Assembly (NCBI RefSeq): GCF_032854445.1
Contig: NC_088307.1
Location: 16,318,017-16,382,016, forward strand
Origin: Liolophura sinensis
Taxonomy: Eukaryota; Mollusca; Polyplacophora; Chitonida; Chitonidae
Direction: 5' to 3'
DNA length: 64,000 nucleotides
Positions within the stretch are counted from its first letter, which is position 1, and each line of letters opens with the position of its first letter. Below, in pieces: positions 1 through 64,000 of this stretch. A program made the position numbers and the translations under genes. Below the pieces are notes generated by a model. That model did not search any database and had not been told where the DNA came from. It was given only the letters and a program-made list of their open reading frames with translations.

Positions 1-594
1 TTACACACATGTAAAGGCTGATTGTATTGATTACATTGCTAAAGTAGGTTGTTTGTCTTAATATGTCAAGGGTGTATTATAAAGGTGAGAATGAGAAAGT
101 AGAGTTTATAGAGCACCAGAGGGATATCAGACAGGCATAAACACTTCACATAATTTACTTCTACTACATGTTGGCCTCTGAGATGTAGACATGTGTAACT
201 AGCCAGGTACAGTACAGAATGCACAGAAATATACTGATGGGCTGTCAGTATGGTATTAATTACCTGTGAATGGTGTGAGCTTACCCCCCCCCCCCCCCCC
301 CCCACCCCCCCCTCAGACTCGGCCCGGGTTTCCTTCCGACCATTATGCCGGCCACCATTAAAATAAGGTGGTAAAACACATATTATCAAATAAACTGGTT
401 CAGTGGACTAATGTAAATGAATGGTATATATCCATTATTTTTTTAGATAGTTCCTTATTATCACCCTATTAAGTCATTTAGTTTCATTGGTAGTGGAAAC
501 CATTAACCTTTGGAAACTTTCTCGCTCCCCATACGTGACAGCAGATGTTGATGTTAAGTCATGTAGTGCTCAGATTTCAAGTCGTTTAGAAGTG

Positions 595-905
595 ATCTCC
601 ATGCAGCAGACTTCATGTAAGAAGTGATCTCTGTGTGGCAAACTTTATGTAAGAAATGATCTCTTTGCGGCAAAACTTCATGTAAGAAGTGATCTCCATT
701 CTGCAAACTTCATGTAAGAAGTGATCTCCATGCGGCAAACTTCATGTAAGAAATGATCCCCTTATGGCGAACTTCATGTAAGAAGTGATCTCCATGTGGC
801 AAACTTCATGTAAGAAAGTGATCTCCATGCAGCAAACATGTCCATAAGGCAAACTTCAAGTAAGAAGTGATCTTCATGCGGCAAACTTCATGTAAGAAGT
901 GGAAG
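595..905. repeat. Minisatellite, about 32-bp unit
   Basis: About ten units built on AACTTCATGTAAGAAGTGAT followed by CTCCATGCGGCA. Each unit carries CAT|GTAAGAAGT, a good splice-donor match, so it may derive from a donor of an unrecognised exon. One stray unit lies at 1441-1465. Confidence 0.85.
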
Positions 906-2095
906 TGGAGGAATATCATGGATTCCATGCATGTTCAAGAGTGGAACTTTATGGTTCGTCAGCTTGAGGTGGCTAGGATATACTCAAATACTCCAACATA
1001 TTGGCATGGTGTGAGGAAACTGGGCAAATCCCAGGGGAAACCAATGACCATGCACAGGTCTAATACTATTAGCTAAACCTTCATATACTTACAGCCGGCA
1101 AGGAAGCCTGCATGAAGTGGGCTTGACAGCAACCCCATTGGTGAGAGCTACAGGCTCAGGTCCTCGTGCTGCCCTGGCACACTTACAACTTTGCCAAGAG
1201 GGGGACACATCTGCAAAGATGACTGTATAATGAAGGTTAGCTTAAAAGATATGTTGAGCTATATATGTGTATATTTACATGTATGTGTCTGATAATGTTC
1301 ATTGAACATGCACTTGTCTTCCACAAATTATCTCAGTATTTGAACGTCACACATGGGCAAGTTTTTGAGTGACTTGCTGAAGGTCGGTGGTTTACTCCAG
1401 AGCGGTTTTCCTCTTCCCACAATACTGTAATTGTGATTCTTTGTAAGAAGTGATCTCCATGTGGCGATTTTGTCTCCAATGATATTTTCATGCATGCGGT
1501 TATGTAAAACTGTGCTTATATCGTAAATTAGTGCTCTCTCAGAAAACAACATAATACATCATTTTTCCTTGACTACATGTAGCTTTTATCCAGAGGAGCT
1601 TAATTAAAATACAGAAGATATAATAATTTTTATTTAGTGTTACCAGGCTGTTAGACATGGAGATTTAAAGTTTGTGTGTGGGTGGGGGCATTGCGAAGCA
1701 AAGTGCTGAACATATATGATGTAACAACCATTCCCTGAAGATGGAGGCCCAGCTCTAATTCTGATTATACAGACATTTATATAATACTGTATGTTACCTG
1801 ATTAGATTTCACAGGCCATATGGGGTGTTGTATAATATTATGTAATTTTCCACCAGTTGATTTATTATCAACTCAATTCATAATTTAAATTGTTTAACTC
1901 AATTTAGATTTGTAACTACATACATTTACTTTGTGACTCAAGGAATAAATTTTTGAACATATTACATGGGTTAAAACCTTTAAAGCAATTAGTGCACTTG
2001 TATAAGGTACTTAACAATTTAATAATATAGCATGTAATTATGTATACCAGAGTGACCATATTATTCATGCCACAGATGCTGGCATGTAAGGTGGG

Positions 2096-2222
2096 TATGG
2101 CGTGCCAGCAACCTGCGGATGGTTGTAGGCTGAAACTCTGATTTCCTCCTACCCAAATGCTGGTCATCTATGGTTAAGTCAAATTTTCTCGAGTATGGCG
2201 TAAAACACCAATCAAATAAACA
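2096..2222 (+). mobile_element. SINE body-tail fragment
   Basis: CCAGCAACCTGCGGATGGTT and the tail GAGTATGGCGTAAAACACCA are recognisable. Confidence 0.8.
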
Positions 2223-2551
2223 ACTATTCACGTGATGTGACAGACGCTGTTAAATGTCCACGTACTGTATTCTTGAACTTTTTCACAAGTTTGTAAGGTG
2301 TTTATTGAAGCGAGTTCTGAGGGCGTTATTCTGTGTAGACAGATAAGCGTAATTTTTTTTGTGAAGCCCTGAAATTGGCAAATACAACCAATGTAATTTT
2401 GTCTCCAAAATCACATTAAAAACATTCATAAATTGCACTGAAATTTGCTCTTTCATATGTGCAAATGTTGAAGAATTAGGGCAACAACACATTACCCATT
2501 CCATAAAATATTATTAAATCTTTATTAATGTCCTCTTTTGTTTATTTACAG

Positions 2552-5500
2552 GGGCCATTTTGAATGCTATGGCATCATATCCGATCACACAAGCTAGTAC
2601 GGGTCACAAAGGGACACAACTCAAGCTTAAACTACGCTTGAAACACGGTCAGATTGTGGCGTTCAAACCCATGTGGTGAGGAAAACTTTTTTGTGTATTT
2701 TTATTTGTGTATATTTTGTACATGTCAAAACTCATTTAAGAGATTAACAACAGTGTCATATCTATTTATCAGAGCAATTAAGCATGTTTAAATGGATTTA
2801 TGCATGTTTTAATTATTTTGCTAACTTCAACATTTAAGTTGCACATTGAATCATGCAATCCTGAGAGAACACTGTTCTGAATATGGCAGAAACTACACAT
2901 TGTTCAGTAATGAGAGTACTTGATCTGCTGAAGAAAAATTGACCCTTAAAAAAAACTTATTATTTACTTAAATAACTTATTATTTACCTCTATAGTCCCC
3001 TCCTATGCAGGTGTAATGAAGGCATCCTATCCTTGGCATTCAGTAGGCATATATGAGGAAAACGGTGCATAAATAGTTTCCGATATTAGACTTTTCAAAA
3101 TGGGTTAATGTTTTTTTGATTAGCAATTTGCAAGGTTGAGTTAAGGTTTCTTATTCAGCATTTTACAAAATGAGGTTATTTCCTCATGAACACTTTGCAA
3201 GAGGTGTTGGTTTTCCATCAGCACTTTGCTAGAGGTGTTGGTTTCCGATCAACACTTACTTTGCAAGATGGTGTTGTTTCCCAAGTCAGAGCATTTTGCA
3301 ACGTGGAGTGGTTTCCCCAGGGCATTTGCAACATGGAATGGTTTACCCTGAGCATTTTGCAACATGGAGTGGTTTACCTAGAGCATTTGCAACATGGAAT
3401 GGTTTACCCTCAGCATTTTGCAACATGGAGTGGTTTACCCAGAGTAGTTTGCAATATGGAGTTGTTTATACCCAGAGGCATTTGCAACATGGGATGGTTC
3501 CCCATGACCACTTTTAATAACAAGACAGGAGCTCTGGAGCCCTTTGCAAGCGGTAATACCATTAGCGCTTTGTAAGGTACAGTACTTTAATTAATTAGTC
3601 CCCCATTCAGCATCTTGAGAAGCACTCTGCAAGGTGAGCTGGTTGTTTACTGTGAGCATTTGCAAGGTAGAGGTTTGTTTGGATGGTTTCCCATCAGTGG
3701 CTAGGGCTTCCATTAAACTGAGATGGGATAATGTGCCAAAGTGCCAGGTGTTTGGGTTAGGGGATGAGGGTGGCACTATGTGGTTGCCTTCTCCATTATC
3801 AGAAAGTTTTTAAAACTAGAATAGTCTGCAGAAACCTGTGCATTGATGTCTGCTTCCCCAGGGCTCTACCCAGTTTCCTTCCGCCATAATGCTGCCGTCA
3901 TCGTATAAGTTAAATATTCTTGAGTACAGCGTAAAACAACAATCAAATAAATAAATAAAATTAAAACTACATGTAGAATATCTTTTTAACATGTACACGT
4001 AAAGCAACACAGATGCCAACGATCAGAACTTCAGTGCATCTGGTCCATTTTTTACATTTATTCATGCTGTCATAGAAGGAGTCATTTCTCCACTTCAATT
4101 AATTATTTTGTTCCGTTAGGAATCAATTATTTACTGCGACCCATGAAGCGCCCTTCATTTGTCAGGATGTCAGTTGAGTGTGTTGCCTTCCTTGTGGACA
4201 TGCATGTAACCACTGGCTGAGTATGGCAATGGTGAACACTGAAGCCTAAAAGTGTTACTTCAGTTCTAAGAGAAGATTGGTGGAAATATTAACATGATAT
4301 GAAGGATACCCTAGGAACAGAGCTAACATCGCAGTTCACAAAATATTTTATTGTGACAAATAACATTATTTATCCCCTATAAGTAAACAGTTCTTAAAAC
4401 AAATTCTTTGGCAGTTTCCGTAAAATTTTCCTGATGTGAGATGATAATGCTCTTGTGTGATGTTGAATTGCGCAGATATGATGTTGAGTGAGGCAGTTGT
4501 GCTAGAATGTCAAGAGCGTTTGAAAGTACGATGTCATTTGGTGCTATATGTTTGCGATAGATGACGCCAAAGAAAACTTTTCTTTCTATATTATCTTCTG
4601 AAACTAATGACAGCGGCTTCGATACATTGCATTTTTTTTTTTGTACAGTTTAGGAAAGCAATTCAGACTATCTCAATCCTTGCCAATTAACTCTCCTTTT
4701 AAAACATACAGGTCTTCACACTGTAGTAGCTCATGAAGTAATTCAAGCCACAGCTGTGTAGTGTTTTGTATGTTGAGTTCTTAGATACCAATGTGATGAC
4801 GTCTTATTAACGAACTGCCCTATTTCTTAAATGTTTTCGACCGCCTGCAACCAATATGTTGAAACATTCTGAGAGAACAATGGGGTGCGGAGAAATCATA
4901 TTGCAAGTGAAGTTACCACATTGGCTTCATGTACATGTACATGTACCTGTAGTAGTATGGTAAAAAATTTGCCAACCTGCGGATGATCGTGGGTTTCCCC
5001 TGGGCTGTGCCCGGATTGCTTCCACCATAATACTGGCCGCCGTCATATAAGTGAAATATTCTTGAGTACGGTGTGAAACACCAATCAAATAAATAAATAA
5101 ATAAAAAATTTGCCCATATCTAGTATACAGGGCCTGGTATGGCAAAGGGCAACCCCAGCGCTAGAAACTGTTCACCTCAAAAAGCGATACTGACTGTAGC
5201 TGTGAGTGACAGCCGCTGACGCACTTGTAAGGGTACTTCTTTTTCAGCTCTGTTTTACTCGTCTTTTGCTGTTATATGGTAAGCATGCCACTTCTAAAGC
5301 TCCAAACATACACTGAAGCAGTATATAGGTCATAAAATCGATAAATGGTAGACTGCTCCAATCACACTGAAATATCGGGCTTTTTTTTGTTTTGTTTTTT
5401 GCATCTGACACTGTGGAGTGGGGAAAATCACTGCACCATAAATGTAATTAACTTTCTGGAAACCATTGAGTATGCAGTTTTGCACCAGTCAGTTAAACAC

Positions 5501-8500
5501 ATATACCACAGATGTTCAGGTTTATAATTCTGCTATGCATATTAACGTGTTAATGTTAATGACAGCTAAAGAACGACATGTGCTCTCTGCCAGGATTCAC
5601 ATATGATTTCGCTATAATTAAAATTAGTTTAAATACCATAGCTTAACAATTATCCATTCTAATTCATGATAACACTTATTTAATGCACAAGACCCTATAT
5701 CTTGACTCACAGGGAAAGTATGTTGCCAAAGAATAAAAAAACAGAGCCATAAAGATTTGAACTCTTCCACGAAGTGAAACTTGTTCTCCACAGTAACTTT
5801 GTTAGTTCGGTATACTTTGAAGGATGCCTGACCTACCACAACCGAAATACAAAACTTTAAACTTGCCGAAACATGACAAAGCTGATCACATTATAAAGTT
5901 TATTTTTTACATATGAAGACCAATGTTAACCAGAACGAAACTTTTGACAGCACGTAGAAATACACACGTGAACGTTTCTGTGACGATATTCTTCTGGTTC
6001 ACGTTGATCTTCATACTGAAAATTAAAGACATTGTGCCTCGTTTGATCTAAAAAATTGGCCAGATCATGCTGGCTTCCTCTCTGGTCGTACGTGGGAAGG
6101 TCTGTCAGCAACCTGCGGATGGTCGTGGGTTTCCCCGGGCTCTGCCCGGTTTCCACCCACCATAATGCTGGCCGCCGTCGTATAAGTGAAATATTCTTGA
6201 GTACGGCGTAAAACACCAATCAAATAAATAAATAAAAAAAATTAAAAATTGGCGTTTTTGACCAAGAGCACATTTTTGGCAGGTTATCCCCATAAAGCAA
6301 CCATTTCTTTCATAGCAATATAACTTTTATGGTTGATTAGACCAAGTTTTATACGTCTGATTTTGAAATTTACACTTTAAATATGCACTTTCTTATTGTA
6401 CCTCTCTCCGTTTTATCGTACTGGGTTGTTTGCGTCACGATTTAGAGAGTTCTAGTGAATGTAGAAAGGAGTATTGATGTCTGTTGCTCACACTGATTTC
6501 CTAATGGAAACTTTGAGTTTTAGAATCAGTAGTAATATTTGTTTGTCTCAAATAAGGTTGGTTCCTCTGTGGCTCAGTTGGTTAGCGCACTAGCACAGTG
6601 TAATGACCCAGGAGTCTCTCACCAATGCAGTCGCTGTGAGTTCAAGTCCAGCTCATGCTGGCTTCCTCTCTGGCCATAAGTGGGAAGGTCTGGCAGCAAC
6701 CTGCAGATGGTCGTGGGTTTCTCCGGGGCTCTGGCCGGTTTCCTCCTACCATAATGCTGGCCGCCGTCGTATAAGTGAAATATTCTTGAGTACAGAGTAA
6801 AACACCAATCAAATAAATAAATAAATAAATCAATTCAAATTGTGGCGGCCTCCATGGCCAAAGTCCAACTCATGCTGGCTTTCTCTCTGGCTGTACGCGG
6901 GAAAGTCTGCAGCAAACTGCGGATGGTCGTGGGTTTCCCTTGTGCTCAGCCGGGTTCCTCCCCCAATAATGATGGCCGTCGCTGAATAAAACACCAATCA
7001 AATAAAGAAATAAATCAGTACAAAAGTTGTGTTTACTACAAATCATCCAAGCACAGAGTTGCATGAGCCGACATCTTGTACATGTATATGCTTGAGTTGT
7101 AATGTGAATGGCCACTACAGTCTGTCTACAACATTATTCGAAATCTGTTTTCTTAATTTTTTTCCACAAGTTTCTCACTGTCTGTAGAAATCCATGGCTT
7201 GTAACAGCTATTAAAATGACCAACTCCTTTATAATTACCTTCTATAAACTGCCCACCTGATGCCGACTGAATTCCTCTCCTGTTGTAATAAAGTGGGAAG
7301 GTCTGACAGCAACCTGCAGATTGTTATGGGTTTGCCATGGGCTCTTCCCGGTTTCCTCCTACCACAATACTGGCTGCCATCATATAAATGAAGTATTCTT
7401 GAGTACTGCATAAAACACCAATCAAATGAATACATATATAATCTGCAATGCATTATTGTGCTATTAGTTAATTGCCATTTGTCTGACCATGTAAAGACTT
7501 CAAAAGCTCCCAAGTTTATTTATAACCTCTAGTTTAAGATATAAAATGGCAAGATGAACCAGCAGGCAATGTAAGCTTACATGGGATTCACAATCACTGT
7601 TTCCAGCAATGGTCCTGGGAAATCAGGCGCTAATGTGAATTCAGTTTTGTTTGTGGGACATTTACTTTCGTGGTAAATCCACGACCACCTGCAGGTTGCT
7701 GTCGGACCTTCCCACATATGGCCGGAGAGGAAACCAGCATGAGCTGGACATTCATTAGCTCCTGGGTCATTACACTGCGCAGTCTGTTGTTATATAAACC
7801 CTTGAACTCCCACACAAGTTATCTGTATGTACTTAATATATGTTCTGTGTACAGTGATAATGTAACTGCACTAATTAATTAAACTGCATGCGTGAACTAC
7901 ACGTGGCTGTGTACTTGTGAGAAATGGTGTTGCACCAAGTTTACAATTCCCGGTTGAGACCATGAGAGATCAGTATACAATACATATGTCAATAAGTGTA
8001 CTTCATGGGGTCAGTTGTACTTAATTTTTACTAAAAGGGTTGTTTTGTCCTCTTCACTGAGCCATCATTGTTAGGAGGTTATTGAATTTGTTATGATGGA
8101 TCAAAAACAAACACACTCATATAACAAAGACCCTTATTCTTAAGTTGACTGTGATGGTAAACGATGGGAGATGACGGTACATTTATGCCGTTAGAGCCAT
8201 TCAGTGGTAGAAACATGGAAAACCACTCCAGTGTGTACATAAAATCTGTGGTTTTGTTGTGCTCATGCCTACAAATCAAATGTAACAATCAGCTTTCTTG
8301 ACAGCGCAGAAACAAATAATTGCAAGTGTTCTGGAAAAACCAATGGGTTTTATATTAATATGTTCTTCTAAATAATGAGATGGCGATACCAGATATAATG
8401 TTTTCTTTGTTGGGCTGTCTGTGGCTCGTTTAATTAAAGCATCAAGGATTAGCTTGGGTATGCTTTGTGGCTATGTATTATGTCATTCCCCTAGTGTTGG

Positions 8501-11064
8501 AATCAGTGTATGGTGGATATTAGGGACCACCACTTGGTGTACAAGTATATATATATTGTTTTCGCACAACAGTCCTATAGGCCTGCTGTAAATGAGGACA
8601 TAACACATGTTTAATAAATATATTTACGCTATAGAAATTGGTCTTTTCAGCAAACAAATGTGTTCCTAGTGGAGTATAGATCATTTTTATATTTTTAATT
8701 GTATAAAAAATTTTATCGTATTACAGATTAAATGCATATATTGGGATGAAAACAAATTCAAATAAATTATTAATTCAATTAATAAATAATTAATTCAAAC
8801 ATTGTTATGCATAGACTGTATTATGACCACCATTTTAAGTTTAGTTACTGTTTGAAATAGCTTATAGTATCAAGTCAATAGATGAATACGGCGTAAAAAA
8901 TCAATCGAATAAATAAATAAATAAATCAAGCCAGTAGAAATCAATTTGTATAATGAAACAACTGACCAGTCAAGTGCAGTTTAAGCATCGGGGGATTAAA
9001 GGGGTCAGACATGTACATGTACATATCTGTGTTAAGATAGGAGCACAATGGTTAGTACAAGGTAGATTCTGTATTACTGAGTTACCTGAACCCTTTAGAA
9101 TTACAGAAAGTTGGATTTAGAGTCAGGGTTGAAGGGCTGACCTGTAGTGGTCACCTTCACCTGACCAACAACAGTCGTTAATGTTAGCAGATCTTGAGTT
9201 GTTACATGATAGGACTTTATACCATATTAATGACGATTCTGACAACAACCATTACGATCACAACGCATACGACCATCCCAGGTCATGATAACAAAAACAG
9301 CTGGTCCCAAATACCCACCATACTATAATATTTTCAAATATCCTTTTGTCCTCCAAAAAAAGACCATATATACAAATAAGTTTTCATGTTTTTCATCTGA
9401 TCTGACATCATTTATATGTTTTCTTCTACTTGAAGTGTTGGCATCAAAAATATCATTTGTATACCCTAATGCACTTCTACATGTGCATAGGGGCCTCCGT
9501 GGCTCAGTCGGTTAGCGCGCTAGTGCAGAGTACTGACCCAGGAGTCTCTCACCAATGCGCTCGCTGTGAGTTCAAGTCCAGCTCATGCTGGTTTCCTCTC
9601 CAGCCGTAAGTGGGAAGGTCTGCCAGCAACCTGCGGATGGTCGTGGGTTTCTCCCGGGCTCTGCCCGGTTTCCGCCCACCATAATGCTGGCCGCCGTCGT
9701 ATAAGTGAAATATTCTTGAGTACGGCGTAAAACACCAATCAAATAAATAAATAAATAAAAAAATAATCTACATGTGCATACCAAAGTTGAAATGAAATAC
9801 TCATTCTAATAGTTTGAGCTATACAATGTGCAGCTGGGCTGATTGTATTTATTAACATAGCTCATGCCTTCACCAGCTATACAATGTGCAGCTGGGCTAA
9901 TTGTATTTATTAACATAGCTCATACCTTCACCAGCTATACAATGTGCAGCTGGGCTGATTGTATTTATTTACATAGCTTACGCCTTCACCAGCTATATAA
10001 TGTGCAGCTGGGCTGATTGTATTTATTTACATACAGCTGTAGATCATGCCTTCACCAGCTATACAATATGCAGCTGGGCTAATTGTATTTATTAACATAG
10101 CTCATGCCTTCACCAGCTATACAATATGCAGCTGGGCTGATTGTATTTATTTACATAGCTCATGCCTTCACCAGCTATACAATGTGCAGCTGGGCTGATT
10201 GTATTTATTTACATAGCTCATGCCTTCACCAGCTGTCATGGTTACCGGTACATATATTAAAACTGGCTGTCACACTTTCACCTGATGTTCAACTAACCAC
10301 ATCCATTAACTAATAGTTGACTAATAGTTTCTAGTGATGATGCTAGGGCATGTCATAACATTCTACCTGACCAGATTGCCATAGCAACATACATGAATGC
10401 CCCTCTTAATTGGTCATGATCGAGTTTAGATGGAGGAATAACATGAATCAAGCCCTAAAGCCTCTGCTAGACCACTTTGGTTGTTTGAGGTTCACACCTG
10501 GGTTAAATATTGCCCCTGGGTCTGGGCTATCACAAGGCAAGTGTACAGGTGTGATGATAATAGTAATTATAATAGTACTTGATTTAATGAGGAGGTTCAG
10601 TTAGTACAGAATTTTCGATGAGCCCCCTCAAATGTGTCCACCCATGGTCACACAGGCTCGCTGTGAACATGTTATAACCTGTGGTTGAACTATTGCGTTT
10701 CCCTTGCATTTGCCTGTACAAATGCACTTTGAGAAGCACATATTATAGGCCTCATGTTTTTTTTTTGTTTTTTTTTTTATTCCAGCACCTATTAGTTTTT
10801 CTCATAAGATATTAATCAAACTCCCAATGAAACTGTTAAGTGGCCCGATAAATTGAGAGAATAAGTTGAAGGAAAGTTAAAATTTAGATGAAATACAGCA
10901 TTACTGGTGTACCTGCTAACCAAACTAAAGATAAAACTGGTGTCTAGTGCATTTAAAGTATCTGTACAGTTATATAACTTACATTATAAATGCACTGCAT
11001 GACAAATATAAAAATAACTTCATGATTGACAAGTGTATTTTTCTTTTGTGTAAAATGAACATAC

Positions 11065-11139
<75 letters not shown>

Positions 11140-14100
11140 CTGCATTCTCAAAAAGACAACTAGGATGATTTGTCTTGAATGTCTTGAATTGATAAACGTT
11201 TACATGTATGAGGTTTACGAACATTTTACATGTTTAATTTGTTGTTTCATTCATTTTACGTGAAAGGTACAAAAGAGATACGATTTTGTCAGGATCCCCA
11301 TATATCGGCAGGGATCGTCACAATGGTGAAGTCGCAGCCTTCCATCTCAATAGGTAAGCTCGATCCTTCCATGGGTATGATATACCTATATATTATATAA
11401 ATATATATATATTGTATTTATTTATTTTATTTATTTATTTGATTGGTGTTTTACGCCATACTCAGGAATATTTCACTTATACTACATTGGTGAGGGGCTC
11501 CTGGGTCATTACACTGCGGTAGCGCGGTAACCAACTGGGCCCTTTATATACATGTATATTGTGATATGACCATTAAGTATAAAGATGTTCTGTTGGGCTT
11601 GTGTTTTAATAGCCTAACTCGGATAAAGCCTAATCTCACCACAGCAGACTTGCATGTCTGCATGGCTACTGTTTTCCACCGTTTAAAGTGGAAGAAAACT
11701 TTAAAAATGACACTATAGGCTGAAAAGAGCACATTTTCTTCTATAAGGTGGTGCCTGCTTCATAATTTTGTGATTTTTCCTCACCATACACGTAAAGCGG
11801 GAAAACGGCAAAGCTGGCATAAATCGCTGAGTCTGTCGCGTCCTCGATCTTTAACACCCTGTAATTTATGCTGAGGGTATGTTGCCTCTCAGCCAATGAG
11901 AGCCGTTAAAACTGCCGGTTTGTTTGTGTAAACTCGGAACCTACGTCCAGCAGATTTTGGCAATGACTTGATTTATAATTTATCAATTATTCACAATTTT
12001 TGTGAATTTTCTAATTTTTGTAATTTTCTGTGAAAAATTACATGTAAGCTTTAATTGGTATCACAAGTATCATTTTAAGGCCTATGTGCTTTCTAAAAGT
12101 GTACAGAACAAACTGTGGGCGAAGTACTGTATTTAAATGTCTGGTTACGCCTAATTAACGAGCAGATAACAATTAATCTGCGATAAAAAAAATAGTACGG
12201 AGTCATCATAAATGCTGGATTGATCATGTGATGAGTCATGGGGATTGTGAGGCACAAAAACCAGCTGAAGTCAAAGGTGACAGGTGGGTATTGTATACGA
12301 AATCTTTTTATTCCGGGCATCATGAACAGTCTTCTTGAATCATGTGCACATTTTTTACTCAGAGAGCCTTCATTTCATGCTATCATGGGATTGCTGCAGA
12401 TGAAAAGAGGTCCTGCAGGTGTCAAAACATCAGTATAGACTGTGTCACTACAAAAGTTTGTGTGGGTTTTTATCAGTACAAATCGGCTTCAATTGACGAT
12501 TCACAGGGATCATTGGTATTCGCAGCTCTGGTGTGACTGCACCTTTAATCCATCCCTCGCTGATTTGGCTTGAACATATATTTCACTGATGATTTAAAAG
12601 ATGACTTAACATGACATCAATTCCACACAGTGTGAAACAACTATACATGTACATACAGCTTCTAGATGTAAGTTATGCTGGCTTCCTCTCCAGCTGTAAG
12701 TGGGAAGGCTTCAGCAACCTACGAATGGTTGTGGGTTTCCCCCAGGCTCTGCTCGGTTTCTGCCCAGCATAATGCTGGCCATCATCGTAGAACTGAAATA
12801 TTCTTGAGTACAGCATAAAACACCAATCAAATAAATAAGTAAATAAATTCTAGATTTACCTGAAAAAAATACTGTTCAAGTGTAGCTGGTAAATAGCTGA
12901 CTTGTCCTACATGTGGAGTAAAAACTGGTAGTGTATTCTTAACACTGTAGATGGTAATTATCAGTTCATTATTTAATGTCATCATTTTAGTTTTAAGTAA
13001 TTAAGTGTTTTTCTCATATTTTGCAGAATTTTAGAGTTCCGACGGGCTCCATTAGTTGTTGGTCGCCGAATTAATCTGGACACAGAGATCATTCCTGTTG
13101 CGTCACCTGCACTACTGAAGACGTTTTTCACGAATGGTACAAAGGGTGCAGTTTGACCTGCAGTAAATAATACATGAATCTTTATCAGTGTTGAGGTAAA
13201 GCCGCTTTCACATGGTGCAATTGTCGGAAAATGAAAATAGAGCATTCACCACCTTATGTAATTTTTAGCTTTTTAAAAATGGCATCGTCTGAATGCCTTC
13301 GTAAAATATAGTTCCATTTTCATTCCACTGCTTGAATTCAATGAATCGATCCGACAAATCACATCATGTGAACGCAGCTTATAAACATATATACTAAGCA
13401 TCAGTCTGTTTTGTTTGTATAAACAAAATTAAGGAAAGAATATGCAGTTTATAAATATACTAAATAGATACTTTTGTAGATTTTTGTGTTAAAATGCATT
13501 CTTGTAACTCTTCATCACTTTTTTAAGATGATGTTGACAATGTAAAAAGTCACAGTAAAATCTGTTCTAAGAGGTAAATAATGAAATGTCCTGCCTTGTT
13601 TTTAACAAATGACACTATAGCTTGTTTTGTTTTTTATGCCTGCACATCAGTGGGGTACATTCTGCTACGATGTATTTTATATTTGCAGGAAGTAACACAT
13701 GCTTTTATGGAAAGTGTCTGTATTGTTTGGGCAAAGATGATGGGGTCTGTGCAGATAAAAATATTCTAGAAGGCGTTGTAGCGTTATGGTTTCCACTTGA
13801 GATGAAGCTTCAGCTGAGCAAGCATCCATGGGCACGGACCTACAAGAAAAATGTCAAGGCTTTGTAAGTATGAAGTTTTGCTCTATCATAAAGGAACCGT
13901 CAACAAGAACAAACCTATAGAAAACAACATCCAAGTTTTGTGTGTGTGAAATTGTGGTACAGCTAGGCAAGCATCTCTAGCAGCAACATCAGAGCTTTAA
14001 ATACATGTAGTGTGAAATTGTGGTGTAGCAATACGAATATCAGCTGCCAAACTCGTACAGAAAGAACATCCAAGCATTATTGTGTGAAATGATGGTTTAA

Positions 14101-17100
14101 AAAGAGGGCAAGCAGCTGAAAGCACAAGCATGCAGAAAGAACATCTAACATGTCTGAGCTTTGTTAGTGTGAAATTATGGTCAAGCTCAATAGCAAACAT
14201 TTGTTGCCATAAACTTTCAGAAATAACATCCAAGCTTTGTAAATTAGATAAAATGATGGTGATAAATGTATAGAGTTAAAGCATGCGGATAGAACATCCA
14301 AACTATGGAATTCTGGTGCAGCCAATCAAAGATCTGGGCCACAAACCTACAAAAAGATTTGTTAGTGTGAAATTATGAAAAAAACTCCAAGCTCAGTAAA
14401 GTGTGAAATGATGAAATGATGAAATCACTGTAGGCAAAAACCTACTAAGAAATTGATATATGTGGTGTAAAATACTAATCACATGATGCGAAGTATGAAT
14501 TATAATAGTAAATTTAAAAGAAAAACAAAAAACAATTTCCGTCTAAATTAAATAAATTTGTTATCCTATATTCTGTATATTGTTTATCAAATTGGAGTTG
14601 TTCCAAGTGAATTTTAAACTTGATGATACTTACATGGCACATGGGGCCTGCGTGGCTCAGTTAGTTAGCTCGCTAGTGCAGCGTAATGACCCAGGAGCCT
14701 TTCATCAATAGGGTCGCTGTGAGTTCAAGTCCAGCTCAGGCTGGCTTCCTCTCCGGCTGTATGTGGGAAGGTCAGCCAGCAACCTCTGGATGGTCATGGG
14801 TTTCCCCTGGGCTGTACCTGGTTTCCACCCACCATAATGCTGACCGCCGTTGTATAAGTGGAATATTCTTGAGTACGGTGTAAAGCACCAATCAAATAAA
14901 TAAATAAATACAAGGCATATGCTGACATCAGTGACATACATCATATCTGGCAATATCATCTCAGGAAGTTTCACTTATACGACGGCGGCCAGCATTATGG
15001 TGGGAGGAAACCGGGCAGAGTTTGGGGGAAACCCACGACCTTACAGCCGGAGAGTAAGCCAGCATGAGCTGGACTTGAACTCACAGCGACCGCATTGGTG
15101 AGAGACTCCTGGGTCATTACGCTGAAGATAATTTCTGTGTTCATTTCTGTTGTACTTTTTCAACGTATGGAAAGGAATCCCAGAGCTGATTATCCCTTCT
15201 TGTATCATTCTTGCACAGCAGACTTGAGGTCACATAATGGAAGAACTTTTTGATAAGAAATTAATCTCCAAAATCTCCAAAATAACATCTTGAATGGCCA
15301 TATAAGATGGATGGACCAATCAGAATGTGTTACTTGAAAAATTCTAATCTTTGGGTGAAATGCAGTAAATGGCGGAAAAACACATTAAAAAAAATACTTA
15401 ACAGAAGAAATAAATGATGTCAAATTTTCTCTCATTCATTAGATGGGAAACTGATGATACCTATTGTGATAAAATCAAGGGAATTCGTGTCTTCCAACAC
15501 AGCCCACTGCTCCTGGACATTTTGGATACAGCCATCTTTGATTACCTCATTGGAAATGGTGACCGTCACCATTATGAAAGGTTCAGAGATGAACCAGATG
15601 CTGCCCTGCTACTGCTAGATAATGCAAAAAGGTAACCAGTATACATACACAAAAGCAGATGTCAGATGCTGCCCTTCTGCTGCTAGATAATGCAAAAAGG
15701 TAACCAGTATACATACACAAAAGCAGATGTCAGATGCTGCCCTTCTGCTGCTAGATAATGCAAAAAGGTAACCAGTATACTTACACAAAAGCAGATGTCA
15801 GATGCTGCCCTTCTGCTGCTAGATAATGCAAAAAGGTAACCAGTATACATACACAAAAGCAGATGTTAGATGCTGCCCTTCTGCTGCTAGATAATGCAGA
15901 AAGGTAGCCAATATACATACACAAAAGCAGTTGTCAGATGGTGCCCTTCTGCTGCTAGATAATGCAAAAAAGGTAACCAGTGTACATACACAAAAGCAGT
16001 TGTCAGATGGTGCCCTTCTGCTGCTAGATAATGCAAAAAGGTAACCAGTATACATATACAAAAGCAGATGTTAGATGCTGCCCTTCTGCTGCTGGATATT
16101 GCAAAAAGGTAACCAGTATACATATACAAAAGCAGATGTCGGATGCTGACCTTCTGCAGCTAGATAATGCAAAAAGGTAACCAGTATACATACACAAAAG
16201 CAGATGTTAGATGCTGCCCTTCTGCTGCTAGATAATGCAGAAAGGTAGCCAATATACATACACAAAAGCAGTTGTCAGATGGTGCCCTTCTGCTGCTAGA
16301 TAATGCAAAAAAGGTAACCAGTGTACATACACAAAAGCAGTTGTCAGATGGTGCCCTTCTGCTGCTAGATAATGCAAAAAGGTAACCAGTATACATACAC
16401 AAAAGCAGTTGTCAGATGCTGCCCTTCTGCTGGATAATACCAAAAGGTAGCCAGTATACATACATGCTGTCCTTCTGCTGGATAATCCCAAAAGATAGCC
16501 AGTATGCATACATACTGTTCTTCTGCTGCAAGATAAGGTGACCAGTGTACATACATAAAAGCAGATAGCTGAGAGTCAAATGATCAACCCTTTGAACAAA
16601 AGGAACATCGCACTGCAGGTTCAATCCCGGCCTCGGACGAGGAATTTGTGGATTCCCTCCTTTCTCAAGTGGTTGACGGAGTGAGTTTGTATGCTGATTC
16701 ATATTACTTGGGAAATGTACTTTTTGTTGTTTCCGTGGCTTCTTGTCCCCTGGCTTGGTGCCTTCCTGACTGGTTGCTCAGTATAAGTGAGTAGACCAAG
16801 GACTGTGGGACTGTTGTCATGCATAGGTCCCAGATCTGTTGTAACATCATTTTAATGAGGCAGCACTAGAAATATTTCGGCATTGAGTTCAGCTTGCAGG
16901 GAACATGTCAAGAAATTGCAGAAATAATATAAAAGATGCTGAGATGTGTAAAGCAACAAAATCCCAAGCAAACGAACCAACCAGTCATTTTCTGCAGCCA
17001 AAGTTGGATTAGTGCTTTGAGACAATTACAGACTGATGTTAGAATATGTACATAGTACTGTATAAATAGACAGATGAAAGTTTACTTTAATACATACATG

Positions 17101-18789
17101 TACAATCATATGTATGTGTAGAGTAACAGCATTTCCGCTTGCATTGTTTCTTCGTTGTGTGCCTCCATGGCTCATTTGGTTAGTGCACCAGCACAGCGTA
17201 ATGACCCAGAAGTCTCTCACCAATGCGGTCGCTGTGAGTTCAAGTCCAGCTCATGCTGGCATCCTCTCCAGCCATACGTGGGATGGTCTGCCAGCAACCT
17301 GTGGATGGTTGTGGGTTTTCCCCAGGCTCTGCTCGGTTTCCTTCCTCCATAATACTGGCTGCCATCGTATAAGTGAAATATTCTTGAGTACGCCATAAAA
17401 CACCAATCAAATGAATCAAAATCCTGGAGACAGCATAACACAACAGAAAATTAAGTAAAGTTTGGGGTATACAAGTACTAATGAGATATTAAAACATGCG
17501 TTTTGTATTACATTTTCAGCTTTGGAAATCCCAATGTGGATGAGACATCGATATTAGCTCCCATCATACAGTGCTGCAGGTAAGGTCTCGAATTTAATTC
17601 AAGAAGACATGGAAATTTTCTGCTCCTGCTAATTCAGTCAATACAAATTTTCTACCGCTTAAGTATTAGACGTCCACGCAACCCTAGTTAGATACCTCTT
17701 GAAATTGTCCGTATTATTATTATTGAATATTGCTTGGTAATGTAAATTCTGCTTAAGTTGTTGTAAAACAAATTTCAGGTATAATAACCAAAAAGAACTT
17801 GCGAAGTTTAATGATTGTAATTTTGACTTAAGTTTAAAATGGCTTTGTTATCTCGGGGCCTGGTGGTTAGCATGCTAGCACAGCACAGTCTCCCAGGAGC
17901 CTCTTATCATTGTGGTCACTGTGAGTTCAAGTACAGCTCATTCTGGCCTCTCCGGTCGTACATGGGATGGTGTACAGCAACCTGGCGATGGTCGTAAGTT
18001 TCCACTAGGCCCTGCTCAGTTCTTCCCACGATATTGCTGGAAAGATGTCATTGTTGTAAGAGAAATGTTCTTGAGTAAAGCAGAAATTATGATTCAGATA
18101 AGTAAATCGTGATGATACTGGACATGCTGGTTTACTCCCATTATTGGGCAGGTGATCTGTGAGGTTGCCTCTACATTCATATATACTGCTCTTGGACTAT
18201 AATTAGTGAACTGTGCTATAGTTTAGGCTGACTTGAAGTTTGTTTGTAATCACGTGTTCATTTTGTTTGTTTATTTATTTATTTATTTATTTATTTATTT
18301 GATTGGTGTTTTGCGCCGTACTCAAAAGTATTTCACTTATACGACGGCGACCAGCATTATGATGGGAGGAAACCGGGCAGAGCCTGGGAGAAAACCACAA
18401 CCATCTGTAGGTTGCTGCAAGACCTTCCCACGTACAGCCAGAGAGGAAGCCAGCAAGATGGTCATTTTATACAATACTGGACTTAAGATTCATCCTTGAA
18501 TCTTACCACTTACTTCAAAGGTTTTTAAAAATGTCAAGAACCTGTCTTCAGACTTGATTTGATTTGATTTCATTTTAGGTTGCGAAAAAGCACCTGGGAA
18601 CAGTTGCTGATTCATGAAGACGGAGACCTTGGGGCTGTTTTAAAGGGTGTTCTGGAGAACGAGGTTATCTCCCCTGTCTTGCATGATCCCCATTATACGG
18701 CCATAGACAGACGACTGAGTCACGTTCTGAAGATAATACGCAACTGTATCCACAAACATGGAGAGGACAATGTGTTGGCAGAAAATTGA
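2552..18789 (+). CDS. FAM20B: FAM20B glycosaminoglycan xylosylkinase, 3' seven exons (5' end not in view)
   Basis: FAM20B is a Golgi kinase that phosphorylates the xylose of the proteoglycan linker tetrasaccharide and so promotes glycosaminoglycan chain growth. Exons by splice sites and phase: 2552-2675, 11267-11353, 13027-13136, 13689-13863, 15443-15631, 17520-17579, 18579-18789 (TGA at 18787). After the two bases completing the first codon they sum to 954 nt, 318 codons including stop, with no internal stop. Recognisable blocks in order: KGTQLK near the start, [34 protein letters not shown], the catalytic-loop block [23 protein letters not shown] (metal-binding Asp) and [10 protein letters not shown]. 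These match human FAM20B (about 409 aa, from memory) more closely than FAM20A or FAM20C. About 90 N-terminal residues, including the signal anchor, are missing; I could not find them in 1-2551. Introns hold SINEs and minisatellites, two of which are copies of this gene's own splice donors. Confidence 0.93.
3180..3560. repeat. Minisatellite, about 27-bp unit, decayed
   Basis: Repeats of GCATTTTGCAACATGGAGTG followed by GTTTACCC, more diverged toward both ends. The open frames across it are products of the repeat. Confidence 0.8.
3845..3957 (+). mobile_element. SINE body-tail fragment
   Basis: CAGGGCTCTACCCAGTTTCC through CTTGAGTACAGCGTAAAACA and AATAAATAAATAAA. Confidence 0.8.
4965..5105 (+). 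mobile_element. SINE body-tail fragment
   Basis: CCAACCTGCGGATGATCGTG through CTTGAGTACGGTGTGAAACA and AATAAATAAATAAATAA. Confidence 0.85.
6067..6240 (+). mobile_element. Common SINE, body and tail only
   Basis: Starts at CATGCTGGCTTCCTCTCTGG; tail near consensus followed by an A-rich run. Head absent. Confidence 0.9.
6559..6830 (+). mobile_element. Common tRNA-derived SINE, full length
   Basis: About 270 bp. Head with A box TGGCTCAGTTGGTTAGCGCA and B box GAGTTCAAGTCC (tRNA-like Pol III promoter), body with CAGCAACCTGC and CGGTTTCCTCC, tail TGAAATATTCTTGAGTACxG then ACACCAATCAAATAAATAAA. This element is the template for the other SINE entries. Confidence 0.93.
6845..7016 (+). mobile_element. 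Common SINE, internally deleted
   Basis: Head shortened to GGCGGCCTCCATGGCCAAAG and joined directly to the body; part of the tail is also missing. Only 15 bp after the copy at 6559. Confidence 0.85.
7270..7432 (+). mobile_element. Common SINE, body and tail, diverged
   Basis: Body from GTGGGAAGGTCTGACAGCAA to ACACCAATCAAATGAATAC. Confidence 0.85.
7673..7783 (-). mobile_element. Common SINE fragment, reverse orientation
   Basis: Covers body to A-box side: CCACGACCACCTGCAGGTTG to CTGGGTCATTACACTGCGC. Tail missing. Confidence 0.85.
8884..8928 (+). mobile_element. SINE tail fragment
   Basis: GAATACGGCGTAAAAAATCA followed by ATCGAATAAATAAATAAAT. Confidence 0.7.
9490..9763 (+). mobile_element. 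Common SINE, full length
   Basis: Starts GGGGCCTCCGTGGCTCAGTC and ends in AATAAATAAATAAAAA. Near consensus, so probably young. Confidence 0.93.
9818..10235. repeat. Minisatellite, 58-bp unit, about seven copies
   Basis: Units begin GCTATACAATGTGCAGCTGG and end in CATGCCTTCACCA; successive units start 58 bp apart (9818, 9876 and so on). Low divergence suggests recent expansion. Lies in a FAM20B intron. Confidence 0.9.
11070..11136. repeat. TA dinucleotide run
   Basis: Roughly 65 bp of alternating TA, 130 bp before the FAM20B exon at 11267. Open frames of Tyr-Ile here are artefacts. Confidence 0.95.
11416..11543 (-). mobile_element. Common SINE with large internal deletion, reverse orientation
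   Basis: Tail (TTATTTGATTGGTGTTTTAC to TTTCACTTATAC) is joined directly to the head (TGGTGAGGGGCTCCTGGGTC to CCAACTGGGCCC); about 145 bp of body are missing. It sits 60 bp after the FAM20B exon at 11267-11353. Confidence 0.88.
12674..12848 (+). mobile_element. Common SINE, body and tail only
   Basis: From TATGCTGGCTTCCTCTCCAG to AATAAATAAGTAAATAAA, 180 bp before FAM20B exon 13027. Confidence 0.88.
13780..14470. repeat. Decayed tandem copies of a FAM20B exon-intron (donor) junction
   Basis: The exon end at 13815-13863 and its intron start (GGCTTTG|TAAGTATGAA region) recur several times downstream in degraded form. Examples: ACAAACCTACAAAAAGAT followed by TTGTTAGTGTGAA near 14340-14375, and GCAGAAAGAACATC...GAGCTTTGTTAGTGTGAAA near 14130-14175. 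Units are roughly 60-80 bp. It is the oldest-looking of the junction-derived arrays. Confidence 0.65.
14643..14911 (+). mobile_element. Common SINE, full length
   Basis: Complete head, body and tail, mildly diverged. In the FAM20B intron after exon 13689-13863; a reverse partial copy follows 55 bp later. Confidence 0.92.
14966..15124 (-). mobile_element. Common SINE, reverse orientation, truncated at both ends
   Basis: From AGTTTCACTTATACGACGGC to CTCCTGGGTCATTACGCTG; lacks the AATAAA tail and the A box. Confidence 0.9.
15600..16560. repeat. 68-bp minisatellite copied from a FAM20B splice-donor junction
   Basis: The true exon ends GCTAGATAATGCAAAAAG|GTAACC at 15631. The last 33 or so exon bases plus the first 35 intron bases repeat about 14 times with 68-bp spacing (15618, 15686, 15754 and so on), each with the same AG|GTAACC donor. 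The 3' end decays. A block of five units is itself doubled with a 341-bp offset. Confidence 0.95.
17158..17416 (+). mobile_element. Common SINE, full length
   Basis: Head CCTCCATGGCTCATTTGGTT, tail ending AATCAAATGAATC. Lies about 100 bp before FAM20B exon 17520. Confidence 0.9.
17855..18110 (+). mobile_element. Common SINE, strongly diverged
   Basis: Recognisable head (GGGGCCTGGTGGTTAGCATG) and B box, but the tail has lost the usual motif. Probably old. Confidence 0.7.
18265..18454 (-). mobile_element. Common SINE, reverse orientation, head missing
   Basis: From TTTATTTATTTATTTGATTG to GAGAGGAAGCCAGCA, 120 bp before the last FAM20B exon. Confidence 0.9.
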
Positions 18790-19018
18790 TGTTTTAAAAA
18801 TGTGAAAAAAAAAAGGAATTGAATTTTCATGTGATTACATAATTTTCTATTGGTAATCATGCATAGCCAACTGGCTCCTCTATAAGCTAGGGTGTACAGT
18901 AACATGAGATTGGATAAGCCACTGCTCTGATGAGACAGGTACACACTGAAGTTGGGCAGTTCAACTGAATGATGTTTTACTGATCTGCTGTGGTTTGCTG
19001 TTGATCTTATACATGCCA

Positions 19019-19261
19019 CGGGGCCTCTGCGTGCCTCAGTTGGCTGGTGCGCTAGCACAGCGTAATGACCAAGGAGCCTCTCACCAATGTGGTAGCTGTG
19101 AGTTCAAGTCCAGCTCATGCTGGCTTCCTCTCCGGCCATACGTGGGAAGGTCTGCCAGAAGGGCGTGGGTTTCCCCCGGGCTCTGCCCAGTTTCCTCCCA
19201 CCATAATGATGGTCGCCATCGTATGAGTGAAATATTCTTGACATCAATCAAATAAATAAAC
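19019..19261 (+). mobile_element. Common SINE with small internal deletion
   Basis: Head complete, CAGCAACCTGC region shortened, tail lacks the GAGTACGGCG block. Its tail provides AATAAA at 19251, about 460 nt past the FAM20B stop. Confidence 0.9.
19251..19256 (+). terminator. Candidate poly(A) signal of FAM20B inside a SINE tail
   Basis: First AATAAA found after the FAM20B stop; it belongs to the A-rich SINE tail at 19019-19261. Confidence 0.35.
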
Positions 19262-20269
19262 GTACATGTCACAGGCTGTACAGTTCACATTGATGTGGTC
19301 TTAATGAAAAAGCTTAAGCATTTGACCTCTGTACCATTTGTTTGGGTGTGTTGAAAGAGAAAGTAGGTTTTGAAAGAGAAAGTAGGTTTTGAAAGAATAG
19401 TCAATGACTACTCTCTTGTAAGCTTAATGTAGGGCATAAACATTGACAAAGTCCTCTGGTCACACTGCCCTCCATCCAGATGCAGCATTCAGGCATTCCA
19501 AGCTGGGAGCTGCCCCCTAATTTTTTAACCTTTTACTCCCTAGTTAGATAGTTTTAACAGTGAGAGAAACTACCAAAAGGTTCACAAATAATGTGATAAT
19601 CATGACGGTGATCAGAGTGGCACAATAAGGCTGCAGTACTTATATATGGACATGTATCTCTTCTTCTTGTGATACGGTAACTAGTTAACTTAAGTTACAA
19701 TTTTTCAATACATGTTTTTGTCTTGTTGCCAATGAAGTAAGTACTGTATTTCACCAAAATTTTAGGTTTCAGGTGATACAGTTTGCTTGATTCTCATTTA
19801 AAAAAAAAAATTTAGATTTTCTTGTGAAGTTTGACTAATTTCTGACAAGAAAGTGACAGCATCAAAAGCATAATTTTAATGCCTTTATGTGATTCTGAAA
19901 GTGCATTTTTACCCATCACAAAAAAAAAAAAAAACTTCAGGTGAAATACAGTAATACAAAAGGCAAATGCATCATTTGGGGATATAAATACAATTTACGT
20001 GTACAGGTAGGCTATGTATAACTATAATAAAGATTAGTGTACATATATCCTCTAGGATGTCCCCCAAGATATTGTTCATTGTGAAACCAAAGAACTTCTT
20101 AGCTAGTCAAGCAAAGCAGAAAGGAAGCTAATGATAATGGAGAAAAGTGTAATTAAAAGATTAATGTAATTAAAACTTAAATTGTTGTTCAGGAACATGT
20201 ATGATAAAAAAAACCCTCTTGTACATTTCTGATGTGTGTATTCATTGTTAGGCATGATGACCAGGCAAG

Positions 20270-20455
20270 CAGACGTTTGATGAAGCATAGTTTTGATGAA
20301 GCGTAGGTTTGATGAAGCATAGGTTTGATCAAGTGTAGGTTTGATCAAGCGTAGGTTTGATCAAGTGTAGGTTTGATGAAGCTTAGGTTCGATCAAGCTT
20401 AGGTTTGATCAAGCTTAGATTTGATCAAGCATAGGTTTGATGAAGCTTAGCACAA
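20270..20455. repeat. Short tandem repeat, about 16-17 bp unit
   Basis: About eleven units of TTTGATCAAGCTTAGG type with TTTGATGAAGCATAGG variants. Downstream of FAM20B. Confidence 0.85.
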
Positions 20456-21119
20456 GTTTATATGTTAACCCTTAAGCTGATCTTCACTGTCATTAAGTGG
20501 CTGGCAGAGTGAATGTTCTAATCAGCCAATGATTGAGTTGATTGGGAAAGTGTATGGCTGCACACTTATATAGCCTTATCTTAATTTACTACCACTTTTA
20601 GTTAATTTGTTTTGGGGCTCTATCTCCTTTCATAACACCAGTTTTAATTACAGTCAAAGACAGATAATTAGCTTTTAAGTTAATTAAGGCACATTTACAT
20701 TTTACCTTGTTTATTAATATCCCAACTGCTGCAAGCTGTAGTTTTAAATGTTTAGCTACCTCAGATGTACAACTTACACACATTCATCATGTTTTCACAT
20801 TGTGCTTATCTGAGCCCATACATGGATGAGTCAATTGACTTCTGATGCAGTAGATTAAAGTGAGTCTCCTGGTTTTTGCACACTTTTGAGTGCCTGGATG
20901 CGAAATGAGGTGAAAGTTTAATTATACGAATTTTTATGAACTATGGAGTATAGAGGTCAGCAAATAGCTCGCCTTATATCACTTGTATACATGCTTAGTT
21001 GACATGAATAAATAAAAAAAACTCTGATTCTTACTAGTTGGTTATATTTTACTTTGGTTTGTAAAGTTTGGTTTGCACAGCTCAGCATTTATCGAAAACC
21101 ATGCACTTGTCTTTCACGA

Positions 21120-21360
21120 TTCTCATGATTCCACCATGGAGGTACATATGTACCTCCAAGATTCCTGCATGGAAGATTCCACCATGGAGGTACATATGTA
21201 CCTCCAAGATTCCTGCATGGAGGTACATATATACCTCAAGCTTCCACCATGTACCTCCATACTTCCACCATGGAAGTACATATATAGCTCCATACTTCCA
21301 CCATGGAGGTACATATACACCTCCATGACTCCACCATGTACATATATACCTCCATGATTC
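21120..21360. repeat. Minisatellite containing perfect inverted repeats
   Basis: Units contain GGAGGTACATATGTACCTCC, a perfect 20-bp palindrome, separated by AAGATTCCTGCAT or TTCCACCAT. Units vary in length. Single strands could fold into hairpins. Confidence 0.85.
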
Positions 21361-22044
21361 CACCAACATAGTGTTTGTATGTAGTATTTGTACATCACAC
21401 TTGGAGAAGTTCACGGTGGCTAGGAATCGATTTTGCAGGTTCCAACCCGGCCTTGACAGGGAAATAAATCTGAGGTTTTCTATGGAGAAAAAAATACTGA
21501 AAATCTGTTATTAACAGGGAAGGAACTCCTAGTAAAATATTCTTTTCTTCTGTCTTTCCATATCCTGAATATTTCTTGGATTATACTGCAGCTGAAGAAA
21601 GCCTTTCAATAGCATTGAAAATCTTATAAATGTCACACATGTACATATATGTGCAAATCTAGTCAGCAGATAACTTATATACATAGGGTCAAAGGTTCGA
21701 GTCTCACTTTTTCCACCATAATGATTGTCTTGACACTATGGTTTTCTCCGAGCACACCCACAAACCATCAGTGACTGCATGATGTGTCATGCATGTGAAA
21801 AAATCTTACATGTAAGTTCGGCGCTTTGGCCGTCTCAATGAGATAAACAATAATCAGTAGATAATCACATTTGCATGTAGCATGCACACATATGGTACCG
21901 GTACATATATGTATACTATTGATGGAGCTTCACAGCCATGCGTGGCAGAGTGAGGGTGTGGGTACAAGCGCAGTAGATAAATGGTTGAAGATGCTGTGTT
22001 GTACGTGTAACAGTGCGATATAGAAGCTCTATCTACCTACAGGC

Positions 22045-22130
22045 TGGTATGAATTTCCCTTTAGTGGTAGAAGTGTGGACTTGTAACCCAGAGATCGCTG
22101 GTTCAAATCCCCAGCTGATAGCTAGGTCAT
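22045..22130 (+). other. tRNA-like sequence (probable SINE head or tRNA pseudogene)
   Basis: TTTAGTGGTAGAAGTGTGGA, then CTTGTAA and GCTGGTTCAAATCCCCAGC resemble D-arm, anticodon loop (TGT) and T-arm. The acceptor stem does not pair convincingly, so a working tRNA gene is unlikely. Confidence 0.45.
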
Positions 22131-23136
22131 GTCTAACCTTGCATGAAATTCATTCGAGAACACTAATGTAAGCTACCTGTAAGAGAGCTTACCAAAAGTC
22201 AGTGTACAACTAACTGCAAGTACTCCAGTTTCTCCCATCCATAAACCCAGCCTAGGCCTGGCTACCTTTACAATTCAAAATGTTTTAGTATATAACCTGA
22301 AACGATAATGATATTGAAGGAATACTGTTCTTAATTTCTTAATTTTTTTTTTATCATCATGTCTTCCTTTGGACACCTTGGAGATCTCATAAAAGGTTTT
22401 GTTCACAGGAAAGTAAAGTTGGAATTTGCAGAAAATTTTGGTGAAACTTGTTAAGAAAGGTTAAGAAATGGATTTATTTGAACTTAAAATGTGTCTAAAA
22501 TAGCTCATGCATGGCCAATACGTTTCATGGTTATAATGAACAATCATGTAGCCTAACATGTGGCATTCGCCATGAGCAGGCTTAATAATAAATGTTCTCA
22601 TATATATCCTGTAACAGCTAGGCCTCCATCACTTGTGTAGGGTAGCGCATTTTTGATTCAAGGGGAAGTAACCGAGACTGGATTCAAACCTCAACAGGGC
22701 AACTGAGTTATCATGGGAAAGATTTTTTCGGCCTACTTTCATTTTCAATTAGAGGGCGGCGCTTCCAACATATATATGTGTAAGAGATCTAATGCTGAAT
22801 GTATGGAGTACTGACAAGGTATGTATTAGAGTTGATAATCAGCAGTGCAAGATCAGTAAGTTAAACAGTATTGTGTCATCGTAATAAGTTACACATGAAC
22901 GTTCAAAATTTCAGGTACCGGTACAGATAGAAGTTACATGTACAACAACAACACGTTAGGTTGGGGGTAACTTTCTATGATCACAGCAGGGCTCAGTAGC
23001 TGTAGCGGGTTGTTCTATCACAATTAACTTGTTTTTTTAAGAAACACTGTAGGCCTACTGTGTAACTTAAAAATGTTAAATGAGGTTCATCATACGTCGT
23101 GGCAGCCACCTGCATGTCTTCGCTACCGCGTTTCCT

Positions 23137-23206
23137 CTCACCATACATATACTGATGGCGTAATAACAGCTTAAACCACCAATCAAAACAAATAAATAAA
23201 TAAATA
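23137..23206 (+). mobile_element. SINE tail fragment, decayed
   Basis: CTCACCATACATATACTGAT then ACCACCAATCAAAACAAATA. Confidence 0.55.
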
Positions 23207-23595
23207 TATAAGGTTTATAACCGAGACTGTTGGGTCAAAATAGATTCTGTTGCTTATGCAGAAATAAATCCGATCAACTTTTTGAAATGCGTTTGGTTTG
23301 GTGAAAGCATATAGGCCTACTAATTCTCAAATATATCAATATGGATGCATGACGGGGGGCCTTCATGGTCAGGAACCCAGGAACCACTCACCAATGCGGT
23401 CACTTTGAGTTCATGCCCAACTCATATTGGCTGTATATGCATGGACTGGCTAATGTATTGTCAAGCTGCCGTGACAGTTTTTTGTTCTTGAATGCCTTGC
23501 TGAAAAGAAAAACTTTACCATTTCTATTGACTGTTTATTAGACTAAGATCACAGCTTGTGTTTGATTTACTATCATAATCACTGTTGTAGTTGTC

Positions 23596-26500
23596 ATGGA
23601 GAACCTGAGATGTGCAATATGTGTGGATGTTTTCCGTGATCCAGTGGCTCTACCTTGCAAGCATAACTTCTGCCGTGAGTGCTTACAGATGTTTGCTGAC
23701 AAATCAATGTCTGCTAGAAATGACAGTGGCATTAATTCTCCAACCAGTGAGACAGACGTTCAAGTGACAATTTTATGCCCTGTGTGCCGCATAGTTACAA
23801 ATTTAGGGAAGAGAGGTGTGGCAGGCTTACCCGTCAACTCTGAAATGGCGATAAATGTGGGACGTGCTGAGCAGACTGATACCTGTACATCAACGGGTCA
23901 CATGACTGCCCCTCTGTGTTCTATGTGTGATGACGAAAAGTTACCAGCAGTCCAATTTTGTGCTACCTGTGTTGTCTTATATTGTGACCAGTGTTTGCCT
24001 GTCATGCACCCTATGAAAGGCCCACTGAAACGACATTCCATGATATCTGTGTCGGAGTATCTTAATCGAGGGCAAGCTAATGAGTCCTTACCTGTGAAGA
24101 CAGTTGCTGCCTCTTTGATGGCCGAGAGACCTGAGTCTACTAGCTGTGAAGCACGGCTTACCTGTGATAAGCATCCGTTGTTGTTGTCTATGTTCTGCTT
24201 GACATGTCAACATCTCATCTGTATTGACTGTCTGAGATATCACAATAACCATCAAATGAGTGACATTGAATCAGCATTTCAAACACTGGTAGTAAGTAGA
24301 AGATTATAAGATTGCCTAAAACTATTTATTTATTAATAGCTCTATTAAAAGCTTATGTCACACCACAAGCACACACTTCCAAAAACAGGAAAAACAATGT
24401 TAAACATGTTAGTGGTGGTGTCTTAAGAAATAGTGCATTGAGCTTAGGTTTTACGCAATAACATAAGAAGGATGTTTTATTGTTGATTTTCTTTGTTTAT
24501 TACTCTGAATTATAAAATTCCTGACTTTATATATTTGTGTATTGCAAGTTAGATTCAATGTAAAAGAAAAGTGTTGGGGGGTTGGGAAGGGAGGGATATA
24601 TTAAAAAGTACTGCATGTATTGAGCTTAAGTTTTACATGCATGTAACACACAGTGACACAAGGGGGTGTTCCAGCACTTATGTTCTGCATGCATGTATGC
24701 ATATTAATTAATGTAAATTGCCAAATTCATGACTTTTGTTCTTCATGTATTGGGCTGCGGTTTTGCATTCATGTGCCTCCCACAGACGCGCTCTTTGATA
24801 GCGTTTCTACCAAATATGAGTTGAAATTATAATCAGAACCTTATGACTCATAACTTCAAAACTGTCATGATCAGAAATATGACTCATAACTTCAAAACTG
24901 TCATAATCAGAAATATGACTCAAAACTTCAAAACTGTTATAATCAGAACCTTATGACTCATAACTTCAAAACTGTCATAATCAGAAATATGACTCATAAC
25001 TTCAAAACTGTTATAATCAGAACCTTATGACTCATAACTTCAAAACTGACTTAAGGTTATATCACTTTCACGCCATAATTTTATATTTGTACTTACAGTG
25101 TAATTTTTGATTGTTACTTTTCTCTCATCTGTAACTAAACCTATACATTGGATTTCCTGGTAAATTTTCGGTTTTAACATGTTTCAGTTTTTACTATATA
25201 ATTTATTTATTTATTTGATTGGTGTTTTACGCCGTACTCAAGAATATTTCACTTATACGATGGCGGCCAGCATTATGGTGGGTTGCTGGCAGACCTTCCC
25301 ACTTACGGCCGGAGAGGAAGCCAGCATGAGCTGGACTTGAACTCACAGCGACCGCATTGGTGAGAGGCTTCTGGGTCATTACATTTTACTATATAAAGAC
25401 ATGAAATGAATGTATGAATAAAACACTTTGGAAAAACAAAAAAAGCCCTGAAACTAGATCGCAGGAAGCACTGGAGTTTGTTATTTATCCTCTTTACATG
25501 TGAGGTTTGTAAGGGAATCTACACAAGTTTGCAAACAGTTTTCTTCTCAAAGGCAAAAAAAAAAATGTCATTATGTAAATGTACATGTACATATTTCACT
25601 TAGTTTTAAAAAAACTTTTTTTCCACACATAGGCACCCTTCCAGGAGAAATCAGCAGTCTTTGAAGATCTTATCACTAAGCTGGAAAAATGTGTAGCAGA
25701 AACTGTGACATTGAGGCATGATGTTCAGGTTTGTATTCATCCATTGATTGAAGATTAATTTATGTATGGTATGAAAATTTAAATCCCCACACAAAGCTCG
25801 CTTTATATGGGGACTTTCTTGTAATCAAGAAAACTTTAATGTACAGCTACAGCCCTATCTACTTGTACTTGTAGGAGAACAAGAGGGGGTATTGATAACC
25901 AGGTTGCATGACTAGAGAGTTTCTAGAAGGTTCTTGATGGATGTAGGAGAACAAGAAGGGGTACTGATGACCAGGTTGCATGACTAGACAGTTTCTAGAA
26001 GGTTCTTGATTGATGTAGGAGAACAAGAAGGGGTATTGATGACCAGGTTGCATGACTAGACAGTTTCTAGAAGGTTCTTGATGGATGTAGGAGAACAAGA
26101 AGGGGTATTAATATCCAGGTTGCAGGGCCATAGAGTTTCTAGAAGGTTCTTGATTGATGTAGGAGAACAAGAAGGGGTATTGATGACCAGGTTGCATGAC
26201 TAGAGAGTTTCTAGAAGGTTCTTGATGGATGTAGGAGAACAAGAAGGGGTATTGATAACCAGGTTGCATGGCCATAGAGTTTCTAGAAGGTTCTTGATGG
26301 ATGTAGGAAAACAAGAAGGGGTATTAATATCCAGGTTGCATGACTAGAAAGTTTCTAAAAGGCTCTTGATGGATGTAGGAGAACAAGAAGGGGTATTGAT
26401 AACCAGGTTGCAAGACTAGAAAGTTTCTAAAAGGTTCTTGTTGGAGAACAGATTATCTGATGTAAACTTTCCCCCCAAAGGCTTACATTCGTTTAGGCAG

Positions 26501-29500
26501 ATTCATCTTTGCTTGTAAATATGAGGTAAGCTCAATTGCAATATAAAAGCCAAACCAAACCAGGTGAATAAATGAACACTTCTGTTGATGAAATTCCTTT
26601 TATATTGCAGGCCAATCAGGACTGTCACTTGGGTGAGGTTGATAGAGCATACAACAGAGGCCTGGAAGCTTTGGAATCTTGGAAGCGGAAAGAAGTGAAG
26701 GATGTAGAAGAGCGACACAGCAAGTGGTTCAGTGTATGTGATGAAGGCACCAAACATCTTCAAATCAAAATTGAGGAAGGGAAAACACTGGTTGCCAGGG
26801 CAACTCAGATTTTGTCAACTCCAAAGGCTGTATTTGTTCGGGTAGGGATTGATTGTTACCTTAAAGACCACTATATTCGTCAATTGTTAGTTTCTTGAAA
26901 CCTCTTGGATATAATGTTTCAGGCAAAATGGTTATTATATAATGAAGGATTACCATTTTAAAACAAAATTTAATCGTAATGAGTGTTTCTATTTCATAAA
27001 GCAGGGTCACAAGAAACTAAGAATTAATTAACAATGGACTGAGTGTTTTCTCTTTGTTTTGTTTTATATTTGCTCTGTGATACTCAAGTCCTCAAAGTTT
27101 CCGTCATCATGGAGCAGACTAGACAGCTGTATTTAATTTAGCTCATTACAGCTATCGGAATGATTAATATCAGGAGATACTGTATGATATCAGAAGATAC
27201 TGTATGTTTTTGTTAAGTTTATATTTGCTCTGTGATACTCAAGTCCTCAAAGTTTCCATCATCATCGAGCAGACTAGACAGCTATATTTAATTTATCTCA
27301 TTACATTTTAATCTATTGGACTGATTAATATCAGGAGATACTCTATGATATCAGGAGATACAGTATGATATCAGGAGATGCTGTATGATATCAGTAGATA
27401 CTGTCTGATTGATGTTGGATGATAGTATGATGATGGTTTAATGCAACAATGAGAGCATTGAAGGAATTTTGGCACCTTTGTGTGTGAATTCTCTTGCATT
27501 GGTACCGGTCCGGATAGCACAGTTGGTAGAGCGTTGGCTTCAGGAGCAGTAGATACAGGATCAATCCTGGGTCGAGTCACACCTAAGACTTTAAAAGAGA
27601 AAGTTGTACCTTCATGCTTGGCCTTAAGCATGAAGGGGATAGTGCAATGACTGGTTGACCCTTATCAGTATAATGGCTCGGGTGGGCAACTTACTTGCTT
27701 TCGATAAGTCGTCTCAGTGAAGCAGCACTAGATAAAAGAGTGGTGAAAGTCCGTCCTGCAACAAGGAGGCACATTATGTACTAAGGATTTCTTCGTCGTC
27801 ATATGACTGAAAAATTGTTGAGTACGACGTTAAACCTCAAGCACTCCCTCACTCACTCACTCTTGCATTGGCATGTTGGCAAGATAAGGACATAGTACTA
27901 AACACACTCACTCACTCCCTTATTGACTGGACCTTAAAGTGCTACTTCAGTTCCAAGAGAAAGGATACCCAAGGGAAAAGAGCTAACCCCACTGTTCAAA
28001 AAGATTTACGATGAGTAACTATATTTCACCCCTCTAGGGCCTTAAATGAAAAGTCCTCAAAAACAAAATCTTCGGCATTTTCCACAAAATTTTCTAGATG
28101 TAACATGATAATATATGATAATGTGATGACAAATCAGATGACAAATCGAGTAAGGCAGTTAAGCTGGAATGATGTCATGCACATTTGATGAAAGCATGAC
28201 ATCATATTTAGCTATAGATGGGTGAAGCCAAGTGTTCTACATGACATCACATCAGGCAAAGTTGGAAAAGTCAGAAAACTTGTTTCAGTATTATTCTCCG
28301 AAATTGCCAACTACGGTTTTAATATGATGCAATTTTTTTAAGATTTAGTAAAATGGATTCAGACCATCTCGATTCTTATATTTAAAGCTGACATACAGGT
28401 CTTGACACTGGAGTAGCTCTTTAATTACCACTGTTGAATTACTCGTGAAATTCTTATTCTATAGTATTAAATGGTTCCACCATTGTATGCAATAACAGAC
28501 GTGTCAAATTATATGGGGGCCTCTGTGGCTCAGTTGGTTAGCCCGTTAGGGCAGCATAATGACCCAGGAGCCTCTCACCAATGCGGTCATTGTGAGTTCA
28601 AGTCCAGCCTCATGCTGGCTTCCTCTCTGGCCATAGGTGGGAAGGTCTGTGGGTTTAACCCGGGCTCTGCCCAGTTTCCTCCCACCCTAATGCTGACCGC
28701 CGTCGTATAAGTGAAATTTTCTTGAGTACGGCAAAAAACACCAATGAAATAAATAAATAAATAAATCAAATTATATGAAAGTAGAAGAAAGTTCTCAAGT
28801 TTAATTTTTGGGATTTCTTTGTTCCTGTTAAGTAAACCAGTGCTTGGGCAAATATCAGCAGTGACATGACACATTCACCACTGAAGCCATTTCCCAAAAT
28901 TTCCAACCATTGACAGAAAATATGTGGGTATGTAGAATAGAGGGGTAATTGGGCCCCAAAATGAAAAAAAAAATGTGGGCATCCACATGCATGTATTTTA
29001 TTTCACCAAATCTTTCAGAAGAACATGACAGTCTTAAAATTACACTTTTCGTGCTGACACTTACATGTAAGGTTTTCTGATAAAAAAGAATCGATCAAAC
29101 TTTACAAAAACATCTTTAGCGGCTCAACTAAATGAAAAGATCTGTGAGGGGGATGACAGTGAGCCTGGTCAGAATGATGACCAAAAGTGTCCCTTAAAAG
29201 AGCTAAACTTAAGTTAGCTGAAATACAGTAATTGATTTCAATATAATTTTAGTTTCAGGATAACTATTCAACTATCCTTTAAGTTTAGTTTTATAATAAA
29301 TTTGGCAAATGTCACATGTCTTCAAATGTCATAAATCTGCTCCTCTCACCTTGGCGTGGTCAAGGTGAGAGAACAAGCCTGGTCATTACCCCCCCCCCCC
29401 CCACCACCACCAGATGACATTTGAGCAATTAAACAATATTAATTTGTGATTTCAGTAAGATCTGATTTCGTGCAGTAGAGTTCCATTAGTACTGTTGTTC

Positions 29501-32500
29501 TAATTTCTCAGAAATGACTAATCATCTGTGGTGATACAGCTGTGTTTTTATTGACACAGGATTCTGGACATTGCAAATCGGTGTAAGTATGAAAATCTTG
29601 CATTCTCAGCTATTGTGCATGTGCATGTACATGTAAAGTGTTTTGAATTTAGTGTGTATACCAAACGTGTATGTTTATGTACCAAACATGTATATTTATA
29701 CACCAAACTTGTATGTTCGTGAAAGGAGAAAGTGTAATTACAGATCCTGTGAACTTACACTAGGAAGCAGCTGATGCTGGCTTCCTCTCCGTCCGTATGT
29801 GGGAAGGTCTGCAGCAGCCTGCTGATGGTCGTGGGTTTCCCCCTGGGCTCTGCCCGGTTTTCTCCCGCCATAATTCTGGCCGCCGTCGCATGAGTGAAAT
29901 ATTCTTGAGTACGGCGTAAAACACCAATCAAATAAATAAATACACGAGGAAGTGTTGGACACTTGACTATACACATCATGGCCCACTTGACTGTACACAT
30001 CATGGTCATGATGATCCACTTGACTGTACACATCATGGTAATGATGATCCACTTGACTGTACACATCATGGTCATGATGATCCACTTGACTGTACACATC
30101 ATGGTCATGACGATCCACTTGACTGTACACATCATGGTCATGATGATCCACTTGACTGTACACATCATGGTCATGACGATCCACTTGACTGTACACATCA
30201 TGGTAATGATGATCCACTAGACGTGCATGTCATGGTCATGACGATCCACTTGACTGTACACATCATGGTCATGACGATCCACTAGATATTTGTTGATAGG
30301 AGGACTTGGACCGTTGACCTGCAAGTATCACATTCTGTGTTCAATATTCAAATGTAGCTCCTGATGAAAGACGTTTTAATTCAGACTCTTCGTTTCTTTC
30401 TGCTTTCTTTCAGTTTTTGTAACATCTTCCATAACGTTTTAATTTTCTTTTCATCTTGCACATCATCATATAGTTAGTAGCTATAGTCTATTTCTTTTAG
30501 TGAGTCGCCTTTAGTCAGCTCTGTAAAATCAGTCATGCTTGCTACCAAAATTGCCTTTAGTCAGTGACACGTAACAACGCAAGCTCTACTCATGGATATG
30601 GTCGAAGTCTATATTGTTGCAAGGAAAATGAAGTTAGAACACTTTTTCTAATTCATCATGGTAAAGTTCATAAGCTCGGTTTTGATGGGAAGAACCCATT
30701 GCCTTGGGTGACGTCATAATTATTAAAAAAACAGTGGCATGCTGGTTTTGTTAGGCAGTGTTCAACATGTTTTTACGGAGGACGACATCAGCTACCTAAA
30801 CTGTTATCGACTTACCTGTAAGTCCTATTACTGACACTGCTATATTTGAAAATGTTTATACGTTTAAGTATGATATAACCTTAATAAATTAATTTTATTT
30901 TATTTCTTGTAGTATATGATCTCACAGCAGTGTGGATTTAAAGATGGAAGCCATGTAGTCTATTCGCAGAGACCTTGGTGTTGGCTGAGTCACTGCGTGG
31001 AGTTTGTTCTAACTGCTTCTTGATGCAGCCATTGTAAAACAAATTACTCTCCACGGCCATTGTCCAGCATGCAACTTGCTGTTGAAAAATGACGTTGTCA
31101 AAGGCAGTGAGTTCTTGGTGTCAAAACTAAGTTAATGGATTTTACCATTATGAATTAGAAAAAGTATTCCAACCGCATTTTCATTGTAATAATATGGACG
31201 TCAAAATGTCAATATGTAAAGCTTGTGTTGCGTTGTAACCGACTGAAGGCAATTTTGGTAGCGAGTGTGACTGATTTTACAGACAGCTGAATATAGGCAA
31301 CTCTCTAAAAGAAGTAGATTGTAGTGTCTTGGCTTAAGTATTACAGTGAGTGTTGGCCTCTCTCTTGTCTTCATTTGCGTCAGTACATATAGCTCGTTAT
31401 CTCAGCTTCAGTACATATACATCAAGCTTATATTATAGTACGTGTGTTGGCTTCAGTATACATCTGGCTTATATTATAGTCCCTTACTTTTGGCTTCAGT
31501 GTGTGCCAACATCTAGATTATGTTATGGCCCCTGTCTTGGCTTCATTTTTTACATGTAGCTAGTGTTAGTCCTTATATTGGCCTCATTACATATAGCTTG
31601 TATCATAGTCCCTGTCTTGGCTTCAGTAGGCTTACATATAACTTGTGTTATAGCCGCTGTCTTGGCTTCAGTACATATAGGTGTAGTTAGTGTTAGCCTC
31701 TGTCATGGTTTCAGTATATATTCATGTTATACAGGTATATAGCCCCTGCATTGGCTATAGCTGGTGTTGGTCTGTGTTGGCTTCAGATCGGCTTCAGTAC
31801 ATATAGCTACATATAGTGTCATAGTCCCTGTCTTGACTTCATTATGTGCAGCCAGTGTTAGGCTCTGTCTTGGCTTCAGTACATACAGTCAGTGTTAGCC
31901 TCTGTCTTGGCTTCAGTACATACAGCCAATGTTAGCCTCTGTCTTGACATTTAGACCACCAATGCATTCGTTATTTGATTGGTGTTTTACGCCATCCTCA
32001 AAATTATTTCATATATACAACGGTGGTCAGCATTATGGTGGGAGGAAACCGGGCAGAGCCCAGAGGAAATCCACAACCATCCGCAGGTTGCTGCAGGACC
32101 TTCCCACTTATGGCCGGAGGGGAAGCCAGCATGAGCTGGACTTGAACTCACAGCGACCGCATTGGTGCTTTCAATTTAGAGTCAAGAGGTCCTACTACAT
32201 GTATGGTCAGAAGTTACAATGTATATTCACTGACTGTTGGTCTTCATTCGTGTTATTGCTGCAGAGTACAGACGAGTATCTCAGCCTACAGTGATGTCCT
32301 AAACAAGCTAACAGCAGACAACAAAAGATGCCATATTTCCATGCAACGTTACCCTGCAAACACCAAATGTATAGTTGTTCCTGGGCTGTTTGATAATCAA
32401 TTGAGTAAAATAATTGTGTCAAGTAAGTGCTGTAACAGGCTTTGCATGTTTTCACTGAAATGTTGGCTTCGGGTCTCACATGAAGCGAGTCTTTTGCGAG

Positions 32501-33885
32501 CATATTGCAACATATATACTCCTGCTGTGAGAACAATGCTCACAGTTGATCTCGGTGTGTAGCAGACGATCATTTACAGTTTCCAGCGGTCGCAACTGTT
32601 TTGGGTAGAGCCAAAAAAATGTGCGATCACTAGATGGCCAGCCTAAACTCGCTACACCTCAGATTCGCTTAAAGCAGACTGAATACTTTGATGACTCGTG
32701 GGGGGCCTCCGTGGCTCAATCGGTTAGCGCGCTAGCGCAGTGTAATGACCCAGGAGCCTCTCACCAATGCGGTCGCTGTGAGTTCAAGTCCAGCTCATGC
32801 TGGCTTCCTCTCCGGCGGTAAGTGGGAAGGTCTGCCAGCAACCTGCGGATGGTCGTGGGTTTCCCCCGGGCTTTGCCCGGTTTCCACCCACCATAATGCT
32901 GGCCGTCGTCGTATAAGTGAAATATTCTTGAGTACGGCGTAAAACACCAATCAAATAAATAAATAAATAAATTTATGACTCAAAATTTTGTTTTTGGGAA
33001 TCCCACAATTTAGCTTCTTATTAAATTAAATTAGCCACAACAGTCATAGTAAAAAATTTAACCTATAAGTTTATTTTCATGAAGTTAATTTTACTCTTTG
33101 ACACGCAAGCATTTCCACAGAGTATATCTTGTAATTAGTTATATGCACATAGACTGCAAAAATGAATAAAGAGATGGATATTTGTGAAAACTGTATAAAG
33201 GCAAATGTAACATTTTTAAAAGTAGTAATGTAACTGTGGAGTGTTGGGATGGTATTTTATACTGTGTGTGTTTCTCACAGCGCCCTCATTGAGGTTTGAA
33301 AAGACGAGCTGTCAAGAACTGAAGATCCAGGAAGATGGACTGATGATTACCACGGCCAGTCCTCTGGGAAAAAGAAAATCTTTCACTTTTGGGGCAGTGA
33401 CAGATGGGCTCCTGAAAGAGGGGAGATTTTACTGGGAGATTGATGTCCCTTATGGGAGTATTGGGAAATGGGAGTGTGTTCTAGGCGTCGGTAATCAACA
33501 CCGTCTGGAGGAGCCAAGCGACAAGTATAAGTATGTTACGAACGCCATTGGACTGAAGTGTGTAAATGACAAGTACACTTGGCTTCCCTACTGCAAGGCC
33601 ACCCAGGTGAATACGCACGAGGATACATGGAAGGCCTGTGAACGAATAGAAAGATTTGGTGTTTATTTGGATACTTACAGTAAGATAATGATCTTTATAG
33701 ACTGCTGCAGGAATCAGGTTTTTGGTACCATGAAGCACCTTAATGTATCAAGTCCCTTCGTTCCAGCGATTAGTCTGTTGACTGGGTCCAGTGGTGTATC
33801 AGTTCACTTGATATCACAGCCTGTTCTTCCGCAAGTCTTGTGTGACAAGCTGGGAGAGTTAGCAGCCATGGATACCTCTGTATGA
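23596..33885 (+). CDS. TRIM-family RING/B-box/coiled-coil/SPRY protein, copy 1 (complete)
   Basis: Probable E3 ubiquitin ligase. Exons: 23596-24291, 25633-25728, 26611-26841, 29560-29582, 32265-32422, 33281-33885; all phases agree and give 602 codons plus TGA. RING ligands C6, C9, C21, H23, C26, C29, C61, C64. B-box 1 ligands C108, C111, C122, C125, C130, C133, H138, H147. B-box 2 ligands C190, H193, C201, C204, C209, C212, H216, H219. The second and third exons (residues 233-341) are charged, helical coiled coil. Exon 5 is an unrecognised 52-residue segment. The last exon is PRY-SPRY (SFTFGAVTDG, GRFYWEIDV, WECVLGVG, GVYLDTYSKIMIFIDC). Exons of 96, 231 and 23 nt are the classic TRIM series. 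The ATG precedes the RING by five codons; an AG at 23589-23590 could end a 5' UTR intron. AATAAA lies at 34126. Substrate unknown; SPRY TRIMs often act in innate immunity or protein turnover. Confidence 0.92.
24828..25050. repeat. Minisatellite in TRIM copy 1 intron 1
   Basis: About six units of GACTCATAACTTCAAAACTG followed by TCATAATCAGAA, 36-41 bp each. Confidence 0.85.
25202..25382 (-). mobile_element. Common SINE, reverse orientation, internal deletion
   Basis: From TTTATTTATTTGATTGGTGT to TGGGTCATTACA; the stretch with CCGGGCAGAGCC is absent. In TRIM copy 1 intron 1. Confidence 0.9.
25865..26450. repeat. Minisatellite, about 71-bp unit, in TRIM copy 1 intron 2
   Basis: About eight units starting GTAGGAGAACAAGAAGGGGT and including GGTTGCATGACTAGAGAGTT and TCTAGAAGGTTCTTGAT. 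Units are nearly identical. I could not link the unit convincingly to the neighbouring exon. Confidence 0.9.
27505..27870 (+). mobile_element. tRNA-derived SINE, second family
   Basis: The head has a tRNA-like A box (GGATAGCACAGTTGGTAGAG) and B box (GGGTCGAGTC). The tail ends AAAAATTGTTGAGTACGACG then TTAAACCTCAAGCACTCC and a CACT-type run. Tail style differs from the common SINE, though both share a GAGTACG.CGT block. In TRIM copy 1 intron 3. Confidence 0.8.
28515..28767 (+). mobile_element. Common SINE, full length with short body deletion
   Basis: Starts GGGGGCCTCTGTGGCTCAGT and ends AATAAATAAATAAATC; the CAGCAACCTGCGGATGG part is missing. Confidence 0.92.
29773..29942 (+). mobile_element. 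Common SINE, body and tail only
   Basis: From GATGCTGGCTTCCTCTCCGT to AATAAATAAATAC; it directly abuts the 33-bp minisatellite. Confidence 0.9.
29955..30290. repeat. Minisatellite, 33-bp unit, about ten copies
   Basis: Units of CATGGTCATGATGATCCACT followed by TGACTGTACACAT. The period is a multiple of three, so the frames stay open; a minus-strand frame reads VDHHDHDVYSQ repeats. It abuts a SINE tail at 29942 inside TRIM copy 1 intron 4. Confidence 0.92.
31345..31935. repeat. Degenerate minisatellite before TRIM copy 1 exon 5
   Basis: Loose units around CTTGGCTTCAGTACATATAG followed by CTAGTGTTAGCCTCTGT, about 35-45 bp. A reverse-strand SINE lies between this array and exon 5. Confidence 0.8.
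31971..32166 (-). mobile_element. Common SINE, reverse orientation, head missing
   Basis: From TTATTTGATTGGTGTTTTAC to CTCACAGCGACCGCATTGGT, ending 98 bp before TRIM copy 1 exon 5. Confidence 0.9.
32701..32972 (+). mobile_element. Common SINE, full length
   Basis: Near-consensus copy between TRIM copy 1 exon 5 and the SPRY exon. Good reference copy for the family. Confidence 0.94.
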
Positions 33886-34125
33886 ATGTATTTTGATTCC
33901 AATAAGACTGCAGTAGTCAAGAGGCAATGCATTATACTAGTAGAAGTATAATAGAAGTTAATTACTAGAAGTAATTTTTCAAAAATTCCGAAATCACACA
34001 CTGCTGGTTTAGGTGAAATGTGCACGCTAAAAGGTTGTCAGTTTGTGTACCACGCATAACTTAACAAAGCCATGTGTCAAATGTTACACATTATTATTGG
34101 TGTTAAAACGAGCTATTATGAACCC

Positions 34126-34131
34126 AATAAA
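34126..34131 (+). terminator. Candidate poly(A) signal of TRIM copy 1
   Basis: AATAAA 240 nt after the stop codon, outside any SINE. Confidence 0.5.
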
Positions 34132-34771
34132 CATATGGTTATTGGCATTAAATGAAGGGAACAGAACAGCCATCGATTAAGGGAAATAGCCTACTCTTGA
34201 GTAAGCGGTGAAGTTCTGTTCAAATAAAATAATTATTTCAAATTACTTTTTTAATGTTTAGTGTTTCACGTCGTTTTGGAAATGAGTATTGTTATTAGAC
34301 TTAGAACGCCCCTTTACGGTTTACAAGTAGTATACAAATGTCGGTCTTGACGTTTAGATTCAAAGCCATTCTCGAGAAAGCAATATTTCCAGATTCTCGA
34401 AGTTCTCCACCTTCCATTGCTCTCAGGGCATTGCTCTCATGGCATTGCTCCCGTGGCATTGCTCTCAAAGCATTGCTCTCAGGGCATTGCTGGCTGTCGA
34501 CGGCGCTCTCTCGAGTGGCCTTGCCTGAAGTTCCCTGGAGACCAATTGCCTCTCTGTCATGAGACGAATGACACATGTGGCACGGTTAGCCAATGGTTTA
34601 CTCCGGACACTTCCAATTTTTTGGCGTATAGCTCTTATAAAGCGATCTCTCAGCGTAAATTTTTTTCAAAATGATAAGTGTGACAGGTAACACAAGTATA
34701 TCTGGTATATAATACGCATATCTCGCTCCAAAAAATGATTTTATTTTATATTAATTGATCCCCTCCACTGC

Positions 34772-34846
34772 CCGCCGTCGTGTAAGCGGGAAATTCTTGA
34801 GTAGGTTTATGCATGGCATGAAACAATAATCAAATAAATAATTTTT
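34772..34846 (+). mobile_element. SINE tail fragment, decayed
   Basis: GCCGTCGTGTAAGCGGGAAA then TTCTTGAGTA, a short insertion, and CAATAATCAAATAAATAA. Confidence 0.65.
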
Positions 34847-36746
34847 TTTATGATGGAAGCACTCCTTTATTATTCATCATGGTATCTTCATTGGGACATC
34901 AGAATTTGAGATGACACGAAGACAATTATTGAATCGAAAATATCTTATTTGTGGCTCGCCTGTACAAAGTATACAGGCGTAAGTATGTCATGTCCCGGCA
35001 TATCGTCGGCGTCACTGGTCAATAACATGGAAAAGCAATGTTAAGATAGAAGTCGGGGGTGGTGTCTTAAAAAATACTACATGTATTGAGTCCAGGATTT
35101 GCATACATGTAAAGCAAAATAATACGAGGGTAATGTTCAGTCGTTAGTGCTCCGTGTTGAATTAATTGCCATAAGTTACAAAATTTAGGACTTAGTGCCT
35201 TATGCATAATCGAGTCAATATGAACGTAAATGACAGTGGTAACGCAGAGTACACGTAATTCACACCAGCGACGTAAGGTTGACGTTACATTGTTGATGCC
35301 CTGCATGTGTCTTAATGACCAAATTTCGTACTCTATGTATATTTTCTTAGGTGGTTTGCGTTGACCGTTGTTTTTGGAATCTGCCTTGCTATTATTGACC
35401 CGGGACGTCTGTTTTTGTTGACGGCTCGTACTCTTGTAAAAGGTGTGGCCCTCGTGAAGGCCAGTGGTGTTCTTCGACCTGTGTCCGTTTATCTGTGAAC
35501 AATATAAACCTCACTGACCCCATACACGTGAAATATTTCAGAGTATGGCACAAAACACGTTGACTAGACCCCTAATACCAGTCATAATACACCTAAAGAC
35601 ATTGTGCATTTAACATTTTTATTTCATTTGATTGATGTTTTTCTGTGTACTCATTAACTGCATTTAATGAATTCATTAATTCGGTACACACAGCGCTTCT
35701 TTTTATTCCATAGTTTTCAAAATTGCAAACATTTAATAGGGAAGGAAAATATAGACCCTAAAGAGCTTATAATAAGAAATCATACTAAAAGATTTAGTCT
35801 TGAGTCTCTTTGTCGTGAAACGTATAGGTTTTTGGGCCTGACAAGTCTAACGATATAAGGGTACATCGTGCGTGTGTAATGCGAAATAGAGCTTTTCAAA
35901 ATAAATTTGCCCTAAGATGATACGACTGACAGCTGAACATGAGCCGGTCTGATAACAAACAAATTTCTCTGTAAAGCTTGACTTGGGCTTATATGAATTT
36001 CACACCGAAATAAAGTCGTAAATGGACCTTAAATTTGGAAACCATTATTCCAAGGGGTGGAGCCTTCGCTGAGAAACGTTATTTTATAGCCTTTAGCTCT
36101 GATGGGCAAGATCGCTTAACATTTCCCATGGTTAAAACAATACCGCTGTCAGCTGTTAATGTCACAGTGCTTGTGAACTACGTCTTTGTTTTATGAGCAC
36201 AACTACGTACAGAAACCGTGACGTATTACCCTAAAAAATACTACTCCGTTTGGCCAGATCTACTTATGGCGGACAATGTTATCGCTTCATACGACCTACA
36301 ATTGAATTCGGATTTTCCATCAAAATCCTTCCATATACGTGTAATCTATTATCATTTCCTGACATCGTGATAACAAAATGACAAAATAAACGAAGAGGGA
36401 TTAGCAAAACTGGAAGGAGTTGCCTTAAAATAGTGCTGGTGACGGCACGGCATGGGTTAAGTGGACTTGATGGTTCGGTCCTTGGTGCCGTCCACGAAGC
36501 CTTTCCCAGACACGCTCACGTCAGTGCAGTCAATGACTGCTGAGTCCGGTACCTGCATGAGGACACACAAAGGCAGATTCAGAATCGTCGTCTTCTTTTT
36601 TCGATTAGGATACAAAGACAAATGTTTCATTGTACGTACGCCTAAGACCCTGCTTTCTTTACCTTATGCAGTGGCGTGTAAAGCTCATGTGCAGGAGGTT
36701 ACTGTGGAAATACAGGCCGTCACCTGGAGGACGAAATTTGAAGTTA

Positions 36747-36840
36747 TATGGGGCACTGCGGAAAGCGTGGAGGACTATATGACAAGATATACTGGGTACT
36801 GTGGAAATACAGGCCGCACGGAGGACGAAAATACAGGATA
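36747..36840. repeat. Short acceptor-junction array before PhyH B exon 8
   Basis: In minus orientation, about two extra partial copies of the exon 8 start (CGGCCTGTATTTCCACAGTA) precede the true acceptor at 36724. It is the counterpart of the larger array in copy A. Confidence 0.75.
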
Positions 36841-38344
36841 ATGTACATGTGTGGCTAATGGAGCAATGTTACAACGCCGTGAATAAAATACTGTCATCAG
36901 ATGTGTGAAAGTACAAGGACAACAAGGCTGGATATATATTTGCAAAAGACACAAAGGTTTTGAGAAATTTGGGGTAGCTCTCCGACTAGTCAGAAAATCA
37001 CATGTGCCAAATTAAAATCTGTAATAGCTTATATTGTACAGGTTGGGACAGAAAAAGAGTGACTCTGCCCTAAATATATACACGCCTGGCTTTGAACATA
37101 ACAAATTACAATAAATACATACCAATGCATCACGTGCACTGTTCACCGAGTGGAGGTGGAATGTGCAAGCACATCAACGATAGCTGCTCTGTATCAATTC
37201 ACTTGAGTCATAACCTAAATTCCACCCTATGACTCTAAAATCGCAATGGTTTTACCCGGTTTCATCTCTACGTATTCCAAAGGTAACTTTTTCTTCAGTT
37301 GCTCCACCCTTTCCAGGTCGGCCCCGGTTTGTCCTCCGACGAACAGGTGCTCGATACGGCCGCATTTGTGAGACCCCCGCAGAATCTGAATCAGCAATTG
37401 TTTGCAATATGTTATTTATTTATGTATTTATTTATGTCAAAACATATTTGAAATTTTAACTAGAACAAACAATAAGCTCTCTTTAAGTCAAATTTGAACA
37501 TACCTCTTTTAACTTGGACTAATCAGTTCACAAGATTTTTGTGGGATATCGTTGCTGTTGCGATTGTAAGCTTATGACGTGAAGCTATATTCCTGATCTT
37601 TATATTACATGCTGCTTTGAGTCACACTGTTCTTTACCTTATGGTCATTTTTGAGAGAACTGTCAGAAAAAGAGTTCGCCTAACCTGCAGACATCCATTG
37701 GTCTTACTACACTCGTCCACGGGTATGAACACAGTTAGCATGTCCGGAAACAGACATCCGTTCTTATACCAGTATCTGAAAGTTAAATACAACGACTATG
37801 ACGATAGCCTCAACTATATATGAATATGCCTTATTCCCTCTTGTTACTTCAGCAATTAGGCATTACGTTTCCAAAAGCTCGAATCTAGCTGACATAAAAA
37901 CAATGAGTGGTTATTCCTTGAAGTGCGAGTTCTTATATGATACACAGGAAGGGCACATCCCTTCTTTCCGAATGTCATTCTCACTACTTGGAAAAAGGCA
38001 TCAAAAAATCACATCAGCAGCCTTTGTAAGACTAAATTATTTTTAAACATTTGTTTTTTTTTCATATTAGTTTTTTTTTTACACCATCTCAATAATATTT
38101 GTTGACTAATCAAGAAAGGTTTTGTGCGGATAAAGCAACAAATCAACTGGAGAATAAAAGAAAATAAAAGACGCTATTGATATATTTGTCTGATTCTTTT
38201 TAAACGCAACACACGCCATAAATGTGAAGGTAAAGTTTCGGCGTGTGTTTACCCGTAATCTTGGTGCCAGACATGTTTGCCGCCGGTGTACGCGTCTTTC
38301 ATCATTAACTTCGTATGGTAGTGGTACACCTCTCCCCCTAACAG

Positions 38345-39235
38345 CTGAAATTATAAACGAGTCACATGAACTCTCTCCTAACGACGCAATCAAAGACATG
38401 TCTCACATAAACGCTCCCCTAACATCTGCAATCATACACATATCTCACATAAACTCTTCCTTAACATCTGCAATCATAAGCATGTCTCACATAAACTCTC
38501 CCCTGACATCTGCAATCATACACATACCTCACATAAACTCTCCACTGACATCTGCAATCATACACGTCTCACATAAACTCTCCCCTAATATCTACAATCA
38601 CACACGTCTCACATAAACTCTCCCATGACATCTGCAATCACAAACATACCTCACATAAACTCTCCCCTAATATCTGCAATCATACACATACCTCACATAA
38701 ACTCTCCCCTGACATGCGATCATACACGTCTCACATAAACTCTCCCCTAATATCTACAATCACACACGTCTCACATAAACTCTCCCCTGACATCTGCGAT
38801 CATAAACATGTCTCACATAAACTCTCCCCTGACATCTGCAATCATGCACACACCTCACATAAACTCTCCCCTAATATTTGCAATCATACACATACCTCAC
38901 ATACTCTCCCCTGACATGCGATCATACACGTCTCACATAAACTCTCCCCTAATATCTACAATCACACACATGTCTCACATAAACTCTCCCCTGACATCTG
39001 CAATCATACACATGTCTCACATAAACTCTCCCCTGACATCGCAATCATACACATACCTCACATAAACTCTCTCCTAAAAGCTGCAATAATACACAAATCT
39101 CACATTAACTATCTCCTAACCGCTGCAATTACAAACAAACCTCTCAAAAACTGTCCTCCTGACAGCTGCAATGATACACAAATTTGACATAATCTCCCAC
39201 CCTGATTGCTACAATCATACAAAAATTTCACATAA
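38345..39235. repeat. 42-bp minisatellite derived from the PhyH B exon 5 acceptor junction
   Basis: On the minus strand the real junction reads ATTTCAG|CTGTTAGGGGGAG. The array unit reads ATTGCAGATGTTAGGGGAGA then GTTTATGTGAGACATGTGT, about 20 units of 38-42 bp, all in the intron before exon 5. The farthest units (39060-39200) keep GCAGCT as in the true exon start. PhyH A has no such array at the same place. Confidence 0.85.
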
Positions 39236-40090
39236 ACCTTATTCTTATAACATTTCCAAGTGTATTTTCCCGCCAGTTCAGACGCAAGACGTTTAGTATG
39301 TTGTCTGCTGCTTTCTGAGTTATGTTTTGAGCATAACCCTCAATGGAAAGTTAATGGCTACCAAGATACTGAAATATTAACACGCTCAACTAGGCTCTAT
39401 GCAATTAAGTATCAATGTACGTATTGATAATTTCTTTTTTCTTTGATTTTCTATAAACATACATTATATATTCTAACCACGCCATTCCTGATGTTAGATG
39501 AATACATGTACATCGTTTTTTGTTTTTAAATTCCAGTCATTAAAAGTTAGCGTGTAGCTCAAAAAGTTGCAATTCTGATAGCATTATGATGAGGAAACAC
39601 TCGTACCTTTTCGCTCACTCCAGCAACTTTCTCGCACCGGGCCACCATTCCGGTGATGTCATTTCCGGGATGACTCCAGATACACAGTCGGCTTTTCCCG
39701 CCCTCGTCATCGCCCACCTGTCACAACATTCGGGCACTGAGAAGACTGCATATAAATATACACATCGTTGATTCCTTTCAATCCCTTTATTTGAAAGGTC
39801 ATATTGGTTTACTACGATAACTGAAAACACATACTTATGCACAGTGCATGACTGGAAATGTTGTCTTTAACTGTATACCATGAATATATATTCATCTGGA
39901 ACAGAAGTTGAATCTAGTTACTTGTAACACGAATATCGTAATACATCCATATTTACAAAAATAGTTATGAGTAATACGTTAAATATTCCACGAACTGAGA
40001 AAAAACATATCCGTACGCATTTATTTCATTGCTTTTAACGCCATACTCTTGAACTTTTCATTTACTCAATGCCGGCCAGTTTGGATTTGA

Positions 40091-40355
40091 TTTATTTATT
40101 TATTTGATTGGTGTTTTACGCCGTACTCAAGAATATTTCACTAACACGACGGCGGCCAGCATTAGGGTGGGAGGAAACCGGGCTGAGCCCGGGGGGGAAA
40201 TCCACGACCATCCGCAGGTTGCTGGAAGACCTTCCCACGTACGGCCGGAGAGAAGTCAACATGAGCTGGACGAACTCACAGCGACCGCATTGGTGAGAGG
40301 CTCCTGGGTCATTACGCTGCGCTAGCGCGCTAACCAACTGAACCGTGGAGGCCCC
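40091..40355 (-). mobile_element. Common SINE, full length, reverse orientation
   Basis: From TTTATTTATTTATTTGATTG to CTAACCAACTGAACCGTGGA then GGCCCCC. In PhyH B intron 3, hence in the same sense as that gene. A decayed tail fragment (40025-40080) precedes it. Confidence 0.93.
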
Positions 40356-41335
40356 CGGCCAGTTTTGAGTTGAGGAAAGAAAACAAATGTAAGACTCACA
40401 AAAGTCTCAATCGTTTATTGACACCATGGCTCCAGGAACAACGAGAGAAGGGAATCTGGGAAAGGCTGGGATTGAACCCACAACTGAAGTAGATGACCAT
40501 ATTCACAAGAGGGAGGAGACAAAATAAATGGTTTACATGGCTAACGTTTGAATATGTTTCGCACCTTGAAACCCCAGGGACCAGCTTCACAAAGCGGCGT
40601 ACGACATTTTTTTTTATCGTACACATGTACCATATCGCACAAATATGAGTGATGGTACGGTAATAGTGACGTTCAAAATATCGTACGACAAACGTACGAT
40701 AAAAAATGTCGTACGCCTATTTGTGGAAGTGGCCCCAGGCAACTTTTCATCAAAGGACCTCTGTTATGAGTTGTATATTTCTATTTCTAATAATAATCCA
40801 AATGTCCAATCTACATGTGAATATCATATAAAATACATATTTATTTACTTTTGTATGTTCTCATTATTGCACCGGAAACCATTTACTATCTTCTATATAA
40901 TCACTACAATCAGTTAACGAGCTACAATCGTTCTTCATTCGCATATCGCACCAGGAAAAGTTGCAACATGTTGGTCGACATTGGCAGCTCTACATTTGGA
41001 CACGTGACTACATCCACGAATCCTTGTGTAGTATGCTTAAGCCGGCCATTCTGACAAGGTGCTTACCACAAAGGCGTTTTTCTGTATCTCGTCACAGTTC
41101 TCCACGGCATATTTAACTTTGTTCACCTCAGACGTACTCAACACCCCTCTACAAATACAAGTTTTAAGCACCTAAGTAAAGTTACCAGAGTTTTTCGATC
41201 AGCAAGGGACAAATATATGCAGAAATAAGAAAAGAAAAAACACATTTTAAAACCCACTAGTACAGAATTTATGTTTTCATTTGATTCTTGATTTATTATT
41301 ACTTCTTGGGTGTAAAAGGAAATATGGTACATCGG

Positions 41336-41336
<1 letters not shown>

Positions 41337-41401
<65 letters not shown>
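41337..41401. repeat. AT dinucleotide run
   Basis: About 65 bp of alternating AT between PhyH B exons 3 and 2. Confidence 0.95.
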
Positions 41402-41405
<4 letters not shown>

Positions 41406-42045
41406 TGAAATTTGTAATTTGTATATGTATACCTGGTAGGTGAAACCAGGCAAGTTCATACCACAGTTACAAGAGGAAGACAACCTTGTGTATCATTTCA
41501 GGAAGTCAGCTTGCAGCGACACGGCTGCTACTGAATCAAAGAAACCCCACTTTAGCACACATAAATATATAAATATAGGAAAGAATCTCATACCTGATCA
41601 GTATATATCCGCACTCATCGAACGCCTCTTTCATTTCCGGCGTGAACCGAAAGTTGTCAGTGTCGTAATGAAACTCTGTAATAAAAAGTAAGTTATTTAA
41701 TTTTTGTGGCTCTTTGTCATCTGAGTAGTTGAATGAGATTTTACCTTCTTGTTTTAGAGTATCTAGCTGTCATTTTACCCATACATGCGCAAAATTCTTG
41801 CCTGCTTCAATCTTCAGCCAGTTTGTCCTCTGGTTAAATCGCTGTGTGTATATTTTGATAGCAACATCGCTCTAACTGTTCGTGGAGTCTTGGTGTCAGT
41901 AAATGATCGACGTTTCGATGGATACAACTAGTCTACCACCAATATGGTGTGACTACCTGTGCGTTTCACATGGAAACGTTCGTCACTAACTTGCCAAAGG
42001 TAGGTGGCTTATACCGACACTCCTTTTTTCTCCACCGGTAGAAGT

Positions 42046-42124
42046 CACCGTCATCGTGTAAGTGAAAAATTTGTGGGACTATGGCCTCAAACTCAATCAA
42101 ATAAAGTAATAAATAAATAAATAA
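42046..42124 (+). mobile_element. SINE tail fragment
   Basis: CACCGTCATCGTGTAAGTGA then a degraded block and AATCAAATAAAGTAATAAAT. In PhyH B intron 1. Confidence 0.65.
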
Positions 42125-42699
42125 TTACAACATCTGACTCAAAATCATACAGACTACTATATAGTGTTTTTTTTTTCAGTTCCAACAAACAGCCCATGGG
42201 TAGCGCTGTCTGTCAGTCGGTCTGTTGGTCGATAAGTGAAATTGATTGACATCCTTAACACGAACCATTCACTTAACTAACTGCAAGGCGGCATCTGGTG
42301 TTTGCGGGAGTAGCAGCTATTGTGAATTTTCGCTTGTTCTAATATAGCTTGATGTTGAATTACAGGACTTGTTCGACGTGACTGCTGTTCTATAAAAGTG
42401 AAATAATCTTTAATAAATTCAGCGTGCAATACAAATGATACTATTGACAGTTAGGCCCATACCTGTGTTGATTTTCTCCATATTAAGTCGCTCCCGCTGC
42501 CGCACACCTGTTGTTGATTACACGGCCCCAGGCAGACAGAGGGATAGCCAGGTGGATTTAAGGTTCATGCACCAATTTAAACTGCAGATAAAAAATGTAT
42601 TATAGCATGTTACAAGCATGTTGAAGGCCGATAAACAATCGAGTGGTACAAAACGATAACTGTAAGCTAGGTACTATTTGCTCCCTTTAAGAAATAATC

Positions 42700-43055
42700 T
42701 GTTAAAATTGCAGGGCGAATGGGGTTGTGTGTGCTGGAGGGGGTGGGGGGGAGAGGGGTGAATGTGGATGAGGGCTCCTTAGTGATGGTACAAAAGATGA
42801 TACGATAGCGGTTAGATTTATGCGTGGAAGAAACCTTACACACGTTACTTAGGAACTTTCCCACGTGTGACGTAGAAATATGCACTCTGTATTGGTGGAC
42901 CATAAGTGGTTTGCAATCATCGATATAGATTGTGCAAAGGACACACATTGTCCACAGTGAGGGGAATCTAAAAAATATCCCCTGCCTACAGCTGGGTTTG
43001 AACTCACATTAATCGACAGGCAAGCACCTGAACCACTGAGTCACGACCCGTTTCC
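42700..43055 (-). mobile_element. Another tRNA-derived SINE, reverse orientation
   Basis: On the minus strand the head reads CGTGACTCAGTGGTTCAGGT (A-box like) then TGAGTTCAAACCC (B-box like). The body shares ACGTCACACGTGGGAAAGTT with similar text near 1340-1360. Family unknown; ends are estimates. Confidence 0.55.
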
Positions 43056-43835
43056 CGAAGGAATGTGAAACGTATCGTTCCTCTAGCGAAAGCTATAAAA
43101 GCTGGTGTAATTTTATCCAAACATTATATAACCGGACAGGCTTCCGTACTTGTCAGCAGTTATGTAGGTCACCGCTTCCGGTCTGGAATTAGACCTAAAT
43201 TTCGTGTCCGCAAATTGGGACAGTTATTCATCCGGTTATAAAAAAATTGCAGGTTAATACATAAGCTACAAGTTCCAGAGAGGGATGACATTTGTAGTCT
43301 TTATATCACAGGAACGATCACCGCTTTGGCTTTAATTTGTATGTAAGTCTGTTCAGATACAGCTGTATAGATCTACATGTGCACTGATATGTGTATAATG
43401 TCATACATTGAGCACGAAAACCTCTTGCAAAATTTGTGCAGCTCACAGCAGAGCCATTGCTCACAGTTTACAGATAGAATGGCTATACTGATATTCCACT
43501 TATCCCAGAGAGAGTTGCACGCTTGAAATATATGTATAGGAGGTTAACTAACCTTACGATATTCCGTTTTCTCCTGGTGAAAGGCCTGTTGAATAGTCAT
43601 GTGGGTTTGAAGGGAAGTACGGAAGCCAAGAAGGCATACATGTACCCCGTGTAGGCTTATTGATAAAGCGACACAGCAACCAAATTACACACACATATTC
43701 ATAACTGTATATGTACACGCATGTACGCCTAGTCTATAACTGACACCGTGCACAGTTTGTACACATGTAAAACATTGTACATCCGGCATGATTTTTACAT
43801 TTTGCAGTGTATAAATGTCAAAACAGAATCAATTA

Positions 43836-44046
43836 TGTACACACCAGTGCGGTCCCTGTGAGTTCAAGTCAGTTTATGCTGGCTTCCTCTCCGGCCCTAC
43901 GTGGAAAGGCCTTACAGCAACCTGCGGATGATCGTGGGTTTCCCGTGTTCTGACCGGTTCCCTCCCACCATAACGCTGGCCGCCATCGTATAAGTGAAAT
44001 ACCCTTGCATATGGCGTGAAACACCAATCAAATAAATAAATAAATC
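43836..44046 (+). mobile_element. Common SINE, 5' truncated
   Basis: Begins at the B-box region (GCGGTCCCTGTGAGTTCAAG) and runs to the AAATAAATAAATC tail. Follows the same orientation as its neighbour at 44115. Confidence 0.9.
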
Positions 44047-44114
44047 AAATATGTACAGTTCATATGCTATATCTCTTCACATACAAATACATGTGTTTTC
44101 TATACATGTATATT

Positions 44115-44373
44115 CGTGGCCCGGTCGGTTAGCGCGCTAGCGCAGCGCAATGACCCAGGAGTCTCTCACCAATGCGGTCCCTGTGAGTTCAAGTCCAGTT
44201 CATGCTGGCTTCCTCTCCGGCCGTACGTGGGAGGGTCTGCCAGCAACCTGTGGATGGTCGTGGGTTTCCCCTGGGCTATGCCTGGTTTCCTCCCACCATA
44301 ATGCTGATCACCGTCGTATAAGTGAAATATTCTTGAGTACGGCGTAAAACACCAATCAAATGAATAAATAAAA
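44115..44373 (+). mobile_element. Common SINE, nearly full length
   Basis: Lacks the first few bases (starts GTGGCCCGGTCGGTTAGCGC). It lies close to the centre of the inverted duplication. Confidence 0.92.
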
Positions 44374-45323
44374 TATATTCACTGCTCACACCTGATGTGT
44401 TAAATACATGTTTTCGTTCTTGTTTTCAGTGATTATGCCTACGAGCGTCAGTGCTCTGAAAATTTTGAAATATTCAGTAATTTCGTATACCGGAGTAAAA
44501 GAATATTTATTTACAATGTACCACGTGCAAGCATGCATTCATCGGAGTTTTACACGCCAGACATTTTACATGTCCTTTTGACCGGTCAAACCACCCAGAT
44601 CAGCCTTCAGCTGATGACAGCCTGCACAGCTTGTACTTGGCTGAATTCACTGTATAAATAGGCTTGAAAGTGTGTCATGATGTTGACTTTGAGTGAAAAA
44701 CGGGTAGGTTAGCGTCCTGCGTGCTTCAAGTGTATTTATTTATTTGTTTATTGAATCTTGCCAGCTGTACTCGACAACTGTTATACAACTAACTTCAAGC
44801 CGGTGGTATAATGATGTCGCGATTTTGCCTGTCTGCTCTGAAAAAGTAAAGATGTACCGTTTTGTACGCGTGTGTTTGTGTATACCTCGCGATGTAAGCA
44901 AGATGTCTATTTCAGGTACATACATTTGTACCGGTAGACTTTAAAAATGTAGGTGCATAAAGATTATTTAAGCAAGGTACACATTACTATTCCTGTACAT
45001 ATTTGGTACAAGTTGTGCCCATGGTACACATATTGTGCCTTCTTGGTGCGCAGTTGAGAGTCTGCTTATCCATCCGTCCGTCTGTATGTCCGCCCGTACC
45101 AGGGCTACAACTCCAATTGTTTTGCATGAGCACTTAAATTTTAGGTGGATACATTGATACACAGGTGACGATGTGTCGCGTCTGATATTTGTACATTTCT
45201 GCGCTAACCATATTCTACTCTCCTATTTTCGTATAAGCACTATAAATCAGTAATTATGACTTTGCTTACAACCCAAATGGAGTGCTTTCCCCACTTTAAG
45301 CCACTCGGACGGGGAAGAGGCGG

Positions 45324-45582
45324 GGGGCTGCGTGTTCCGAGGCGGTTAGCACGCCAGCACGGCGGCACCCCAATGAGGTCGCTGTGAGTTCAAGTTCAGC
45401 TTATGCTGGCTTCCTCTCCGGCTGTAAGTGAGGAGGTCTTCCAGCAACCTGCGGATGGTTATGGGTTTTCCTGGGCTCTGCCCGGTTTTCTCCCACCATA
45501 ATGCTGGTCGCCGTTGTATAAGTGAAATATTCTTGAGTACATCGTAAAGTACCAATCAAATAAATAAATAAATAAATAAATC
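45324..45582 (+). mobile_element. Common SINE with deleted head segment
   Basis: Head partly lost (GGCGGTTAGCACGCCAGCAC), body and tail complete. In the spacer 750 bp before PhyH A. Confidence 0.88.
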
Positions 45583-46328
45583 ATCAACTTTATATGTTAA
45601 AACACATGGGGAATCTGAGGTGATTATCTTTAGCTATCTGCGTTTCTGTAAACATTGATGAGAACAAGTTGATGGAGGAAGAAATTTCATGATTTGTTGA
45701 TTTCCAAATTCTGCAAAATCTACAGGAAAGATGCAAAGAGACTTATGAATATTCAAGAGCTGGATATAGAGTGCATTGCCCTTGCATTGCTCGATCGTTT
45801 TTTGTGGAGGCTGAAAGTTCCTGGACAGGTGCAACTATGTAATAAACAGGTCATCGTGAAGTGTTTTGTACAGTATGCAGTGATGTTGTGTTGTAAATCC
45901 GCACTGGACACGACGTCTGCGGCGTTACGTATATGGGCGTGAAGACACTGTGCAGTCAAACTTGTCGGTTGTTGTTGTTAAACTTAACGATAGTGAGTTC
46001 TCTACCTTCCATCTCCAAATAAACTGCCCTTGACACGCATCTGTACACGGCACCTGAATACCTGATCTACATTGTAAGTGCTGTATTCTTTACTACGGAT
46101 TACTCCACATATGCCGCCAAACCGAGGAGATAAAAGATTACGTAGGCCTCCATGATAAAGTTTTTAAAAAAAAACAGGACTTCATCTAGATTTTGTACTT
46201 TCAGAGACTTGTAAGGTGAGCACGGCATATGCCAGGTATTATAGCTGTAAAGTCTTGTTAGCGAACTGAAAACGCGACACAAGAGTAGCAGTCAATCATC
46301 GACAGGTGTGAAACGCCACGCGGGCCTG

Positions 46329-49300
46329 ATGGAGAGCATAAACACAGGTACGTAGCCTACAGACGATTTATCATCGCAATTGTTGTCTTGTCTTTTTTCC
46401 CCGCTTGAAGAGTTCAAACACAGAACATGCAGTAACCTACATGTAGAGGTTATATGAACTGACACTATACGATGCGCGGTTTAAATTCTGTCAAAACATA
46501 TTTATCGCTTCGGAAAAGTGTTTAGTCATTATTCTATTAATTGTTACAGAATTTCATTACGACCCCGAATACTTCCGGTTCACCCCGGAAATGAAAATGG
46601 CCTTCGACGAGTGTGGATATATCCTTGTCAGGTAGGACTTCTGCATCTACGTAAATGACATACAGACGCTGTTTTCTTAACATCACTTAAATGGTTCGAT
46701 ATTCTTGAATATGTCGTAAAACACCAATCAGATAAATAAATGTCTAAATGTTCAGTGTTTAAATAAATAAATAAATAAAAGTTACCATGATAAAGAGCTC
46801 CATAAATTTTCAGAGTTTTACTTTTGAATTCATCCTATGACAAGTTAGATCTGCCTGTAGTTCAAACTGCTGAACCAGTTATAGATAATGCTCAGCTGCT
46901 AATACAGACTGCCTCCCGCCTTGCAAACATTGACAAATATTCTTCACTTTGAGCCAGATCCAGTCGGAAATGTATACACAGTTTTTTCCACAATCATCTT
47001 TTCCCATGTATCTCTTCAAAGAAAAATGTTTAACTCAAATTGCAATGACCATGACAGAGCCACATTGTTATAATACATGACAATATTTCCGTGTAGAAAG
47101 TTCCTTATTCGCAAATTTTTTTAAAAGTTTATAATTCTAACCAAGTAACCTTCGCGTCAGGCGATTGCCCTGACTTATTAAATCGTACTTTGTTATTTTT
47201 TTTATTTGAACAGAGGAGTGCTGAGCGCTTCAGAAGTAAGCAAAGTAAAAAATGCGGTGGAAATCTCCAAAGAAATCCAGGAAAATGCCTTTGCGGTAAA
47301 ATTGTCGCCGTTTAAAAACCAAAACTTAGAATCCAACAGATAACGATGTATACAGCACACGCAGATAACGGGTTGTAGGCCTACATCACACGCACATAAC
47401 GGGTTGTAGGCCTACATCACACGCAGATAACGGGATATACAGCCCACGTAAATAACGAGATATACAGTACACATAGAAAACGGGATTTACACCGCACGTA
47501 GATAGCGGGATATACACCACACGTACATAGCGGGATATACGGGACACACAGATAACGGGATAGACAGCACACACAGATAACGGGATATACACCACGCGTA
47601 GATAGCAGGATATACAGCACACGCAGATAAAGGGATATACAGCACACACAGATAGCTGGGTATATAGCACACCCAGATAACGGGATATGCAGCACACGTA
47701 GATAGCCGGATATACAGCACACGTAGATAGTGGGATATACAGCACGCACAGGATGCGGGATATACAACATGTAGATAACGGGATATACAGCATACACAGC
47801 CAGTGGGATATACAGCAAACGCCGATAACGGGATATACAGCACACGCAGATAAAGGGATATAAAGCACACGTAGATAAGGGGATATACAGCAAACGTAGA
47901 TAACGGGATATACGCCACACGTAGATAAGGGGATATACAGAACATGCAGATAACGGGATATAAAGCACACTGAGATAGCGAGATATACAGCACACGCAGG
48001 TAATGGGATATTCAGCACACGCAGATAACTAAATGTACAGCACACGCAGATAGCGGGATATACAACACACGCCGATAGCGGGATAAACAGCACACACAGA
48101 TAACGGGATGTACGGCACACACAGATAGCGGAATAAACAGCACACCCAGATAACGGGATATACAGCACACACAGAATGCGGGATATACAGCATGTAGATA
48201 ACGGGATATTCAGCATACACAGCTAGCGGGATATACAGCACACGCAGATAACGGGATATACAGCAGGCGTAGATAATGGGATATACAGCACACGCCGATA
48301 GCGGGATATACAGCACAGATAGATAATGGGATATACAGCAAACGTAGATAACGGGATACACACCACAAGTAGATAAGGGGATATAGAGCACACGCATATG
48401 ACGGGATATAAAGCACACGGAGCAAGCGGGATATACAGCACACGCAGGTAATGGGATATACAGCATACGCAGATAACGGAATATACAGCACACACCGATA
48501 GCGGGATATACAGCACACACAGATAACGGGATATAGAGCGCACGCAAATTTGGTAGAACCATTCAATTTTACAGCTATTATACAGTGGCTTTAAACATCA
48601 GTTAGTCTTAAACCAACTAAATGTTCTGTGTGATCAGGAACCTTTCTGAAATTCGAATCCATATCGAATTCAATAGTCTAAATCTCAACTCATTTACAGA
48701 GTACAGTGTATTGTATCTTTAAAGGATACATGAAACGCTTTTATTTTTTTAAACGGTTTTATTTCTTAATTTACAAATTATCATATGTCATAACGTATAA
48801 CAGTACAGACAAATTCTTCAACTTTCACCTTGGGGGTAAAAATGGCTTCAAAGTACAGTCTGGAAGTTAAGTAGCTTGCAACGATGACGTCAGCCATGAT
48901 CCCTGTTTTAAAGGAACTCTGTGGGGAACAGACCGAACGAGTCTGGCCGAATGGGGGGTGAGGGTGTAGGGGTGCGGAGGGGGCGAGGGGGGGGGGGGTC
49001 TGCGCTAAGCTGGCCCGAAGAAGCCATGCAGTATCTGTGTACATGTCACCTTGCTCACACTGAAGCGATACGGTTCATCGGGCTCGGGGCACTTCAGGGA
49101 TGTTCACCGAGTTCCGAGCAAGATCAGGGATGACGTAATTTCGGGAAAAAATCTAACCGTTGACGGAAAATATGCATAATATAGAGGGTTAATTAACAGG
49201 TGTAAAAATACCCCGAAAATGAAATTTTTTGAACAAAAATTCTGGGGCATAATTTTCTTCATTTGGCATGGAAACATAATCATTATTTAATTGTTCCATT

Positions 49301-50985
49301 TCATGTACCCTTAAAGTCACACACTTAACCCATTTTTTCTGCGTCATGAATTGTGATGGGAGGTGACGTATTTATCTAAACACCTTTTAATCTGGGCTGA
49401 ACACGTTTGATTCAAATGTCCTATTTTCCTTCCATGTAGTGTTTATATTTACCTATTTCATTTTTAGAGAATATGTATATTTAACGCCCACACATTTTCA
49501 CCTCATTTCTTTCCACCTTTCTGCATTTTATAACTGTAACTGTAACTGTAAGTTACTGTAACTTGAAGTTAATTGCATAGCAATGCGATTGTAACTGTGC
49601 AATCTGACAGGCTCAGAATTCTGATAGATAGATGACGGTGAAGGCGGGAAAAGCCGACTGTGTATCTGGAGTCATCCCGGAAATGACATCACAGGAATGG
49701 TGGCCCGGTGCGAGAAAGTTGCCGGAGTGAGCGAAAAGGTACACGGTTTGGTCAGTGTGATTTAACTAGATTCCTCAAGAGAACATCAAACAGCTGGGTT
49801 TGCTGTTTCACTGCTCTATCTTTATTATTAATCTCTGTCACTGATTACATTTTATCTGATTTAGTTGCTGATTGATTGTCTTTTGGATGTGTGCTCAAAA
49901 AAGTCTTCGAAGCAGGTATTGAGTTGCAAAGCCGAAACTGCATGTATATATTGTGAAAATGCGTAAGGCGCAAGATTTGAATTTGGGAGTGTTTGTTTGT
50001 GTCTTCTGTAATGCTTGGCATCCCACATTTCAGCCCATGACAGTTTGCTGTAAATTGGTAAAAGTGTCACCGGCTTGATGTTGTAGTGACAGTCATTGAT
50101 TTATAGTTCAACGCCATACTTAATAGTGTATTTGGCCACTGTGGCCGAGTACTAGAGGTTGGCATGCCAGCGAATCACAATAACTCCGGGGCCCTCACTA
50201 ATGCGGTCGCTAGCAGTTTGTCCAGCTCATGCCGGTCTTGCGAAGGTCTTGCAGCAGCCTGCGGATGAACGTGGGTTTCCCCCGTGCTGCTGGCCTTCGT
50301 AAGTGAAATCTTCTTAAATGTATACTGCCTAAAACGCCAGTAAAGAAAATAAATCAATCAATAATTCCTCACTTATATGATAGCGGTCAGTTGTATGGCT
50401 GGGAGAAACCGGAGTGCACGAGGTAAACCGCAAACCTTCGGCAACTACTGACGAACTTTGGATGGATGTGTGACGTACAGATATGCACAGTGGTCTGTAC
50501 AACGGACAACGAGCGCCGTATTTTACACTGTACAATAGAATATTCCAATTATAAGACAGCATTATGGACACGAAATCTGGGCAGAGCCCGGGGTAAATCC
50601 ACGACCATCTGCAGGTTGCCGGAAGACCTTCCCATGTGCGACCGGAGAAGAAGCAGCACCGAGCGTGTATTGTCACCATTGTACGAAGAGCGAAACCGGA
50701 AATTTTCAAAACCCCTGCATGATATCCAAAGCCAGGATTGAACCCCAACCTTGTGTGATTAGGAGTTGTACGATCATCAAATGACTACAGTATATAATAT
50801 CTAACGTCTCGACGTGCCTGATGTATTTCAGTTACTTGGGGGAGAGGTCTACCATTACCACACTAAACTCATGATGAAGGAAGCTCACACGGGAGGCAAA
50901 TTCGTATGGCATCAGGATTACGGGTAAACTCATCTTCATTTTAATCCCGGACGGTGATGACGTTGACGTGTGTGTGTGCTGTGCG

Positions 50986-51021
<36 letters not shown>

Positions 51022-54000
51022 GAGGGCGGTGATTTCCATGGATGGAAGATACCGGATTGATACCAACCGGTATTTGGCACCACAGCTGACAAACTTTCCT
51101 GTATTTATCAGACGAACAGAGAGACTTCATTGTGTATATGCCATACTGCGGAAAGGCAAGTAATGGAAGGCAGCAGACTAGCGCAAGATGATGCGATATT
51201 GCTGATCCAAAACGATGGTGATATATCTTGGACAATATATAATTGTGTAAAATTATGTTTTGATTTGCCGACTTAGACCCTGAATTAACCAGTCCCTTAG
51301 CGACAAGCATATTGTTGTTTATTTATTAATTCATTTGATTTGATTTTTGCCCAGTGCCATACTTAAGAAGTTCTCACTTACTCGATGACGGTAAATTTTA
51401 TGCGCGAGAGCAACTCGAGTGCCCCGCGTAAACCACCGACATTTCATTTTATCGTTGTAACTGAAGTTTTGATTCGGCCCATCCTTACTTGACCTGTCAT
51501 TGCTTTCAGATACTGGTACAAAAACGGCTTCCTGTTTCCAAACATGCTGACGGTATTTATGCCTGTAGATGAGTGTAACAGAGATAACGGTTGTCTTCAG
51601 GTAAGTCTGAGACAAAAAACAAAATCTAATGACGAGTGAAACACACAAGTGTAACGTGTAACGTCTCTCGTGTAACGTAAAGCGTGGTCATAAATGTCTG
51701 GTGCCATAGTTATTCCTTAGAGAGCAGTAACATTATATGAACGACTATTTTTAATGAACGGCTAGATTACATTTAACAAACGCCCTTGTTGTAGTCCATG
51801 AATCAAAACGTAAAACGCCCACAACTTTTCAAAGGGAACCTCATTTATCTACATGTGAAGACCAAAAAAAAAAAAATAAAATAAATAAATAACCTACCAT
51901 TTAGTGTTGTGCGAAGACCTCTCATATATTAATATGACTGCTGATCCAGGTTCTGCGGGGGTCTCACAAATGCGGCCGTATCGAGCACCTGTTCATCGGC
52001 GGACAGACCGGGGCCGACCTTGAAAGGGTGGAGCAACTGAAGAAAAAGTTACCTTTGGAATTCGTGGAGATGAAACCGGGTAAGACACATTGTCATGAGA
52101 TTGTGACACCGTGAGATATTAGTGTGTCGTGGGACCGGGTGAGATCACAGTGTTGTGGGACGGGGTGAGATTACAGTGTCATGAGACCGGATGAAAGCAG
52201 AGTGTCGTGGGACCGTTAGACCGTGCGAAATTGCTGTGTGGTGAGACGAGTAAGGTCACAGTGTCGTGAGACCGGGGGACATCACTGTGGCGAAGGGTTA
52301 GATGACAAGTTTCGTGAGAGCGAGTGACATCACTGTATCGTGATACTTTTCATTGATGTTTTACGCCGTACTCAAGGATATTCTCTTAAACGACGGCGTC
52401 CAGCGTTATGGTGTGAGCAAATCGGAGGAAACCCACGACGATTCGCAGGTTACTGCAGACCTTCCTGCGTATACGACTGGAAGCCAGCATAAGCAGGACT
52501 GGCTCACACCGACCGCATTGGTGAATGGCTCCTGGGCCATGGCCCCGCGCTGACACGCTAACCACTTCGGCCACTTTGACTCACTGTACCGTGAGGCCAG
52601 GTGAGATCACTGTGTCATGTTGACCAGGTAAGGTCACTGTGCCGCATCACTGTGTCGTGAGACCGGTCGAAATCACTGTGAGATCTGTGTGTTGCTATTT
52701 ATTTAAAGTACCATAGCTGTAAATAAACAGCGATAACTTATATCCAGTTACGGGTACACTACAATGTCTTTTTTGCCCTTTTGTTACAATTAATATATAC
52801 CTAAATGTGGTATACATTTTAAGTAGGTTGGGTACATGCACACCAAGGTAAAGGCGATTCATTTTGACCCGCTCATGGAACCCTGCACGTAACTTTTGTC
52901 CTCCAGGTGACGGCCTATATTTGCATTGTACTCCTTATATCTTATAATTTGGTCTCCCAGATGACAGCCTATTTAATCACAAAGTCTTCTAATTTCTTCC
53001 TCTGTTTCACTGCCTGTATTTCTACAGTACCCAGAATATATCCTATATTCTTCTTACGGGTAATGGCCTGTGTTTCCACAGTACCCATTATATCTTCAAA
53101 TTTCGCCCTCCAGGTGACGTCCAGTATTTCTACAGTATCCAACATATTTTCTAATTTCGTCTTACAGGTAATGGCCTGTATTTCCAAAGTACCCATTATA
53201 TCTTGCATATCGTTTTCCAGGTTTTCCACAGTACCCCATATATCTTCAAATTTCGTCCTCCAGGTGACGGCCTGTATTTCCACAGTAACCTTCTGCACAT
53301 GAGCTCCCCCAACAAGAGTCCGAACAGACGCTGGGCGTTCCTCGTGGCCTACAGCAGAGCCGATAATGATGCCGTGTACGAACATCACCTACCGTTTTGC
53401 ACGCCAGTACATGAGGTAAGGAAACTGGTGACTCGAGTTCACATTTCCTGCACTTGAGCTTCGATTTTGTTATGTATGTATCTTATTCTTATGGCCATTA
53501 GGGAGGCGTTTTGTCTTGGATGTATACATTACGCCTGATCAGAAGTTTACATAAGTATGTATCAATTTGACATAGAATTAAAAATTGAACACTTTTAATC
53601 TACCCTGCTGATTCCAAAATAAATAGGATGATTTTCTTTCAGTTTTCCCATGTGATAGGTTTTCATGAAGTTCTGAAGCTCCATTGCCCAGTTGCCTTAT
53701 GGATATGGGTATCGATTATTGATATGGATAGTGCCGACCACCACATTCGCCCCTAGACTGATTAAATGACGTCATATGACGTCAGGTTTATGGGTGGGGA
53801 AAACCAGAATGTTCGGGAGAAGCTAACCCTGACCAGCACCGTCAGACTTCAATCCAGCCGGTGCGACTTTACGTTAGAACGTTCGTTCATCACAAGGCAA
53901 AGGGCAATGGTTTTCTCCGGTCTCTTACAAGTATTAACTGACCGCCGTAGTATCAGTGCAAAATAGTCAAAAAACGACGTAAAAAGTCAACCAGTCAAAT

Positions 54001-54128
54001 AAACGTCATGTTATTTCAACAGGTTCCCGAACACGGCTGTGATAGATTGTGACGATGTGGATATGTCTGGTAAAGGATTTATGGACCCTACTAGAGACAA
54101 GACTATCAAGAGAGAAAGAGACAGTTAA
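46329..54128 (+). CDS. Phytanoyl-CoA dioxygenase (PhyH) family gene, copy A, frameshift in last exon
   Basis: Non-haem Fe(II)/2-oxoglutarate oxygenase; substrate not predictable (molluscan relatives are often labelled proline hydroxylase-like, which is only an annotation habit). Exons: 46329-46347, 46550-46631, 47214-47295, 49628-49738, 50832-50923, 51510-51600, 51950-52079, 53264-53415, 54023-54128. Exons 1-8 give 253 codons. Iron ligands H125 and D127 (WHQDYG), distal H214 (LLHMS), and R225 (NRRW), 11 residues after that His as in human PHYH. No signal peptide or membrane segment is seen at the start MESINTEFHYD. In exon 9 the run CCC near 54026 has one base more than copy B implies: as read, the protein ends after VPEHGCDRL (TGA 54050), while the next frame runs [13 protein letters not shown] to TAA at 54126. 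This is a true frameshift or a base-call error. A candidate AATAAA lies at 54538. Introns 3 and 7 and both sides of exon 8 hold tandem arrays. Confidence 0.88.
46697..46742 (+). mobile_element. SINE tail fragment
   Basis: ATATTCTTGAATATGTCGTA then AAACACCAATCAGATAAATA. In PhyH A intron 2. Confidence 0.75.
47340..48545. repeat. 25-bp minisatellite, roughly 45-50 copies, in PhyH A intron 3
   Basis: Units of GATAACGGGATATACAGCAC followed by ACGCA. It starts 45 bp after the exon 3 donor. Because 25 is not a multiple of three, three units make one 75-bp cycle; the minus strand is open in all three frames for hundreds of bases, giving [10 protein letters not shown]-type repeats. These frames are not genes. 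The mirrored intron of copy B lacks the array. Confidence 0.93.
50143..50360 (+). mobile_element. Common SINE, strongly diverged
   Basis: Keeps GTGGCCGAGTACTAGAGG, CTCACTAATGCGGTCGCT, GCAGCCTGCGGATGAACG and a degraded tail. In PhyH A intron 4. Confidence 0.7.
50370..50660 (-). mobile_element. Diverged or composite SINE, reverse orientation
   Basis: SINE-like stretches at 50370-50445 and 50575-50655 (GGGCAGAGCCCGGGGTAAAT, CAGGTTGCCGGAAGACCTTC) flank unrelated-looking sequence; possibly one copy split by an insertion. Confidence 0.6.
50980..51020. repeat. GT dinucleotide run
   Basis: GT/TG run just after PhyH A exon 5. Confidence 0.9.
51322..51435 (-). mobile_element. Common SINE tail, decayed, reverse orientation
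   Basis: TTTATTAATTCATTTGATTT, then a broken GCCATACTTAAGAAGTTCTC block. Old copy in PhyH A intron 5. Confidence 0.65.
52066..52690. repeat. 26-bp minisatellite derived from the PhyH A exon 7 donor junction
   Basis: The true donor reads AAACCGG|GTAAGACACA at 52079. Downstream units read GGGACCGGGTGAGATCACAG then TGTCGT, about twelve times, many keeping CCGG|GTGAG or CAG|GTAAG donors. A reverse-strand SINE (52350-52578) has landed inside and splits the array. Confidence 0.85.
52350..52578 (-). mobile_element. Common SINE, reverse orientation, inside a minisatellite
   Basis: From TGATGTTTTACGCCGTACTC to CTAACCACTTCGGCCAC; diverged but with head and body. It interrupts the donor-derived array of PhyH A intron 7. 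Confidence 0.88.
52895..53290. repeat. 52-bp minisatellite derived from the PhyH A exon 8 acceptor junction
   Basis: Seven copies of TCCTCCAG|GTGACGGCCTG then TATTTCCACAGTACCC precede and merge into the true exon start at 53264. The first copy (52906) reads GDGLYLH in the same phase as exon 8 before meeting a stop. Several copies keep an AG at the acceptor position. Confidence 0.9.
53938..54003 (+). mobile_element. SINE tail fragment next to the PhyH A exon 9 acceptor
   Basis: CTGACCGCCGTAGTATCAGT then AAAGTCAACCAGTCAAATAAAC; ends about 20 bp before the acceptor at 54022 and may supply its branch region. Confidence 0.6.
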
Positions 54129-54290
54129 GAAAAGACACAAAAAGGGAAAGAGAAAACTAGGGCGTGACAAATTCTCGCGGTATCGAGAGGGAAAGAGACA
54201 TATTATCGCGGTTATCAATAGGGAAAGAGACATATTCTCGCGGTTATCAAGAGGGAAAGAGACAGTTAGGACGTGACATATAGTCACGGT
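54088..54290. repeat. Tandem array derived from the PhyH A coding end
   Basis: The end of exon 9 (TATCAAGAGAGAAAGAGACA then GTTAAG, containing the TAA) recurs about three more times as TATCAAGAGGGAAAGAGACA followed by a TATTCTCGCGGT spacer. It spans the last codons and the start of the 3' UTR. Confidence 0.8.
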
Positions 54291-54537
54291 TATCTCACGT
54301 GTTTTAACGAGGCAAGAAAAACGTTCAGTGGTATAGGGTTACACCAAGACGAAAGTACAATCTACTCCACCAAATGAAGAAAATTGGGAAAACGGCATAT
54401 TTCACGACATCCTCTTTCACGCCCTCCGCTCCAATCAACGGCAAGCTGAGCCATTGCAGTTGACCTTGAAATTTCAAAGTTGCTTATGCATACAATTGTT
54501 GCGTGGCGTACATGTAGGAATGTAGAAGTTTTGCAAT

Positions 54538-54543
54538 AATAAA
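54538..54543 (+). terminator. Candidate poly(A) signal of PhyH copy A
   Basis: AATAAA about 410 nt after the exon 9 stop, outside any SINE. Confidence 0.4.
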
Positions 54544-54780
54544 AGTGTTATCTATCCATTAGGTGAAATATCACCTTTCTGACTGAAGGAAATCTCGACA
54601 TTTCACCTATATAGATACATATGAATCATAAAAATCATCTAACACGTGAACAAGTTCAAATCCTTTTATTTACACAAATTCAACAGCAAGACGTTAATTT
54701 AATCGGGGAGGTAAACATACCAGTCGGTATGTTGCGTGACACCCCCAATGTTGGTTGAAAGGTCATATCTATATAATATA

Positions 54781-54941
54781 CTCTCCCGCCGTAAGTGGGA
54801 AGGTCTCCAGCAACCTGCGGATGGCCGTGGGTTTCCGCCGGGCTCTGCCCCGTTTCCTCCCACCATAATGCTGCCCGCCGTCGTATAAGTGAAATATTTT
54901 TGAGTATGGCGTAAAACACCAATGAAATAAATAAATAAATC
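54781..54941 (+). mobile_element. Common SINE, body and tail only
   Basis: From CTCCCGCCGTAAGTGGGAAG to AATAAATAAATAAATC, downstream of PhyH A. Confidence 0.9.
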
Positions 54942-57900
54942 TATTTAATATACATACATGTATTTGTACCAGGCCCACAAATCACAGTGGGTAGTATTAA
55001 TTTTTTTATATAAAATGTTGTATAGTTACATACGTCAGTCCATATAATGTATGTTACGTCCAGGAAGAAAATCTTTCCATGCAACTAACATGTATATATA
55101 ACATGTTAGGTGTAAATTCAAATAGGATAATACAATTTTATTTTCGTTTTTTTTTTCTGATCATACTACTTTGGGTCTATCCGAAGCACTTCATATAGTC
55201 AGGACCGATTGCAGCCAGGCGCGGGGGGGGGGGGGGGGAAGGGGTAGTGGGTAGAACGTCTGTCATGTGAACGGTAGTTTCGGGGGTCATTCACGAATTG
55301 AGTCTTACAACAGACTAACATCGGTATTCTTAGCACTATTTTCGCTTAACGCTATGGATAAGATGTCTGCCCGGTGAAAATATAATGTGACTGGGTGGAG
55401 GGTCGTACCGGGTGTCTTCAGCATGGCATTCTAGTGAGACTGCACTATTCACTATTCTCTGCATTGGGTCTGGCTGATATAAGCAAACATTGTCGTAATT
55501 TGACTGAAACAATGTTGAAAGTGAAGTTAGTCTACGTTAATCAAACAAACAAATCAGTGAGCTGTACAGAGGATGATTAAAACTCGGCATACATCTGTGC
55601 TTATGACCCAACTCAACTTAACTCAGCTCCACTGTTGCGTCGGTGTCTATGAAATCGTGTATGCGAAATAACCGCACAACTCAACAGGAGTAGTACTCCA
55701 GTCGTTACGTGTATGCCAATCTAACTTAAAATCGTTGGCCATCAGCGACTGAGCCCAACTCGGTACGACCAGCTGAGTCGCGTCATAAACCCTCGTATAT
55801 GTCGACCTGAAGGTGCAAAGAATTACATTACAAATAACAGTCAACTGTACATCTGAAATACACGCGCACAACTGAGAAAATTATAAGTTTGAGACGTGGC
55901 CAAATTCAAAGTTACAAAACACTACATAAGAAATATGACATATATACTAACGATTTCATCTGAGCATGAACTCAAGAATATTTGATGGCCATTTATGCTC
56001 ACTCCATTTAATACGTGCATAAATAATGACGTCAATAAGCCATTAGTTTATTGTGTTCATTATGGCTCAGAGTAGTAATTAAACACTTACTCACAGTTCC
56101 GTTTACAATTTATGCTTGATACACATGCTGACAACCTTTAGTGTGAGCATTCCATCTGAAGCATTATATATATATATATATATATATATACGCTCAGCAC
56201 TATTGAAGAACTATTTCTGGCACTGGTAAAATAATTGACATCTACACCACTACAGCCTTGTTCGACCACGACCATCCGCTGGTTGCTGACAGATCTTCCC
56301 ACGTACCAGGCTTGTTCGAGTAATAATTAAACATTTACACACTTTTTTTCTAAACTGGTGACAACCTTAAGTGTAAACATTACATCTAAACCAGCCGTGT
56401 GTACATACATACGTTCAGTACTATTGGCGAACTAATTTTGCTTCGGGTACAATGAATGCATCTAGATTACTTGAAATAATCAAATGACGTTCACGACAAG
56501 ATGCCTGGCCGCTAACTCCCGCAGCTTGTCACACAAGACTTGCGGAAGATCAGGCTGTGATATCAAGTGAACTGATACACCATTGGAGCTAGTCAGTATG
56601 TTAACCGCTGGGACAAAGGGACTCGACACATTCAGCTCAATTATAGTAGCAAAAACCTGATTCCTGCTGCAGTCTATGAATATCATGATCTTACTATAAG
56701 TGTCCAGATAAATACCAACTCTGTCTATCCGTCTGCAGGCCTTCCACTTCTCCCTGGGTTTGTCGGCAGGATCTTTGCTGTATAGGCACCATTTGTACTT
56801 GTTTTTGTTACACTTTAGTGGGATGGCGTACGTAACATACTTGTACTTGCGAGTAGGCTCCTCCAGACTGTCTTTATTACCGACGCCCAACACACACACC
56901 CATTTCCCAGAAGGTGCTAGAAGGGACACCAATCTCCCAGTAAAATCTACCATCTTCTAGGAGGCCATCTGTCAACGCCCCAAAAGTGAAAGATATTTTG
57001 CCACTAAGGCCCACAGTGGTAACGGTCAACCCATCTTGCTGGATCTTCAATTGGCCCACGTAATGTCCTGCCCTTATGAACTCATAGAGGGTGCTTTAAT
57101 TAAAAAAAGACAAGTATTGGATAATATCTTATCCGAAAGTTCATCTTTTGAGCTCTTTCTAAAACTACATATATTTTATACAGCATAAATATCTGTCTCT
57201 TTGTTTTTTCACTATACATATACAGTAAATGAATGGGATCCAGTTTGTGGAAGCTAAAAGGTAAGACAAACAGCATGAAAATATATGATAAATTTTCTAA
57301 ATTTTAGCGTTGGCTAATCTTTAGAAACTCCAATCAGGGTTTTGCAAATGCAAAAATTTCAACAAGAGTCTTCAACGTATCAACGAGTCTCCAAAGTCAG
57401 CCTGAGGCCAACAGTTTTAATACGTAAAGACTATAATATTGCTTACTTGCCACAGTTATTCCACTGGATTGATTTTCAAACAAGTTTTTCACAACACCAA
57501 CAGATTTGGTGGTTGCGGGGTCGCGTTGTATTGAAAGACGGCATCTTAAATTGTCGGCTGTCTGCTTGTCAAGGACATCGCTGTAGGCTGAAATACTTCT
57601 CTGTACTCTACAGCAAGCGCACGGATGTAGACCAGTAACATAAGGTATATAGTATCACCCAGTGATTTAAAATTGAATCTACTGCTTTCCACCCATTTTT
57701 CAAATTTATCTACATGTAATGTTTTACTCTTACAAAGTAGAATTAACATGAAAAATACTTTTTTGTACTCTATATTTTTCAGTAAATTATTTCAATGAAG
57801 ATAAGGAAATATAATACATACAGTAGACATAAATTCTTCATCAATTACACAAATATTTACAATACATGTATATTGTTAATGAGGGGCACTTCAAAAGCTT

Positions 57901-58429
57901 ACACACATTTTAAAAGCTTAAAATGTTGAATGAACTGGAAGTCAAAAAAAAAAAATGCGATCTTAACAATTATATATTGAAACCAAGCAAAGATAACGGT
58001 AATGACGCATATGCACATGCACATGCACAATAGGACTATACAGGTTGACGACAGTCATTAAAGCTATAAATTCCAGGTAAAGCGAGGTTAATGCAGTTTA
58101 TATCCATTCATGAAATGGCCGCGTGATATTATCAATTTGATCATGTTTTTTTCTAACCATTGAAAATTCTGGAAATTAATTTAATGCCTTAGATCTCAAA
58201 TGTACATGCATAGTCTTGCATAAGCGTGTCCCTTATAAAAATCAGGCTTCATCTGCAAGAGGGCTCTATATAGACTTCTCCAAGCTGTCAATCAAGAACA
58301 ACCTTTCCGCCAATCAAGTGACACAGTTCCAGGATGAAAGGAATAGTAACGTTGTCACGAGAATCAATGGTGGAATCAATCCATAACTGATCATTACAAA
58401 GAAGATAAAAGTTCTTCATATGTTTTTGA

Positions 58430-58610
58430 ACAACCAGTACTGGATCTCGACCTACTCCCGCGCCCAGACCCACTCCCGGATCCAGATCCACTACCAGACT
58501 TGTCCCCACTTCAGAGCCGGCCCCACTTCCAGAGCCGGCCCCACCCCGGAGGCGGCCCCACTCCCGGCCGTGCAGTTGGACCCTGTCCCAGACCCGCGGA
58601 CCTGACATCT
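58430..58610. repeat. GC-rich short-period repeat
   Basis: A 180-bp patch much richer in G and C than its surroundings, with repeats of AGAGCCGGCCCCACTTCC. On the minus strand it stays open in two frames and encodes Gly/Val/Ala-rich low-complexity sequence. It may be an exon of an unknown gene, but simple repetition explains the open frames. Confidence 0.5.
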
Positions 58611-60914
58611 GGTGGGTATACGTACTGAATAGAAAATGCCCAACCCACCAAAATATGACGAGTTTGTCCAAGGGTCGTACGGATTATCGGTTGTACTTGC
58701 CATTCTCCCGGCTGCCAGCTTCCCTCACCTGTACCTTACAAAGAATATGAACATATAGCTTGACAAAGTATTTATCCGATAGATTTGTGTTCATGGCCAT
58801 GCTCAAGAATTTCTTATGTTACAATGTAGACGGTCTGCTTCATGGGTGAAGAAAAAGAAGTGCTCTGGTCGAAGCAGCATGATATCAGTTGATATCGATG
58901 GAGGGATTAACTCCCGCTGGTTTCTCAATTGAGTTTAGTCCCCAAAAAAAATTCGGTGGAAATAAATCTTTTCAATTTCCATATATTTTCTGTTGGATAT
59001 ACCTAATTTTCATTATTTATCAACTTCACTATGCCGATGGGCAACAAATCACGATAAGCGAAGTTCCACGATTAAGCTCACCATTTCACACGTTAGTGAA
59101 AATGACTATGATTGGCTTGTAGCGTTTCGTTGTAATTTAGCGCAAATTCACGAATAAATGCTGGAAATATGTAAAGCGATCTATTCGGTCACAATATAAT
59201 GCGGCCCATGACCAGATCATCACGACTCGCGGCTCTTTAGAGGGTTACAATCTACTGTTAAGGGACGACGATCTCCTGGCATCAGATCAAATCCCGTCTA
59301 AGGGGCAACATTCTAATCCCGTGAAAGGTTCCACAATCTAATGCCGTCTAGGGGAGCAAAATCTAATCTAACTTAAGAAGCGGCTGAGGAGCCACGTTCA
59401 AATCCCACTGTAGTGACCCAACAGATTCCAGTCTATGCGGAACCAAAATCTAATCCAGTTTAAAGGTGAACAATTTAATCCAGTCTAAGTAAGTTAAAAT
59501 CTTGTCCAGTCGAAAAATGTAATCCAGGCTAAGGGAACGCAATCTAATCCAGTCTAATGAAACACAGTTTAATCCAGTCTAACGGAACACAGTTTAATCC
59601 AGTCTAACGGAACACTGTCTAATCCAGTCTATGGGTGTAGCGAAATCTATCGCGATGAGTGTTAATGTTCTTCGTTTACCTCTACCCGTCGTTTTGAAAT
59701 GACAGGTATCAGGCCTTTAGATATCAACCGACGATCAGTCAGGCCTTTTCAAAAGATATACAAGCCTGAAAACCAACTGACTCATACATAAACGTACGTC
59801 AATGTGGACAGGGAGGCGCTAAATATGTGACGGCTTATTTGGCGGACAGAAAATGCAACGTCTTCAACAAAGTTACGCACTTTATATACTTAGTAGTCTA
59901 TCCAACCTACCTGGTCACTTCCACCTGTATCAAAAATGCTACCTGTACAGGTGAATTTTGCTACCACATGTTCTTTCTTTTGTTGCCAATAGTTACGTAA
60001 CACCTTTCTGCCAGGCGAACACTCTCAAACTCCTTTCCAATCACAATATCGATCCCTAAAAATAGGTGGCATCATCCAGAATACAATCAACTCGCACAAC
60101 GCTCTGCAACAACAACGTTAAGAGAAAACACAATAAATAGTATAGTCCGAGTTTTTAAGAAGATGAGTGAAAACTGACCTAAACGGTCACAGGCATTTTT
60201 TTTTTTTTTTTTTGGCAACTGTATAAATCAACCTCTAATAAGGACTGTAACAAGGCCACGTTGGAGCAACCGGAAACATTATGTCGCCTCACTCGTACCC
60301 TAAGGCTTGCACAATTACGGTTGAAAGGCTAAACACACTTCGAGTGACGTAAGCGGAAACAGATGCGTCCTCGGGTTATAGAAATAACTCGCACCCGATA
60401 GGATCAAACTTATAACATGGTCGCACTTTCTATTGTGTCAATGTGCGTGATTCTGTTTACCTTAAACTGTGATATCTTGGTTGTGTAACATCAAACAATA
60501 AACTATACTATACCGAAGCTTATAAACACCTTGGTTAGTGCTGTTTTTTTCTTTTAACACCAATCATTTTACGATTTAATCTGAAACAAATCTTACATGT
60601 AGGTCATAGCACACACGTCAGATCACGGTAAAAAAAACATTTTCTACGCCCTTAGCCACTTTCTCAGAAAGTTATATATCTCATAAATGGTGGCTCTGTA
60701 TATTTAGAATCGAACCAGGGGTCCACACATCTACAACCTTTCGTGCATCTATCTAAAATCCCACGTAAAACGCGAAAGACTGTCCAAGTTTATCTCGTTG
60801 AGTGTACTGGCTAGCCTGTTTGGACCGAGAAGAACTCGGCAAGTTTCACCAACTTAGGTGAGCTTCACTTTCGTATCCTCGATCTACCAACAATGACAGG
60901 AGGCGAGTGCTTAC

Positions 60915-60939
60915 CTGGAAGTTCTTCTATGTCATTGTT
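60915..60939 (-). CDS. Candidate 25-nt micro-exon of TRIM copy 2
   Basis: On the minus strand an acceptor TTGACACAG and a donor GTAAGC bound 25 nt encoding NNDIEELP plus one base. Copy 1 has TTGACACAG before its 23-nt exon at 29560-29582. The two micro-exons align loosely around GACAT. Distance to the next exon is 3.3 kb against 2.7 kb in copy 1. Frame is kept only with the acceptor giving a start at 57605. Short, so it could be chance. Confidence 0.4.
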
Positions 60940-63234
60940 CTGTGTCAATGAAGGTGTGGTGAAACTGTATATTTTATTCTCAAATTACATGGAAGTTTTT
61001 TCAGTAAACAGTGTTATGAAACTCTTGGCTCTCAGAGTTTTATTTTGTACACAAGATTTAACCGTTCACCTGTGGCGTTATTGTTGACCTTGTTCTATGT
61101 AGCTGCCTTCGACACAAATATGCCACAATTTAATCCCGTCTGAGGATCCCTTATCGAATCCCATCTAAGGTCTAACTCGTCTTGGAGATCTGATCACGTC
61201 TAGGAGATGACAATCTGATCCTGTCTAGAGGACCACAATCTGATCCCTCCTGGGGGACCACAGTCTGATCCGATCTAGGAGAGGACAATCTGATCCCTTC
61301 TAGAAGACGGCAATCTAATCCGGATCACAATCTAAAGGGGTCTAGTAGAAGTGAAGTCGGATAATAGGTTCAAATCAATGAACCATCAAAAATAACTCTC
61401 TTATCTTATACCACTAGCAGATAAAACGGAACTGACCAACACTGCGAACCTAGAGGATAGCAAGTCTAGCTAGACTGACGACGCCAAATACACAGCAACA
61501 TTCTAGAGGCTGAGAAAGCATCGGGTTCTCTTCGTGTTCGCCATCTCTTGGCCCACTTGCACAATGAGATCGCAGCTACAATCGATTGTAGATCCTACAA
61601 CTCAGTTTACAACTGTTTTTCAAAATAAGTAGGTTATATAAAATTGAACGGGATTGTAAGGCGATTAAATTTTTGAAGTTACAATGGCGATAGTAGGCCA
61701 TATTTGACTCATACATAAAGGTGGCCGGTGTAAATGGACAATGTACCGGTCAATAATTTCTCTTACTTTCATTTTCAAAAGTGTTCTACATAATAATGAT
61801 TCAACAGCTAACAACAATTTTACAAAATTCGCGTAATATCTTTTTGAGACAATCGCATTGCACATCTTTGCAGGCCTATACCTAGGACAAATATTTGTTA
61901 ACATTAATTTTGGGACAATTGTAAACATTTACAACTGGGTCGACCCGATTCATGTCCGACATTCATATACCATTCGTAATCCGTAAAGGGCGTTCCAAGT
62001 CTCTCGAGCTTCACCGTTCGCTATGAACGATTTTAACTTTTACAAGACCGCCACTATTAGGTAACTCTCAGACCGTTGGATGTCACATGTGTTGAAAGCA
62101 ACAAGCAGAGACAAACGCTTTTGATTATTATGACTGGACAATATGACAATATCACATGTTCGGTCACATGACCATTCAAAATGGAGTGGTCATGTTGACG
62201 CCACGTGATCAACATCCAGTCTTTTCCGTTAATGTAGTGAAATCTGAGTAGGCAGAAGCCAATGTAAGCTTTTTGTATTGAAGCCAAGGAAGAAAGAGTC
62301 TAATGCTACGTCATATTATCTTTTCTGAAACCAAAACAGAAAGAGGCAAATATTTGCTATGTGTTAAGGTTAAGAAAGACGGCAGGCAATGATGAGTATA
62401 TGTACTGAAGCAGAGAAATAAAGAGACTATTGCTAGCTAAATGCAATGTACCCAAGAAAGACAGACGATAATGCTATAGGTATATATACAGAAAGAAAGC
62501 GTCCCATGCTTGTTATATGTACTCGAAGAAAGAGACTCATGCTATCTTCATGTCAGAGTCAGAAAGAGAAAGAGGCAAATATTAGCTACATACGTGATTA
62601 AGCTAAGAACGATAAAAATAGCTGAGTAACATTTTGGCTATAAATACCCAAGGGAAGACAGAGTTAGCCTGGCAATGTGGCCAATGTTACATGCAGCAAC
62701 ATCGAAGTGAAATAATGCAGAGAAAGAAAGAAACCTCCTGAAAAGAAAGTGTCTGACAGGAGGAGATGGATATGAACTTTGTATACACTCTCTGATTGCC
62801 CAGGTTTCCAAATCCTCATAGGAAACAATGACAAACAGACTATGGAATGAGCTAAACATGCCGATGCTCTCATGATTAAAGTGCACTGTATACAGTCTGT
62901 GCCGTGGCTGTTCCCTTGAGTCAGTCTGGAACACTCTGGGTGTATTACTATAGTATTTATTAGACACGCATGTTTTGGTGCATAAATTGAATCCAAACTG
63001 CATGTACATGTAATAAAAAGCTGCTAACCTATGGTATTTATACTTACAGAGGTCCGTAACGCCCGAAATCCTATGTCAGTAAAAACAAACGGATAATATT
63101 TTCTATGAAAAGAGGGTAATATTGTCGACTTAAATCAGAACTTATGTACAGTATATGAATGAAGAGTCAGTGTTATCTTGTTGAGAACTCGAGCATCACA
63201 GAACATGTAAAAACTTTGGAGTAACAAAGAAAAA

Positions 63235-63640
63235 GAACTCAAACCAGTGAGAAACCCCTACCCATACTTATGAGAAATCCCTATGCTGACATAATGAGAA
63301 ACCTCTACCTGAATGAGAAATCCTACCCTTGCATACCATATCTGAAACCCCTATGCTTACATATGAGAAACTCTTATGCTGACATATGAGAGCCCCTTAC
63401 CCTAACATATGTGGAACTCTTACCCTGACATAAGAGAACCCCCTGCCCTGACATATGAGGAACTCTTACCCTGACATATCAGAACCTCCTACCCTGAGAT
63501 ATGAGAACCCCCTACCTTAACATAAGAGAACCCCTTACCCTGACACATGAGGAACTCTTACCCTGACATATGAGAACCTCCTACCCTGACACATGAGAAC
63601 CCCCTACCCTGACATATAAGAAACACCTACCCTGACATAT
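63235..63640. repeat. 24-bp minisatellite derived from the TRIM copy 2 exon 3 donor junction
   Basis: On the minus strand exon 3 ends TATGTCAGG|GTAGGTG. The following 400 bp repeat TATGTCAGGGTAGGGGGTTC then TCA about 16 times, so the donor GG|GTAGG is multiplied in the intron. Copy 1 ends exon 3 with TTTGTTCGG|GTAGGG and has no array. Confidence 0.92.
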
Positions 63641-64000
63641 TCAGCCTTGGGAGTCGACAAAATGTGATTTGTTCTAGAAATTAGTGTTTTCCCTTCATCA
63701 ATTTTGATTTGAAGATGTTTGATGCCTTCATCACATACATTGAACCACTTGCTGTGTCGCTCTTCTACATCCTTCACTTCTTTCCGCTTCCAAGATTCCA
63801 AAGCTTCCTGGCCTCTGTTGTATGCTCTATCAACCTCACCCAAGTGACAGTCCTGATTAGCCTGCAAAAAAGAATTTTCATCAGTAGTAATATTCATTTA
63901 TTTTCCTGATTTAATTTGGTTTTTATATACAAAGCTTACTTCAAATACACACGACTGATGAGTTTACACTGGTGAACGAAAGTTTATGGGGAAAATTTGG

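Follow-up and report, generated by a model that had tools for sequence, protein, structure and literature searches.

Several genes of the chiton Liolophura sinensis carry minisatellites whose repeat units span one of the gene's own exon edges, and I will argue that these are probably mirage-type minisatellites, that is, products of ordinary local duplication in which the edge became part of the unit where the seed straddled it, AG|GT being untargeted. The phenomenon is already described, as the "mirage" minisatellites of amphioxus (lancelets), and the apparent novelty lies in the phylum and in the density, the lancelet repeat type being met here in a mollusc, at seven or eight edges within 64 kb. 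The window, by which I mean the whole stretch analysed, comprises 64,000 nt of one haplotype (GCF_032854445.1, NC_088307.1, 16,318,017-16,382,016) and contains FAM20B, whose junctions agree fully (100%) with P0121, an annotated protein of L. sinensis, followed by an inverted duplication with TRIM-like 1 (+) and PhyH B (-) in copy 1 (26611-42481) and PhyH A (+) and TRIM-like 2 (-) in copy 2 (46550-63861). PhyH A and B have eight exons in common, with the introns between those exons at the same positions; the PhyH B model is 100% identical to annotated P0001 across 209 aa, and a frameshifted tail is common to both. The "TRIM" gene shows a SPRY resemblance that is sub-threshold only, and the donor at 63631 in its second copy was placed solely via alignment to the paralogous copy. 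Tandem arrays are abundant in the window (33 loci, 12.1% of the sequence), and according to TRF their units are unlike one another between arrays; a search of literature text with the letters of a SINE-like repeat gave no match.

The edge test covered 59 exon edges and was run against two nulls, a plain Gumbel fit and one with the top 3% of null scores trimmed because paralogue matches inflate it, a trimming chosen post hoc and so partly dependent on the result. Nine of the 59 edges pass, and six do so at the strict cut-off of p<0.0005. A preliminary description had named seven arrays as tandem copies of a boundary of the gene in which they lie; its junction coordinates hold and all seven sites are among the nine, although two of them (13863 and 52079) are weak, and the list had missed the paralogous acceptor 36723, which is the eighth. 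The ninth, acceptor 57607 (p=3e-5, trimmed null), is a lone A-rich 20-bp copy with no array, and it was dropped, being counted in the raw nine and removed from the corrected counts.

At FAM20B, the exon at 15443-15631 (+; Pfam Fam20C, gene model, identical to P0121) contributes its last 37 bases as the outermost copy of an array that crosses donor 15631 into the intron (15595-16528, +; TRF, array profile and copy alignment), with a 68-bp unit that includes 37 exon bases and a 341-bp higher-order period. A profile made from the array minus this outermost copy recovers the junction at E=2e-22, GT is kept in 13/14 copies, and the 11 inner copies share 93.9% identity with one another and are, within the exon part, fixed for two synonymous changes relative to the exon copy, as when the boundary of a cluster escapes homogenisation. 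Nine inner copies have nine bases identical to the true donor, which makes this a natural setting in which to ask how the spliceosome tells the correct site from identical neighbours; a transcript read through the true donor would reach a stop codon one codon further. The annotated (predicted) proteins splice at the edge copy, and splicing may well be faithful. The other FAM20B site, the exon with donor 13863 (13689-13863, +; gene model, P0121), is followed by degenerate junction-like copies (13847-14440, +; 4 copies, 67-75% identity), for which TRF gave no row; the edge test returned p=0.016 with the plain Gumbel null and 0.005 with the trimmed null, and the junction is the first-ranked profile match but at E=0.064, so that the link to the exon edge is weak.

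The PhyH genes carry arrays at both kinds of splice site. The acceptor array that precedes and enters PhyH A exon 7 (exon at 53264-53415, +, by the gene model; array at 52880-53290, +, by TRF at 53012-53265, eight copies and profile) has a 42- to 54-bp unit that takes in the first 27 bases of the exon, holds 27-29 exon bases and keeps AG in 5/8 copies each, and its profile recovers the 53264 junction at E=2e-15. The second match of this profile is the paralogous PhyH B exon-7 acceptor 36723, which comes with one clear and one partial further copy (36698-36839, -; edge test and profile; matches at E=4e-14 and 2e-8). Around this acceptor, 134 bp are 91% alike between PhyH A and B, while third-position differences in exons 1-6 are 35, 50, 19, 57, 61 and 9%; the array could be older than the gene duplication or could have been copied by gene conversion, and it was therefore left out of the dating. 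In PhyH B, exon 4 (38253-38344, -; gene model, P0001) is joined at acceptor 38344 by an array of about 20 copies of a 42-bp unit with about 15 exon bases (38330-39237, -; TRF, copies and profile), in which AG is kept in 16/20 copies and for which the junction is profile rank 1 at E=0.003; the array consensus alone does not single out exon 4. Downstream of PhyH A exon 6 (51950-52079, +; gene model), donor-like copies of a 26-bp unit extend over 52071-52676 (+; TRF core 52124-52215, copy alignment), where the edge test gave p=0.051 with the plain Gumbel null and 0.003 with the trimmed null and the junction was only the fourth profile match (E=10), a weak link to the exon.

One array lies at a stop codon, where the last exon of PhyH A ends (54104-54294, +; stop 54126-54128; TRF, edge test and profile), with a 32-bp unit and up to 25 exon bases; the edge at 54128 scores 44 with 25 exon bases, and the stop ranks only fourth (E=8) with a profile drawn from just 3 copies. 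The TRIM-like copy 2 donor array (63248-63640, -; TRF, copies and profile) has a 23-bp unit with 10 exon bases and keeps GT in 6/8 copies; the 63631 junction is profile rank 1 at E=0.006, and its exon part alone scores 20, the null averaging 21.7. Taken together, the arrays at 15631, at the PhyH exon-7 acceptor (53264 and 36723) and at the PhyH A stop clearly contain exon sequence, the evidence that those at 38344 and 63631 hold exon-edge sequence is moderate, and each strong array taken singly exceeds chance. The earlier observation that the arrays sit on the intron or 3' UTR side is borne out, and decoy signals are retained, GT or AG persisting in most copies.

The process that I propose would begin with the tandem duplication of a local 23-68 bp segment by an ordinary minisatellite process, presumably slippage or unequal exchange. 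Given a seed that straddled the edge of an exon, the copy attached to that exon would retain a working splice site or stop, while the other copies would come to lie in the intron or 3' UTR by position, there to expand, homogenise and decay under little constraint. The junction would then belong to the unit owing to the position of the seed, possibly with some mild enrichment, rather than through targeting of AG|GT; the suggestion in the preliminary description that selection tolerates arrays only if their outermost copy keeps the exon intact accounts for the geometry. This reading draws on the exon bases found in the units and on the gene's own junction being the top outside match in 5/7 arrays.

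How far placement is a matter of chance is where the readings part. Across 1525 circular shifts the number of passing edges averages 2.16 and never reaches the observed nine, and TRF arrays at edges number 3-5 against 0.78 expected (P=0.04-0.001); edges lie inside any array about as often as the noncoding background does (9/59, 15%, and 847/6000 points, 14%). It is conceivable, if rather unlikely, that an AG|GT motif, a composition step or splicing-linked DNA structures lift the local duplication rate at junctions, since end copies occur at 9/59 edges compared with 3.4-3.6% of control points, and without 57607 and with paralogous acceptors merged there are still seven events against 2.1 (P=0.006). 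However, stricter cut-offs on the merged data give P=0.04 and 0.09, counted as not significant, P becomes 0.13 for the seven events if edge arrays remain detectable twice as long, and 0.13-0.42 across the analyses with doubled expectation, and the window was selected because the pattern had been noticed there. Furthermore, the duplication process favouring AG|GT that had been put forward earlier finds no counterpart in the other arrays, AGGT/ACCT occurring in 5 of 28 non-edge TRF loci compared with 4.2 expected from shuffles. Edges receive arrays at 2-4 times the rate expected from geometry, so that chance alone may not fully explain their placement. The excess is modest and fragile, however: with paralogues merged and a correction for the slower decay of copies anchored to an exon, it loses significance, and the window offers no proof that duplication specially favours splice junctions.

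The presence of exon bases and AG|GT in the units also recalls a birth of the introns through tandem duplication of exon segments that contain AGGT, of which the arrays would be remnants, and such gains are published (PMC4974935); yet intron positions are shared by PhyH A and B and four arrays occur in one copy only, the paralogous edges 37256, 50832, 36457 and 26841 failing the edge test (array absent in 4/4 copy-specific cases). Those introns therefore predate those arrays, and intron gain, dismissed for PhyH, is very improbable overall. Least credible of all is a mobile or introner-like element that seeded the arrays: introners are widespread (PMC9860276), but no unit is common to several loci within the window, the units being unrelated, and among the best five matches per profile other loci have E>=0.6 apart from the PhyH paralogue, in keeping with the earlier claim that the units stem from the gene's own edge.

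The ordinary-duplication reading has a precedent in amphioxus, where mirages are found in Adh3, the globins BflGb6 and BflGb9 and troponin C, with PGBD5 being similar. Unit lengths are comparable (10-72 bp in amphioxus Adh3, 23-68 bp in the chiton), and in both animals units join exon bases, boundary and intron bases (clear at 15631 and 53264/36723, moderate at 38344 and 63631, weak at 13863 and 52079), both boundary types are hit (chiton donors 15631 and 63631, acceptors 53264, 36723 and 38344), AG or GT is kept by many, not all, copies, and inner copies are homogenised with the boundary copy excluded, in the chiton at FAM20B only. Amphioxus mirages also show undisturbed splicing and length instability between haplotypes or in soma, whereas the chiton arrays are known here from one haplotype's sequence; the chiton is, moreover, a mollusc and not a cephalochordate, and has one array at a stop codon. 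In the Rogers model, as covered by the parts of the source consulted, introns are gained by duplication of AGGT-containing exon sequence (potato RdRp, ATP2A1, fission yeast), and the chiton tandem copies likewise carry exon bases and splice signals, but the intron there is new while the PhyH introns are common to old paralogues (PMC4974935). Human segmental duplications contain variable internal tandem repeats with units of about 30 bp that alter paralogue gene structure, sometimes at an exon-intron boundary, and half of these, in the portion of the report available, are coding, whereas the chiton copies lie in introns or the 3' UTR (PMC2812944). The available part of an account of earthworm intronic minisatellites describes no boundary copies (PMC12783039).

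The window also holds pairs of paralogues in which one member carries an array at a given junction and the other does not. Junctions that attract duplication, if true, would bear on intron and exon birth, which is beyond what the window can establish. I would regard it as a tentative possibility that mirage arrays mark a substantial fraction of the exon edges in chiton genomes, as in those of amphioxus, and that some have been recruited as coding exons, in which case boundary minisatellites would offer genomes rich in such repeats a general way of gaining exons. The TRIM-like query found 13 predicted L. sinensis proteins (P0241-P0253; ACF- and RBM46/47-like) that share residues 1-33 of its exon, a stretch that is repeated in tandem up to six times in predicted protein P0241, and the copies end in KEVSSVR and variants, which, judged from sequence, could be a translated donor plus acceptor.

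Of 59 exon edges tested in the window, nine have a recognizable copy of the edge itself on their intron side (p<0.005), as judged by comparing 25 exon and 15 intron bases from each with as much as 700 bp of that side and calibrating the scores on other parts of the window; the edge of the TRIM-like copy TRIM2 (-) at 63861, where the sequence before the window end is too short, is scored as a miss among the 59. These nine comprise the FAM20B donors at 13863 and 15631, the PhyH A (+) donor at 52079, exon-7 acceptor at 53264 and stop at 54126-54128, the acceptor at 38344 in its minus-strand paralogue PhyH B and the TRIM2 donor at 63631, together with the PhyH B acceptor at 36723 and an edge at 57607. 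The preliminary description had derived the first seven arrays from the edges of their own genes, and all seven pass this test, but two of them fare less well when each array, minus its junction-adjoining copy, is made into a profile and scanned across the whole window. Their own junction ranks first for the arrays at 15631 (E=2e-22), 53264 (E=2e-15), 38344 (E=0.003), 63631 (E=0.006) and 13863 (E=0.064), but only fourth for 52079 (E=10), where another two array copies and a chance match rank higher; the PhyH A exon end is likewise fourth for the stop array (E=8, profile of three copies), although there the direct alignment, with 25 exon bases and a score of 44, is strong. Matching array consensuses to exons only, three of 33 exceed shuffles, each at its own edge; the array at 63248 selects its own edge without exceeding them, and the others, including those near 38344 and 52079, do not select theirs.

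How far this departs from chance depends on the background, which is set by the question asked. Among 6000 random noncoding points, 847 (14.1%) fall anywhere within an array, much like the 15% of exon edges in arrays, and 205 (3.4%) fall within the end copy on a given side, the only place where an edge is possible because an inner one would break the exon. On the end-copy comparison, nine passes exceed all 1525 circular shifts (mean 2.16), and at a strict cut-off six edges remain against a shift mean of 1.69, with 0.85% of shifts giving at least that many; the shifts overlap and are not independent. Dropping 57607 and merging two paralogous acceptors leaves 7, 5 and 4 events at three cut-offs against 2.1, 1.9 and 1.7 expected (P=0.006, 0.04 and 0.09), or P=0.13, 0.32 and 0.42 if the expectation is doubled to allow roughly, by argument rather than measurement, for exon copies being spared decay; all of these figures come from a window chosen because the pattern had been noticed there.

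As to origin, the units run from 23 to 68 bp, are mutually unrelated and each match their own gene, in line with the earlier argument against one mobile source. A duplication process favoring AG|GT, also proposed there, is not supported because, among the 28 arrays that do not lie at an edge, AGGT/ACCT occurs in 5, where 4.2 are expected. What fits is that a short segment would be duplicated locally, its copies would expand and homogenize within the intron and the edge copy would be retained by selection: the units are those of the gene concerned, four arrays have no paralogous counterpart passing the edge test (52079/37256, 38344/50832, 54128/36457 and 63631/26841), and 11 aligned inner copies at FAM20B 15631, which show a higher-order period of 341 bp, average 93.9% alike and together depart from the exon copy at two synonymous positions of the unit.

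Signals of the kind expected in the predicted ladders of decoy splice sites persist, with GT kept in 13 of 14 copies at 15631, 6/8 at 63631, 4/4 at 52079 and 3/4 at 13863, and AG in 16/20 at 38344 and 5/8 at 53264, hence in most copies of the six arrays scored (at 36723 neither of two copies was readable). The edge copy is the splice site in the annotated (predicted) gene models. The 9-mer of the true FAM20B donor is exact in nine inner copies (10 occurrences with the true donor), and, because read-through beyond it gives lysine, arginine and stop, use of an inner donor should truncate the kinase. Tandem repeats across exon-intron boundaries, at either end and with AG/GT in many copies, are described as "mirages" in a study of amphioxus globin genes, which includes a model of intron gain and recounts length and somatic instability in earlier Adh3 mirages (PMC3087553), and PGBD5 and troponin C are added in another paper (PMC3902484). 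I file the L. sinensis arrays under this known kind, in another phylum; none of the titles and abstracts listed from an open-license library reports a molluscan case, which is weak evidence that none has been published.

Tandem arrays with a period of at least 10 bp (TRF) occupy 33 loci totaling 7741 bp (12.1% of the window), against 0.08% listed under "other (simple repeat, microsatellite, RNA)" in the paper on the 609-Mb HiFi assembly GCA_032854445.1 (PMC11068029), whose species was renamed L. sinensis by correction (PMC12441733), and minisatellites may be undercounted there. The census includes a 25-bp array of ~46 copies (47351-48546) in PhyH A intron 2, starting ~55 bp past the exon-2 donor and without a match to neighboring exon 2. 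A SINE-like repeat, which ends in ATAAATAAATAA and whose letters gave no match in a literature text search, is dispersed on both strands (14640-14910, 32700-32970 and many other places).

Several arrays lie in an inverted duplication (26611-42481 and 46550-63861) of a TRIM-like/PhyH gene pair, in which TRIM1 (+)/PhyH B (-) is mirrored by PhyH A (+)/TRIM2 (-). Eight exons match between the PhyH copies, with GT-AG ends and, in exons 1-6, equal lengths; a ninth, first exon was found in PhyH B only. The copies are old, because synonymous divergence over exons 1-6 is ~1.0 (Ka 0.08) and the introns are mostly unalignable. Exons 3 and 6 are far more alike than the others, and this mosaic divergence suggests gene conversion there and at the exon-7 acceptor. 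The C terminus may be altered in both copies: PhyH B exon 7 (36663-36723, -) is 91 bp shorter than that of PhyH A, and the annotated L. sinensis protein P0001 is identical to the window-assembled PhyH B over 209 residues and has the frameshifted tail in common with it, while the last PhyH A exon (54023-54128, +) is out of frame. Array-unit-like sequence at 54104-54128 encodes the last PhyH A residues (after TIK), and since PhyH B ends otherwise, a new C terminus may have come from the stop array. The annotated L. sinensis protein P0121 is 100% identical to the FAM20B exons found in the window.

Residues 1-33 of the TRIM-like exon (26611-26706, +; 63861-63766, -) recur in up to six tandem copies in annotated ACF/RBM46/47-like proteins of L. 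sinensis, in all 13 of the proteins found (P0241-P0253), and these could be an exon-derived tandem array that became coding or a prediction artifact.
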